Below, in pieces: positions 1 through 64,000 of a stretch of 64,000 nucleotides of DNA (position 1 is its first letter; each line of letters begins with the position of its first letter). Source of the stretch: Tridacna crocea. Lineage: Eukaryota > Mollusca > Bivalvia > Cardiida > Cardiidae. Under the pieces are notes generated by a model that did no database searches, was not told where the DNA came from, and saw nothing but the letters and a program-made list of their open reading frames with translations. Made by a program: the position numbers and the translations under genes. Location of the stretch: assembly GCA_943736015.1 (NCBI GenBank), contig OX031060.1, forward strand, positions 5,283,501 to 5,347,500, written 5' to 3'.

Positions 1-138
1 TCGTTACTTACTTATTGAGTTATCTAATCATATTGAGGAATTTCTTGACCCAGTAGAATTTGAGTGCCTGATGCAATTATAGTCGTTTTTTAGGGCAGTG
101 AAACCTTCTACAGTAAACCTTTGTCACACAATCCCGAG

Positions 139-369
139 TTAAACCATTACCTCACATCAAAATTTTAGACCTATCCAAATTTAAAGCATTTTGCAGACAA
201 AAATTTCAAAGTGGCTCAAATGGTGCAATTTTGCTGTGATAGGGTAGAAAACTTTGTAGGAAAAGGAAAAAAATGCTGGTTACCAGCATTTTCTCCTTTT
301 CCCACAATACTTTCTAAAGGCTTCTTTCCCAGAAGCATCAGAAGTAGGTAATGTGTGGTAAAGGGTTAA
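139..369 (+). mobile_element. TTAA-A MITE, reference description
   Basis: TTAA-A (name used here) is 225-230 bp. Plus orientation reads TTAACTCTTTACCAAACGAC, AAAATTTTAGACTGGTCC, AAAGCATTTGCAGACGAC, then the hairpin core GAAAACATTGTGGGAAAAGG...GCTGG-T-TACCAGC...ATGTTTTC, a right arm with TTCTTTCTCAGGG, and GGTAATGGGTTAA. The loop base is T in plus and A in minus copies, so orientation can be read. CCC next to TTAA fits piggyBac-type ends. This copy is decayed (GAAAACTTTGTAGGAAAAGG) but has both TTAA sites. Confidence 0.8.
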
Positions 370-382
370 ATGACTTCAACAG

Positions 383-568
383 AAAAGACTTCTGAAAAAA
401 TTGTGGGGAAAAGGAGAAAATGCTGATAACCAGGATTTTCTCTTTTTCCCACCATGTTTTCCACACTATAAAAGACAAATTTCATTAAGTAATCCCCATT
501 AGAATTGTAGTCTGCTATTGCCTTGAATTTAGAAAAGTCTACATTTTTGTTGTTTGGTAAAGGGTTAA
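383..568 (-). mobile_element. TTAA-A MITE, left end eroded
   Basis: Core ATTGTGGGGAAAAGG with GCTGATAACCAGG; right TTAA at 565. It may share the TTAA at 366 with the copy before it. Confidence 0.65.
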
Positions 569-664
569 GGGAATGAAATGATGAGGTTATTTTGAACAAA
601 GCTCTAGGCTCTGATGCATTATCTGCTGAAAGAAAACAATGCAGATGGTGAAATGCATCTAAAT

Positions 665-880
665 TTAACTCTTTACCAAACCACAAAATTTTAGGTTTGG
701 CCAAAGCAAAAGCATTTGCTGGTGACAAAATAAAAGTGACTGAAAGTTAGAAATTTATTTTGAGAAGGGTAGAAAACTGTGGGGAAAGGAGAAAAATGCT
801 TGTAACCAGCATTTTCTCCTTTTCCTGCAATGTTTTCAACATTATGAAAGAAAGATCATCACTTGCACTACAATTGTTTT
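665..880 (+). mobile_element. TTAA-A MITE, right end eroded
   Basis: Left TTAACTCTTTACCAAACC is intact; the core has GCTTGTAACCAGC, and the right arm fades near 880. Confidence 0.65.
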
Positions 881-892
881 AGGCGTCTCTAA

Positions 893-1117
893 ATGCTTTC
901 CCAAACAATAAATTTTGGACCCTTCCAAACCGAAAGAGTTTGCAGACGACAATTTTAGATTTGGGGAAAATGGCAGAAAGTTCTCTAAAAGGGTTGAAAA
1001 CAATGTGGGAAAAGGAGAAATTGCTCGTTATGAGCAATTTCTTCTTTTCCCACAGTGTTTTCAAAAGACTTTTACAGCAGACACATGGAAACCAGGGCTT
1101 GTTTGGGAGAGGGTTAA
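893..1117 (+). mobile_element. TTAA-C MITE
   Basis: Subfamily C carries CCAAAGAGTTTGCAGACGAC, AAATGGCAGAAAGTTCTC and a core with GAGAAATTGCTCGTTATGAG instead of the A-type GCTGGTTACCAGC; right arm AACCAGGGCTTGTTTGGGAG then TTAA. Confidence 0.7.
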
Positions 1118-1244
1118 ATGCTTTGAAATTGGTGAAGTGGAAAATTTTGTTGTTACCAAAAGAGTTAATAGTTTAAAATGTCTGTTTTATTTTAGCCATA
1201 CTCTGCCCTTGTTTTTGATGTCTGCAAATGCTTTGAAATTGTTA

Positions 1245-1438
1245 AGCTCCAGATAAGAGGGAGTGATAGTATTCTAAATCATTTATTTCTGTTTCAAACG
1301 CTATGTTGTGGGTACTTACTAGAATCGTCTCAAGGAGATGATTCTAATGAGTACCAAAAACATATAGTTTAGTTGAGAATTAGTAATATTTTCAATTTTG
1401 AAAAAAAAAAAAGAATCACTCCCCCCATCTAGAGCTCT
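1245..1438. mobile_element. Fold-back MITE with AGAGCTC ends, copy 1
   Basis: About 190 bp with a central imperfect palindrome around GAATCGTCTCAAGGAGATGATTC and flanks GGGAGTGA / TCACTCCCCCC. More decayed than the 2533 copy. Confidence 0.7.
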
Positions 1439-1900
1439 TTTTATGAATCCATGTAATCTATTTAGTGGTACAAGAGGCTGGATCCTGAGGTAGAATGGTC
1501 CATAAGCATACAGAATTTTGACCAAAAACAAAATATTTAGACAGTAATTCTTTTCATTTGAGCTATTTATCTGACTGCTGTAGAAAATGTACGACTGAAA
1601 TTTGAAAGGCAAAGATAAAGATCAGACATAACAAATGATGCTGTGTAATCTTGACTCTACAAATTTCCATATTATTCTAATTGGAATGGTGGTGTCTTAT
1701 CAATAAGTTATGAAATAAGTTGAAATCGTCAATCCTTTATGTTTTAGGTTTAAGAGAAAACAGTGCTACGCCAGGGATATCCTGTAAAGGTACACTTTAT
1801 ACCCTCACCAGCTATGTGTTAGCATGCTTTACTTGTTTGATTTTAGTGAAAGGAACATTGTCCTACCCTTCCTCACATTCGTATAGCTGGCTATCTCTAT
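1439..1900. other. No feature seen
   Basis: AT-rich, no repeat family, ORF or exon signal that I can support. Confidence 0.4.
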
Positions 1901-2310
1901 AACTCTTAACCAGACAACAGAATTTTAGCCGTGTTCTGGAAGGCAATAATTACCAAAGTTTGGACTTTTATTTTTGAAAGTGTATAAATCATTGTGGCAA
2001 AGAAGAAAATGCTTGTGGCCTGCATTTATCCCTTTCTGTCTTTGCTTATAAAAAGCCTTCTTTCTTACAGTCTGGAATATAGGACCTGTATTCACCAACC
2101 ATTCTTGAGAATATTCTTAGTTTTATTCTTCAGAATTTTGTCCCTGTGAAAGTAACAGGACTTCTGATTGGTTAAACCAAATGGTTTAGCCAATCAGAAG
2201 TCCTGTTACTTTCATGGTCAGGAAATCTTGAAGAACAAGACCAAGAATGTTCTTAGGAATGGTTGGTGAATACAGACCCAGGATGTTTTTTTGAAGGTTT
2301 GACCTTTTAT
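1901..2310 (+). mobile_element. Old TTAA-A MITE split by a fold-back MITE
   Basis: CTCTTAACCAGACAACAG, then AATCATTGTGGCAAAG and a decayed core; the 2082-2280 element lies in the right arm. Confidence 0.5.
2082..2280. mobile_element. Fold-back MITE, about 200 bp (TGTATTCACCAACC ends)
   Basis: Near-complete inverted repeat: ends GGACCTGTATTCACCAACC and GGTTGGTGAATACAGACCC; centre TGGTTAAACCAAATGGTTTA. Inserted in an old TTAA-A copy (1901-2310). A related fragment is at 28904-29030. Confidence 0.75.
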
Positions 2311-2525
2311 CAATCAATCCTGTGTTTTCAACTCTGAGGAAAAATGCTTTTGAAGCATTGCTGGTGAAGGAAAAAATGCTGATAAGAAGAATTTTCTTTT
2401 CTTCCCTGCAGTGTTTTGTACCATTTCAAAGAAAATTTTCACTTTTTGAGCCACATTAAAATTGTAACTTTCAAACTCAGCCAAATTGGACCAGTCTGGC
2501 TTTTACCTGTGTGGTAAAGGGTAAA
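2310..2525 (-). mobile_element. Decayed TTAA-A MITE
   Basis: Core remnant GCTGATAAGAAGAATTTTC; right end GGACCAGTCTGG...GTGGTAAAGGG without TTAA. Confidence 0.5.
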
Positions 2526-2532
2526 CAGCTGG

Positions 2533-2724
2533 CAGAGCTCTAGATAAGAGGGAGTGATGGTTTTGTAAAACCATTATTTCTTGTTCAAACCCTATGTTGT
2601 GGGTACTCATTAGAATCGTCTCGATGAGACGATTCTAATGAGTACCCATAACATAGGCTTTAGTGAAGAATTTTTAATATTTTCAATTTTGAAATCAAAA
2701 TCACTCCCTCTATCTGGAGCTCTG
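2533..2724. mobile_element. Fold-back MITE with AGAGCTC ends, copy 2 (best preserved)
   Basis: Ends AGAGCTCTAGATA and TATCTGGAGCTCT; inside, TAGAATCGTCTC / GAGACGATTCTA at the centre, flanked by TGTGGGTACTCAT / ATGAGTACCCATA. The centre pairs over about 30 bases per arm. Confidence 0.8.
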
Positions 2725-3366
2725 AGTTGAGTAAACAGTTTTACATTGATATATGGCAAAAGATGCATAAAATTGTAACATAGCTACATTCATGCATATT
2801 GAGAAACGAGGCATCTTAAGTATGCAAATGAAAATCACGAAAGACTACCATAGTTTTCTAAATAGCATGCTCACTTCACTATTAAATCAGGTTGCTCAAA
2901 GTTCAGAATTCTACTAGCATCCAATATTGCTTTTTTTTCAAGACACTGTTTGCTCTCTATTTGCCTAAAACCTTTTTAGCAAAATATAACATTGCCGAGA
3001 GATGAATTTAGGAAGAAAATGGGCAATGTATCTTTAATTCTTTATCCTTTTTTGTTTATGGAAATTGGAAATGTTGAGATAGACAGCATGAGTTTATAGA
3101 ATTATGAATCATTCTAAAGTTATGTTGTAATTTAGCAGGTGGGTGTAGGGGGTTTAAGGTTGGCAATATTATGATTTGAACCGTTTATCCTTTCATTCCT
3201 GACTGCTGACTGCCTTTCTCTTTTTTTTTTCTGTGATAAAACTACTTTCAGTTCTATGCTTTGAAATAAAGAAAAAATAAAAACTAATAGCAATGTAACT
3301 TAAAATTCCATTAACTTTCTTTCTTGCATAGTCTGTACCTTATACTGACTGTAGCTAGCATATATG
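2725..3366. other. No feature seen
   Basis: AT-rich unique-looking sequence, short T runs only. Confidence 0.4.
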
Positions 3367-3594
3367 TTGACCCTTTACCAAACAACAAAAATTTTGACTC
3401 ATCTAATTTGAAAGCACTTGCAGACGACAGTATAAATAAACTCAAAAACTGAAACTTGTTTCCGGCAGGGTAGAAAACATTGTGGGAAAAGGAGAAAATG
3501 CTGGTTACCAGCATTTGCTCCTTTTCCCACAATGTTTTCGAAAGGCCTCTATCTGAGGGTTGTAAAAACCAGGGCTTGTTTGGTAGAGAGTTAA
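3367..3594 (+). mobile_element. TTAA-A MITE, well preserved
   Basis: Core arms 3474-3540 pair with one mismatch near the loop (GCTGGTTACCAGC, then TTTGCTCC). Right TTAA at 3591. Confidence 0.8.
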
Positions 3595-3596
3595 CA

Positions 3597-3825
3597 AGGG
3601 TCTTGTGTGGCTCAGTGATAAAGGTACATGTTTTGTAAACCAGAGTTCCTGGATTAGATACTCATCTTAAGCTGTAGAAGTGGCTTTAGGCAGGACACTT
3701 CAGAGCCCCTTAGTGGTACTGATAAAACCCTAGGAAACAAGTCAGTTTGTTAGCCGTTCCTGCAAAACGATTGAAATGATATTGTAAGTTCAATGGAAAA
3801 CCATTAAAATAATCAGTTAATACTC
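3597..3825 (+). mobile_element. tRNA-derived SINE, second type
   Basis: GGGTCTTGTGTGGCTCAGTG (A box), then GAGTTCCTGGATTAGATAC as a poor B box. It follows directly on the TTAA of the MITE 3367-3594. Body weakly conserved. Confidence 0.55.
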
Positions 3826-3965
3826 TGTATACCAATTTGGTAAGGAAACTCTAAAATCTGGCTGTGTGTGATATTAAAAGTGTGATGCGGGTAAAAAAAA
3901 AAAACGAGTCTTAGGGATGAGGGTTTTTTTTAAGTTCATCATACCCCATTTGAGTGACAGATTAT

Positions 3966-4555
3966 TAATATAATGTTATTAATCACGTGATTTCGTAATG
4001 GCCCAGTTACAGGTCCGAGGTCAGCCCTATTGGCCCAAGGCCGAAGGCCGAGGGCTAATACGGCTGACCAAGGACCTGTAACTGGGCCATTACGAAATCA
4101 CTTGATCAGTGACATTTTTATTAATTAACCCTTTACCAAACAATCCCTGGTTTTACTACCCTGAAAAAGAAGCCGTCTGAAAACATTGTGAGAAAAGGAG
4201 AAAATGCTGGTAACCAACATTTTCTCCTTTTTCCCACAATGTTTTCTACCCTGCTGGAAACAAATATCAATTTTTGGTTTACGTTTACTTTGCCGCCTCC
4301 TTGAACGTGATTGGCTAAAAGTAAGCGCAGATGCTCACCTGACTGCACTTTTGACCAATCACATTCAAGGATTTCTGTATTGGTCACGGGTCATCAATAT
4401 TGATACGAGGTCATCTGTATTGATCGGAGGTCAAGTCGTATTAAGGCGGGGTCACGACCTGTATACTATACGAAGTCAGAAATGTGACTAGTATCGCGTG
4501 GACCGGTTTCCATGTTTTACTTCTATATATCCAATAGTTAATTAATAATATCACA
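3966..4555 (+). mobile_element. Chimeric fold-back element, copy 1 (contains half of a TTAA-A MITE)
   Basis: First part is a strong palindrome (about 3980-4112; arms include TGGCCCAGTTACAGGTCC). Then comes TTATTAATTAACCC and the left half plus hairpin of a TTAA-A MITE (core 4180-4253). At TTTACTTTG (about 4292) the MITE stops and another sequence begins (CCGCCTCCTTGAACGTG), running to GTTAATTAATAATATC. The ends TTATTAATTAA and TTAATTAATAA are inverted. The copy at 48494-49050 has the same junction. Confidence 0.75.
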
Positions 4556-4839
4556 AACATCCTGTTGATTGTCCTATCTATTACATTCCTTATTTACCCT
4601 TATTATTATCAAGAATGGCATAATATGAGCAATATCGATAAAAAAGTAGTTCTGGTATACCTTTTAAAACTATATCATCACTAGTGATGATACCATAATT
4701 ATCACTGAGAGAAATTCTAGAAAAGGCATGTGTATAAGCAAGAGGCCAAATTGTCAGTCCAATAATTATGAAAGCTTGATAGAATGTTTGTCATTATGTC
4801 TTGAAAGAGGTTGAAAATGGGTCATGTTTTTTTAAAACA

Positions 4840-4885
4840 CTCAGGTGAGCAACTTCAGGGCCATCATGGCCTTCTTACACAGAAT
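4840..4885 (+). mobile_element. Solo 3' end of a Helentron-like element
   Basis: GTGAGCAACTTCAGGGCC followed by ATCATGGCCTTCTTAC: the terminal hairpin GGGCCATCATGGCC and CTT-rich end seen in the 22-kb element. No 5' end was found close by. Confidence 0.5.
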
Positions 4886-5126
4886 TTGAAGATGTTATGA
4901 AATAGATATTAGTATTTTTGTTTGAAAGATCTTCCACTAGATAATGAAATTCATTCTCAGGAAGGTTACAACGTTTGATTGGAGGTGGATAAAAGACTTG
5001 TCAGCACTCTTGTACCTGTGGACTTTTGACGACACCTTAAGTCACACTTTAAGTCACATGAGGTAATCATTAAGTGCAATAGTAAACAGTTATATTGTAC
5101 ATGTATTGTATTGTTTTGGTGCATTT

Positions 5127-5207
5127 TGATAGGTGAGTGCAACACTATTCTAAGTACCTGTACAATGTACAGGCACTTAGAATAGTGTTGCACTCACCTA
5201 TAGATTT
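5127..5207. mobile_element. Short snapback hairpin element, copy 1
   Basis: Arms of about 35 bp: GATAGGTGAGTGCAACACTA and its inverse, meeting at CTGTACAATGTACAG. It abuts the TTAA of the TTAA-B copy at 5211. Confidence 0.7.
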
Positions 5208-5210
5208 GTC

Positions 5211-5439
5211 TTAACCCTTTACCCCATAAGGCATTTCTATGGTATCTCTAACTGACCCTAAATAACAGCAAGGATGAAGCCGTTTCTTATATGTATATGA
5301 CACCTTTTGATAGCATAGAAAACATTGTGGCAAAAGGTGAAATTGCTCGTCACGAGCAATTTCACCTTTTGCAACAATGTTTTCCAAATGCTCCTATAAG
5401 CAATGCGTAGAAATGAGTATCTATGGAGTAAAACGTTAA
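5211..5439 (-). mobile_element. TTAA-B MITE
   Basis: Subfamily B shares TTAA ends and the AAAACATTGTGG core edge but has CAAAAGGTGAAATTGCTCGT in the arms, ATAGATACTCATTTCTACGC on one side and AACGGCTTCATCCTTGC on the other. Here the core reads GCTCGTCACGAGC. Confidence 0.8.
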
Positions 5440-5529
5440 GCCTTTACCAAACAAGTTTGTGCATTCATGCCAAGCCGCAGTATCCAAGTCAGTAGCATAC
5501 ATGACTTGAGAACATGATATCACTTGTTT

Positions 5530-6215
5530 GATCCTCAGCTTCGCAATATCTTACTGAGGACTGATGATAATTGTTGCGACAAGATATAGAGGATATTTGT
5601 TTTTTTCAGTGAAAGGTCGAAATTTATTTCATCGAGTGGACACCATCGGTAATATTTTCACGAGTGGCGCAGCCACGAGTGAAAATATTACCGATGGTGT
5701 TCACGAGATGAAATAAATTTCGATCTTTCACCGAAAAAAACAAATATTCTATTTATTTCATGCTTTTAACCCTTTCTGGGAGGAGCTTTATCAAAATTCA
5801 GTACAGTTCTTTTCCGTTATTCCCCGTGGCGTACCCCTCCCGCATAGCAACGTTACGTCAAGCGCGAGAAATGTAAGGTATATGACGTCATATTTCCTAT
5901 CTGGTTGTTAGGCACGCGCAATTTACCTAGGCAACAAGAATGTGAAAATCGGTATTTTCACTGGTCGTACCAGTGTAAGATCGAAAAATATTTTCACTGC
6001 TATTTCTCGATATCTTACCGGAAGGCATGAAATAATGATTTTTCTTTCACCGCTTACTATTGTTTCGATGATGGTTATGTAGGAAAGCATCCAGTGGCTT
6101 GGAAAGAATATTGTGCGGAGAATCCAGGAAAGCATAGACAGATGTACTGGCAGCCACAATATAACTGAATTAATGTTGAAAATGGTGTTAAACATGATAT
6201 AATCAATCAGTCATT
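5530..6215 (+). mobile_element. SINE interrupted by a fold-back element
   Basis: Left part (about 5530-5588) has ACTGAGGACTGATGATAATTG; right part (6037-6215) has GATGATGGTTATGTAGGAAAG, CAGTGGCTTGGAAAG and GTTGAAAATGGTGTTAAAC, matching the body of the SINE at 7036. The tRNA head is decayed. Confidence 0.6.
5589..6036. mobile_element. Fold-back element inserted in a SINE
   Basis: Nearly perfect palindrome 5589-5756 (arms about 80 bp, centre CACGAGTGGCGCAGCCACGAG) followed by a unique part bounded by TTATTTCATGC (5755) and GCATGAAATAA (6023). The SINE reads into it at ATTGTTGCGACAAGATA and out of it at TTTCTTTCACCGCTTACTATT. Confidence 0.7.
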
Positions 6216-6488
6216 GTGCATTCACATTAGGATGGAAGAAGCTTTTGAAATAAAGATGAAGGAAGAGGAGTAAATGCTAATGCTGTTTACAGAAAGGGCT
6301 CCAGTTCTCATACAGACTTGATTCACGTTCTGATTCTAAGCATTTTCTCTTTTTGGAGAAATGTTTTGTAAAGCTTCAGATTAGTTATACATTGAGATTT
6401 TGTAGTACAGGGTTGATCTGAAATTATATTGATTAGAGGCTTTCATTCTATGAGAATTTTCCACCTGGGATCGTCATTGTAATTTTTC

Positions 6489-6715
6489 AATTACCTGTAA
6501 CTCTTTACCAAACGACAACATTTTAGACTTGCATTTGCAGACGAGAAATTTTCAATTTGCTCAAAGGATGAAATTTGTTCTTAAAAGGGTAGAAAGCATT
6601 GTGGTGAAAGGAAAAAAAATGCTGATTACCAGCATTTTTCCCTTTTTCCACTATGTTTTCAAAAGGCTCTGTTTCTCAGGGTCGTCAAAAGTAAGGATTG
6701 TATGTTAAAGGGTCA
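6489..6715 (+). mobile_element. TTAA-A MITE, decayed
   Basis: CTCTTTACCAAACGACAAC at left, core AGCATTGTGGTGAAAGG...GCTGATTACCAGC, right AAGGATTGTATGTTAAAG. Confidence 0.65.
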
Positions 6716-6905
6716 ACTCAATGACGAAATCAAATTAAAAAGTATTTTAAGAAAAATTATTGAGATGATGATTTCTGCCTTTAAAAGGGTAGAAAACATT
6801 GTGGAGAAAGGAAAAAAATGCTTGCTACTAGCATTTTCTCATTTTCCAACAATAATTTCAAAAACCTTCTCATTCAGGTTGGTCAAAACTTAGGACTGTG
6901 TGATA
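6716..6905 (+). mobile_element. TTAA-A MITE, left end lost
   Basis: Core GAAAACATTGTGGAGAAAGG...GCTTGCTACTAGC; joined directly to the copy before it. Confidence 0.6.
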
Positions 6906-7035
6906 AAGAAACAAAAATTATGACTCTTTGAGCTTCGAATTTTCTTTTAATTTTTCCTGTTACAAGGCAACTGATGGTTGCAATATTTTGTCATAGTGAC
7001 AGCTGTAAAATTTTGCATCGTTTCAACAGCTTTAG

Positions 7036-7338
7036 GCGAGCCCTGATAGCTCAGTGGGTGGTGTGTAGGAGTTGAGAACAGGGTGTCGTTGGTTCAATCC
7101 CAGGCTGGCCCAGTTCCTTTCTGAGGATTGATGATAGTCATAATTGTGACAGGCTTCATTCCCTTCCCACCGCTGACCATTGTCTCAATGATGGTAATGT
7201 GGGAAAGCAGCAAGTGGCTTGGAAAGAAAATTGTGTTGACTACTGATAATAGAGACTCAAGGAAAGCATGGATAGATACACTGGCAGCCTCAATATGATT
7301 GAAATAATGTTGAAAATGGCATTAAAGACCATTGATTA
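7036..7338 (+). mobile_element. tRNA-derived SINE
   Basis: Head GCGAGCCCTGATAGCTCAGTG has a polymerase III A box, and GGTTCAATCCC is the B box. The body has CTGAGGATTGATGATAG and GGAAAGCAGCAAGTGGCTTGG, and the tail is a decayed GATTAAATTATGAA. Best preserved copy of this SINE type. Confidence 0.8.
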
Positions 7339-7399
7339 AATTATGAAGGACTTGAGCCTTACTCTGACAAAAAGGGGCTTAATGCTCAGCTGTGATGCA

Positions 7400-7628
7400 T
7401 TAACCCTTTACTCCATAGATACTCATTTCTACGCATTGTTTTTTAGGAGCCTTTGGAAAACATTGTGGCAAAAGGTGAAATTGCTCGTTACGAGCAATTT
7501 CGCCTTTTGTCATAAAGTTTTCTATGCTATATGAAGGTGTCATATACACATAAGAAACGGCTTCATCCTTGCTGTTATTTAGAGTCAATTAGAGATATCA
7601 TAGAAATGCCTTATGGGGTAAAGGGTTA
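7400..7628 (+). mobile_element. TTAA-B MITE, full length
   Basis: Both TTAA ends intact (TTAACCCTTTACTCC / GGGGTAAAGGGTTAA). Right core arm has two changes (CGCCTTTTGTCATAAAG). Confidence 0.85.
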
Positions 7629-7778
7629 ACCCAAGCAAGTCATCATCACATTATCATGGACCCATAAAATCCATTCATTCTAACAGTGGACTAGATAAGG
7701 ATGTATAATGGTCCTTTGACATGCAGAAAATTTTCAAATAGCAAAAATTTTCAACCCAGGCTAACATTGAATGATACA

Positions 7779-8007
7779 TTAACCCATTACCACACAATCC
7801 GTACTTTTGATGCCCCTGAGAAAGAAACCTTTAGAAAACATTGTGGGAAAAGGAGAAAATGCTGGTAAACAGCATTTTCTCCTTTTCCCACAATGTTTTC
7901 TACCCTTCACAAAACAAATTTCAAATTTTCAGTCACTTTTATTTTGTCGTCTGGATATGCTTTTGATTTGGACAAGCCTAAAGTATTGTTGTTTGGTAAA
8001 GAGTTAA
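7779..8007 (-). mobile_element. TTAA-A MITE, full length, touching the LINE
   Basis: TTAACCCATTACCACACAATCC to GTTTGGTAAAGAGTTAA. The LINE leader begins at the next base. Confidence 0.8.
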
Positions 8008-8644
8008 GCCCCCTTTTAGTAGAGGCCCACCAGCCGGGTAGGGGGAATAGAAAAAATCCCGGAGGTAGTCTGCAGAGTGGTAAAACCCCACCGAAAAGGA
8101 CCTGCCCGTTTGCCGTGGGCTGCGACCTGTGTCACCTGATGACGGGATCCTGGTGCTTGAGTGACATCAGGGATTGGCTAGGCCCTGTACTTGCAACACA
8201 CCACTTTGGCCCTAAGTTGGGCTAAACGGGAGGTCAGGAAGGCCCGTCCTGATCAATCGGCTGGTCATGCCTTGCCCTAGGACATCTGATATACTCCTTC
8301 TTTTATATCCTTTTCTCAATTAAATTTACCATCTTCTCCACATAATTATATCACATTCTTTTCAGGTATTATATTTCTTGTTCAGTCCTAGAAGGCGGTG
8401 GCTCATGGGTCAATTGGGTGAAAGTTTTTTGGTATTTGACTGACATTTTTAACCTCTCAATGATGGTCTAAGCTTGGTAAGACTTTCTGCGGGAATGCAT
8501 CTGTCCAGTTTAGCCCTTTCATACTGAGTATACCACTGATGTATCCCTGTCATGGTCTGCGAATGGTTTTTTCTCTGGACCATGTCCCCTTGTTGGGCTC
8601 CGTGGCGGGTGGGGAACATCGGTGGTGAAATTTATCACACAAAC

Positions 8645-10154
8645 ATGGCGTCTCAAAAAAAGGCCAAGCTCAATGAAAGCAAGTGCCCTCTTTCAGACAA
8701 TGATTCTGAAACAGAACCTTCAATTTCTACCTCTTTTCACTCTCCACGTTTTATTGTTATTCAATCCCAGGATCCTTCAAAACCAGTCACAAAGCTCTCT
8801 CCTTTTATAATTGAAAAACAAATATCTAGCATCCTTGGAACTCCAAAATCTGTTAAAAAACTGAAAGACCAGACTCTCCTTGTTGAATGTCTCACCAATC
8901 AACAAGCACTGAATCTTCTGAAAAACACAAAATTCTTTGATATATCTGTTAAAATTTTTCCACATCCTTCACTCAATTCTTGTAAAAGAGTAATTAGATG
9001 CAAAGAACTTGCATACTGCAACTCCTTACAAGAAATTAAAGACAACCTAAAACAACAAGGTGTATCCGATGGTCAACGGATTTCTGTACGCAGAGATGGA
9101 GAGCAGAGACTTACAAACACATACATTTTAACATTTTCTTCACCTGTTCTTCCAAACTCTATCAAGATAGGCTTTCAAGTAGTTAAAGTAGATGTGTATG
9201 TGCCAAACCCCTTGCGATGTTTTAAATGCCAGCAGTACGGCCATCACATCAGTAAATGTCCAAACCAAGAAACATGTTCTAATGTGCTCATCAAGGATCT
9301 GACCATGACAGTACTACTTGTTCAAATCCTCTTCTTTGTATTAATTGTAAGTCTCAACACTCTACTTTTTCAAGAGAGTATCCTGTATGGAAGGAAGAGA
9401 AAGAAATCCTTTCCATTAAATACAACAATAATGTTAGCTTTCCAGAAGCAAGGAAATTATTTGAACAGCGCAAGAAAACCTCTTCTGGTCCTAGCTATGC
9501 AGGTGTTGTTGGCTTGTCAACTGAAAAGGACGACTGCAGCACTGGTAAAATTCTTGCAAAAGTTCTACTTCAAAAATTTCCTGATGTAGCTTCTGAGCTG
9601 AAAGAACTTCTCCCTCCATCCACCTTGTCCAAACTAATTTCTGACTCTCCATCTGCATCTAAAACAAACACAACATCTTCGGCATCTTCAAAACCCACAA
9701 ACTCTCAAATAGTTCTTCTCAAAAAACTTCAAAGCCATCTACCTCTTCACAAAATATCTCTTCATGGAAAACTTCAAAGCCATTTCCCCCTTCACAACAG
9801 CCTCTTAAGAAACCACAACCTCCATCTTCACAGTCTACAACAAAACCTAACGTCTCGTCTAAGGATAACAATCCCAATCATACACCCCGACCTCCTAAAA
9901 GGTCTTCTTCCAAATCCAAACCACAATCTAGAGATAACCAAGGATCTTGTGAAATCACAGTTAAAGTAAATGATCCTGTCCCTACCTCCAACAGATTTTC
10001 GTAGCTAGAGGACATGGATGCAGATGCTGAAGATCTGGAAGGTGAGGCTTCAGATTCAGAAGCCTCTATCTGGTCCACTTGCAAAGATCCTTGGAACAAG
10101 GATGCTGACACTTGGCACATGACCAAACCCGAGACATCTGTAATTAACACTTAA
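8645..10154 (+). pseudogene. LINE ORF1: nucleic-acid-binding protein with zinc knuckle, frameshifted
   Basis: ATG at 8645 has a good context (AAACATGG). The first 200 residues have the usual ORF1 layout (KRVIRCKELAYC, then TNTYILTF and YVPNPLRCFKCQQYGHH), with a CCHC zinc knuckle CFKCQQYGHHISKC at about residues 194-207. A one-base loss near 9279 breaks the second knuckle; the frame carrying YAGVVG and PDVASELKELLPPS takes over. A second shift near 9720 leads into a Ser/Pro/Lys-rich tail, interrupted by TAG near 10003, and the frame ends near 10154 in an acidic stretch. It would bind the element's RNA in the ribonucleoprotein. Confidence 0.85.
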
Positions 10155-10232
10155 CCAATCTATTTTACAATTGGTTTACGGCCTCCTTTTTTACTTTAGC
10201 TTTTATACATCCTCATGCACTATGGATACTAT

Positions 10233-12503
10233 AATCTAGTGGAATTGTTGAGGTCTGAAGTCAAACTTTGACGAACTTTCCCTTTTAATCAATGATCACA
10301 AACCAGTTGCTGTTTGTCTGCAAGAAACCTTCCTCAAACAGGAGGATGATATCACTATCAAATATCATTCTATTTACAACAAGATCTTTAGCGAAGGCGA
10401 AAAAGCCAGAGGTGGTCTTTTTATTATTGTTAACAACAACATTCCTCACAAAGTTATCTCTTTAAATACAAACTTGCAAGCTGTTGCCGTCAGGTTATCT
10501 TTACACAGTGCTGTTACACTGTGTTCTTCATATCTCCCTCCAAGCACACCTATCAATGAGACCAATCTGAATGATCTCATTTCCCAATTGCCATCCCCCT
10601 ATATTCTTGCTGGGGACTTTAATGGTCACAATGTTATGTGGGGTTGCAATGACACCAACCAGAGAACAACTCTTTGTCTTTCATGAATGATAACAAGTCC
10701 AAAACCTACTTGCATCCAGCAACTGGAACTTACTCTTCCATTGATTTAACATTATGCAGGCCAGTCTTACTTCCCAATTTTACTTGGAAAGTGACTGAGG
10801 ATTTGTGTGGAAGTGATCACTTCCCCATTATCTTTTCTTCTTCACAACCATCCAGCAGTGTACGTCCGCAGAAATAGAAGCTTTCCAAAGCCAATCGGAA
10901 TAAATTTGAAACCCTATGTGAACAGACCATTACACATGATAAATTTGTAGGTTGCGATGATCCTGCAAAACTTTTCACTTTGCTGTTAATTGATGCAGCT
11001 AAACAGTCCTTCCCTCAGACCTCGACAAACCCAAAATGTCCTGACAAGCCTTGGTACAATGATGATTGTAAACAGGCTGTCAAAGACAGAAAACAGGCCC
11101 TTAGAAAGTTTAACCTCAGGCCTACCAAAGAAAATCTCAACTTATTCCGTATTTCCAGGGCAAAAGCCCGTCATACCATTAGAGAAAGTAAGCGCAAGGC
11201 TTGGAGACAGTATGTCTCTAAATTGAATAGTAGAACTACTCCTAAAAAAACCTGGGACATGATCAGAAAGATCACTGGCAAAGGCCAGTCCCCTCTTAGT
11301 CACCTTGAAGTTAACTATACTTCGTTGGAATTCCCCAGGATATAGCTGATGCTCTTGCTGACACCTTTTGCAAAAAGTCTTCCTCTGCAAACTATTCAGA
11401 AAAGTTTCAGAGGAATAAAGCTAGAGAAGAAAAGAAAAAGCTTTAATTTCAATTTTTCAAATTCAGAGCATTATAATAAACTCTTCACCGTTAAAGAATT
11501 AAAATCTGCTTTGAATAAAGCTCACAATTCTTCTCCTGGCCCAGACAAAGTTCATTACCAGTTTTTAAAACACTTACATTTTACTTCCCTTTCAGTTTTA
11601 CTTGATATTTTTAATGATATCTGGCAGTCAGGTGATTTTCCTGCATCCTGGCGGGAGGCACTTGTCATTCCTATCCCAAAAACTGGCAAAGATGCTAGTG
11701 ACCCGGCTAACTATCGGCCAATAGCCCTTACTAGTTGTCTCTGCAAGACCCTAGAACGTATGGTCAACGACAGGCTTGTCTGGTTTTTAGAGAAAAACAA
11801 CCTTATCGTTGATGTACAGAGTGGATTTCGTCGCCAGCGTGGTACCATAGATCATCTTGTCCGCTTTGAAACCTTTGTCAGAGAAGCCTTTATTAATAGA
11901 CAGCATGTAGTATCTGTCTTTTTCGACCTTGAAAGCGCTTATGATACAACTTGGAAATACGGAATTCTGAAAGACTTGCATGACTTTGGTCTTCGAGGCC
12001 GTCTTCCTCTTTTTATTTCACCTCTTTTTATTTCAGCCTTCTTGGATGGACGTCTTTTCTGCGTCCGAGTTGGTAATACTGTCTCGGGAGCCGGTGAACA
12101 GGAGATGGGTGTACCCCAAGGATGTATTCTCTCTGTTACACTTTTCAGTGTAAAAATAAACAGTGTAGTTAAAGCTATCTGTCCTGGTGTAGACTGTTCC
12201 CTCTATGTTGATGACTTCGTTATATGCTTCAGATCTCGAAATATGAATATTATTGAGAGACAACTTCAGCAATGTCTCAACAAATTGCAAACATGGTCTG
12301 ATGAAAATGGCTTCAAATTTTCAAAGTCCAAAACTAAGTGCATGCACCTCTGTAATCTACGAGGTGTTCATCCAGATCCTGAACTTTATCTGGACAAAAC
12401 TAAAATTGAAGTCGTTTCTGAGTTTAAATTTTTTGGAGTCATCTTTGACAGAAAGCTTTCCTTCCTTCCTCACATCACTGCACTTAAAGATGCCTGTCTA
12501 CAG
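10233..12503 (+). pseudogene. LINE ORF2: endonuclease and reverse transcriptase, frameshifted and 3' truncated
   Basis: Endonuclease motifs in order: VAVCLQET, LAGDFNGHN, SSIDL and GSDHFPI, with a frameshift near 10677 between the second and third. A spacer with WYNDDC and WRQYVSKLNS follows. Frame changes occur near 11335 and 11440. RT motifs: NSSPGPDKV, PIPKTGKD with NYRPIALTSC, FFDLESAYDTTW (motif A), MGVPQGCILSV (motif B), YVDDF (motif C catalytic box) and FFGVIFDRKLSF. The protein would nick the target and copy the RNA; this copy cannot. Translation diverges after DACLQ, marking the break. Confidence 0.9.
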
Positions 12504-12639
12504 CCGGTGAGCAGAAACGCTGTTAAATTTCAAAAAGAAAAATAGAATGCTAGAGAAATCTGTCCTTTGTGTACACAAGGATAAATTACCGACATATATC
12601 GTGTAAATGAAAAAAGAAACACGGGGGTTTGTGTGAAAA

Positions 12640-12826
12640 ACAAGACGTAGACGTAGATCTCATCAAGGGGGAGTGCAGTGCACAGGAATCATAACTCTTG
12701 CTCGCTTAATTTTTGAGTTATTGCCCTTTGTCGTTTTTCATACTTGAATTTTTTCTTGTGCATACCCTAGCTTTACAACTTGGGGTAAGACGGGCGTATC
12801 TTGCGACAATTTGCCGCTCTTGTTCT
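12640..12826 (+). mobile_element. Fragment of the TATACGCCC-type Helentron-like element
   Basis: One internal unit (GTGCAGTGCACAGGAATCAT then GAGTTATTGCCCTTTGTC) matches the units at 24.9-25.7 kb, and GACGGGCGTATCTTGCGAC plus GCCGCTCTTGTT is its 3' end. It lies about 140 bp beyond the truncated LINE. Confidence 0.6.
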
Positions 12827-13397
12827 ACCTTACAGTCTGAGGGAAGCATGTGAAGAAGAAACATGTGGTTATGTATTGAATTGATTTCATTCGAAATACA
12901 TATCTTTTTACTTCCTGAAAAAAAAAGTGATTGGATTTTCAAAATTTATAACTACTATGTAACTTAGCAATGCATGAATACAAGCCGTTCTATTTGCATG
13001 GAAAATCTTGGATAAGAGCTGCAAAAATATAATTAAAGTAATTACAGTGATTATTATAAATTCTCTAAGAAGCCAGACTTTTTGTTTTCATAATAGCAGA
13101 ATATATGGTTTTTTTTTCCACTAAGACATCGGGAGAAAAGCAGTCAGACTATTGCACTTGGTATCCTGGTTTAGATTTAAATGCCTGCTAAAATGATGAT
13201 TTCATCAGGTCTTGGTTGTATTGAAATGAAAGTAGCCGACTTTTAGATTTAGAAGTAGTTTAAAAAAGTAGGCATAGTAGCAATGTACTAATTCCTCATA
13301 TAAATAGCAACTTTGCTCTTTTGATGTGAGATGGATTATGTCTAACTTTGGCAATAAGCAGAACTTTTTAGCATGTAGAGAAATTCTTTTGATGGTT
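12827..13397. other. No feature seen
   Basis: Between the Helentron-like fragment and the next MITE. Includes a run of A (12919) and no exon signal. Confidence 0.4.
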
Positions 13398-13585
13398 TTA
13401 TTTACCAAATGACAAAATTTTAAATTTGTCAATTTGACTCGGAAACGGATGTTTATTTTCCAAAGGATTGAAAATGTTGTGGGAAAGGAAGAAAATGCTA
13501 ATTACCATTATTTTCTCATTTTTCTGCATGCTTTGAAATTCCTTCTCGGGGTTGTTAAATCTAAGGATAGTTTTGTAAGGGGTTA
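13398..13585 (+). mobile_element. TTAA-A MITE, decayed
   Basis: TTTACCAAATGACAAAATTT at left; core GGAAAGGAAGAAAATGC with ATTACCATT; TTAA at 13582. Confidence 0.6.
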
Positions 13586-13672
13586 AAATCCATAAACAGG
13601 TTTTGTGGTTAAAAGATCAGAAAGCAAACTGACCAGTTTGAAAAGAATCTATGCTAGATCTAAGAGCTTACC

Positions 13673-13901
13673 TTAACCCTTTACCAAACAATCTCTGGTT
13701 TTTACGGCCCTGAGAGAGAAGTCTTTTGAAAACATTATGGGAAAAGGAGGAAATGCTGGTAACCAGCATTTTCTCCTTTTCCCACAATGTTTTCTTCCCT
13801 GCTGGAAACAAATTTTGCTTTTTGAGTAACATAAATTTTGTCATCTGCAAGTGCTTTCAATTTTGACTAGTCTAAAATTTTGTCGTTTAGTATAGAGTTA
13901 A
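13673..13901 (-). mobile_element. TTAA-A MITE, full length
   Basis: Core left arm ATTATGGGAAAAGGAGG against CCTTTTCCCACAATG: two unpaired changes. Ends TTAACCCTTTACC and TATAGAGTTAA. Confidence 0.8.
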
Positions 13902-14724
13902 TTCAGCCAGTTTTTCATCATTTGGATGCAGAATATAATTATGTATCTTTAAGAGAAAATGTAAGGAAAGAGTATAAAAAATTATAAGGAAAGCATGACT
14001 TTAAAATAATATTCAGGCTCTAGTAGTAGATTATTGTAAAAATATTGTATGCTAAAGCGTCTGTTGTATGTGTAACATCTGTCACTATAAGTAAATGTCT
14101 GTTTCTTTGAATGTTTGTCATAACAAGAACCAGTGCTAGTTTGATAGGTTTTCTTTCAAGTGGGATGGAAATATCTAAGTTTTTGTTAAATTTATCTTAT
14201 TATCAAACATCCCATGTTTTTAAAATCTTGAGTTCAAGGGTTAGCCTGGTAAAATGTGTTGGGCGATGAAAGCCATTATTATGTTTTATTTGAAAAGGTA
14301 TTGATGTAACAAGGCTTTTGTTGCCATTTTTTGATATTTTCTTTGGGAAGGTTATTGTGTGATAGAATTGTTGTAGCCAAACAAAATGTATTATCTTAGT
14401 TTTGGTACCAATCTGACTATTTTTTCAATTTACATTTTCTGAAGTTGCTTTGTCAAAAATGGCAGCAAGGCAAATCTTGGAAAAAAAAAATCCATAGCAG
14501 TTGAAAGTTTACCATTTCACCATTTTAGAGTTGATTAATAAAAAGTTTCAAATGTTGTGTTAATGTCAACATACCGTATGGATGTTGAAGGACTATTTCA
14601 CAATGATGGTCAGTTATTTTTTATGTTTGACTCAGAAAACTTTGAAAAGGATGTTGTAATAAGTCTTGTAGTATTATTTGCAGAATCTTATGGCTAAGGT
14701 TTTGATATTGGCCACTTTCCAGTA

Positions 14725-14946
14725 TTAACTCTTTACCAAACGACAGAATTTCAGGTTTGTCCAAATTAAAAGCCTATACAGATGTCAAAATAAAAGTGAC
14801 TGAAAATTTGAAATTTGTTTTGTAAAAAACATTGTGGGAAAAGGAGAAAATGCTGGTTACCAGCATTTTCTCCTTTTCCCACAATGTTTTCTAAAGCCTT
14901 CTTTCTCAGGGGTGTAAAAAGTAGGGATTGTGTGGTAATGGGTTAA
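14725..14946 (+). mobile_element. TTAA-A MITE, full length, perfect core
   Basis: Core 14823-14892 pairs without mismatch. Small deletion in the left arm (TTTTGTAAAAAACATTG). Confidence 0.85.
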
Positions 14947-15214
14947 AAATTCTTTTTTGGGGGACATTATGGTCTGTGGAGCAGTCTCAGTCTGATGCTC
15001 ATCCCGTGTTATCAACACCATAAAGATACTGGTAATACCCTACAATTTCTTTTGTCCACAAAATGAAAATGGCAGACACTGTATGTGCCAAAGCATCGTT
15101 AACAAATTATTGCCTAAGATCTAAATAAACTGTTTTAAGGCATGAACTGAAAAAAGAAAACATGAATACATGTTTTATGGTTGTTGACATAGGCTAGGTT
15201 TATGCAGTCAATTG

Positions 15215-15383
15215 TAATACATGTATGTCAATTGTTGCTATGCTTACAGTTCTTGCCATGGAATCTTTGATACTTTTGAGAAAAGTAGTCAGTGGATTGA
15301 AAGAAATGTTGTCAGTACTGATGTGAAAAAAGCCAGGAAACACATGGATAGGTGCACTAATTGCCATGATATGACCTATGCTG
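15215..15383 (+). mobile_element. SINE body fragment
   Basis: AAAGTAGTCAGTGGATTGAA, GTCAGTACTGATGTG and AGCCAGGAAACACATGGATA match the bodies of the SINEs at 50661 and 57199. It ends where a TTAA-A MITE begins. Confidence 0.55.
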
Positions 15384-15612
15384 TTAACTCTTTACCACAT
15401 GACAAACTTTTAGACTGGTTCAAATTGAAAGCATTTGCAGACGACAAAATAAAGGTGACTGAAAAATTGAAATTTGTTCTGGGAAGGGTAGAAAACACTG
15501 TGCGAAAAGCAGAAAATGCTGGTTACCTGCATTTTCACCTTTTCCTACAGTGTTTTCAAAAGGCTTCTTTCTCAGGGGCATCAAAAGTAGGGATTGTGTG
15601 GTAATGGGTTAA
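15384..15612 (+). mobile_element. TTAA-A MITE, full length
   Basis: ACTGTGCG / CTACAGTG variant core; right end GTGTGGTAATGGGTTAA. Follows directly on a SINE fragment. Confidence 0.8.
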
Positions 15613-16103
15613 AGCAGTATTAAACTCTGTACAAACAAACAAGTTGTTGCAATGGTTACATGTTGTTTTGCTGTGATCAGATAATTATGTGACGAGGCAA
15701 TTGTTGCTTTCTCTTCACATCATGTTGTTGTAGATGTTTTTCCGACAAGGCAGTTGTTGCTCTACACATACTTACAAGGTCTTGCCGTGTAAAGCTTAAA
15801 ACGTGTAATAAGGCAGTTGATGTTGCTGTATGATATTGTTCTCGAACAAGATGCTGTGTGATATGGTTGTTGTTGCAATACTTATATACCTCGTTGTTTT
15901 CCTTTTATTATGTGAATGTGTAGTGCTTGTAATGCTTGCCCATGTCTTGCATTGGATCGGATTTTATGTGATGCCTTGCAGTGGAAAGATGTTTTGGTTA
16001 TTCCAGTTCTATTCATGTTTACTTGTTACCATGGAAAAGCTATAAGGTGATTTGGTTGTTGTTCAGACTATCATGTTGTTGAAAGGTACCCAAGTACATG
16101 ATG

Positions 16104-17064
16104 CAGGGTTCGAAATTCCCACATATTTACTTGCAAAATGCAAACCAGAATTGGAAAATGCGAGTTGAAATTTCAAGCCCTTGCAAAAAAATGCCAGTGC
16201 AAATTATGGAAGAACAGTTACCAAATGTACTAAATTTCATAATGTGAATACAAAAAAAGGGTAATTCTTTTCGTTCTGGATAAACATCGGTCATATCGCA
16301 CTGAGGATACCCTTCGACAGCTGTTGATAATTTTACATGTCGCCATTGAAGCCTCCAAATTGTCGTTCGTTATCCGAGTTTCGTGACAATACAAAATCCC
16401 ACCTTGACCTTGCAAATTCACATGTCCATATCAATCTTAATGCATTCTTTCAAAATCGTGCCTTGCAAAACATGATGATGACATTTCAAAGCAAGACAGA
16501 TAGATCAGACATTGAAATTTAGGATTTATATCTGCACTCACAGCCGATACCGAGGTTTTGCGTTTTTTATACTGAAAAAACGTTAGGCGAATTCAATCTC
16601 TGATTTGAAACAAAAACATTTGTCAATCTTTCATGAAAAGATAAATTGTGATGCATAAATAGCAACAAGAAGCAAGTCGGACGTGGTGGACTGGCTAAAC
16701 CAGTTACTGGACACTTAGATACTCGGATGTGACATGTCCGTATTTCATTTACAAAATCATCTACCAATGTAAGTTTCATAGATATTTAACTTGGCATTAG
16801 AACAGAAATTCAACTGGAATTGGAATGATTGTTAAATGAGGGTTTTAATGTCAATTAACTTTCCTTTTGTTTGGTTGTTGTCTCGGTTGACAGGTTAAGT
16901 AATAGAATAGAATTGAACAGTTTGTACCTGCCATTCGTTCTTTACAACTGGTAGGCAAGCTGAGCTTCAAAAAAAATGCGAGTCCAGTTTTAATTTTGCA
17001 AGTTGAAATAAAAGCTACTTGCTAAAATTTGCAAGTGGATAAAAAAAATGAAATTCGAACCCTG
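16104..17064. mobile_element. Non-autonomous TIR element, 961 bp (CAGGGTTCGAA ends)
   Basis: Ends CAGGGTTCGAAATTC and GAAATTCGAACCCTG. Subterminal parts are rich in TTGCAAG motifs in both orientations. The ends look hAT-like, but no clean 8-bp target duplication is seen (ACATGATG / ATGATAGT). It interrupts an older run of about 60-bp repeats. Inside, 16384-16532 recurs inverted at 20825-20975. Confidence 0.65.
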
Positions 17065-17360
17065 ATGATAGTTCATTTACATGTTTGAAGACTGTCTTGC
17101 TGTAGAAAAGCTGTTAAGTCAAATATGACAGATTGGTTGTTACTACATGCTTGGGTTACATATCTTGCTGTAATAAGGGATTGATATGCTACAGAGCAGT
17201 TGTTGCCATGCTTACTCATATTTTTTGTGAAAATCCGAAATGGGATGGTGGGGAAAGGGTGTTTGTTGTGCTGTTTGAACTCTGTTTTGCTGTGGAAAGG
17301 TGACTTATTTGATAGGGCTTTTGTTTTCATTTTATTATGAAAGCCTCTTTTCTAACAATG

Positions 17361-17925
17361 TTTTCAAAAACTTGATTATAGGGCCGCTAAGAAAGCCCTC
17401 TTTGTGAGGTTATGGGGTAACTGGGTTTTTGTTTTCATACTGCACAAAGGACAGGTAGGAAAATAGGAAATGTTATGGTGATATGATTCTTCATACTTTC
17501 AATGATCGAGCAAGGCAATGACGTAGGAAAGTTTAAACTTATATTAAGTGCTTCAACTCGACCATCTATTTAATTTCAAGCAAAACTGGTAACCTCATGT
17601 AAACAACTGTTGCACCAATGTACTAGTACAGAGTTGGTAAAAGCCTCTGCCATCTTACACCAGGGAATCTGGGACTGGTTCCTTGATGAGCATGATAATT
17701 TGCTCATCAGTTTAATGATTATGTTTAAGAAAAGGGTCTTCTACAAGAAGCATAAAGTTTTTGCAGAATGTTTTACTTAAAGCAGTTCAGTACTTGCACC
17801 TTTTTATTTATACCTTACCTCTTCCCATCCCATTACATGAGAATGATTGTCACTTATGAATGTAGTTTACAGATACATGTACTTTGCCTGACTCAGCTTC
17901 TTTCACAATTTATTTGACAATACCT
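17361..17925. other. No feature seen
   Basis: Unique-looking; no ORF over 60 codons or repeat family. Confidence 0.4.
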
Positions 17926-18127
17926 TATTTTACTACCCTGAAGAAGGCTTGTAAAGGCATTGTTGATAAAGGAGAAAAAGAATGCTGATGTCCAGCATTT
18001 TCTCTTTTCCTACCAAGCATTTTACCCTATCAAAAAACAAATCCATCATGTCAGTCATATTTGATTGTTGCTTGCATTTGCCTTCAATATTGGCCAGTCT
18101 AACACTTGTTCTCTGGCAAAGAGTTAA
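17926..18127 (-). mobile_element. TTAA-A MITE, decayed
   Basis: ACTACCCTGAAGAAGGC, core GCTGATGTCCAGC, right end TCTGGCAAAGAGTTAA. Confidence 0.6.
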
Positions 18128-18775
18128 TTCTTCCCGATATGGTTTAACCAGTTCAATGTCTGGGCATGCTCTACTTCCCTTTTTAACCGCCTGTTCTCTC
18201 CCCAAAATGTGTTGCATCCGACTTCGATGACTTGGAAATGAAATTTCTAACAGTATTTATGGATAGACTGCATTAATTTCATTTTTTCATATTTGCTTCA
18301 TTTTTGTTGACTAGGTATTACTTGCAACACTAGGTTACTCCCTTTTATTGCTGGCAACAGTGCTTTCTCTTCCAGACATGGAGAATCAAGGTGAATAAAG
18401 GTTCGTAGTTGATAACTGAAAAGGTGTAAGAAGGATAGAATACACTGTGATAGAAGAATAAATTGCTCATATTAAGGATTTCTTCCCTGCTTTTGTCAAA
18501 ATCTTTTCTAAAGTGATCTGATGCAATACAGGAAAGTGTGTCTGCTGTTGATCTTATCACCTCATGTATCCTTACATCATCTAGATTTACATGTATTTAG
18601 GCTTATAACTTATATCAGTGCTCTCATTTTATATATGTATATATGTACATGTACACAGTATGCTTTTCATTTTTTCCATATTAATATGCTCTTAATTCTA
18701 TGCCTGATCATTTTTATATCCCCAACAAATGGGGGGGGGGGCGCTATACTGTACTTTGATCATGTGTACATGTTG
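18128..18775. other. Mostly no feature; possible decayed MITE
   Basis: 18415-18510 has AGAATACACTGTGATAG and AAATTGCTCATATTAAGG, which may be a very old TTAA-C core. A G10 run is at 18731. Confidence 0.3.
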
Positions 18776-18852
18776 ATGGGTAATTGCAAGACTGTTGTAA
18801 GTGCATATACATTGTATATGCACTTACAATAGTCTTGCATTTACTTATAGAT
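18776..18852. mobile_element. Short snapback hairpin element, copy 2
   Basis: Arms meet at GCATATACATTGTATATGC; the outer part TTGCAAGACTGTTGTAAGTG resembles the 5127 copy base for base at many positions, and both end with TATAGAT. It is a member of the same family with matched arm changes. Confidence 0.6.
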
Positions 18853-19009
18853 GTGATATTTTTTTATGATAAGTAGAGTTATGGCTCTTTGTTTTTTTTC
18901 AATGGCAGCCAGTGGTGGTATTAATGAATCTTGCCGTTATCCACTGTTATAGCTGAGCCTAGTGTCAGCATGTGCCTTTGTGATTAAAACCTATAGACTT
19001 GCGGTGCTT

Positions 19010-19760
19010 TTAGCTAGCCTTGTCTAAGTCTAGGAGGAGCTATTACACTACCATTAGTGGCGGCCTTAATATTAGTATGTACATTGGCATTAGAATCTAT
19101 ATTTACATTTTTATTGGATTACATTTTCTAAACAATATGATGACTTTGGTTCAAATTATGTATGATAATATATGCAGGTTTAAAGTTTCTTTCACAAACA
19201 CCCCTTCCAGCATCTATGATCTTAAGCTCAAACATGCAGGTAGATATATTACATCAAACTTTCATGTTTAAATTTTTTCAAGGGCTCAAATTTTGAAAAC
19301 CATATTATGGATTTTGTGTCATACAGTATTTGGTATGATATTAGATATAGATCCAAAGGACCTTTCATAAATTTTACCTTTGCCCAAAGCCCATGAATTT
19401 AAGGTTAAGATTTTAGACTTAGATATTTTTTTATCTAAGTTTAATGCTTAAGTTTTTAAAGCGCTCAAATTTTCCAAACTTTACAGATTTGGTTCATATT
19501 TGGCTTGCTGACAGATACAGGTCAAGAGTTTCGTAGTGAAATACCATAGGCATACCTGTGCCCATGATCTTTAGATCAAGGTCAAAGATTTTGAAACTTT
19601 ATATTAAAGTTATTCTAGAGTTTCTATTTTCCAGACTGAAACGTTGGTTTGGTTCATATACAGATATTGTGACACTCTGTTGTGATGGATATTGGTCCAG
19701 TTTCACTTAACTTTCTCCCTGACCACCAGGTCAAGGTGGAGCTACTGCTCTAACCCGTGG
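19010..19760 (+). repeat. Old tandem-repeat element, units of 155-180 bp
   Basis: Three decayed units share CTCAAATTTTCCAAAC and TTTGGTTCATAT (near 19282, 19461 and 19617), with AAGGTCAAAGATTTTGAAAC between them. Size and layout resemble the internal units of the pearl-like elements, but no terminal hairpin is recognisable. Confidence 0.4.
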
Positions 19761-19989
19761 GACAGATTTGATGTTTGGTTTTCTGTTCTCGGCTTGGAAC
19801 CTGTCACTGTTTCAAGACACACCCACTCATAACTTTTCAAGGCAGACTTTGCTGTCTGATGACGGTTCTTGCTGAAATAAATTATATGAATGCTTTGTCA
19901 GCTCTTTTCCTCTGTAGCCCCCACTTAGCCAACATTGTAAAGGAGTTACCAGTAAGATATATACTACATGTTCTTCACATAATGAATTA

Positions 19990-20125
19990 CTGTTCTTTTT
20001 AAATCAAATAATATCTTTGGTTTGTGTGTTTTCTTCCATTTGATGTCTTTGTCTGGCTTGGATTAAATGCTATCTTTGGTTTATGTGCTTTCCTCCACTT
20101 GATCTCTTGGCTTGGTTTAAATTTT
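19990..20125 (+). repeat. Local duplication, unit about 58 bp
   Basis: ATATCTTTGGTTTGTGTG...GGCTTGGATTAAAT followed by CTATCTTTGGTTTATGTG...GGCTTGGTTTAAAT. A weaker third unit may start near 20212. Confidence 0.55.
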
Positions 20126-20569
20126 ACAGGAGTCATTCATTTACTGCCTAAATTCATTGTGTCCCTTTTCAATTAATTGCTATAGAGTTCTTGTTTTTTC
20201 ATGTATTACAAGCTATCTTTGATTTGACTGCTCTTGTGCTCTTAAATTTCTTTTGTGATTCTTCTTTGATTTGGATAAAGTTTTACTGGTTAATTTAGTA
20301 AAAATGGCAGCTTGTTGTTACCTTTGACAGGCATATCTTGTTCATCTCTGTTTCATTTGACCAGTTAACTTTCTGGTTGCCATGCTATTTTATGTGCAAC
20401 TGATTTGTTCTGTTAGATATTTCATGAAATTCTCTTTGTGTTTTAAAGATATATAAATTTCACATAAATCTGAACTTACCAGGTAATCCATTTTTTCCCT
20501 GTCAAGGTCTTAATGTTTTGAAAACCAATATTTTTCCATTGTTGAGTGAACAAAAAGTATACATGTATT

Positions 20570-20794
20570 GAACTCTTTACCAAACAAACCCTTTATTTAA
20601 CAACCCAGAGGAAGAAGCCTTCTGAAAACTGGGGGAAAAAGAGAAAATGCTGGTAACTAGGATTTTCTCCTTTCCCACAATGTTCACTGCTCTTCTAAGA
20701 TCAAGTTTTATTTTTTGATCCACATTAATTTTGTCGTCTGCCAAAGCTTTCAATTTGGAATGTGCTATAATTTTCTTGTTCAGTAAAAAGTTAA
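20570..20794 (-). mobile_element. TTAA-A MITE, decayed
   Basis: CTCTTTACCAAACAAACC at left, core GCTGGTAACTAGG, right end CAGTAAAAAGTTAA. Confidence 0.65.
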
Positions 20795-20824
20795 GATACA
20801 TTTCAAATAATTATGTACTGTTAT

Positions 20825-20975
20825 GATATAAATCCTAAATTTCAATGTCTGATCTATCTGTCTTGCTTTGAAATGTCATCATCATGTTTTGCAAGGCACG
20901 ATTTTGAAAGAATGCATTAAGATTGATATGGACATTTGAATTTGCAAGGTCAAGGTGGGATTTTGTATTGTTTCG
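20825..20975. repeat. Inverted copy of the middle of the 16104 element
   Basis: Reads as the reverse complement of 16384-16532 with only a few differences, for example CATTTGAATTT against CATGTGAATTT. The CAGGG ends of the parent element are absent here. Confidence 0.75.
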
Positions 20976-22040
20976 TATTCATTTGTAAATACTGAAAAGA
21001 TTATAGATACATGTAGCATGTAGTATGTACGTACTTAATTAGCTTTCCTCATTGTATTCAAGATGTGTTATGTAAATATATGTATAGTAGAAACTCCAGA
21101 CTTTTTCAGATATTTCTGTTTTACTTGAGTGTTTCATTTCATCATGCAATTTTGACACATTATTCTTATGATCATCTAGGTGAGCTTTGATAGTGCAGCT
21201 GGTTTGAATCCCGAACTCAGTCACAGTTTTGTTTACAAAGTTATCTTGTTCCTTGTTGAAAATATTTGTTTGACTCGCTTAAAGTTGCCTGGTTTTGCAC
21301 AAATGGGACGCTTAACTCTTTACCAGATGACAGAATTTATGTAGACTTTTCCATTTTACAGGCATTTGCAGATTCTACATTTAATCTTTGTTCAATAAAA
21401 CTTTTTAGTAATTATCCAATCAACAGTTTAGTTCCAGTTTATGCACTAATAAAGCATTTTACACAATTTTTTTCACACTTTTTTTTTTAAATTTCTCCTC
21501 ACATTTATCAAATTATTTTTCCACTGTAATGACCAAATATTATCTAGCACATTTTGATAATGACATTTAACATGCCTGCATTTGTTTTTTTATATTTCTT
21601 TGCATCCTCTTCTCCACGGAGAAAAATGGGGGGATAAAGAAGAGCCAGGTTGTCCATCTGACCTTCTGTCCATAGACAATTTTGTGTCCTCTTCTCACCC
21701 AATCACTGGTTACTTAATCTTTTCTACCATAAGACTTAGCAGTTGTGGCTGTGAATACTGGTACTTTTTATTGCCAGTCCAGTAGACTTATTTCTCTTCG
21801 AGTGCTGTTGTCTGTATATATGGCTAGAAAATAATGAAGTCCAACCATATTATTGGAACTTACATGTACTTAGTGCCTGTGACACATCCAATCTGTAAAG
21901 CCAGAACAAGGAGAAACATAAGAATGAAAACCTTAATATACTGGTACTTACACTTAATAAATTCTACATTGCTATGAAACAGGCCTCTGTTAGTAAAGAG
22001 GGCTGCTTCTGATTGTACTTCACAATTGATGCCATTGATT
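20976..22040. other. No feature apart from the MITE end at 21312
   Basis: AT-rich; T runs at 21466-21490. ORFs here look random. Confidence 0.4.
21312..21390 (+). mobile_element. TTAA-A MITE, left part only
   Basis: TTAACTCTTTACCAGATGAC and AGGCATTTGCAGA; no hairpin core. Confidence 0.5.
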
Positions 22041-23120
22041 TTTAGCTCCACTGGCCATAGGCCAATACGTTTATGTCATGGCCTGGTGGCTGTCTTGCGT
22101 CTGTCCATGCATGTGTTAACTTCTCTGCAACTACAACTACTCTTCCAATTTTGATGAAGTTGTGCAGGAATGAATGAAAAATATTAACCCTTTACTCCAT
22201 AGATACTCATTTCTACGCATTGCTTGTAGGAGCCTTTGGAAAACATTGTGGCAAAAGGTGAAATTGCTCGTCACGAGCAATTTCACCTTTTGCCACAATG
22301 TTTTCTACACTATCAAAAGGTGTTATATACACATAAGAAATGGCTTCATCCTTGCTGTTACTTAGGGTCAATTGGAGATACCATAGAAATGCAATATGGG
22401 GTAAAGGGTTAAAAATGGTTGCAAATCATCTTGTCTGAAACTATAAGGAAAAGGGTTTCCAAGTTTGGTATGTACCTTTCTCATGTTTTACAAGGCCTTT
22501 TATTGAGGATACTTTGAAAATCTTCTTTTTGTTTATCAACACACATTCTGGACCTGTATTATTTGGTATTGAGCTTTGTCTTGTGGACCTCCACCAGGAT
22601 TCAAGTAATTGTAGCTTTATAGCTAAAAAATGGCTTTGCCCTTGGTCATAACTTTCACATAGGATTTTATAGAGAAGATTTTGTGCATCTTCTAGCTTAA
22701 AACCAATTGTTTGGCTTGTAGTGTTTTCTTATTAGCCAGTGGACACATACAGGGCCATCCTGGCCCTCTTGTTCAATTACACTTCCTAGGTCAAAATTGA
22801 TCCTTACCCCCAACCTTCCACCCCTCTTGAATTCATAACTTTTACTTAGACTCATATGGTTAAAACTCCAAAGATCTTTGTATGCCTGACCTGTATTAAA
22901 TGGCATGTTGCTTTATCTTCATGATCTCTACATGGATTCAAGTAATTTTAACTCTGTGATCAAAAATAGCTTTGGGTCACAACTTCCACATGAGCTTTTA
23001 TAGGGAAAATTTTCAAGTCCTCTTGTGTGGAACCATTTTGCCTAGAATTGTGTATTTTGTAATATGGCTTGTGTGTGTTAGTCAGTGGAGCAATACAGGG
23101 CTATCGTGTCCTTCTTGTTT
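22041..23120 (+). mobile_element. Helentron-like element, second subfamily, with two tandem 3' ends
   Basis: 5' end TTAGCTCCACTGGCC pairs with the 3' GTCAGTGGAGC at about 23077. Two 3' terminal copies are present: GCCAGTGGACACATACAGGGCC with hairpin GGGCCATCCTGGCCC (22735-22780) and TCAGTGGAGCAATACAGGGC (23078-23120). The two internal units (about 22546-22735 and 22876-23078) share GGATTCAAGTAATT. A TTAA-B MITE is inserted at 22184-22412. Confidence 0.65.
22184..22412 (+). mobile_element. TTAA-B MITE, full length, perfect core
   Basis: Core 22240-22305 pairs throughout around GCTCGTCACGAGC. Inserted in the Helentron-like element 22041-23120, so it is younger than that element. Confidence 0.85.
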
Positions 23121-23138
23121 CCTCATTCAGTAACATGG

Positions 23139-24551
23139 CAATTGACCAGTAGATAACTCCGCCTACTGCTATCAATTGATAGCTGATAAATTACTTATTA
23201 TCCAATCAAAATCGATAATCCGCGCGCACCTGTTTCTATGCATACATCCAAAATTGGAAGAAGAGTAAAATTAAAGTGAAAATGACAGAAAATCAAGACT
23301 GGAGATTATAAGTATTTCATAGATTCAACAGATCAAAAAGATTTATATTGAATCAAATATTGAGCTTTTGATTGTATTTATTAAAATAAATTCAAATTCA
23401 TGCTATACTTCGTCATGTGAATATCATTGCATACAAATTATGCATTTTCCCTAGTATAAATATTGTCATTGGTTGTGTTGGTTTCTCGCCATTTCCCATG
23501 TCGTACATGTCACACACCTTATTTACGCAACGTTGGCTGCTGTCAACCTGTGTATCGGTGGTTTGAAATGATGAAGTAAACGGATCTGGTCCATACCACT
23601 AAAAGAAGTCAATATCAAATCAGCCACAGATCTAGCATGTACTTGGGTTTGAATTTGACATGTTTATTTATCACACACGGGTTGAATTTAACACGTTTAT
23701 TAATTGCACATGATAACAAATTGACCCATATTTCACACCTTTATATTAAAATTAAAAGATTTTCATCAAGCATTTCGCCGCATTAAATATGGACTGTGAT
23801 TAACCCTTTTAACAATTAACACGTATTTGTCCAGGTATTTAGTTTCTTGATCATGCATTGTACTTGCATTCTTATACTTTCACACTTTACACCCTAAGTG
23901 TGCGGGTATTATGAAAATCAAAGGGCAAGAGTATAGTAGACCACTGATCATGAAGAATATTTAAACAGAAACAGAAAAACAAATAAATCATTCGGGTAGA
24001 GACAATCGGTTAATCAGTAGGTACACTGTAAAATTCGGATCTAAAAAGATATTTGAAGTTAACGCAGCTTTCATACGATAAAAGGAAGTGTATATATAAT
24101 ATGTATTAACCATCAGAGGGCTAATTAAATGAAATGAAAAACATTATCTGGCAGGGGAAACCTTAGAACTGGTATTTTAAGGCTATTTTATCCTAAATCT
24201 ACAATTACTAGTCTAAACGTTATCCACGTTGTCTGCAATAGCACCTAAGAAATGTGCTTCATACTCTATGTGTTTAATTTCTGATACTCGTTACTACTTT
24301 TAATCTAAAACCGCCTCTGGTTTTCAAATAGTAATATAATACACTTGTAAAATATTTGTATTCGATTTTACATTTTTTGAACCAAGTTTTTGGTTGAAAT
24401 GTCGTTTTATAAGGCAGACAATGTATAAGGTGATGTACATATATATACAATGTGTATAGTGTATCTACTATGTTGCTTACGAAATAATGTCTAAGGGGCG
24501 GGGTTACGCGATAGGGGCGGAGCGTCGACTCTCTTGTCTACTGGTCAATTG
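23139..24551. mobile_element. TIR element, 1413 bp, with 4-bp target duplication ATGG
   Basis: Ends CAATTGACCAGTAGA and TCTACTGGTCAATTG, followed inward by CTCCGCC / GGCGGAG. Direct ATGG flanks lie at 23135-23138 and 24552-24555. There is no ORF of note inside, so it is non-autonomous. It is inserted between the Helentron-like end and a TTAA-A MITE. Confidence 0.7.
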
Positions 24552-24570
24552 ATGGGGCAACAGTACAAGT

Positions 24571-25874
24571 TTAAACCTTTTACCAAACTATCCTGTATTT
24601 CCACATCATATAAAAGAAGTTTTCAAAAGCATTGTTGGAAAAGGAGAAAATTATGGTAAACAGCATTTTTTTTCTTTTTTTATACGCCCAAAGGGTCATA
24701 TAATGTTATACCCCCTGTCGTCCGTCTGTCTGTCCTTCCGTCTGTTAGCAATTTCTTGTGTGCGCAACTCCTACAGTTTCCATTGGAATTATTTGAAACT
24801 TACCACAATGTATCTCCATGATGTCTAGTTGTGCACCTGGGTCTTAGAATTTGGATCGCTGTTTTGTGTTCTAAAATTATCTGCCCCTGATTTCTGAAAT
24901 AATCAACTTTTCACTTTGAATTTTTGTTCAGGCTATCACTTCCATACTATAACAGGTATCAACTTGAAACTACATACACTGATAGAACATATTAATTGAG
25001 AAGTGCAGTGCACATGAACCATAACTCTGCCACCATTATTTTTTGAATTACTGCCCTTTGTTAATTTTCAGTTTGAATTTTTGTCTTTAAATTTTTGTTT
25101 TTAACTTCCAAACTATAAAAGCTATTAACTTGGAACTTCATACACTGATAGAACCCATCATGGAGAAGTGCATTGCACATGAACCATAACTCTGTCACCT
25201 TTATTTTTTGAGTTACTGCCCTTTGTTAATTTTCAGTTTGAATTTTTGTCCAGGCCATAACTTCCAAACTATAAAAGCTATTAACTTGGAACTTCACACA
25301 CTGATAGAACACATTATGGAGAAGGGCATTGCACATGAATCATAAGTGTGCCACCTTTATTTTTTGACTTATTGCCATTTGTTAATTTTCAGTTTGAATT
25401 TTTGTAAAGACCATAACTTCCAAACTTCAAAAACCATCATCTTGAAACTTCAAAGACTAATAGAACACATTATGAAGAAGTGCATTGCACAAGAACCATA
25501 ACTCTGTCATCCTTCTTTTTGAGTTATTGCCCTTTTCACTTCGAATTTTCGTCTGGGCCATAATTTCTAAAATATAAAAGATATGATCTTGAATCTTCAA
25601 AGACTGATAGAACACCTTGTGGATAAGAGCAGTTCACAAAATTTGTAACTTTGCCACCCTTATTTTTTTAGTTATTGCCCTTTAATATTTTTCACATATC
25701 ATGAAGAATAACTACTCTTCATTCATGGCCCATCCGTCAATGCAACTCATTTCACTGACAAGCCCCTTAGGGTGTATATGCGCCGCTCTGCGTAGCTCTT
25801 TTCCCACAATGTTATCATAAGCCTCTTTTCTCGTTTTTTTTTTTTTATTAAGGATTGTGTTGTGAAGGATTTAA
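24571..25874 (-). mobile_element. TTAA-A MITE split by a Helentron-like element
   Basis: Left part 24571-24681 ends in the T-run of the core; right part resumes TTTTCCCACAATGTTATC at about 25799 and ends at TTAA 25871, shared with the next copy. Confidence 0.7.
24682..25802 (+). mobile_element. Helentron-like element (TATACGCCC type) with five tandem units, inside a MITE
   Basis: 5' end TATACGCCCAAAGGG and 3' CCCTTAGGGTGTATA are inverted; the 3' part is followed by GCGCCGCTCTGCG (imperfect hairpin) and CTCTTTT. A short GTCCGTCTGTCTGTCC microsatellite precedes five units of 150-165 bp beginning near 24917, 25069, 25234, 25390 and 25538 (CAGTTTGAATTTTTGTC). It splits the TTAA-A copy 24571-25874 at the T-run of the hairpin core. 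Confidence 0.7.
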
Positions 25875-26097
25875 CTCTTTAACAAACGTCAAAATTTTAG
25901 ACTGGTCCAATTGAAAGCATTTGCCGACGACAAAATAAACGTGAATGAAAATTTGAAAGTTTTAGTGGGAAGGGAAGAAAACAATGGGGGGAAAAGGAGA
26001 AAATGCTGGTTACCAGCATTTTCTCTTTTTCCTACAATGTTTTCAGAGGGCTTCTTTCTTAGTGTCAGAAAAGTTGGGGTTTTGTAGAAAAGGGTTA
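25871..26097 (+). mobile_element. TTAA-A MITE upstream of the IAP RING exon
   Basis: Shares TTAA with the copy before it; core GCTGGTTACCAGC with CTCTTTTTCCTAC in the right arm; right end AAAAGGGTTAT. Ends 200 bp before the RING exon, in its intron. Confidence 0.75.
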
Positions 26098-26298
26098 TAC
26101 AGCCTCAGTAACAGGTTTTGTTTTAAAATATTAATTGTGTCTAAATTCTAATTTTAAACATTGTATGTGTTTGCTTTTTTTTTTGAGGATGAAAAGTGAT
26201 TACATTTTTTACATACATATTTCATACTCTACTGCTGAATGACAAGTTATGATGTTTATTAGTTTTTGTGTCCAATTTTTGTAATGTATAACTTTCAG

Positions 26299-26501
26299 AT
26301 TCAAGATCAAAGTCAATCAAGGAGGAGAATGAGAAGCTGAAAGGGCAGACTTTGTGCAGGGTATGCACAACCAATACAGTCTGTATTGTTTTACTGCCCT
26401 GTGGGCACCTTTGTGCCTGTGATGAGTGCGGGTCAGCCTTGCGGACGTGCCCAATGTGCCAGAAAGATGTCAAAGGCACAGTGAAAACCTACATGTCATA
26501 A
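26299..26501 (+). CDS. Last coding exon of an IAP (BIRC-type) gene: C-terminal RING finger
   Basis: Acceptor ACTTTCAG ends at 26298; the first two bases complete a split codon, then 66 codons run to TAA at 26499-26501. After a charged lead (KEENEKLKGQ) comes LCRVC...CIVLLPCGHLCACDECG...LRTCPMCQ, a C3HC4 RING with the Cys and His ligands in IAP spacing, and the family tail VKGTVKTYMS. Such RINGs are E3 ubiquitin ligase modules that ubiquitinate caspases, signalling partners or the IAP itself in the cytoplasm. BIR domains, expected upstream, were not found in the preceding 26 kb, so the previous exon is either short and missed or outside the window. Which IAP paralogue this is cannot be told. 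It could also be one of the expanded bivalve IAP set. Confidence 0.9.
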
Positions 26502-26880
26502 CAAAGGAGATGATTCGGTGAAACCTGGACATTTGAAAAAATACAACAACAATCAAGCTTCAGCATCAGTGACTCCAACTCACTCACTAGAAGCTTGATT
26601 GTTGTTGTTGTTTTTTCTAAAGATTTTTTTTTCAACATTTTTTTTTTCATCAGTATTGGGATATAAATCAGTGACTGTGCATACATGTTCTATATACTGA
26701 ATTTTTTTCAGTTACTTTAAAGATACTTCAATGTGAGAACTTGCTCTCCAATCTGTCATGGTCGTGTGCTTAGCAGAGTCTATAATTACTGGACATGCAT
26801 AGTGAAATCACCAAGTACAAAACAGCTTGTACTTAGCAACCAACTTCTTTAAGAGAATGTTAATTTGATGCTACATGCCT
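26502..26880 (+). other. 3' UTR region of the IAP gene with a stem-loop
   Basis: Directly after the stop codon. Arms at 26543-26561 and 26590-26611 pair over about 19 bp (one arm reads ACAACAACAATCAAGCTTC) around a 28-base loop. No clear AATAAA was found close by, so the transcript end is unknown. Confidence 0.5.
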
Positions 26881-26883
26881 ACC

Positions 26884-27276
26884 TAACTCTTTACTGTGCA
26901 AAAAATTTAGACTTTAATTTGTCCTAATTAAATGCATTTGCAGATGACAAACGATGTAGGGAAAAAGAAAAATGCTGGTCACCATTTGCTTAACTTTTAG
27001 GCTACTAAGTGCGACTCACAGACTTTTTGCAGATGGTGTAGATTAAGATCAGACTGCACAGAATGTGCAGTCTGATCTCTGATCTACGCTGTTCGAGAAG
27101 GAAATATTATTCTATAAAGCAAAACTTTGACCTAGTATTATTTGAGTTCTTACAATCAAAATGAAAACTTGATTCTAGTTGTATTAGCAGGATAAGGGTT
27201 AACCTACAATGTTTTCAAAAGCCCTCTTCAGGGTTTTGAAAACCCTGGATAAGATTAGATGGTAAAGGATTAGTTA
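26884..27276 (+). mobile_element. TTAA-A MITE split by TTAA-Q
   Basis: Left part CTCTTTACTGTGC...GCTGGTCACC, right part CCTACAATGTTTTCAAAAGC...GGTAAAGGATTAGTTAA; TTAA-Q lies at the loop. Confidence 0.7.
26990..27202 (+). mobile_element. TTAA-Q fold-back MITE nested in a TTAA-A MITE
   Basis: Bounded by TTAA on both sides. Left end CTTTTAGGCTACTAAGTG, centre AGACTGCACAGAATGTGCAGTCT, right end GCAGGATAAGGG. Removing it leaves one TTAA and a readable TTAA-A sequence (CTGGTCACCATTTGC, then CCTACAATGTTTTC). Confidence 0.8.
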
Positions 27277-27315
27277 AACTATGAGTCCATCTGCTGTTAC
27301 AGGTCACTTAATCCT

Positions 27316-27544
27316 TTAACTCTTTACCACACAATCCAGACTTTTAACAACCCTGATATAGAAGCCTTTTGAAAACATTGTGGGAAAAGGAGAAAATGCT
27401 GGTAATCAGCATTTTCTTCTTTTCCCACAATGTTTTCTATCCTCCCAAAATCAAGAATCAATTTTTGATTCACGTTTATTTTGTCGTCTGCAAATGCTTT
27501 CAATTTGGAGTAGTCCAAAAGTTTTTCGTTTAGAAAAGAGTTAA
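27316..27544 (-). mobile_element. TTAA-A MITE, full length
   Basis: TTAACTCTTTACCACACAATCC to AGAAAAGAGTTAA; core GCTGGTAATCAGC. Confidence 0.8.
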
Positions 27545-27557
27545 TCAAACAACAGGT

Positions 27558-27735
27558 ATTGAGACTGGTCCAAATTGCAAGCACTTACAGATGACAAATG
27601 AATAAAAAGTGACATAATGGAATTTGCTTCTAAAAGGTAAAAACATTGTGGTAAAAGGAGGAAATGCTGGTTACCCGCATTTTTTCTCTTCCCATGATGC
27701 CTTCAGAAGCCTATTTTCTTTAGGGTTGAAGAAAT
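27558..27735 (+). mobile_element. TTAA-A MITE, partial
   Basis: Starts inside the left arm (GACTGGTCCAAATTGC); core ATTGTGGTAAAAGGAGG...GTTACCCGC. Confidence 0.55.
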
Positions 27736-27825
27736 AAATATACATAATACATGTAAATGTATCTTTATTTTGATGTTGTGCATGTGTCATGAAATGCATC
27801 AACAGGCCCTAAAGCACCTCTCACA

Positions 27826-28054
27826 TTAACTCATTACCAAACGACAATATTCTAGGCTTGTCCAAATCCAAAGCATTTGCAGACGACAAAATGAAAGTGA
27901 CTGAAAATTAAAAATTTGTTTTGTGAAGAGTAGAAAACATTGTGGGAAAAGGAGAAAATGCTTGTTACAAGCATTTTCTCCTTTTTCCACAATGTTTTCT
28001 TAAGGATTCTTTCTCAGGGTCGTCAAAAGGAGGGATTGAGTGGTAATGGGTTAA
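27826..28054 (+). mobile_element. TTAA-A MITE, full length, matched loop change
   Basis: Core GCTTGTTACAAGC: both arms differ from GCTGGTTACCAGC in a paired way. Right end GAGTGGTAATGGGTTAA. Confidence 0.85.
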
Positions 28055-28152
28055 AAGTTGTCTCTGCACCCTGTGTAGACCAAAATCAGAGTGCACAAAA
28101 CGTGCAGTCTGATTCTTTATCTTCACTTCTTGCTTTGCTTAGACGTTCTTAA
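28051..28152. mobile_element. Shortened TTAA-Q MITE
   Basis: Centre GAGTGCACAAAACGTGCAGTCT; TTAA on both sides, each shared with a neighbouring TTAA-A copy. Internal parts are deleted. Confidence 0.55.
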
Positions 28153-28382
28153 CCCTTTACCAAACAATCCCTGGCTTTTATGACCTTGTGATAGAAACCT
28201 TTTGAAAGCATTGTGAGAAAAGGAGAAAATGCTGGTAACCAGCATTTTGTGCTTTTCCCACAATTTTTTCTATCTTGCTGGAAACAAATATCAATTTTTG
28301 AGTACTGGTAACGTTTATTTTGTTGTCTGCAAATTCTTTCAATTTGGACCGGTCTAAAATTTTATCATTTGGTAAAGGGTTG
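28149..28382 (-). mobile_element. TTAA-A MITE
   Basis: TTAACCCTTTACC at left; right end GGTAAAGGGTTGA has lost the TTAA. Confidence 0.75.
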
Positions 28383-28554
28383 ACAGAAGTCAGTTTTAGA
28401 ATTGCAATCTTTTGGATTATCTTTCTTGACTAGAAATGTCTGATGGGTTTATTCCGCATCTCTCGAAGAAGAATTATTGACTTTCAGTTACTACAGGTTG
28501 TTCCAAAATTATGTTTACCGTATGAGTGCCTAACACAACTGCAGTAGCTATTGT

Positions 28555-28615
28555 GGTAGATGCAGATCAAGATTAGACTGCACAGAATGTGCAGTGTGGG
28601 ATGGGTTTGTATACA
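28555..28615. mobile_element. TTAA-Q core fragment
   Basis: TAGACTGCACAGAATGTGCAGTG with AGATCAAG to its left; ends are gone. Confidence 0.5.
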
Positions 28616-28674
28616 CCAACCAATTTCTCAAAAGCATTCTTTTTGTTATTCTGGAAAATATTCTAAATTTGAAA

Positions 28675-28903
28675 TTAACTCTTTACTGAACAACAAGTTT
28701 ATAGACTGGTCCAAATTGAAAGCATTTGCAGACCACAAAATATATGTGACTGAAAAATTGAAATGTGATTTGGGAAAGGTTGAAAACATTGTGGGAAAAG
28801 GAGAAAATGCTGGTTACCAGCATTTTCTCCTTTTCCTACAATGTTTTCAAAAGGCTTCTGCCTCAGGGTTGTCAAAAGTCGTCATTGTGTGGTAAAGGAT
28901 TAA
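28675..28903 (+). mobile_element. TTAA-A MITE, full length
   Basis: Core with CCTTTTCCTACAATG in the right arm; ends GTGTGGTAAAGGATTAA. Confidence 0.8.
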
Positions 28904-29030
28904 CACCACTTCTGATTGGCTAAATCATTTGGTTTAGCCAATCAGAAGTTTTGTTACTTTCAAGTATAGAAAATTGTTGAGAATGAAAATAAAAAGGTTC
29001 TCAAGAATGAAGAATGGTTGGTAAATGTAG
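28904..29030. mobile_element. Fragment of the TGTATTCACCAACC fold-back MITE
   Basis: Holds the central inverted repeat (CTTCTGATTGGCTAAA / TTTAGCCAATCAGAAG) and one outer arm ending GAATGGTTGGTAAATG. It follows directly on the TTAA end of the MITE 28675-28903. Confidence 0.65.
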
Positions 29031-29074
29031 CCCTAAATCTGTGATCTTGTCTATCTGTCTGTTATGCTTAGATT

Positions 29075-29302
29075 TTAACTCTTTACCACACAATCCCAAC
29101 TTTTAACGACCCTAAGAAAGAAAACTTTTGAAAACATTCTAGTAAAAGGAGAAAATGCTGGTAACCAGCATTTTCTCCTTTTCCCACAATGCTTTCTAAC
29201 ATTCCCAAATTAAATTTTGATTTTGATTCACATTTACTTTGTTGTCTGCTAATGTTCTCAGTTTGAACTAATCCAAAGTTTCATTGTTTGATAAAGAGTT
29301 AA
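29075..29302 (-). mobile_element. TTAA-A MITE, full length
   Basis: Core left arm ACATTCTAGTAAAAGG is changed and unpaired at several positions; GCTGGTAACCAGC kept. Confidence 0.8.
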
Positions 29303-29528
29303 ACAAAAGCCTTGAAATTGCATTAATTTCAGACTTATTTCTTAACTGAAAATATCCATGAGGTTATTTGGCACCCTTAGGGTAAAGCCGGAATTTAAGA
29401 TCAAAGATTGCAGACAGCTTGCCTTATAAGCAATGTGGTTTGTAATGGATTCATCAAAGATTAGACTTTTTACCAGATGACAAAGTTTAAGATTGGCTCA
29501 CATTAAGTTCATTTGCAAACAAATTTTA

Positions 29529-29744
29529 TTAACTCTATACCAGATGACAGAAATTAAGCCTGGTCAAAATTGAAGGCATATACTGCTATTATGATACATA
29601 CTAATTTTGCCTTTAAAAGGGTTTAAAATGCCATGGGCAAATCTGAAAATGCTGGTTGCTAGCAGTTTCTCCTTATCCCAGAATATTTTTAAAAATCCCT
29701 TTCTTTGGGTTGTCAAATCTTAGAAATGTTTGGTGAAAGGTTAA
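29529..29744 (+). mobile_element. TTAA-A MITE, decayed
   Basis: TTAACTCTATACCAGATGAC; core GCTGGTTGCTAGC; right end GGTGAAAGGTTAA. Confidence 0.6.
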
Positions 29745-29842
29745 AAAAGGATACATGATAGGAAAGGCAATTGAAAGTGTAAAAAACTTGTTCAAAAAGG
29801 AGAGAAATGTTGGTTCCCACTTATTTTTTCTCCATCAATGAT

Positions 29843-30060
29843 TTAACTCCAGCAAATAACAAAATTTTACACGTGTCCGAATTGGAGGATTTTGCAGATG
29901 ACAGATTGAATATTACTATATTGATACATGTAGTTTCTTTCTTGAAGGGAAAGAATACTGTGTGAAAAAAGAAGAAATTGTTGGTTAACAGCACTAGCTC
30001 TAGGTCCTTCCCTCAAAATGTTTTCGTTAGCCTTTCTCTATGTCCTAATCTTTCTTAGTT
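29843..30060 (+). mobile_element. TTAA-A MITE, very decayed
   Basis: ACTCCAGCAAATAACAAAAT, then GAATACTGTGTGAAAAAAG and TTGGTTAACAGC; no clear right end. Confidence 0.45.
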
Positions 30061-30095
30061 TTTCTGCCTGTTTTGAAACGGACGCCATCATTCAA

Positions 30096-30297
30096 CCTCT
30101 TACCTTTATAATCCCGACTTCTAAACGACCCTAAGAAAGAGGCTTTTTTGAAAACATTGTGGGAAAAGGAGAAAATGCTGGGAACCAGCATTTTCTCCTT
30201 TCCCCACAATACTTTCTACCCTTACCAAAATTGTTATTTTGCCTGCAAGTGCTTTCATTTTGGACTAGTCTAAAAAATTTTTGTTGGGTATAGAGCT
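30096..30297 (-). mobile_element. TTAA-A MITE, internal deletion
   Basis: Core GCTGGGAACCAGC with matching long arms; part of the right arm is missing. Confidence 0.65.
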
Positions 30298-30604
30298 AAG
30301 CCATCTTTAATTTCTTGGCTACAAGTGCTTTCCTTCATGTCTAAACTTTTTCCTCTGGTAAGGTGTGATTAACAGAAATTTTTTGGTTAGAACTATTAGT
30401 TTGGAGAGAAAAAAAGGGTATGTGACAGTTGCTTGAAATAAGCATTGTCTGTAATATGAATATTTTTTTTGGAATTCATGTGAAATGTTGAAGTTATGAA
30501 GTAATCGACAAGAGCAAACTCTTGTTTACAAAGTGCTGTGCTACAATCTCAACTGAAAGAGAAGTTATTATGGAACAACTTGTTAATTTAGGAATTGGTA
30601 ATTT

Positions 30605-30837
30605 AATAATCCCTTTACCCTACAATACCAAGTTATAACGACCCTGAAAAGAGCTGGCTTTTGAAAACATTGTGAGAAAAGAGAAAATGCTGGTAACCAG
30701 CATTTTCTCCATACCCCACAATGTTTTCTACCTTTTTACAAAAAGGAATAAGAATGATTTGATTAACATTTAATTTGTTGTCATGAAAAGCTTTGTAATT
30801 GGACTATTCTAAGATTTTGATTTGTGGTAAAGAGTTC
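30605..30837 (-). mobile_element. TTAA-A MITE
   Basis: CCCTTTACCCTACAATACC at left, core ATTGTGAGAAAAG...CTCCATACCCCACAATG, right GTGGTAAAGAGTTCA. Confidence 0.65.
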
Positions 30838-30965
30838 ACATGGGTATTGGCTAGGATGCAATAATGTTAGTCTCTGTATACAGTGTGCAACCTTTTCAAA
30901 AGCTTTCAACTAATTTTACTTTTTTTATGGTACATTACATTGCAGTAAATAGAATCCATTGTAAT

Positions 30966-31166
30966 CACCCTTTGCCAAACAAACTGGACCCTGAATGAAC
31001 CTGGAAAAATAAAATGCCTTATAAAAAGAGTATGGAAAAAAGGAGAGTATGCTGGAGACCAGGATTTTCTCCTTTTCCAGCAAAGTTTTTCTACCAGTTT
31101 AAAATCAAATTTCAAATATTTACTCTTAGTTATTTTGTTGTCTGCAAGGTGTATGGTAAAGGGTTC
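30966..31166 (-). mobile_element. TTAA-A MITE, decayed
   Basis: CACCCTTTGCCAAACAAACTG, core GCTGGAGACCAGG, right GGTAAAGGGTTCG; TTAA lost on both sides. Confidence 0.6.
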
Positions 31167-31191
31167 GAAACACTCACATATGATTTTGACA

Positions 31192-31398
31192 TTAACCCTT
31201 TACCAAACTACAAAATTTTAGACTGATCCAAATTGAAAGCACTTGCAGACGACAAAAGAAATGTGACTCAAAAATTGAACTTTCCAGCAGGGTAGAAAAC
31301 ATTGTTGGTTACCAGCATTTTCTCCTTTTCCCACAATGTTTTAAAAAGGGTTCTTTCTCAGGGTAGTTAAAAGTCAGGATTGTATGGTAAAGGGTTAA
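31192..31398 (+). mobile_element. TTAA-A MITE with half of the hairpin deleted
   Basis: Left core arm is cut short: ACATTGTTGGTTACCAGC, so the hairpin is lost although both TTAA ends are intact. Confidence 0.75.
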
Positions 31399-31544
31399 GA
31401 TATTAAGATTCAATGATAAGTCCTCTGAATCATAAATTGCCCAAAGGTTATGTTTATTAGGCTTGTCCTCAGCCAATCAACGTCTCCTCAAGATGTAGGA
31501 GGCGTGGCTTGACTGACGACATGCTAACTTAGAAAAAAAAAATG

Positions 31545-31723
31545 TGCTTGTTTTCATTGATCGCCACTCTTCCCCTTTCAGTCACATGTACTTACTTTGT
31601 TAATTATGTTTGAAAGTGACATGTAGGCCCATGGGGCCAGGTGTTTATATATATTTGTTATCAGTTTTTCTTTGTTAATTCATGCACATGTCACTGTAAT
31701 AAAATATTTACTTACTTACTTAC
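31545..31723 (+). mobile_element. Possible 3' end of another LINE with a TTAC-repeat tail
   Basis: The stretch ends GTAATAAAATATTTAC followed by a short TTAC repeat, the style of non-LTR elements with microsatellite tails. It holds a short self-complementary GGCCCATGGGGCC. No coding part is left. A weak call from 3' end style alone. Confidence 0.4.
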
Positions 31724-32676
31724 ATTGTACAACATAATATGTATATCTAAATATGTCATTTATTTAGCTTGCTTTGAACTTAATTGTTATGGCCATTGAG
31801 TGAGTTTGCTTATGAGATAAACTGTAATTTCTGCTCTTCTTTTTATTTTTTTCTTCTATAGAATCCTTATATTAAAAATATTATGGCCTGCAAAAATGTC
31901 TTTAGTCTTCAAGAACTGCAGAAATTATACAGAAGAATTTGTTGTTGGTTTATTAAATTGAAACAATGATTTTTATGCAATCACTCTTATAACCCCTTGA
32001 AAACCTCTTACAATTTTATTTGCCTTTGTGGCTTGTGTAGATCAAAGATCAGACTGCATCAATTGTGCAGTTTGATCAATGTTCTAAACTGTCCACTATA
32101 GTAAGACATTCTCAACTAAAGCCACCATGGAACTACATGTACTATCATTCAGGTGTTATTTCCTCAATGAAATATCCATGTGGTGTATTTAGGAAAGTTC
32201 TTGATCTGATTTTTTTAAATGATGCAAACCTTGTAGTGAATTGCACAACTTATTCAGTAACATTCAATTCACAGCCATATTCAGTTGTCTGACAAAACAT
32301 TTCAATGAAAAATGATAAAAATTCCAATTGGAATCACATTTACTGAATGTAAGTCCCCATGCATGCTGTTGTTTCTTGTCTAGTTTTAATTTTTTTTCAT
32401 TTGTTTGAAATACATTCTAACTATATCATTATTCATAGAATCAGGCAATTTACAATGGCCTGCAACCTGTGAAAAGGCTTATTTGGACATTTGCCTGGAC
32501 TCTGCAGGCTGATTCAAGATGACACTTTACGCAAATGTCTAAAAGCCCCTTTTCGCATGTTGAAGGCCATATACAATCCTTGACAGAATGCATCTCAAGG
32601 TCTTTTGTTGTTTAATTTTGACAGTGTTGTGTTGAGTGTTTTTTTTTCTCCTTCTTTTTTTTATTTTTTCCCTTTT
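31724..32676. other. No gene seen; unassigned repeat-like stretch
   Basis: 32450-32590 (GAAAAGGCTTATTTGGAC, GCCTGGACTCTGCAGGCTG) has the feel of a dispersed repeat but no partner in the window. The rest is AT-rich. Confidence 0.35.
32030..32085. mobile_element. TTAA-Q core fragment
   Basis: GATCAGACTGCATCAATTG and TGCAGTTTGATC; ends are gone. Confidence 0.5.
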
Positions 32677-33958
32677 TAGCTCTACCGGCTGAAAGCCAGC
32701 AGAGCTTATGTCATGGTGTGGTTTCCGTCGTCCGTCTGTCCGTCCGTCTGTCTGTCTGTCCGTCCGTCCGTCCGTCCGTTAGTCTTTTTCTTGTTTACGC
32801 GATAAAGTCTTCATTTTTGGTCAGATTTCCGTGAAACTTACACAGTTTGTTTATCTCATCAATAGCTTTAATCCTATTGATTTTGAAAAAAATCGGACAA
32901 ACAGTATGGGAAAAGTAGCCGTTTCATGTTCAAAATTTCCATTTGTTGCTTACGCGATAAAGTCTGTATTTTTGGTCAGATTTCCATGAAACTTGCAGAG
33001 TTTGTTTATCTCATCAATAGCTTCCACCCTATTGATTTTGAAAAAATTCCAACAAACAGTATGGGAAAAGTAGCCATTTCAAGTTGAAAACCTTCATTTC
33101 TTGTTTACGCGATAAAGTCTTCATTTTTGGTCAGATTTGAGTGAAACTTTCACAGTTTGTTTATCTCATCAATAGCTTTAACTCTATTGATTTTGAAAAA
33201 AGTCAGGCAAATAGTATGGGAAAAGTAGCCATTTCAAATTAAACAATTTCATTGCTTGTTTACATGATAAGGTATTTATTTTGTGATCAGATTTTTGTGA
33301 ATTCATCTCATCAATAGCTTTAACCCTATCGATTTTGAAAAAAGTCTGACAAACAGTATGGGAAAAGTAGCCATTTCAAGTTTGAAATTTCCTTTTCTTG
33401 TTTACGCAATAAAATCTGTATTTTTGGTCAGATTTCTGTGAAACTTGCAGAGTTTGTTTATCTTATCAATAGCTTCAACCCCATCAATTTTGAAAAAATT
33501 CCAATGAACAGTATGGGAAAAGTAGCCATTTCAAGTTGAAAACTTTCATTTCTTGTTTACCCGATAAAGTCTTCATTTTTGGTCAGATTTGAGTGAAACT
33601 TTCACAGTTTGTTTATCTCATCAATAGCTTTAACTCTATTGATTTTGAAAAAAGTCAGGCAAATAGTATGGGAAAAGTAGCCATTTCAAATTAAACAATT
33701 TCATTGCTTGTTTACATGATAAGGTATTTATTTTGTGATCAGATTTTTGTGAATTTTTCAGCTTGTCTATCCCATCAATAGCTTTTTAACCCTATTGATT
33801 TTGAAAAAATTCAATGAACAGTAATGCAAAAGTAGCCATTTTGAGTTGAAAATGTCAATTTTTTTGTCTTTTTGAATAATGAATTCCTAATGTATGCTTT
33901 ATTTAAAAGTCAAATCTCTGCCAGTAGAGCATATTCAGGCCCTTCAGGGCCTTCTAGT
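32677..33958 (+). mobile_element. Pearl/Helentron-like non-autonomous element with tandem repeats
   Basis: 5' end TTAGCTCTACCGGC forms a small hairpin with AGCCAGCAGAGC. A CCGT/CTGT microsatellite (about 32727-32782) follows, then seven units of about 155 bp, each opening with TTGTTTACGCGATAAAG or a variant. The 3' end has GCCAGTAGAGC (the inverse of the 5' GCTCTACCGGC) and then hairpin AGGCCCTTCAGGGCCT, TCTAGTT. Asymmetric subterminal inverted repeats plus a 3' hairpin are features of Helentron-derived elements such as oyster pearl. Units near 33098 and 33255 recur nearly unchanged at 33551 and 33706, a higher-order repeat of about 453 bp. Confidence 0.75.
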
Positions 33959-34527
33959 TTTCATGATTTTTTTATGTACACATCATTTTTTTAAAAATCC
34001 TTTACTATATTGTACCATTTGCCTCACTATATTGGACCATTTGTCTCAAGTAACAATAACAATTTAATAGCTATTGTTGATGCTACTTTTTCATTATGAT
34101 ATTTTCAAGGATAGCAGTACATTTGCTATATATTCTTAGATTTAGACACCATGGCTGGTCATCTAAAATTACAAATCGTCTTTCAGATGACTCTTTAAAC
34201 TGAGGTCCTGTGTAATTACTGATCTATACATCAAACATGTCAAAGGACCAGGTGTAAATGAGGATGGGTTTCATCCTGTATCTTGTACTATCCACAGTAA
34301 CAAAACTAGCAATCTTCAGGGGATGTGGCCCATATGGGCCAGAAGTGGTGACAATAGATAAATGCAAATTAAATCAGCCACATTCTATTCTAGAGTTAAT
34401 AATGTATATGTATATATCTAATTTGAAGACTGTTATGTCACATTTTGTCACAATATTATATGTTTTTAAGTTTTTAATTGAGTAAGAGAGAGAGAGAGAT
34501 AATGGTTATCAAATGGTCAAAGAAAAG
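33959..34527. other. No feature seen
   Basis: AT-rich; a GA microsatellite at 34486-34499. Confidence 0.4.
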
Positions 34528-34692
34528 CTGAACTCTATACTACACAAAATCAAGCTTCTAGATGATGGAAAGCAAGCATTTGAAAACATTGTGAGAAAAG
34601 GTAGAAAATGGTGGTAATCAGCATTTTCTTCTTTTCCTACAACATTTTATCTTTTTTCAAAAAAGCAAATTCAAGCATTGAAACACAATTTA
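34528..34692 (-). mobile_element. TTAA-A MITE, partial
   Basis: CTCTATACTACACAAAATC, core GGTGGTAATCAGC; runs into the next copy. Confidence 0.55.
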
Positions 34693-34918
34693 ACCCATTA
34701 CCACACAATCCCTACTTTTGACGCCCCTGAGAAAGAAGCCTTTTGAAAACACTATGGGAAAAGGAGAAAATGCTGGTAACCAGCATTTTCTCCTTTTCCC
34801 ATAGTGTTTTCTACCCTTCCCAGAACAAATTTCTATTTTTTAGTCACATTTATTTTGTCGTCTGCAATTGCTTTCAATTTGGACCAGTCTAAATATTTCT
34901 TGTGTGGTAATGGGTTAA
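34690..34918 (-). mobile_element. TTAA-A MITE, full length, perfect core with matched change
   Basis: Arms GAAAACACTATGGG and CCCATAGTGTTTTC: two differences from the common core, both mirrored. Both TTAA ends intact. A solo right end (34919-34983) follows and shares the TTAA region. Confidence 0.88.
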
Positions 34919-34983
34919 TATGTTGCCTGCTGATGCTTTCAATATGAACCAGTCTAAAATTTTGTCATCTGGTAAAGAGTTAA

Positions 34984-35411
34984 CTGATTTCATGTAGCTA
35001 TGTGAGATAACTTCTAAGTTTTGCAGCAAACTGCTTCTGAAAGTAATATGGCAGAATAAGGTATACTTTCTGTGTGCAAAATTGGCTTTTGCTACGATGT
35101 TTCACATGAAATATGACAAGTACGGGTAATATTTCATGTGAGTTTTCATCGTTTGATGAGGATATCTTGCTTGTAGATTGCTGTGAGGTTGTATTACTAA
35201 TAGGCTAATTTTCATCTTGTTTCTTTTTTCATACTTTGCCAATACAAAATGATCATTTTCATGTCTAGTATAGTTTTTTTTTTTTCTCTTTAACGACCGT
35301 CAATCAGTATCTACCCATACACATGCAACTGTACATACTTTGTAAACTGATTACATACATATACATGTATTTTAACAAAGTTAATTGAAGTAATCAATGA
35401 GTAGCAACCTC
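34984..35411. other. No feature seen
   Basis: Short inverted pair TTTCACATGAAATAT / ATATTTCATGTGA near 35100-35140; nothing else. Confidence 0.35.
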
Positions 35412-35640
35412 TTAACCCTTTACCAAACAATCCCTGGTTTTTACAACCTTAATATAGAAGCCTTTTGAAAACATTGTGGAAAAAGGAGAAAATGCTGGTA
35501 ACCAGCATTTTCTCCTTTTTCCAAAACGTTTTCTACCCTGCTGGAAACAAATTTCAGTTTTTGAGTTAACGTTTATGTTGTTGTCTGCAAGTGCTTTCAA
35601 TTTCGACGAGGCTATAATTTTGTGATAGGTAAAGAGTTAA
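35412..35640 (-). mobile_element. TTAA-A MITE, full length
   Basis: Core ATTGTGGAAAAAGG / CCTTTTTCCAAAACG; ends TTAACCCTTTACC and AGGTAAAGAGTTAA. Confidence 0.8.
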
Positions 35641-35825
35641 CAAAAAAGGGTATGATGAGGTTAAAATATGAGGTTAAAATGGATTTTGATTACTTACAAC
35701 ATGGGGTTTTGGTTGCTTGCATATAACTTGTATTCTACAGATAAATGCTAGATATTGTCCTTTTGAAGTTTGATATAATAGGTTATGAAAATAATGCACA
35801 GTTTTGAGATTTTATATTTTATGTT

Positions 35826-36130
35826 TGGCAATAAGGATAATGTGCTCTTTGACATGTGTGGTTATAAGGATAATGTGCGCTATATGTGTTGTGATGAGAA
35901 TTATGTACACTATGATATGTGTGGTTTATATGGATAAGGTGGACTACAGATTGTGTTGTGATAGACACATGCACTATCACTTGTGAAATGATAAGAATAA
36001 GATAAGAATGGTTTTTTGTTTGTTTGGTAATAAAGAAAAATGTGCACAATGATTTTTGTGGTAGTAAAAACAAGGTGTACAAGAAAAAAAATGTTCAGCA
36101 TAGTTTGTGTGAAATGAGAAGAATGTGCAC
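35826..36130 (+). repeat. Decayed tandem repeat, period near 30-35 bp
   Basis: Variants of GATAATGTGC followed by ATGTGTGGTTATA recur about ten times, decaying to the right. The reading frames across it are not conserved-looking. Confidence 0.55.
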
Positions 36131-36359
36131 TTTTGGTTTGTTTGTTGGTATGAAATATTTTGGGCTTTGATTCCATGTACTTTTAGTTTGGATCAATGAC
36201 CATTATTATTTTGAATTTAATTAAATATAATAATGTCCAAAGTATTTATTACTCAAGATGAAGGCTGAGTTTGTAAAAACATTCCGATAAATGGAGAAAC
36301 TGTGAAAATGAGCAATTTCCCATGTTTTCAAAAGCCTTTTTCCTCATGATTGTTAATCT

Positions 36360-36594
36360 TTCCAAAATGACAAATAAAAAATTCTTCCAATTCAAACAAT
36401 TGGAGATGGGAAATTCCAGAAATTGACACGAGGTAAAATTCTCTGATAGGATAGAAATTTTCTGTCAGGATAGAAAACGTTATGGTAAAAGGAGAAAATG
36501 CTGGTTACCAGCATTTTCTCCTTTTCCCATAATGTTTTCAAAAGCTTTTTCCCACATGGCTGTTAAAACCAAGGTTTGTTGGGGAAGGGGTTAA
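36360..36594 (+). mobile_element. TTAA-A MITE, left half decayed
   Basis: CCAAAATGACAAAT at left; core GAAAACGTTATGG / CCCATAATGTTTTC; right end GGGGAAGGGGTTAA. Confidence 0.65.
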
Positions 36595-37169
36595 ACATGG
36601 GATGGATTTGTGAAAGGTCAAAGGTACTTGATAACAGCCTTAGCACACATAATAACTATGTTTCATCTTTGAGAAATGAGATATAGATATTTGTGCTTTA
36701 TGGTTATATGTGATTCTTGACTTTTTTTATAAAGTCTGCTACATATAGCCTACCAGTATTTATTTAAGTGATGCTGGTGCATTTTTTTGTAAATATTTTG
36801 TAAAATTTTATTGTTTTGATTTATACAGCAAGCGCTAACTAGTACATATACCAGTATATAAGAAAAATATTGATATACAGATAATACTGTCTTAATCTTT
36901 GCAACCACATTCATTTGTATATTTAGTGAAAATAACATAATTGAAATTTCATTCTATCAATGGAAAAAAAGAAACCTATGAAATCAGAGGTCAGTTAATT
37001 ATATGTAAGTAAATTACTTATTTATTTTGGAAGGATTAGTTTTTTGTATTCAGAGAATGTAGCCGGAAAAAGAAAAAAGTAGTATGTTTGTATTAGTACA
37101 TATACCATTCTTCTGTATTTTTCAAAACATTTTGAAATAGAGCTTTATAAGATCTCTTTTGAACTATGG
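36595..37169. other. No feature seen
   Basis: AT-rich, no repeats or exons recognised. Confidence 0.4.
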
Positions 37170-37392
37170 TTAACGCCTTACCACACAATCCAGAGTTTTA
37201 AGGACCCTAAAGGAAAAGGCTCTTGGAAACATTGGGGGAAAAAGGGGGAAACGTTGAGAATCACTATTTTCTTGTTCCCCAATTCTACCCTTCCAAGAAA
37301 GAGAAACCAAATTTCTTAATTCTAATTCATACTTGTTTTGTCATCTGCAAATTTTTTCAACTTGAACAAGCATTTGCAGAGGACAATATAAC
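37170..37392 (-). mobile_element. TTAA-A MITE without a proper hairpin
   Basis: TTAACGCCTTACCACACAATC; core decayed to ATTGGGGGAAAAAGGGG; right end replaced by the AGAGCTC MITE at 37393. Confidence 0.6.
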
Positions 37393-37577
37393 AGAGCTCC
37401 CGATATGAGGGAGTAGTGGTATTGTAGATCCATTATTTCTCTCCAAAGCCCTATGTTGTTGGTACTCATTGGAACGGTCTCGGTGAGACCATTCTAATGA
37501 TTACCCACAACACAGGGTTTAGTGCAGAAAGATTAGCACTTTCAATTTTGAAATCAAAATCTCTGTCAGGAGCTCTG
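37393..37577. mobile_element. Fold-back MITE with AGAGCTC ends, copy 3
   Basis: Starts AGAGCTCCCGATATGAGGGAG, ends GTCAGGAGCTCT. The central arms have changed in matched fashion to GGAACGGTCTC / GAGACCATTC. Confidence 0.7.
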
Positions 37578-37801
37578 AATATAAATATGGTTGAAATGAT
37601 GACTAATGTCTTTGATAGGGTAGAACATACTCCATTCCGCAAAATGTTTTCAAAAAGTCCACTTCCTTGTGGGTTGTTAAAACTCAGTACTTTGTGGTAA
37701 ACGACTGTAGTAAACAGGATATTGTTCCATTGAATAGTAACTCTTTACCATAGGATAGAACTTCAAACTTGTACATAGTGAAGACTTGTTTTGTAGACCC
37801 A

Positions 37802-38023
37802 ATAACCCTTTACCACGTGACAAGATTTTAAACCTGTACAAATTGAAAGCTGGTGACAGTTCCAATGTGGCTCATATAAAAAGATTATTCTTTGATAGGG
37901 TTGAAAACATTATGGGAAAAGGAGAAAATGTAGTAACCAGCATTTTCTCCTTTTCCCACAATGTTTTCAAAAGCCTTCTCTTTCAGGAGCGTTAAAAGTC
38001 AGGATTGAGTGGTAAAGGGTTAA
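37802..38023 (+). mobile_element. TTAA-A MITE
   Basis: Core lacks one base near the loop (AATGTAGTAACCAGC); right end GAGTGGTAAAGGGTTAA. Confidence 0.75.
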
Positions 38024-38329
38024 ATATGGTCAATAATTATGATGAGACTTGTCTCTCATTTGTAGAAAACATCATGAGAAAATGAGCTAGCTATCAGCAT
38101 TTTCTCCTTTTCCCACAATGTTTTCCAAAAGGTGTTTTCCCTAGAATTGTTTCACAGAGTATTGTTCGATAAAGGGTTATGAAACAAGTTTCTTTAGTTT
38201 CTTTTTGTAGTGATTATCTGTGGTGCCATTGTTGTTTTTTTCCCTTTTTAACATCGATTTTGTAACTTTATTTTTTCTGCTTTTGTACAGAGTTTAACCT
38301 ATATTTCAACTTTGTAAACTTATATGTCT

Positions 38330-38558
38330 TTAACTCTTTACCACACCACAAAATTTTAGACTAGTTCAAATGGAAAACATTCGCAGACGACAAAATAAAG
38401 GTGACTGAAAAATTGAAATTTGTTCTGGGAAGGGTCGAAAACACTGTGGGAAAAGGAGAAAATGCTGGTTACCAGCATTTTCTCCTTTTCCCACAGTGTT
38501 TTCAAAAGTCTTATTTCTCCGGGGCGTCAAAAGTAGGGATTCTTTTGTAATGGGTTAA
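38330..38558 (+). mobile_element. TTAA-A MITE, full length, perfect ACTGTGGG core
   Basis: Arms AAACACTGTGGG / CCCACAGTGTTT fully paired. Right TTAA shared with TTAA-Q. Confidence 0.88.
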
Positions 38559-38778
38559 CCCTTATCCTGTAGAATAAGTTAAATGAAACTTTCTAGCCAA
38601 TGGTAAAAATGAAACAACATAATTATTGTTCTTCAGAGTTATTTTTATGTGATAAATATCTACTCATCAGACTGTGTAGATCAAGGATCAGACTGCACAG
38701 AATATGCAGTCTGATCCTGGATCTTTATCTTTGCCATCTGTAAAAGGTCTGTAGGTCTTACATAGCAGCCTAAAGGTA
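38555..38778 (-). mobile_element. TTAA-Q fold-back MITE, second full copy
   Basis: Reverse orientation to 26990: starts TTAACCCTTATCCTG, centre AGACTGCACAGAATATGCAGTCT, ends AGCAGCCTAAAGG. It lies directly between two TTAA-A copies and shares its left TTAA with the first. Confidence 0.75.
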
Positions 38779-39006
38779 AACTCTTTACCATACGACAAAA
38801 TTGTCTGCTAGTCCAACTTGAAAGGAGTTGCAGACAACAAAGGAAATGTGATAGAAAAAATTGAAATTTGTTTTGGGAAAGGTAGAAAACATTGTGGGAA
38901 AAGGAGAAAATACTGGTTACCAGCATTTTCTTCTTTTCCTACAATGTTTTCAAAAGACTTCTTTCACAGTGTCGTTAAAAGTCGGGATTGTGTGGTAAAG
39001 AATTAA
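38778..39006 (+). mobile_element. TTAA-A MITE
   Basis: CTCTTTACCATACGACAAAAT; core ATACTGGTTACCAGC; right end GTGGTAAAGAATTAA. Confidence 0.75.
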
Positions 39007-39239
39007 TATCTTTGCCACATAACAATATTGTATACCTATCCAACATTTTCAAAGGATATGTTCAACCATGTCTCAAATGATGGGATTTGGTGCTGACAGT
39101 GCAGAAACATTATGGTGAAAGGAACATTATGGTAAAATACTGTGTACCAATACTGTCTTCTGTTCCCTTTATGCATACAAAAGCCACTTTATGGGGATGG
39201 TTTGGTAATGGGCAAATAAAAATTGAATTTTAGGCATAT

Positions 39240-39458
39240 TTGATCTTAGACCAAAAAGTCCCGAGTTGTAATAAACCCTAAAGAAGAAGGCTTTTGAAAA
39301 CAATGTGGGAAAAGGATAAAATGCTGGTAACCATTTTCCCATAATGTTTTCCAACCATTCAGAAACAAATTTCATCATTTTAGGTACTTTCTGATTCCTT
39401 GAAGGCAAATGCTTTCAATTTGGAAGAGTCCAAAAATTTGTTTTGTGGTAAAGGGTTA
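39240..39458 (-). mobile_element. TTAA-A MITE with half of the hairpin deleted
   Basis: GCTGGTAACCATTTTCCCATAATG: right core arm shortened. Right TTAA at 39455. Confidence 0.65.
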
Positions 39459-39662
39459 AAGGTCTCAAAACATCATTTTTATCAAAAGGTTGGTATTCAT
39501 CCAGTTACATTATTCTTAATTTTCATGTTGGCTAACCCTTTACTGTACAGTTCCAAGTTTATGAGACAGATGCAGAATGATAGGAACAGTGTTGCTATAA
39601 GAGAAAAAACAGAATATGCCAGTGCCGCATTTTCTCCACACAGACAACAGATTTAGATATGC

Positions 39663-39890
39663 CTGAACTCTTTACCACACAATCTTGACTTTTAATGACC
39701 CTGAGAAAGAAGCCTTTTAAAACAATGTGGGAAAAGGAGAAAAAAATGCTGATAACCAGCATTTTCTCCCTTTCCCCCAATGTTTTCTATCCTTCAAACA
39801 ACAAATTTCAAATTTTTTAACCACATTTATTTTGTTTTCTGCAAATGCTTTCAATTTGGACCAGTCGAAAATTTTGTCGTTTGGTAAAGA
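39663..39890 (-). mobile_element. TTAA-A MITE, followed directly by another
   Basis: CTCTTTACCACACAATCTTG to TTTGGTAAAGATT; the next copy starts TTTACCAAACAAC with no spacer. Confidence 0.7.
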
Positions 39891-40110
39891 TTTACCAAAC
39901 AACAAAATTTTAGGATTGTCCTAAGAAAGCATTTGCAGGCGACAGAATAAAAGTTACTGAATATTTGAAAATTGTTTTGTTAAGGGTAGAAAACATGGTG
40001 GGAAAAGGAGAAAATGCTGGTTACCAGCATTTTCTCCTTTTCCCACCATGTTTTCTAAAGGCTTCTTTCTCGGGTTTGTCAAAAGTAGGGATTGTGTGGT
40101 AATGGGTTAA
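39888..40110 (+). mobile_element. TTAA-A MITE, perfect core with matched change
   Basis: Arms AAACATGGTGGG / CCCACCATGTTT; the T to G change is mirrored by A to C. Right end GTGTGGTAATGGGTTAA. Confidence 0.85.
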
Positions 40111-40414
40111 TTAAATGGTTTGATTTGTCTTTAGACGCATACAAAATATTGTGATTCAATGGAGAGAAAGTTGATTATTATCATTTTGTCCTTGTCTCAC
40201 CATGTTTTTGAAAAGGATTTTACTGTAGGGTTATCAAAATTTGGGAATGTATAGTAAAGTGTTTTTGTTATTATCATTTTTGTTTACATTTTTGTTCATA
40301 GTCCTTCATGGCTTAGATATCTTTTGCTTTATGTGGTGACAGTGCTGTTAAGACAAAGTTTAACATAAACACTTTTGTTTAAGATGCTAATAATATCAAT
40401 TCTTTTTACAAATG

Positions 40415-40655
40415 TACCTCTCTACCAAACAACTGAATTTTTATACTTGTCCACAATGCTTGCCCATATTGAAAGCATTTGCAGAAAATGAAGTTAAGAT
40501 TAGTGTAATAGTGGATTTTATTTTATTTTTTTTTAAAGAGTAGGAAACACCCTGGGAAACGCTGGTTACCAGCATATTTTCCCTCCAATTTTTTTTTCAA
40601 AAACTTTCTCTCTTAGGTACATTACAACATGAGTTTGTTTGATAAGCGGCTAAAG
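40415..40655 (+). mobile_element. TTAA-A MITE, decayed
   Basis: CTCTCTACCAAACAACTG; core CGCTGGTTACCAGC only; right end GTTTGATAAGCGG. Confidence 0.5.
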
Positions 40656-40720
40656 AGATTATTCTATTGATGCTTAGTCTGTACTTACCTCATTTATTAT
40701 CTCCTTATCATATTGATTAA

Positions 40721-40950
40721 TTAACTCTTTACCAAACAAAAAAATTTTGAACTACCGTAGTCCAAATTGAAAGCATCTTCAAACAACAAAATGTGTATCA
40801 AAATTTGAAATTTGATTTGGGAAGGGTAGAAAACATTATGGGAAAAGGAGAAAATGCTGGTTACCAGCATGTTGTCCTTTTCCCACAATGTTTTCAAAGG
40901 CTTTCTTTCTCAGGGTCATTAAAAGTTGGGATTGTGTGGTAAAGAGTTAA
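40721..40950 (+). mobile_element. TTAA-A MITE, full length
   Basis: TTAACTCTTTACCAAAC to GTGTGGTAAAGAGTTAA; core right arm GTTGTCC in place of TTTCTCC. Confidence 0.8.
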
Positions 40951-41300
40951 TGAGTCATTTAGTTGATTACTCAAGGAATATTGTTCATAAAAATATTTAA
41001 TCAATCAATATTATTTTCCAGCATATTTACACATATATAGGTAGTTGCACTTACCTTTTACCTTCTATAACAACAAATAATAGACTAGACAGCACTTTTG
41101 CTGGGGATTATCATAAAATTAACCGGGCTTAGTTTAGACTTATTAATTTTGTATGAATCATAATTTTTTGTAAATACTGAAAATGCCTGTATAATATTCT
41201 TCTTCTCAAGTGTAATGGCTCAAACAAATGCATTATTTGGTAACTTTGTCCATTTAAATTGCACAGAAAGATGACAGTATGGTGACTAGTATTTTCTCCT
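40951..41300. other. No gene seen
   Basis: AT-rich; the right end may hold a decayed MITE core into which the TATACGCCC remnant inserted. Confidence 0.35.
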
Positions 41301-41341
41301 TTTTATACGCCCGTCAAAGACGGGACGTATTATGGGATAAA
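41301..41341 (+). mobile_element. Short remnant of a TATACGCCC-type element
   Basis: ATACGCCCGTCAAAGACGGG followed by ACGTATTATGGGATA. The left neighbour, TAGTATTTTCTCCTTTTT, looks like a decayed MITE core, the same insertion site as at 24.68 kb. Confidence 0.5.
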
Positions 41342-41354
41342 AAAAGAAAGAAAG

Positions 41355-41592
41355 AAAGGGTTAAACACTTTACAACAAAACAAAAATATACTCTTGTCTA
41401 AACTGAAAGCATTTCTAGACAACAATATAAATGTAGCTGATATGAAGTAACTTGTCATTGATAGGGCAGAGAACACTGTGGGAAAAGGGAAAAAAATGCT
41501 GGTTGCAATCATTTTTTTTCTTTTCTCCAATGTTTACAAAAGGCATTTTCCCCGGGTTGATAAAACTTGTGTATGTGTGGTAATGTATTTAA
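41355..41592 (+). mobile_element. TTAA-A MITE, decayed
   Basis: GGGTTAAACACTTTACAAC; core GCTGGTTGCAATC; right end GTGTGGTAATGTATTTAA. Confidence 0.6.
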
Positions 41593-41819
41593 ATGTCCCC
41601 ACATATCACAGCCTCTTGTAGTCAAATCTTGCGACAGAATTTTGTACATTTCGAGACCATCTACATATTTAGAACTGTTTTCACTGTCCTAATTTATTGA
41701 GCACCAGGTATCTACTCATAAAACTTGAAACCTTTTAATAACTGACAAAGAATCCACTGAAAATTTGAAAGACTTTTGTCTTACAAGGCTTCACCACATA
41801 TGCAGATAGTATGGAATGT

Positions 41820-42045
41820 TTAACTCATTAGCAAGTGACAGAATTTCAGACCAGTTCAAATTGAAAGCATTTGCAGACAACAAAATAAAGGTGACTTAAA
41901 AATTGAAACTTGACTTTAGAAGAGAATAAAACATTGTGGGAAAAGGAGAAAATGCTGCTTACCAGCATTTTCTCCTTTCCCACAATGTTATCAGAAGGCT
42001 TCCCTCTGGGTCATGAAAACCAGGGATTGTTTGGTAAAGGGTTAG
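41820..42045 (+). mobile_element. TTAA-A MITE
   Basis: TTAACTCATTAGCAAGTGAC; core GCTGCTTACCAGC; right end TTTGGTAAAGGGTTAG. Confidence 0.75.
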
Positions 42046-42403
42046 AAGACCAATCTTGTTATTTAACCTGCATTTATTTTGTCATCTGCAAGTGCTTTGA
42101 TTTTTGACTACCGGTAGTCTAAATAGTGTTGGTCTACTAGAAGGTTTAAAGATATAGTGATCTTGATATTGTTAATTTCAAGACCCAGGAAGCAAGTCAG
42201 GACGTCCTTTGTGTCTGCTTGGTATATGGTTTGCTCTTAAAGTAGCCATATACACAAGATAGACAGTTTTTTTCTTTTAAATGATATATATATATATATT
42301 TTTTTAATGTTTTTAAGCTGCTATAAGGTAAACCTAGCCATTCTAAAGAGGAATGTGCAATGAACCACATTTTATCAGTATTAACTACACAGACAGCTAA
42401 ACA

Positions 42404-42475
42404 AAAACATTGTGGGAAAAGGAGAAAATGCTGGTAACCAGCATTTTCTCCTTTTCCCATAATGTTTTCAACAGA
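42404..42475 (-). mobile_element. Solitary TTAA-A hairpin core
   Basis: AAACATTGTGGGAAAAGG...GCTGGTAACCAGC...CCCATAATGTTTTC with one mismatch, but neither the usual arms nor TTAA ends are next to it. Confidence 0.75.
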
Positions 42476-42884
42476 AATGTGCAATTGATGTAATACAATG
42501 TAGATCGGGTATATTTTTGACTCTTGTGCTAGCTCTTTTATTCAAGATGAAGGTGCTTCTGTGATAAATTTAAAACTTGTCGATACAATTGCCTTTATAG
42601 GACATATGATATTTTCTTGAAAACCACGTGAGCTACATATAGTTGAAAAACTATGTCTGCAAGGACCCATCTTGCCCGAATCACTATTTTTTCCAAATAT
42701 GACAATGATTTGTCAATGCTAGGCTTTGCTGGACTTTCTCTAAGCTATGTAGAATTTTGCAAAAAACTGTATACAAGAATAAGAGTATACAAAAGGGAGG
42801 ACAGTAGAAAGCAACAAATATATGTACGGCTAATCAAAGTTCATTAAACTCATTACCAATCGATCAACCAAACAATGGTCACAA
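42476..42884. other. No feature seen
   Basis: One 64-codon ORF (42653-42847) without recognisable similarity or splice context; not called. Confidence 0.35.
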
Positions 42885-43024
42885 GTACATGTATTTACTC
42901 CTTTTCCCGCAATGTTTTCTACCATTTTAAAGATTGAAATCATCACATAGGCCACGTTTAATTTGTCGTCTTCAAATGCCTTCAATTTGAACAAATGTAA
43001 AAATTTGTTGCTTGGTAAAGAATT
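42885..43024 (-). mobile_element. TTAA-A MITE, right half
   Basis: CTCCTTTTCCCGCAATGTTTTC onward to TTGGTAAAGAATTAA; left half missing. Confidence 0.6.
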
Positions 43025-43269
43025 AATTCATTTTCAAAAACAAAATTTGAGAATGGCCAAAATTAAAGGCAGCTGCAGATGACAAAATGAGATTGCTCAA
43101 AAGATGGAATTTGTCTTCGAATAGGAAAAAGTGGAATAAAGAGAAAATGCAGGCAATCAGATTTTTTATATTGGGTGTACAAAAGGTACCCATTGTAAAG
43201 TTTTCCAAACGATGCAGGTATGAAGTAGACCGATGGCATGTTGGGTCCGTTTCTCACCAGATGTCATGG

Positions 43270-43415
43270 TTAACCCTTTCCCAAACGACAAATTTTAGAC
43301 TCTTCCAAACTCAAAGAGTTTGCTGACGACAATTTCAAATTTGATAAAAATGGCAGAAAGTTCTCCAAATGGGTAGAAAACACTGTGGGAAAAGGAGAAA
43401 TTGCTCGTTATTCTT
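43270..43415 (+). mobile_element. TTAA-C MITE cut by a minisatellite region
   Basis: TTAACCCTTTCCCAAACGAC to GAGAAATTGCTCGTTA, then the family sequence stops. Confidence 0.7.
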
Positions 43416-43473
43416 AACATAAAAGGGATTTAGTTGAACAATGTATCCAGGGCAAGTTGCACTTGATGGACAT

Positions 43474-44010
43474 AATGGTTTTCAAGTAAATGCTGTGGTG
43501 AAGGGACTAGTATCTGACTATAACAGTGCAATGTAATGCTTTCAAGTAAAAGCTGTACAGCAGGGACTATCTGAGTATAACAATGCAATGTAATGGTTTC
43601 AAATAAATGTTGTGCTTCAGGGACTAGTATCGGAGTTTATCGATGCATTGTAATGGTTTCAACTAAATGTTATACTTAACAATGCAATGTAATGGTTTCA
43701 ACTAAATGTTGTGCTGCAGCGACTAGCATCTGAGTACATGTATAACAATGCAATGTAATGGTTTCAACTACAATAAATGTTGTGCTGCAGGAACTACTAG
43801 TAGTGCATGTATCTGACTATAACAATGCAATGTAATGCTTTCAATTAAATGTTGTGCTGCAGGGACTAGTATATGACTATAACAATGCAACATAATGGTT
43901 TCAACTGAATGTTGTGGTGCAGGGACTAGTGTATGACTATAACAATGCAACGTAACGCTTTCAATTAAATGCTGTACTGCAAGCACTAGTATATGACTAT
44001 AACAATGCAA
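43474..44010. repeat. Minisatellite, about 60-bp unit, nine copies
   Basis: Unit: AATGGTTTCAACTAAATGTT, then GTGCTGCAGGGACTAG, TATCTGACTATAACAATGCA, ATGT. Starts near 43474, 43535, 43592, 43652, 43691, 43757, 43834, 43894 and 43954; spacing varies from 39 to 77 by small indels. The minus-strand reading frame across it is a by-product. Confidence 0.85.
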
Positions 44011-44290
44011 AATTCTATCATATTCCAAACTTTAAATATAGTGTTATACATGTATATCTATATCTGTAACCAATCTTAACATTATAACATTAAATGGCAG
44101 CCTTTTTTCCAGATTGTTCATGATTGTATCTTTTTTGGTCTGAAATTCATGCATATGTAGTGCAAGATCTCATATAGTAGTAGTAGTACTACTACTAGAA
44201 GTATTTGTTTTTCTTACCATGCTCGTGTTTACAGAAATAGGACTAAAGACTAAGTGGTCTGGAAAAGGTGCTTCTTGTAACCCTATTTGT

Positions 44291-44540
44291 TCATCCTCCG
44301 ATACCCCGGGGTCTCCCTATTTGCTACGCTACATCGACCCCTGGGACAATTAATTGAATTTCCCTCGCTTTACCGCAGGCCGAATGCTGGCTTTTCATTG
44401 GTTCCATCATCATTTTGTGATGGGCCAGGCTATGACGTTTCGTATCGATTTTCGGCAGCTGATTCAAAGTTTTATTAGTCAATTGTCCCAGGGTCGATGT
44501 AGCGTAGCAAATAGGGAGACCCCAGGTATCCAAGGATGAT
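44291..44540. mobile_element. MITE with long terminal inverted repeats, 250 bp
   Basis: TIRs of about 57 bp (44293-44352 and 44477-44537) share GGGTCTCCCTATTTGCTACG and CTACATCGACCC with few mismatches. The inner 120 bp is unique and GC-richer. No clear target duplication. Followed at once by TTAA-A copies. Confidence 0.8.
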
Positions 44541-44546
44541 ATTTGT

Positions 44547-44775
44547 TTAACTCTTTACCAAGCGACAAAATTTTAGACAGGTCCAAACAGAAAGCATTTG
44601 CAGACGATAAAATAAATGTAACTCAAAAATTGAATTTTTTTCCCAGCAGGTTAGAAAACATTGTGGGAAAAGGAGAAAATGCTGGTTACCAGCATTTTCT
44701 CCTTTTCCCACAATGTTTTCAAAAGGCTCCTATCTCAGGGTTGTTAAAAGTCGTGATTGTGTGGTAAAGAGTTAA
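44547..44775 (+). mobile_element. TTAA-A MITE, full length, perfect core
   Basis: Core 44654-44720 pairs throughout. Right TTAA (44772-44775) shared with the next copy, which has the opposite orientation. Confidence 0.88.
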
Positions 44776-44999
44776 CTCTTTACAGCACAATCCCGACTAG
44801 TAAGACCATAAAGAAGAAAGCTTTTAAAAACATTGTTGTAAAAGGAGAAAATGCTGGTAACCAGCATTTTCTCCTTTTCCCACAATATTTTCTGTCCTAC
44901 AATACAGACAAATTATCAATTTAGCAATGTTTAATTTGTCATCTGCAAATGCTTTGAATTTGTTCCAGTCTAAATTTTTGTCGTTTGGTAAAGCGTTAA
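44772..44999 (-). mobile_element. TTAA-A MITE, full length
   Basis: Core ATTGTTGTAAAAGG / CCTTTTCCCACAATATT; ends TTAACTCTTTACAGC and GGTAAAGCGTTAA. Confidence 0.85.
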
Positions 45000-45022
45000 G
45001 AGATTAATATCATGATCTTGAC

Positions 45023-45233
45023 TTAAACCTTTCCCATACGATAAATTTTAGACTCTTCCAAATTCAAAGAGTTTGCAGACAATTTTAAATTTGATAATAA
45101 AAATGACAGAAAGTTCTCCAAAAGGGTAGAAAACACTGTGGGAAAAGGAGAAATTGCTCATTTTCCCACAGTGTTTTCTAATGGCTTGTACCCCAGACAT
45201 GTAAAAACCAGGTCTTGTTTAGGAAAGAGTTAA
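45023..45233 (+). mobile_element. TTAA-C MITE with deleted loop
   Basis: GAGAAATTGCTCATTTTCCC: the right arm near the loop is missing. Ends TTAAACCTTTCCC and GGAAAGAGTTAA. Confidence 0.75.
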
Positions 45234-46356
45234 ATCTGTTTAAAAATTATCTTTATAATACTTTTTTTAGCCTTATCGTATTAGATGTAATACTGTGAAA
45301 TAATATAGTCAGCTTTAGTTATGGTGTACTGTGTTCTAAGCAATTTACAAATTAATTTCTCTGAAATAACAAAGTCTGTGATAAAGGTGTATTCATTTAT
45401 CGGAAATATCATAGTCTGCTTATGTATAGTGTACTCTAGCATAGCATAAAGCTTAATGTGAAATATTATACCATGTTTTATATATATTCTGCAGCTTATT
45501 ACTTCCTTATAATGTATAATCTATAGCTTATTTATGTGCATACCCCTAGTGCATACACATCTAAAGCATGGATGAAAATTGTTCTGCAAAAACAAGAAGA
45601 CTATTGCAGGAATCATGCCTTATTCTCAGGAGATATATACAATAAAATGAAAAACTATTCTAGTCAAATAGAAAAATCGAAATAACAGTTCTGTGGTGAA
45701 AATTCAACAATTAAAGATTGCAATACTTTGGGAGTATTTAACTTTCTTTCATTTAGATGGTATACAATTTAAGTTAGAGAGAATTAAAGATGGCACTATG
45801 GTAGTGACTTTATATAGCTTGACTTTATGAAAACAGGCTAAATTTAAGTTAAAAATGAAAACAATAGAGTTCTATATTTAAAGTCAGCAATATTTCAACA
45901 ATCAAACAGTTCAAAATTGTAACACTTTGGCAGTATTTTACTTAATTTATTTCATAAAGAATGTAAACGAATTAAGTTGAAAATATTCATAGAGACAATT
46001 AAAAAAGAAAAATACCATTGGAGTAATCAATGTTAAAATTATTCTGGACAAATAATTTAATAAATAAATAGATAAAAAATGAGAGTAAGACTTTATCAGC
46101 AAAAATTAAGTAAATAAAACAGATATCTTCAATTTTAGTCAGAAATATATTCATGTCAATGTGGCAATTTAAAATGACATTACTAACGCAATATTTTGCA
46201 TAATTAAACTTGATATCCTCAGATTAATTTAGTAATATCCCAGCCAGTGAAATGGATTTAAAGTGAGTATCATTCATGTCACAAATATTTTTAAAAATTC
46301 AAAATGACATTGATATGTCAGAATGTAACATTTCATAAAAATTTCTACAATTTGGA
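45234..46356. repeat. AT-rich stretch with weak repeats
   Basis: AATACTTTGGGAGTATTTAAC (45728) and AACACTTTGGCAGTATTTTAC (45920) lie about 190 bp apart with similar neighbours (TTCAACAAT before, AATTAAGTT after), and AGTATTTACC recurs at 46630. No ORF, TIR or gene signal. Confidence 0.4.
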
Positions 46357-46585
46357 TTAACTCATTACCACACAATCCCTACTTTTGACGCCTCCGAGAA
46401 AGTAGTCTTTTGAAAACGCTGTGGGAAAAGGAGAAAATGCTGGTAACCAGCATTTTCTCCTTTTCCCACTGTGTTTTCTATCTTTCCTAGAACAAATTTC
46501 AATTTTTCAGTCACCTTTATTTTGTCGTCTGCAAATACTTTCGATTTGGACCAGTCTAAAATTTTCTCGTGTGGTAAAGACTTAA
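46357..46585 (-). mobile_element. TTAA-A MITE, full length
   Basis: TTAACTCATTACCACACAATC to GTGTGGTAAAGACTTAA; core ACGCTGTGGG / CCCACTGTG. Confidence 0.8.
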
Positions 46586-46975
46586 AACTGTGTCAGGAAA
46601 TTAAATGAACAAAAATGTGGTACTTTTGTAGTATTTACCTGTCCTTAATTTAAAAAAGAAAAGAACATTTTCATGTTGTTTAACTTAATCACAATCACTT
46701 TGTTTGCAATCGCTAGAAAATTTGTTGCAAATTTGTAAATAGCAGTTTAGATGCTTCTGTATTGCAGTGCTTTAACCTTTCACTTTACAGAAATAGGAAA
46801 AAAACTAATAAAATTCAAAGAAAAAAAAAAAAAGTGTTTCTTTTTGTTCTTTACCTTATGGTGCTCATATTTTATTGATTGTTTTTCGTCAGTAAATTAT
46901 AGTTTTCAAATGTTACATTCATGTATTTCCCTGTTGCTCAGTGATCAATTTTACAATAGAGAGGTCCCATTTCAA
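46586..46975. other. No feature seen
   Basis: AT-rich with an A13 run at 46822; no exon signal. Confidence 0.4.
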
Positions 46976-47208
46976 TTAACCCTTTACTCCATAGATACTC
47001 ATTTCTACGCATTGCTTGTAGGAGCCTTATAAAAACATTGCGGCAAAAGGTGAAATTGCTTGAGATGAGCAATTTCACCTTTTGTCACAATGTTTTCTAT
47101 GCCAGCAAAATGTGTCATATACATAATTATAAGAAACGGCTTCATCCTTGCTGTTATTTAGGGTCAATTTGAGATACCTTAGAAATGCCTTATTGGGTAA
47201 AGGGTTAA
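46976..47208 (+). mobile_element. TTAA-B MITE, full length
   Basis: Core GCTTGAGATGAGC has a changed loop; ends TTAACCCTTTACTCC and GGGTAAAGGGTTAA. Confidence 0.82.
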
Positions 47209-47267
47209 CCCTCACTTGCAGTGCTGAGTGCTTTGGGGATGTGTCCTTTTGCCATATACATGTACAT

Positions 47268-47476
47268 TTACTATTTACCAAATGACAAAATTTTATCCTG
47301 GTCGAAATTGAATGCATTTAGTGGACGACAACTTAAATATAACTATAATGATAGGATTTGTCTCTGAAAGGTGAGAAAGCAGTGTGAAAAATGGAAAAAA
47401 TGCTGGGTACCAGCATTTTCCACGATGTTTCATGTCTAGTTTCCAAGGGTTGTTAAATGTTGGGATTGTATGTTAA
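47268..47476 (+). mobile_element. TTAA-A MITE with shortened core
   Basis: ACTATTTACCAAATGAC; GCTGGGTACCAGCATTTTCC then CACGATG. Right TTAA shared with the TTAA-B copy that follows. Confidence 0.65.
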
Positions 47477-47718
47477 TCCTTTACCCCATAAGGCATTTCT
47501 ATGGTATTTCTAATTGACCCTTTATAACAGCAAGGATGAAGCCGTTTCTTATGTGTATATGACACCTTTTGATAGTGGAAAACAATGTTTTTTGTAGAAA
47601 ACATTGTGGCAAAAGGTGAAATTGCTCATCACAAGCAATTTCACCTTTTGCCACAATGTTTTCCAAAGGCTCCTACAAGCCATGCTTAGAAATGAGTATC
47701 TATGGAGTAAAGGGTTAA
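47473..47718 (-). mobile_element. TTAA-B MITE, full length
   Basis: Extra GAAAACAATGTTTTTTGTA before the core, a partial duplication of the core edge. Loop GCTCATCACAAGC. TTAA on both sides. Confidence 0.8.
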
Positions 47719-48064
47719 AGGGCCTAGTTCAGTTCATAATTGGAGTAAAATACTATCCAGTGCTTAGCGAAATAAGCAGTATGAATTTATACTTGCCCAA
47801 TGCTGATTTTGGCTGTCGCTTTGTTTGGCCCATGGGTGAATATACCATTCAAGCCTCTACCAAACAACAAATTTCTAGAATTGTCTGTATTGTAAGTATT
47901 TGCAGATGAAAAAAAATCAGTGTGACTCGAAAGATGATTCTTTGGGTGGATAGAAAATATTGAAGGATTGTTGAAAAGGCAGAAAATGCTGGTTGCCAGC
48001 ATTGGGTCATTTTCCTGCAGTGTTTTTAAAAAGCCTTCTTTCTGATTGATTGATTGCATGGTGT

Positions 48065-48275
48065 CTTAAAATTTTAGACTTTTCCAAATTGAAAGCATTG
48101 GCAGACGACAAAATAAAGGTGACTAAAAAATAGAAATTTGTTCTGGGAAGGATAGAAAACACTGTGGGAAAAGGAGAAAACGCTGGTTACCAGCATTTTC
48201 TCCTTTTCCCATAGTGTTTACAAAAGGCTTCTTTCTCAGGGGCGTCAAAAGTAGGGATTGTGTGGTAATGTGTTA
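48065..48275 (+). mobile_element. TTAA-A MITE, left end missing
   Basis: Begins at AAAATTTTAGACTTTTCC; core ACTGTGGG / CCCATAGTG; right end GGTAATGTGTTAA. Confidence 0.7.
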
Positions 48276-48493
48276 AAGCCGTTTCAACATTATTTCAGTG
48301 CACCTATCCATATTTTCCTGAATTTCTTTTACCAGTATTCTGCACAATGTTCTTTCAGTTTAATCCCATTTGTCCATATTTTGATTTTTAGACCAAAATT
48401 TGAATGTGGGACAAATGGGAATTTACACCGGTAAGGATGCAGGTAATCCTTGTCTGGGGCTAATTTACAACTATAGTCTGTATCAATACCAGT

Positions 48494-49050
48494 AATTATT
48501 AATTAACTATTGGATATATAGAAGTTATACATGGATACCGGTCCACGTGATACTAGTCACATTTCTGACTTCATATAGTATACAGGTCATGACCCCAGCT
48601 TAATACGACTTGACCTCTGATCAATACAGTTGACCTCATATCAATATTGATAACCCGCGACCAATACAGAAATCCTTGAACGTAATTGGTAAAAAGTTCA
48701 GTTGAGTGAGTGTCTGTGCTTACTTTTAGCCAATCACGTTCAAGGAGGCGGCAAAGTAAACGTAACCCAAAAATTGATATTGTTTCCTGCAGGGTAGAAA
48801 ACATTGTGGGAAATAGGAGAAAATGCTGGTTACCAGCATTTTCTCCTTTTCTCACAATGTTTTCAGAAGACCTCTTTTTCAGGGTCGTAAAAACCAGGGA
48901 TTGTTTGGTAAAGGGTTAATTAATAAAATTAATCAAGTAATTTCGTATTGGCCCAGTTACAGGTCCGAGGTCAGCCTTATTGGGGCCAATATGGCTGACC
49001 TCAGACCTGTAACTGGGCCAATACGAAATCACTTGATTAATAACATATTA
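48494..49050 (-). mobile_element. Chimeric fold-back element, copy 2
   Basis: Reverse orientation to 3966-4555. It shares the TTAATTAATAA end, the CCAATCACGTTCAAGGAGGC junction with the MITE half, the MITE hairpin (48800-48865) and the palindrome with TGGCCCAGTTACAGG arms (48950-49030), whose loop is shorter here. Confidence 0.75.
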
Positions 49051-49429
49051 TAGGCAAATTTGTATGAAAGAATCAAAATTTTATATGTGATACAGAATAA
49101 CTGCAAAGTTTTTTCAAACACAACCATTAAAAATTATGGGTGGGGGTATGTTTGTGGTATGTTTGTAAACTTATAATTGAGGACATTTACATTCTGGGGT
49201 TATTAAAAGGTGGAAACGTGCTTGCATAAATACGAGATATTTCTTTAATTTGGTCTATGTTCCACACTATGCAAGAATACTGCCTACCAAATTACATTCT
49301 TTGATACAGACTATATTCACACCTACCCTTAAATCAACCTTAACCCATACAGGTAAATGCCCTAATTTTTTTTTTTCAAAATGTGTGACAAATGGAAGAC
49401 ACAATTTTTTGTCTAAGCGCCTGGATTCC
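49051..49429. other. No feature seen
   Basis: Between the chimeric element and the SINE; overlapping short ORFs on both strands look random. Confidence 0.4.
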
Positions 49430-49592
49430 TTACACATAATCATCACTGAAACAATGGTCAGCAGTGGGAGAGGAATGAACTCTGTCGCAATAACTATCAT
49501 CAATCCTCAGAAATAAATTGGTTAAGCTGGGGATTGAACCAGCCACTTCCTGTTCTCAAGTCTGTACCCTACTGACTGAGCTAACGGGCTCT
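49430..49592 (-). mobile_element. tRNA-derived SINE, same family as 7036
   Basis: On the minus strand: GAGCCCGTTAGCTCAGTCAG (A box), GGTTCAATCCCC (B box), then CTGAGGATTGATGATAGTT and CTGACCATTGTTTCAGTGATG. The tail is truncated. Confidence 0.75.
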
Positions 49593-49762
49593 TTCTGGGG
49601 GTAGTCAAAATTCAGGGTTGCGTGGTAAGGGTTACATGAGTGTTAGACGCACAAAACAGTTACAAGCAGTAAAAGATACTGTGAAAGGAAATGACAAATT
49701 TATGGAGGGTACTGCAGTATTTGTTTTTTCCACCGCAAGATCAAAATTTGTTTCATCAGGTG

Positions 49763-49850
49763 AACAGCATTGTCTCCTTTTCCCACAATGTTTTCAAAAG
49801 GCTTCTATCACAGGGTCGTAAAAACCAGGGGTTGTGTGGTGAAGGGTTAA
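49763..49850 (+). mobile_element. TTAA-A MITE, right half
   Basis: ACAGCATTGTCTCC, then the right arm with CACAGGGTCGTAAAAACC and GGTGAAGGGTTAA. Confidence 0.6.
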
Positions 49851-49885
49851 CAAATAACATGAGCCATTTTCTGGCAAAAGTGGTC

Positions 49886-50525
49886 TTAACTCTTTACCAA
49901 ATGACAAAATTTTAGACTGGTCCAAATTGGTCATCTTTGCGAGCCAAGGTTACGATCACTACGTGGATCTTACCTTGGCTGATTGAGCCCAATTTTGAGA
50001 TTCCTGGGATGCGCCCTCTATTGGATGCTGGTTATTACCCCCCTTTACATCATATTTCTACGAGCCAATGAAATATCGTTTTACAAACCACTTACGAATA
50101 CACATGAAGCGATAAGCAGACATCCACATGGGTTTCCATGTTTACCTTCTTTTTGAAAGGTATTGACCTTATCCTATTCTTATCAAAGATGAAATGCTAA
50201 GAGCGATTTCATTCGGTGCAGTTAGAACTGGCTGCATCCAATGAAAAAGCTTTTCGGGGGAATGTAAAAATCAAGCTCGATCCACCAAGGGTAGAGTGGC
50301 GTAGTGAATCGTTGGCAGTGGCTTGCGAAGATGAAATTGGTAAGCATTTGCAGATGACAAAAGTAATGTGACTCAATGATTGAAATTTGTTTTGGGATGA
50401 GTAGAAAAACATAGTGGGAAAAGGAGAAAATGCTGGTAACCAGCATTTTCTCCTTTTCCCACAATATTTTCAAAGGGCTCCTTAGTCGGGGTCGTGAAAA
50501 GCAGGGATTGTTTGGGAAAGGCTTT
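49886..50525 (+). mobile_element. TTAA-A MITE split by the 404-bp TIR element
   Basis: TTAACTCTTTACCAAATGAC...CCAAATTGG, interruption 49931-50334, then TAAGCATTTGCAGATGAC and an intact core (50407-50475). Right end TTTGGGAAAGGCTTTG has lost TTAA. Confidence 0.82.
49931..50334. mobile_element. 404-bp TIR element nested in a MITE, 6-bp target duplication
   Basis: Ends TCATCTTTGCGAGCCA and TGGCTTGCGAAGATGA match at 14 of 16 positions. AATTGG lies directly on both sides (49925-49930 and 50335-50340), and removing the element restores the usual MITE reading. No coding capacity. Confidence 0.85.
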
Positions 50526-50660
50526 GATGCAACATTATCATGGATTCATAAATTCTATGGTAAAATGGTCCTTTGAATGCAGAAAATTTGCCCAAAGCAG
50601 TCCACAGGGTCGATACTCTTGGCAGATGTATAAATTTAGTCCCTTTTACACACAGCATGA

Positions 50661-50908
50661 GCCCGCCCGGGTGGCTCAGTGATGAGCGTGTTGGACTCAT
50701 GACCTGATGGTTGTAAGCTTGATACCAGGTTGAGGTGAACTTTCTTTCACCTCTCACCTCTGCTGAAGCATGTGATTAAAGTAGTCGGTGGCTTTGGAAA
50801 AAAAGTTTTGTAAGTACTGGTTTGAGAAATCAGGAAACACATGTGCGTCACTGACCGCCATGACATGACATTAGCTGTTAAAGTGGCGTTAAAACCCAAT
50901 ACAACTAA
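50661..50908 (+). mobile_element. tRNA-derived SINE, third type
   Basis: GCCCGCCCGGGTGGCTCAGTG carries the A box; ATGGTTGTAAGCTTGATACC is a decayed B box. The body has CACCTCTCACCTCTGCTGAAG, AGTAGTCGGTGGCTTTGG and CAGGAAACACATG, ending near GTGGCGTTAAAACCC. Confidence 0.7.
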
Positions 50909-51149
50909 CAAATCACACAGCATGACTCAATTTTCTTTTTTTTTCTGTATAACGCTCCATAAGGAAGCTATTTGTTGTTCTGATTTTTACAATATGAGGC
51001 GTACATGTAATATTCATCTGGTAAAGAGTAAATTCAAATAATATGCATGCACGAATTATATTTCTATTTTACACAAAAAAATAGCAGTCTCAACGGTATT
51101 GAATTTGATGTCTCTGCAATTTTACAAATCTTTTTTAACCTTTTGCCTA

Positions 51150-52320
51150 TCATCTTATAAAACGGATGAAGGATGACCGATGACGACGACAATACGGTTT
51201 TGAACCGGTCTGGTTTTTACCAAGCCTATCCAGTGCGCACTCAGTCTCGTTTCCGGTAAAATTTTACTCAGGACGAGGTTGAATTGTTGAGTTCGAGGTT
51301 TGTGACTCGTTTTGACCTCATACTAAAAACATCAACAGAATCTTGGTGGCCAAAATTGAATTTGAACCTCGATTTATATTGCTGAAATATTTTCTGCTTC
51401 GTTTTCATAGCTATGTTTTGTTTGAAGGGCCGGTTTTAATATGCCACAAACTTGGGCAAACCCGTATGGCGGATGCAAAATGAAGCTCGCAAATTATTTT
51501 TGGTCAACGACTCGGTCGTATTCTACTTTCGCTTTCAGTTTAAAATGCATATTTCAGTAATATTTCAAATTGCTATATTCAGTATCTTTTTCAAACGGGA
51601 GACGTATGATATGCATGCATCGATAATTTCGTTAGCGATCCGCTACTGCCTAATCGACTGTATTCCATTCTTTTATGGTAAATGATTTCTTCAATTTTTG
51701 ATGAAAACAATAGCCCTATGGCCTTTTCTCATTTCTCCGTTCTTTCTCGCTTCTCCGTTCATGTACTAAAGCAGAAGGAATAAGCGCTCGTGACGTTTTG
51801 TTCCACCCTGGTTCTATTCTACTCTGTCAGATATTATGAATAACAACCTATCCTACATCGATACTATTTTTCTATCGAATAAGACACAAAAATGCAACAA
51901 AAGAGAAAAATTTTCACAGCTTGGAAGAACAAATTTCATTAGATACAATAAAAAGCAAATTTTCAATGTTTTTCAACAATAAATACGCCTAAAAGGGTTG
52001 TGTTTACCCTTTACTATGAATAAGCTAGTCCCTCTGAACAAGAGTATAGAATATTTATCGGTCGTTTGTGACCAGCCTTGACTTTCAATCCAATGAATGG
52101 AAAAATGAGAAAGTGGCCATACTAACCACGTTGGCGAGGTAAGTTTGAAAAAATCCTCGGATAGAACCTTTTGATTCAAGTTGTAGTGACTTTTTTTAGT
52201 AACAAGTTTAATTTAGATTTTATATTTGATCACTACACGAAAATTGTGATTCCTTGACTGAAAATGTGAATTTTGTGAGCTTATTTAGGCTTAGGTGAAC
52301 GGAGAAAGGAGAACACAGTA
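51150..52320 (+). promoter_or_regulatory. Repeat-poor, CpG-containing stretch; possible CARF promoter and 5' exon
   Basis: Unlike its surroundings it has many CpGs (GATGACGACGACAATACGG, GAACCGGTCTGG, CCGTATGGCGGATG) and no MITE. It lies 1.0-2.2 kb before the first coding exon, whose own acceptor implies an upstream noncoding exon. A weak inverted pair (TTCTCCGTTCA at 51763 and TGAACGGAG at 52297) could instead mean an old TIR element. No start site can be fixed from sequence. Confidence 0.3.
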
Positions 52321-52355
52321 TATCCGCTAAGATTCTCAGTCCAGTCGCTACAAGT

Positions 52356-52580
52356 TTAACTCTTTACCAAATAACAAAATTTTAGACTAGTCCAGGTTGA
52401 CAGCATTTACAGGTGACAAAAGTGACTGAAAAATTGAAACTTATTTTGGGAAGGGAAGAAAACAATGTGGGAAAAGGATAAAATGCTGGTTACCAGCATT
52501 TTCATCTTTTCCCACAATGTTTTCCATAGGTATCTTTCCAAGGGTTGATAACAGTAGGAATTTTGTAGTAGAGGGTTTAA
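52356..52580 (+). mobile_element. TTAA-A MITE, full length
   Basis: Core right arm TTTCATCTTTTCC pairs with GGAAAAGGATAAAATG on the left, a partly matched change. Ends TTAACTCTTTACC and GAGGGTTTAA. Confidence 0.78.
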
Positions 52581-52779
52581 AGATCGTCTTTACAATTGTG
52601 TGACATAAAGTTTTGTCCTCATTTAAAACTGGAAACTACCACGGTGATTATACTTTGGAGGCCTCGGATCTTGAAAACGTTTTTTATCTATCATAATCTG
52701 TTCAACCTTGCAGCCATTAAATGCAACTTTTCCATAAAGATACAAGCATGAATATAGTTTCATAAAGTAAGGATGAAAT

Positions 52780-53122
52780 GAAAACTGCTAAAAAACCAAA
52801 CAACTACCTTCAGTCTGAAGGTCTGCTCTGATGCTGTTTTTGTTTCTGGTCTATGGAGATCAGAAACAAAAGTAGCATCAGAGCAGATCTTCAGACTGAA
52901 GGTACCAAACAACAGACTGTTCAAATTCAAACTGTTTGTAGATGACAAGAAGAGATGAGACTAAACAATTGAAATTAGTAGAAGAGTAGAAAACTGTGGG
53001 AAAAGGAGAAAATGCTGGTACAGCATTTTTTTTTTCTTTTCTTACAATGTTCTCAAAAGTCTCTCTCTCACTCTCTCTCTCTCTCTGTTATTGAAAGCCT
53101 GGATTTTGTGGCATATAGAGTT
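52780..53122 (+). mobile_element. TTAA-A MITE split by the 100-bp hairpin element
   Basis: CCAAACAAC, hairpin, CCAAACAACAGACTG, then core GCTGGTACAGC; right TTAA near 53119. A TC microsatellite (53057-53091) replaces part of the right arm. Confidence 0.65.
52805..52904. mobile_element. 100-bp hairpin element with 9-bp target duplication
   Basis: Arms of 44 bp (TACCTTCAGTCTGAAGG... and its inverse, with few mismatches) around a 12-base loop. CCAAACAAC flanks both sides (52796-52804 and 52905-52913). It is inserted in the left end of the TTAA-A copy 52780-53122. Confidence 0.8.
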
Positions 53123-53330
53123 AAGTTGAAGTTTTTTGATAAAATGTATGACAGTAGGTCAACTACAACTTTGCATAGTTGAAGAAATTTTGTTCTCAAA
53201 GTAATAAAAACAAATAACATGGGGTTTACAGAAGAACAAAATGATTTTAGAAATTAAGGAAGAATAGTTATTTATTATAAACCCATTGGTTTTGAAGTGG
53301 AATTCTATTCTTTTCTAAATTTAAAACAGA

Positions 53331-53505
53331 ATGGCAAGTGATGAGCAAAATGTATCTTCAACAACAGATCCAATCTCAGTGTTGACCATATCCCCACATT
53401 CAACAGTTGATTTAGGGGAGTTAAAAGGTGAAGAGAGTGAAGATGTGGAATCTATGGCAGTCGGATCTGGTGCACTGCTGTCAAATCAAAATTTTCTCAG
53501 TGTGG
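53331..53505 (+). CDS. CARF: CARF exon 1 (first coding exon), residues 1-58
   Basis: Starts at ATG just after an acceptor AG (53328-53329) preceded by a T-rich tract, so a noncoding 5' exon probably lies upstream. Encodes a Ser/Thr- and acid-rich stretch ([20 protein letters not shown]). The donor is GTAAG at 53506, leaving phase 1. The intron that follows holds two TTAA-A copies. Confidence 0.85.
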
Positions 53506-56500
53506 GTAAGGATGAAAATATTCTCTTTACTTTTATCAGTAGATTGAATGTTGTTACCATACAATGCCAATTTTTAGCGACGCTGTAAGAAAAGACTTTT
53601 GAAAACATTGTGGAAAAATGAGAAAATGCTGGTAACCAGAATTTTCTCCTTTTCTAATGATGTTTCCTTCTCTGTCAAGTCTGTTAAGGACAGAAATTGT
53701 CACTTGGCAACTTTTCATCTGTCATCTGCAGATGCTTGCAATTTAGTCTTATCCAAAATTTTAATGTTAGGTTACGATCTACATTGAGTTTGACATTATT
53801 TCAGTTCTATCACAGCAAAAGCTCACTTCTTCATGGATATGTTTTGCCATTTACCCCTTTACCAGACAATAAAATTTCATACTTGTCCCAAATTGAAATC
53901 ATTTGCAGATGACAATTTCAGTGTGGCTCATATAGTGTAATTTTTCTACAATAGTGGAGAAAACATTTTGAGAAAAGGAGAAAATGCTGCTTACCAGTAG
54001 TTTCTTCTTTTCCCACGTTTTCAAAAGGCTTATTTTCCAGGAGCGTCAAAAGTCTGCATTGTGTGGTAAAGGGTTTAAGACTATGGCTAGAAAGTGCAGA
54101 CTATCTGACACCAAATATCAGACTTCTCCAAATTGAAAGTTTAAATTTTTAAGTATGAGCCTGAATATCACACATTTTATCTGTCTATTTCAGTCTCGCC
54201 AACTATATCAAACCCCACCCTGCAGAGTTTACTGTCATCACCCACTGTGTTACAAGGAACCCAGCTTGGCCTTCCTCCAGGGGTGCAAATTGTGACTGTA
54301 TCTTCCCCATCAGATATTCTCCCCAATCAGTCTGTTGACATGGATGGGCGTGTGTGGCATGTGCTCAGTCCAGAACAAGCCATTATAGTCGGTGATGTGG
54401 ACTTGAAACCGACTACTCTGGTTGCTAATCCTGGTATGTTGCTCTCAAAGTCTTGATTTTTTTTTTCTTTTCTCAAGACTGCAACAATATAGATTCTGAG
54501 ATATTGAGGGTATTTTACAGACAACTAATCAGATGCATTTCAATTATAGAGGTTTTTTTTTTGAAAGGTAGAATACAATTTGACAAATATGCAGGTTACA
54601 AGCATTTTCTACAAATCCAACAATTGATGTTTTTCAAAGTCTTCATATTCACAGCATTGAAACAAAGGATTGTTAGGTAAGCAACTGGAAAAAAAAAACA
54701 AGCTATTGAGATGTTTCTTCATATGAAGTCTTTTGAAAGCAGTGTAGGAAAAGGAGAAATTACTTGAACAATTGGAAGAAGGGATCTCCAGTTTTCCCAT
54801 ATGATGTTCTACCCTATCAATTTTCATAGCATTTTAGGATCATTCTTTTAAGTTTTGAAATTGTAATCTGCAGAGGCTTTTGATTGCAAGTCTAAATTAT
54901 GTCACTTGAGAAATGTTCTTTCATACATCTAGAAACTAACTTAACCAAACAACAATATTTTAGGCTTGCAGACGACAAACTGAAAGTGACTGAAAATTTG
55001 AAATTGTTATATGGAGGGTAGAAAACATTGTGGGAAAAGGAGAAAATGCTGGTTACCAGCATTTTCTCCTTTTTCCACAATGTTTTCTAAAGGCTTCTTT
55101 CTCAGGGTCGTCAAAAGTAGGGATTGTGTGGTAATGGGTTATAGTTTACACATAAATGAGCCATGCTCTGTGAAAAGGGGCTTCAGTGCATTGACAGAAA
55201 GTTCCAACATAAGTCAGCACATACTGTCTGGGCCGACTGACCTGTGCTGAAACTTTTTGCTGTTGGTCAATTTTATGTATGCCAAATGACCAGGCTACCT
55301 AATGATTCTGTTTGTGATTAGAAATAGAAATACAGGATTGTTGAGTGAAGAGGTTGGGTTAATCCATATTTTAACCTCCTTAACCCTTTACTACACAATG
55401 ACGACTTTTAATACCCCTGAAAGAGAAGGCTTTTGGAAACATTGTGGGAAAAGGAGAAAATGCTGGCTACCAGCATTTTCACCCTTTCCCACAAAGTTTT
55501 CTTCCCTTTCAAAGAAAAGTAATTTCATATGAGCCATGTTGAAACTGTTATCAGCAAATGCGTTCAATTTTGACAGGTCCAAAATCTTGTCATGTGGTAA
55601 AGGGTTAAACAATCTTGCAGTAGACAACTTGAGGAAAAATATTGCCATCTGCAAAATTAATGCTTTCAGTTCAGTGCAATGTAGAATTGTGTTTTGTGAT
55701 AGAGACAAGTTTTGATAATTTATGCAAATTCAGTATCCTTAGACTAACCAACTGTTCATGTTTTCCAGTGGAAACCATGGATGAATCTGAACATGTTGGA
55801 TCCTCGGATCTGGTGGCATCAGCACAGGACCTTGCCATATGGATGCCGTCCCCAGCAACCCCTCTGCCCCCAGGGTGTCCGGCATGGGCGGCAAGACTTA
55901 AAAATTGTGAAGTTGGTATAGATTTAATGCGTTTGTTGATATACAGGTTGACAAAAGCTGTAGAAAGGTTGAACATAAAAGAGAGACAATAATTGTTATT
56001 ATCACAAGATCCCTAGTTTTTATGAATCCTAGGGAAGAAGGCTTAGGAAAACATCATCAAAAAAAAAAAGAGGAAAAAGTAAAAAACCTAAACATTGCAT
56101 TATTGCAACTTCAACTTTTGTTTCATTGGAAAACTCATCATATCAGACTGCATTAGTACAGATTACTCCCCAAATACCATTTTAGTTTTTGACTTGTTGC
56201 ATCCAGGTACAGATATGATTGCCAAAAAATGAGAGAAATTTGTACATAGAGTGTGTGTGCGTGTTTAACTCTTTACCAAACAACAAAATTAAAGATTGGT
56301 TTAAATTGAAAGCACTTGCAGATGACAAAATAAATGTGAATCAAAAATTGAATTTCAAATTTGAAAAGGTAGAAAACATTGTGGGAAAAGGAAAAAATGC
56401 TGGTAACCAGCATTTTCCCCTTTTCCCGCAAAGTTTTCAAAGGGTTTTTCCTTCATTTATTTTTTAATTTGGGATTGTGTGGCAAAGACTTAAATCGGTG

Positions 56501-59500
56501 AAACAGAAAGTCATTACTTTTAGTATAGTACAGTGCACAATATACATCCAAGTGTAAAGAGGAAGAATCACAGAATTTCCTTATTAAGACCATAGACTGC
56601 ATGTTCTATTGATCTACGCAGTCTTGAAAAGCAGACCGAGTTGTGTTGAGCAGTCTCAGGGTTAAAATGAATATTATACGCATATGTGTTTGTCAAATTT
56701 TTTTCAGAAAATTGGGAACTATTTCCGAGGTTATGTTGACACAGAGGCGGAGCTGGACATTTTATTGACCTATCACAAGCAAGCAACACAGAGTTTTTGG
56801 GGAACAAGACAATCCCCTAGTCCAGCGAAAATGTCAACCAGATTTATGTGGAAATCTCAATATGTTCCTTATGATGGTATTCCATTTGTAAATACAGGTG
56901 AGTCTGCAGCTCTAACACTAATGACAACTATTATTTAACTCTTTACCACACAGTCCCGACTTTTAATGACCCTGAAAAAGAAGCTTTTTAAAACATTGTG
57001 GGATAAGGAGAAAATGCTGGTAACCAGCATTTTCTCCTTTTCCAACAATGTTTTCTACCCTTCCCAAAACTAATTTCAGTTTTTTAGCCATGTTAATTTT
57101 GTCTTCTGCAAATACTTTTCATTTGCAAATGTTTACAATTTTGTTGTTTGGTAAAGAGTTAAGTTAAATCACAGGATCCAGAGTTTTTAAGGTCTGTAAA
57201 GCCCCTCCATGTAGCTGAATGGTTTGTGAATCTGACTCATAACCTGGTGGTTTTGCCTTTGCCGCAGTCTTTCTTTCTGCTGGTGATTTTTCACCTCTCA
57301 CCTCTGATTTATGTGAGAAAGTAGTCAGTGCCTTGGAAGGACAGTTGTGTCAGTAATGGTATGACAAAGCCAGGAAACACTTGGTGGGTGCACTGATCCC
57401 CCCTGATATGACCTAAGCTGTTAAACTCCGATACACACCCAGATTTATTGAAGCCAAGGAAAAAGAGCGTTTGAAAATATCATGGAAAAAGGAGCCCAAA
57501 CAACAAATTTTATACTCATCCACATTGAAAATGTTTGCAGACGGCAAATCAAATGTGACACAAATGATGAGATTTTTTGCGTTTTTGCGTGTTCAAGCCA
57601 AATGTAATTTCCCCAGCAATTGAAGAGAACCTGGAAGTTCTATATTTGTTTGTAGGTAGTAGGGCAATTGTACAGGAATGTCAGTTTGGTCCAAGACGAA
57701 AGGGTAGCTTAGCAAAGAAACAGGGAGAGAGTAATTCTTCTGGTGATTATAAACAGACTTGTCCTGCAAGGTGGGTGTCTTAGCCTCAATACCTGTAGTT
57801 CAAAGATTTATTTCATCCTGCCTAGCTTGTTAGCTGAGTTGGTTATAGAAGGTCCATATAACATGTCACAAGCTGCAGTTATGAGGTTCTTGATCTTAAC
57901 TTACAAAATATCATTTCTCCCATGTTTTTGTGTGGAACCAGTCCTAAGCTTGTAAAGAATGTTTTGCTAAATAGTAGTTACATGTTTACCACACAATTTT
58001 CTATTCTATTTTCAAAAGCTGTCCTTGTTTTCAAAAGGTGTCTATTCCAGTAGTTTTTTTTTTTTTTTTTTTTTAAACTCTCTTTTTCCGGTTAATCAAA
58101 ACTCTTGTATGATCTGTTGAAAAGTCTCTTTCTTAGGTTCGTAAAAACTTAGGTTTTATGGTTAATAGTTCATTAAAACATCCACTTGACCTAAAAAGTT
58201 AACTGAATGTTTTAGCACTCTAAAGGCAGCCGTTTAATCTTAACCCATTACCACACAATCCCTACTTTTGATGACCCTGAGAAGGAAGCCTGTAGAAAAC
58301 ATTGTGGGAAAAGGAGAAAATGCTGGTAACCAGCATTTTCCCCTTTTCCCACAATGTTTTCTACCATTCATAAAACAAGTTTCGAATTTTCAGTCTCTTT
58401 TATTTTGTTGTCTGTAAATGCTTTTGATTTGGACAAATCTAAAATTTTGTCGTTTAGTTATGTTTAAATTCAATAACTAGGTACTTTGGATACTTCAATA
58501 ACAGGATGGGAGTTTTTCAATTTTTTTCAATTCTGTCTATCTTTATTACATCAGATACGACATGATCATAACTGATTTGAATATAAATCCTTTTAATTGG
58601 TGTGTTTTATGCATGATTTGGCAATCCTTCTTTTGCAAATCTCTAGCATTAAATTGAAAAATAAATACCAAAAACACATACTTCTGTAAGGAAAAAATGT
58701 TTTTCTCTTTTCTTTCCTTTATCTTCTAAACTAATAATTTGTCAGCTATTAATTCAGAGAAAACTCATTTTTTAAGTTTGAAGGGAAAATAAAAATCGGA
58801 ACATCTCCCTTTTGACTCTTTACTAAATGACAAAGGTTGAGACCAGTCTAAATTGAAAGCATTTGCAGACAGCATAGAAAATTTATCAGAAACAATGGTG
58901 TTTGTCTGTGAAAGTCTAGACAACCTTGTGGGAAAAGGAGAAAATGCTTATTACCAGCATTTTCTCCTTTTCTCACAAGGTTTTCAAAAGGCTATATTGT
59001 CAGGGTCATTTAAACTTGGGTTTGCGTGGTTAAGAGTTTTTGAAGCAAAATTGTACATCTTTCAATTACATTTTAACAATGACTTTGATGATGTTGGTGA
59101 TGATGATGATGATGATGATTATCATAGTAGTAGTTGCGGTATATAACTTAGGTTAGAAAGTGTTGAAAAAAGGAAATCTTTGAAGTCACCTTTTAAAAAT
59201 TTTTTATGTCATTGAAACATACATATCAACTCTGTTGAATTTGGTTGCAAATTTTATGTTTTAGAATATACATTAAAAAAGTAAGGAAATTTCCCGAGTT
59301 CAAAATTGACCCAAGTTTGGACAAGAAAGGTACAAAGCAAGCAATGGATCAGGCATTCCACACTTTGAAGAGGACAAACATTGAGAAAGTTGGACAAGAT
59401 AGGTTAGTATTACATACTTCGCCTAGTGCATGTAATAAATCACTTTAGTTCTTCTGGCTGAAAGCCAGCAGAGCTTATGTCATGGCGTGGTTGCCGCTGT

Positions 59501-62500
59501 CTGTCAGTATTTGTGCCTGCCTGTTAACGCTACATATGTGATCAGATTTTCATTAACTTTTTATAACTTTTCATTGTTCTTTGAAATTTGCAGGAATTTA
59601 TGAAGACATTGAGTAATGAAACCCAATCAAATTTGGCTGGATTTCAAACTATTGATTTATGATTGAGAAATTTAACTTCAATTACTGTATAAGGCAAAAT
59701 TTTTTGGATGTCGAAACTTTTGGGATTTTGCAAATTAACTTTTTTCTTAGAACATTTACCATAAGTAGATTGACAAATAACAAGTACCTTGAATTTGCAA
59801 ACATTTCTGTAGACAAACTGTCCATAATTGGTAATTCACAAATTTTTTATCAATTGTATGATGTCATTTAACTATACCAATATAATGATGTTTGTTACAA
59901 AACAAGCAAAATCACTGCTGGTATAGCAGTTTAATCCCTCAAAGGCCTTTAGTTGGGTTTAGATGATACCACTTTTGAAGCTAAGTGGCAGATATGTTTC
60001 TCTCCTGGGTTGACAGCTGAACTTTTTATCAAACAATAGGGGTCCTGTGTGGCTTAGTGGTAAAGTGCAGGACTCGTGATCTGGAGGTCCTGGATTCTAG
60101 CCTCACTAGCTCCACTGGTTTTTTTCACAGGAGTGTCATTGGGCTTAGTACTGGTGACACCCAGGAAACATGAATATGTGAACTGTTGCAATGATATGAC
60201 AGAAATAACGTTGAAAGCGGCGTAAAACACCATTCAACAATCAACATCAAACAGATTTTTGGACCAGTCCAAATTTACAGCATTATACAGACATTATACA
60301 TGGCTCATATGAGATTTAGATTTGGATGGTAAGATTGTTAGAAAACATTGTGGGAAATAGAAGAAAATGCTGGTTACCAGCATTTTCTCCTATTCCCACA
60401 CTGTTTTCCAAAGCCCTCTTTCCCAAGGATTTTTAGTTAAGAATTTAGACAGGTTTGACTGAATGTTTGACTGCCTTTTTTCTCAGATTTTATGTACAGC
60501 TTCCACTTCAATCCGCCCATGAGTTTCATGATGCTTTTCCTCCACAAATGTCCGGGAACGATAATACTCACATACAAACTGTTCATACTACCATGGAATC
60601 TCAACAAAGTCAACCAGAGGAAGATAAATCAAACAGGCTCCATCCTTTAGTAGCTCAGAAAATACGGGAAATAGTGGCAGGTGGGGAGACGAGAGTGTAT
60701 CATGTCAGACGTTTGTTAAGGTGAGCTATTGTTTTTTTTTCTTTTTAGATATAGTTTCACTATATACCAGACAATTCTGAGTTTGATGAGAAAGAGAACA
60801 TTTGAAAACAATGTTCCAGAAAAATTTGCTCTTTTCTCCACAATGTTTTCTACCCTGTCATGGACAAGTTACTTCATAGAGTCACATTTAGCTTGTGTTC
60901 TGCAAAATTAATGTTTTTAATGTGGACAATTCAAAAGTTCTTTTGTGAGTTTCAGTGCTGAAAATTACTGTTTAACCCAATACCACACAATCCCTACTTT
61001 TGACGACCTTGAAAAAGAAACCTTCAGAAAACATTGTGGGAAAAGAAGAAAATGCTGGTAACCAGCATTTTCTCCTTTTCCCGCAATGCTATCTACCCTT
61101 CACAAAACAAATTCCAAATTTTCAGTCACTTTTATTTTGTCGTCTGCAAATGCTTTCGATTTGGACCAGCCTAAAATATTGTCGTTTGGTAATGAGTTAA
61201 AATGGCTGAGTTCTTAATCTTACGGCCCTTGAAACAGGAGAGTCAAAGGACATTTGGGCAATTGAAACTTTTTCAATTGTAAAACAAGCAAGCTGTAAAA
61301 TGAGATCATGAGGAGAAGGAGAAAGGCTTACAATTTCTATTTATGGCACCAGCAAGTTGTGTTGGATCCTTGAATGAGGTTTTATGAGAAAGTTCAGTTT
61401 ATGTAGTTTTAGTTTTGACTTTATTGACCATATTTATTTCACATCAATTAAATAACAGATTCTTGCAACTAGTAAAAATTTCTCTTTATTATGCTTCCTG
61501 GGACCTACACCATCACTTGGGCTAAATGCTTGGACCATTAATGATCCTATGCTGTTGGGTTATGAATCAAAACCACTGAAACCAGAATTTATGTTGTGTT
61601 GCATTGTTCAAGATAACCATGCTTCATACAGTACAAATCCTTTTTTGCTCTATTGAAGCTGCATGTATTTTCAGATCAGCTTTTTACTCTTTTATCAATG
61701 GACAAGATTCTTGCCTTGTTCAAATTTCAGTGGAAGACAACAAATTAAAAAAGACTGATATGAAGGAATTTACCTTTGAAAAGTTGGGAAAAAAAAATAT
61801 GGGAATAAGAAGAAAGTGCTGGTTATCAGCACTTTCTTTGTTTCCCAATTTATGCACCTTTCAACTTCTTATTTTATTGTTTGAGTATCATTGTACTTGT
61901 CATCTGAAAATACTGTGATTTGGTAAATACTTTGTCATTTGGTAAAGAGTTGAGAAGAAATCCATAATCTCACAAAGCAGAAAGCAACAAAGTATACTGA
62001 TGAATGATTATACTAAAATATCTTAATTCTACCATAGACAAACATTTAGACTTGTCCAAATTCAAGTCACTCGCAGATAACAAATTATATGTGGCTCAAA
62101 ATTGTGGAATTTTTGTTTGAAAGGGTTTGAAAAATAGTGGAAAAAGGAAAAAATGCTGATTTCCCACATTTTCTCCTTTTTCTACCTTTTTAAAGCCCTA
62201 GTTGATTGGTCAGGGTTGTTTAAACTTGGGATTGTGGAATAGTATTTGAATATCAAGATTCCAGATTTTAAAAAAAACCATTTTTTTCAGATTTTCATTT
62301 TAACCCATTACCACACAATCCCTACTTTTGACGCCTCTGAGAAAGAAGCCTTTTGAAAACACTGTGGGAAAAAGAGAAGATGCTGGTAACCAGCATTTTC
62401 TCTTTTCCCACAGTGTTTTCTACCCTTCCCAGAACAAATTTCAATTTTTGAGTCACCTTTATTTTTTTCGTCTGGAAATGTTTTCAATTTGGACCAGTCT

Positions 62501-63216
62501 TAAATTTCCTCGTGTGGTAAAGAGTTAAATGCATACTATGTTGACCTCAAATTATGTAAAAATCATTTTTGAATTATTGCATGTTTCAGATCGTATGTTT
62601 GCAGAGAAGTGTATAGTGGTACCACCGATACTGTACAGAGACATGATCTAAGTTTGTTTCCGACAGTTACAGATCTCAAAAATCATATTCATCAATCTGT
62701 AAAAGATATTCAGACTGGTTCCCTTGCTCTAACAGCACCTACGGTATGGTTCTGGTTATTTAATGATTACACAGCTTGACCTTTTACCACACAATGATGA
62801 CTTCTGACGATGCTGAGGTAGAAGCCTTTAGAAAACATGGTTGGAAAAGGAAAAAATGCTGGTTAGCAGCATTTTGTTTTTTCCCACAATGATTTCTACC
62901 CTTCCCAAATCAAATTTCAATTTTACAGTTTGTAAATGCTTTCAGTTTGGACCAGTCTATGAATTTGTCATTTGGTAAAGAGTTAACTTGCGTTTATCAG
63001 CAATTTTTATTGAATAACTGACTAGTGTTCCACTTTTATAAGTGCATGAAAACTTGCTCAGTGACTTGCATTAAAAAAAGAACACATGCAAAATTTTTTA
63101 TTGAGCCTTATTTAAGATTTTGCTGACAACTATTTCATTTCTGCTAAATTATGTTTTCTGTCATAGAAATGGTACATTAACAGATTATCATCTTCACAAA
63201 AATTTCGATACAATTG
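53331..63216 (+). CDS. CARF: CARF (ALS2CR8)-like transcription factor gene, 5' part, nine coding exons
   Basis: Nine exons join without a frame break: 53331-53505, 54194-54433, 55769-55911, 56708-56897, 57656-57770, 59265-59402, 60487-60720, 62590-62743 and 63167-63216, giving about 479 residues. Phases at successive junctions are 1,1,0,1,2,2,2,0 and every intron has GT and AG ends. Residues 1-138 are an acidic, Ser/Thr-rich N terminus; from about residue 165 the sequence reads as the ALS2CR8 (CARF) domain, with segments such as [67 protein letters not shown] and LFPTV(T)DLKNHIH. In vertebrates CARF is a nuclear factor that activates calcium-dependent transcription; that role here is inferred. 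Start chosen because an AG acceptor lies one base upstream of the ATG and in-frame stops precede it. The gene continues past the window. Introns carry many hairpin MITEs. Identification is by family recognition, without alignment. Confidence 0.9.
53545..53790 (-). mobile_element. TTAA-A MITE in CARF intron 1
   Basis: GTTACCATACAATGCC; core ATTGTGGAAAAATG...GCTGGTAACCAGA; begins about 40 bp after the exon 1 donor. Confidence 0.6.
53855..54077 (+). mobile_element. TTAA-A MITE in CARF intron 1, second
   Basis: CCCCTTTACCAGACAATAAA; core GCTGCTTACCAG; right end GTGTGGTAAAGGGTTTAA. Confidence 0.65.
54194..54433 (+). CDS. CARF: CARF exon 2, residues 59-138
   Basis: Acceptor TTTCAG ends at 54193; donor GTATG starts at 54434; phase 1 in and out. 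Encodes a hydrophobic/Gly-Pro segment ([27 protein letters not shown]) typical of a transactivation-type N terminus rather than the DNA-binding part. Confidence 0.85.
54720..54900 (-). mobile_element. Decayed TTAA-A-like MITE in CARF intron 2
   Basis: GAAAGCAGTGTAGGAAAAGG and GTTTTCCCATATG flank a decayed loop. Confidence 0.4.
54945..55142 (+). mobile_element. TTAA-A MITE in CARF intron 2
   Basis: Core 55020-55089 pairs with one mismatch; right end GTGTGGTAATGGGTTAT. Confidence 0.75.
55380..55608 (-). mobile_element. TTAA-A MITE in CARF intron 2, second
   Basis: TTAACCCTTTACTACAC to GTGGTAAAGGGTTAA; core GCTGGCTACCAGC. Confidence 0.82.
55769..55911 (+). CDS. CARF: CARF exon 3, residues 139-186
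   Basis: Acceptor TTCCAG ends at 55768. Ends ...[12 protein letters not shown], where the conserved ALS2CR8 domain begins. The reading frame of exon 4 forces the exon to end at 55911 in phase 0, so the donor is GTTGGT, a poor match to consensus. A better looking GTATAG four bases downstream would put exon 4 into a frame with an early stop. Confidence 0.85.
56265..56493 (+). mobile_element. TTAA-A MITE in CARF intron 3
   Basis: TTAACTCTTTACCAAAC to GTGTGGCAAAGACTTAA; core GCTGGTAACCAGC with A at the loop although the arms read plus, so the loop base has switched. Confidence 0.8.
56708..56897 (+). CDS. CARF: CARF exon 4, ALS2CR8 domain core
   Basis: Acceptor TTTTCAG ends at 56707, donor GTGAG at 56898, phase 0 in and 1 out. 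This is the most recognisable exon: [17 protein letters not shown], then [23 protein letters not shown], and [26 protein letters not shown] begins only 38 bp after the donor. Confidence 0.92.
56935..57162 (-). mobile_element. TTAA-A MITE in CARF intron 4
   Basis: TTAACTCTTTACCACAC to TTTGGTAAAGAGTTAA; core ATTGTGGGATAAGG / CCTTTTCCAACAATG. Confidence 0.82.
57199..57430 (+). mobile_element. tRNA-derived SINE in a CARF intron
   Basis: GCCCCTCCATGTAGCTGAATG head, CACCTCTCACCTCTGATTTATG, AGTAGTCAGTGCCTTGGAAG, GCCAGGAAACACTTGG and GATATGACCTAAGCTG. It is the same body type as 50661, between exons 4 and 5. Confidence 0.65.
57656..57770 (+). CDS. CARF: CARF exon 5, ALS2CR8 domain
   Basis: Acceptor TGTAG ends at 57655, donor GTGGG at 57771, phase 1 in and 2 out. 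Encodes [17 protein letters not shown] followed by a Lys/Ser/Gly-rich linker and YKQTCPAR. The cysteines and basic GPRRKG cluster agree with a DNA-binding region (inference). Confidence 0.9.
58240..58466 (-). mobile_element. TTAA-A MITE in CARF intron 5
   Basis: TTAACCCATTACCACAC at left, core intact except TTTTCCCC, right end GTTTAGTTATGTTTAA. Confidence 0.78.
58815..59037 (+). mobile_element. TTAA-A MITE in CARF intron 5, matched change
   Basis: CTCTTTACTAAATGAC; core CAACCTTGTGGG / CTCACAAGGTTTTC; right end GCGTGGTTAAGAG. Confidence 0.7.
59085..59136 (+). repeat. GAT trinucleotide microsatellite
   Basis: A GATGATGAT run in CARF intron 5; it encodes a poly-Asp stretch in one frame but lies outside the exons. 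Confidence 0.8.
59265..59402 (+). CDS. CARF: CARF exon 6, ALS2CR8 domain
   Basis: Acceptor TTTTAG ends at 59264, donor GTTAGT at 59403, phase 2 on both sides. Encodes [18 protein letters not shown] then a Lys-rich helix ([17 protein letters not shown]). A Helentron-like fragment starts about 40 bp downstream of the donor. Confidence 0.9.
59444..59956 (+). mobile_element. Helentron-like fragment in a CARF intron
   Basis: 5' end TTCTGGCTGAAAGCCAGCAG and GCTTATGTCATGG match the 32677 element closely. The inside is degraded and short of tandem units. The far end reads GCTGGTATAGCAG...TCAAAGGCCTTTAGTT, a decayed 3' terminus. It sits between CARF exons 6 and 7. Confidence 0.55.
60039..60247 (+). 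mobile_element. tRNA-derived SINE in a CARF intron
   Basis: GGGGTCCTGTGTGGCTTAGTG (A box) and GGTCCTGGATTCTAGCC (B box), then ACCCAGGAAACATG, GCAATGATATGACAG and GCGGCGTAAAACACC before an AT-rich tail. Between exons 6 and 7. Confidence 0.65.
60250..60445 (+). mobile_element. TTAA-A MITE in CARF intron 6
   Basis: TTGGACCAGTCCAAATTTAC; core ATTGTGGGAAATAGAAG...GCTGGTTACCAGC...CCTATTCCCACACTG; ends about 40 bp before exon 7. Confidence 0.65.
60487..60720 (+). CDS. CARF: CARF exon 7, ALS2CR8 domain
   Basis: Acceptor TTCTCAG ends at 60486, donor GTGAGC at 60721, phase 2 on both sides. Encodes [16 protein letters not shown], a low-complexity Gln/Ser/Thr linker and [18 protein letters not shown] with the basic end VYHVRRLLR. 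Confidence 0.9.
60972..61200 (-). mobile_element. TTAA-A MITE in CARF intron 7
   Basis: TTAACCCAATACCACAC to TTTGGTAATGAGTTAA; core with AAAAGAAGAAAATG. Confidence 0.8.
61690..61952 (+). mobile_element. Decayed TTAA-A-like MITE in CARF intron 7
   Basis: ATATGGGAATAAGAAGAAAG, GCTGGTTATCAGC, and TTTGGTAAAGAGTTGA at the right. Confidence 0.45.
62030..62250 (+). mobile_element. Decayed TTAA-A MITE in CARF intron 7
   Basis: TTTAGACTTGTCCAAATTC, core ATAGTGGAAAAAGG...GCTGATTTCCCAC. Confidence 0.5.
62300..62527 (-). mobile_element. TTAA-A MITE in CARF intron 7, ACTGTGGG core
   Basis: TTAACCCATTACCACAC to GTGTGGTAAAGAGTTAA; ends about 60 bp before exon 8. Confidence 0.82.
62590..62743 (+). CDS. 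CARF: CARF exon 8, ALS2CR8 domain end
   Basis: Acceptor GTTTCAG ends at 62589, donor GTATGG at 62744, phase 2 in and 0 out. Encodes [10 protein letters not shown]..., then [20 protein letters not shown], a hallmark of the C-terminal part of the ALS2CR8 domain. Confidence 0.9.
62775..62985 (-). mobile_element. TTAA-A MITE in CARF intron 8
   Basis: CCTTTTACCACACAATG; core GCTGGTTAGCAGC; right end TTTGGTAAAGAGTTAA. About 30 bp after the exon 8 donor. Confidence 0.72.
63167..63216 (+). CDS. CARF: CARF exon 9 (probable), continues beyond the window
   Basis: Acceptor CATAG ends at 63166 and donor GTATG starts at 63217. The phase-0 frame is open over 16 codons ([17 protein letters not shown]) and fits the phase of exon 8. 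Too short to be certain; it rests on splice sites, phase and the lack of repeats. Confidence 0.6.
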
Positions 63217-63489
63217 GTATGATTTGATTTTAAAATGCATTTTAACAAACCACATTGCCTACTTTTAGCTGTTACTTGGCCTTTAATATGCATTTCAGTC
63301 ATATTTTAGCATCAAGTGGCTTATTGTTTCCTTATTTCATTTTGAGAATAGTGTTGTGCTCTGTAGGTTTTTTTTTCAGACAACACTTTCATGTGACTAG
63401 TGCAACCACTAAGGACTGAACAAAAATGTTCCTTTCACATATCCAACTCTTTTACCAATAGTGATGGCATTCTAAATCCGTAATTAATC

Positions 63490-63628
63490 TTCCAAAGCCG
63501 TTATGGGTACTCATTAGAATCTTCTTGATGAGACGATTCTAATGAGTACCCATAACATAGGGTTTAGTGGAGAATAATCACCATTTTAAATTTTGATGTC
63601 AAAATCACTCCCTCTATCTGGAGCCCTG
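63490..63628. mobile_element. Fold-back MITE with AGAGCTC ends, copy 4 (left part missing)
   Basis: Retains GGGTACTCATTAGAATC / GATTCTAATGAGTACCC and the right end CACTCCCTCTATCTGGAGC. It lies in the CARF intron after exon 9. Confidence 0.7.
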
Positions 63629-63931
63629 TTTACCAGAGTCATGAAGGACAACAGTCTGTAAATGAAGAGCATATACCATTAAATATTTAATCCACAACTG
63701 CACATTTTATACAGCTGAGCAATGCTTTGTGACAAGGGGGCTTGATGCAATTACATAAAGACTCAACTGAGTTCATCAACCTGCACATTCAGCTTTTGTT
63801 ATTCGTAAATTTTCTGTGTGTCAAAGGACCAGTCTACCTCATGATTCAATCAGTCTTTTTACAAGGTGAATTTTGTGGATCTGAACTTACTGGTGACTGG
63901 CTTGGTATAATGCATCTGACACAGAGATGTA

Positions 63932-64000
63932 TTAACCCTTTACTCCATAGATACCTATTTCTATGCATTGCTTGTAGGAGCCATTGGAAAACATTGTGGC
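63932..64000 (+). mobile_element. TTAA-B MITE, cut by the window edge
   Basis: TTAACCCTTTACTCCATAG and GGAAAACATTGTGGC at the last bases. Confidence 0.75.

Follow-up and report, generated by a model that had tools for sequence, protein, structure and literature searches.

Matched arm changes and loop inversions suggest template switching within an abundant hairpin MITE of Tridacna crocea

Several copies of a hairpin-bearing MITE in the stretch of Tridacna crocea DNA analysed here (64,000 nucleotides of contig OX031060.1, hereafter the window) carry the same base change in both arms of the hairpin, which raises the question of how two arms come to change alike. The preliminary description reported such changes at 27.96, 34.75, 40.0 and 58.9 kb and proposed arm-to-arm correction or selection for pairing as their source. 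All four are present in the sequence, and the window has more matched pairs than these (Table 1; hairpin pairs are numbered outward from the loop). We favour, with a probability of roughly two in three, template switching between the arms of an abundant MITE core that is a near-perfect palindrome, a process that would yield both the matched doubles and the flips of the loop base described below.

The repeat unit is a TTAA-flanked MITE of about 227 bp, laid out as TTAA, CYCWTTACC..., a left outer arm of about 100 bp, a hairpin core with 33-bp arms and a 1-nt loop, a right outer arm of about 50 bp, and ...GGTAAWGRGTTAA. Among full-length copies, 54 of 62 have TTAA at both ends. The commonest starts (CTCTTTACCA, CTCATTACCA and CCCTTTCCCA) and ends (GGTAATGGGTTA and GGTAAAGGGTTA) form terminal inverted repeats, and all six of the commonest starts read 5'-CY; the start motif of piggyBac is 5'-CC/CT. 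From its TTAA ends, terminal inverted repeats and 5'-CC/CT start, the MITE would be classed as piggyBac-like. Like other non-autonomous elements of this TTAA-inserting group, it is short, with TTAA at both ends, 5'-CY ends and a consensus without visible coding sequence, but it differs from them in its long internal near-perfect hairpin. Kolobok elements share the TTAA target site; membership in that group was rejected, as their termini are 5'-RR...YY-3' (PMC9587614), whereas the MITE ends in 5'-CY. Scans of the window against Rfam (gathering threshold) and for tRNAs gave no match, nor did a 28-base piece of the arm against viral_contigs.

The window also contains other long near-perfect palindromes of different sequence (arms of 36-94 nt, 1-4 nt apart) at 2086-2275, 5584-5756, 3972-4116, 48928-49041, 52805-52904, 2578-2670 and 5129-5201, which are probably other hairpin elements. 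Two satellite-like tandem arrays lie at 32787-33857 and 24908-25694 (periods of 155 and 156 bp), and an open reading frame with a reverse transcriptase domain (PF00078), a LINE-like remnant, at 11349-12545.

The genome searched comprises 1,048,827,098 bases in 31 contigs (C1-C18 of 40-77 Mb, C19 and C20 below 60 kb). Exact matches to a 31-mer of one arm number 109,441 and 108,409 on its two strands, and the perfect 61-bp core with T in the loop occurs in 31,466 exact copies, decayed copies being more numerous. Outside the window, 23 ten-kb stretches (230 kb) at fixed places in the genome were sampled; stretches L001-L008, which came from a search for the perfect arm, were left out of every test. 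Core calling started from 331 matches, of which 110 had no core with six gaps or fewer and were dropped, leaving 221 cores, 75 in the window and 146 in the sampled stretches. Scaled up from this small and uneven sample, the total would be roughly 0.67 million cores genome-wide. Core density is very uneven along the genome, with no cores in stretches L020 and L026 and 16 in L021.

Table 1. MITE copies in the window with matched arm changes, subfamily states or flipped loop bases
Feature	Position	Strand	Loop base or basis
MITE copy, matched pair-3 G>T (GCTTGT/ACAAGC; 27963/27969)	27827..28053	+	loop base 27966
MITE copy, CACTG state (pair 26 T>C, 34752/34804) and matched pair-24 G>A (34754/34802)	34691..34917	-	loop base 34778
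CACTG-subfamily copy, pair-24 change in right arm only	48068..48275	+	outer-arm identity 0.934 to 34691-34917
MITE copy, matched pair-25 T>G (CATGGTGGG/CCCACCATG; 39997/40047)	39891..40109	+	loop base 40022
MITE copy, matched pair-27 A>C (ACCTTG/CAAGGT; 58925/58979) and 4 one-arm changes	58815..59038	+	loop base 58952
Further matched double, pair 20 G>A, outside the earlier list	35413..35639	-	
CACTG/CAGTG copy (pair 26 T>C), otherwise no one-arm core change	38331..38557	+	state follows outer arms
Other CACTG/CAGTG copies	15385-15611, 46358-46584, 62301-62527		
GCTCGT copy, matched differences at pairs 3, 8, 13 and 20	22185..22411	-	state follows outer arms
GCTCGT kin	893-1116, 5212-5438, 7401-7628, 46977-47207, 47474-47717		
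Flipped loop base (A for T)	56266..56491	+	
Other main-family copies with flipped loop	666-839, 37803-38022, 50336-50524, 52903-53114, 55381-55607, 62779-62985		

Matched differences could simply have been inherited, if each variant were a subfamily, older or younger, in which both arms had changed before it amplified. Some of them do have this origin. On an outer-arm tree built from 180 of the 221 cores, the CACTG/CAGTG state at pair 26 requires 8 changes for 21 copies (20.2 when shuffled), GCTCGT cores 4 changes for 22 copies (shuffled 21.1), and the T:A state at pair 13 alone 2 changes for 16 copies (shuffled 15.6). Judged by their outer arms, CACTG/CAGTG and GCTCGT are inherited subfamilies, and their matched states spread with them. 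Part of the 34.75-kb case is therefore a subfamily state, since the pair-26 change follows the outer arms. The added pair-24 change in that copy is not shared by its relatives in both-arm form. Of its three closest relatives in the sample, two carry this change in the right arm alone and look like intermediates, though at other loci; the copy at 48068-48275, a CACTG copy changed at pair 24 in the right arm alone, is a possible intermediate of this kind. The pair-3 double at 27.96 kb is absent from all 6 of that copy's nearest sample relatives by outer arm. The hairpin at 58.9 kb is not a perfect palindrome, because it also holds one-arm changes.

If each arm decayed independently, matched doubles should appear only at the rate of chance coincidence. 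From the 221 cores we set aside 29 GCTCGT kin, leaving 192 of the main family, masked the CACTG state at pair 26, and re-paired (shuffled) arms among copies of like decay as the null. In the 84 copies with 0-3 deviations from the core, 6 matched doubles were found where 1.3 were expected (p = 0.001); this near-intact stratum holds three of the four sites, the 58.9-kb copy falling outside it with 6 deviations. In the second decay stratum the count was 7 against 5.0 (53 copies, p = 0.24), and in the two most decayed strata 6 against 7.1 (26 copies) and 27 against 25.1 (29 copies). Unmatched doubles, from young to old, numbered 0 against 1.4, 2 against 5.6, 9 against 8.3 and 35 against 32.8. Looser tests that still held GCTCGT relatives gave a larger excess in the two youngest strata (6 against 0.74 and 10 against 3.5) and were set aside. 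Across all 192 main-family cores taken together the excess is not clear, with 46 matched doubles where 38.6 were expected (p = 0.10). The argument that independent decay cannot account for the matched changes thus stands for near-intact copies, to which the excess is confined, but not for decayed ones, in which doubles are as frequent as independent mutation would make them; among old copies most doubles are due to chance.

Genome-wide, matched doubles exceed the product of single-change rates at the three paired positions where doubles and left-only copies were both counted. Counts were of exact 61-mers with a T loop and the remainder of the 61-mer perfect, and in the expectation right-only changes were taken as equal to the counted left-only changes; in the sample, left and right singles number 15 and 15 at pair 25, 20 and 19 at pair 28, and 17 and 15 at pair 3. 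On this assumption the 40.0-kb variant, pair 25 T>G (CATGGTGGG/CCCACCATG), with 137 doubles and 485 left-only copies, exceeds its expectation of 7.5 by a factor of 18. Under the same equality, pair 28 C>T has 166 doubles and 1,438 left-only copies (65.7 expected, 2.5-fold), and pair 3 G>T, the variant at 27.96 kb, has 11 doubles and 174 left-only copies (0.96 expected, 11-fold). Pairs 25 and 3 were picked because a double had been seen there, and pair 28 was not chosen blind either, two doubles there being known from the sample. At pair 6 G>T only 3 doubles occur genome-wide, which may count against a general excess. A control double at unpaired positions (pair 25 in the left arm, pair 28 in the right) shows no excess, with 18 copies against 22.2 expected; copy age therefore does not inflate doubles there, and on this one combination we rejected age differences among copies as the source of the excess.

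Expressed as a share of single-arm changes, the excess is 13% at pair 25, 3.5% at pair 28 and 2.9% at pair 3. Pair 25 thus exceeds the other two positions about fourfold in matched fraction, and its high value may come from the picking of a variant already seen, or from the type of mismatch. The process is thus weak and slows the decay of the hairpins only slightly, since it makes matched doubles of about 3% of one-arm changes (13% in the 40.0-kb variant).

Selection for a symmetric core, whether for folding or for binding of a dimeric transposase, would favour doubles over singles. Of 143 copies, 142 have a core nearer to the consensus than their outer arms are, a figure inflated by subfamily differences in the outer arms, and subfamily cores differ by matched changes, in line with such selection. 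In addition, palindromes in the ends of piggyBac serve as binding sites for paired cysteine-rich domains (PMC11707139), and selection may act on the core, perhaps through piggyBac transposase binding of palindromes, which we regard as a lead only. However, selection does not make the second hit, and at pair 25 doubles amount to 28% of left-only copies against a one-arm change frequency of 1.5%. Mismatches of the G.T type total 240 and those of the A.C type 214, and by stratum the singles are 39:34, 74:49, 46:56 and 81:75. With no consistent wobble asymmetry, these counts give no clear sign of selection for RNA pairing. Selection for symmetry also predicts no loop flips. Had selection for pairing acted at amplification, doubles should group in clades, and those of the 40.0-kb variant do not. 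The suggestion of selection for pairing thus found no clear support and is not needed; we consider selection for a symmetric core very unlikely as the explanation of the doubles.

The 40.0-kb variant sits on many backgrounds. In 20 pair-25 doubles fetched from twelve contigs, mean outer-arm identity is 0.756; the 45 near-intact controls give 0.746 among themselves, and doubles compared with controls give 0.751. A tree was built from 19 pair-25 doubles, 19 pair-28 doubles and 16 pair-25 singles (20 fetched per group) with 96 controls. On outer-arm trees the 19 pair-25 doubles require 15 or 16 changes (18.1 when shuffled), the pair-28 doubles 14 for 19 (shuffled 18.1, the lowest of 300 shuffles being 15), and the pair-25 singles 16 for 16 (shuffled 15.4). 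By these counts, doubles are therefore nearly as dispersed as singles, slight clustering aside (nearest-neighbour p = 0.013 for pair-25 doubles, with L042, L044 and L046 mutual neighbours). Inheritance, which accounts for CACTG, GCTCGT and pair 13 and is favoured by the slight clustering at pairs 25 and 28, is contradicted at pair 25, where the outer arms of doubles are as unlike as those of controls. It also leaves the origin of the matched differences between subfamilies unaccounted for and, on its own, does not explain the loop flips. As the sole explanation we regard it as quite unlikely. The possibility that the variants are amplified subfamilies holds for CACTG and fails for the 40.0-kb variant.

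The loop base offers a second view of the process, since it has been flipped far too often for point mutation. With the loop oriented by the outer arms, which could be used for this in 189 of the 199 main copies, it is T in 159 copies, A in 19, C in 6 and G in 5. In near-intact copies the loop is A in 14 of 133, compared with T>A changes at 24 of 2,652 other core T sites (p = 4e-10), or about ten times the frequency elsewhere in near-intact cores. Genome-wide, with orientation fixed by GGGTAG and A and T counted, 3,517 loops are A and 38,301 are T (A:T = 9.2%). The flips are dispersed, 17 A-loop copies requiring 14 changes on the outer-arm tree (16.5 when shuffled, with a lowest value of 14), although an A loop is somewhat commoner among their neighbours than chance would give (0.18 against 0.09, p = 0.05). 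Mispairs are not fewer in flipped-loop copies (p = 0.98). In the GCTCGT copies at 5212-5438, 22185-22411, 46977-47207 and 47474-47717 the loop is C in three and G in one, again a complementary flip. When template switching inverts the spacer, as described in yeast (PMC8604942), the outcome is a flipped loop with both arms intact, whereas mismatch repair within the folded strand would be expected to leave the loop as it was.

Dispersal and loop flips would also result from ectopic exchange, in which gene conversion swaps whole cores between copies and pasting in reverse flips the loop; the 8 changes of CACTG itself, more than one, fit this as well. Yet exchange without bias would carry one-arm variants to new copies just as readily as doubles, and the mean number of doubles should therefore not rise, whereas doubles are raised at pairs 25, 3 and 28 while the unpaired double is not. 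Moreover, GCTCGT and pair-13 cores remain with their own outer arms. We therefore think exchange unlikely as the source of the doubles.

Taken together, matched arms, flipped loops and many backgrounds fit template switching between the arms. During DNA synthesis across the core, the growing strand would fold back or jump to the sister strand and then copy the opposite arm. A change in one arm would thereby either be lost or be written into the other arm as well, which gives a matched double, and the switch could also invert the 1-nt loop. The arm-to-arm correction proposed earlier is thus supported by the doubles at pairs 25, 28 and 3, by the dispersal of the 40.0-kb variant and by the loop flips, but it is not needed for every matched variant, CACTG being inherited. 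Our inference is that the arms are copied by template switching during replication, not by some other process acting between them, and that most of this happened once elements had inserted or in lineages that did not last long.

Replicative template switching between hairpin arms is known in bacteria. In S. cerevisiae inverted repeats, it homogenises the arms and inverts the spacer, and shorter spacers favour it (PMC8604942); the 1-nt spacer of the MITE fits this preference. Yeast quasipalindrome mutation resembles the pattern seen here in that short inverted repeats have their arms made alike and their spacers inverted. In contrast to the yeast cases, which are single loci on a strain tree, the MITE is present in very many copies and events are deduced from counts. 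Template switching also maintains the hairpins of RNA genes, where matched stem changes are likewise explained by a mutational process and not by two hits and selection (PMC8794818). Those genes are under structural selection, whereas the MITE is non-coding and no RNA signal was found in the scans of the window.

Studies of template switching at imperfect palindromes have usually relied on reporter genes or single loci. The process itself is already known; what is new is a MITE family in which switching can be counted. We found no report of arm-to-arm template switching in a MITE family in a literature search that covered few subscription papers. As the same 61-bp core occurs tens of thousands of times in one genome, the germ-line rate and rules of switching could become readable from sequence alone. 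The family also carries a warning: changes matched between arms are usually read as proving that pairing is selected, yet they can arise as a by-product of mutation.

More tentatively, and in our view doubtful though worth considering, template switching could be a standing force: of the hairpins, which number in the hundreds of thousands, several per cent would be re-copied arm from arm as germ-line DNA replicates. Such re-copying would keep source elements palindromic, and new subfamilies, such as CACTG and GCTCGT, would therefore start with matched differences in both arms. If this were true, the family would act as a natural gauge across the genome, from which template switching could be read for each pair position, mismatch type and direction of replication.
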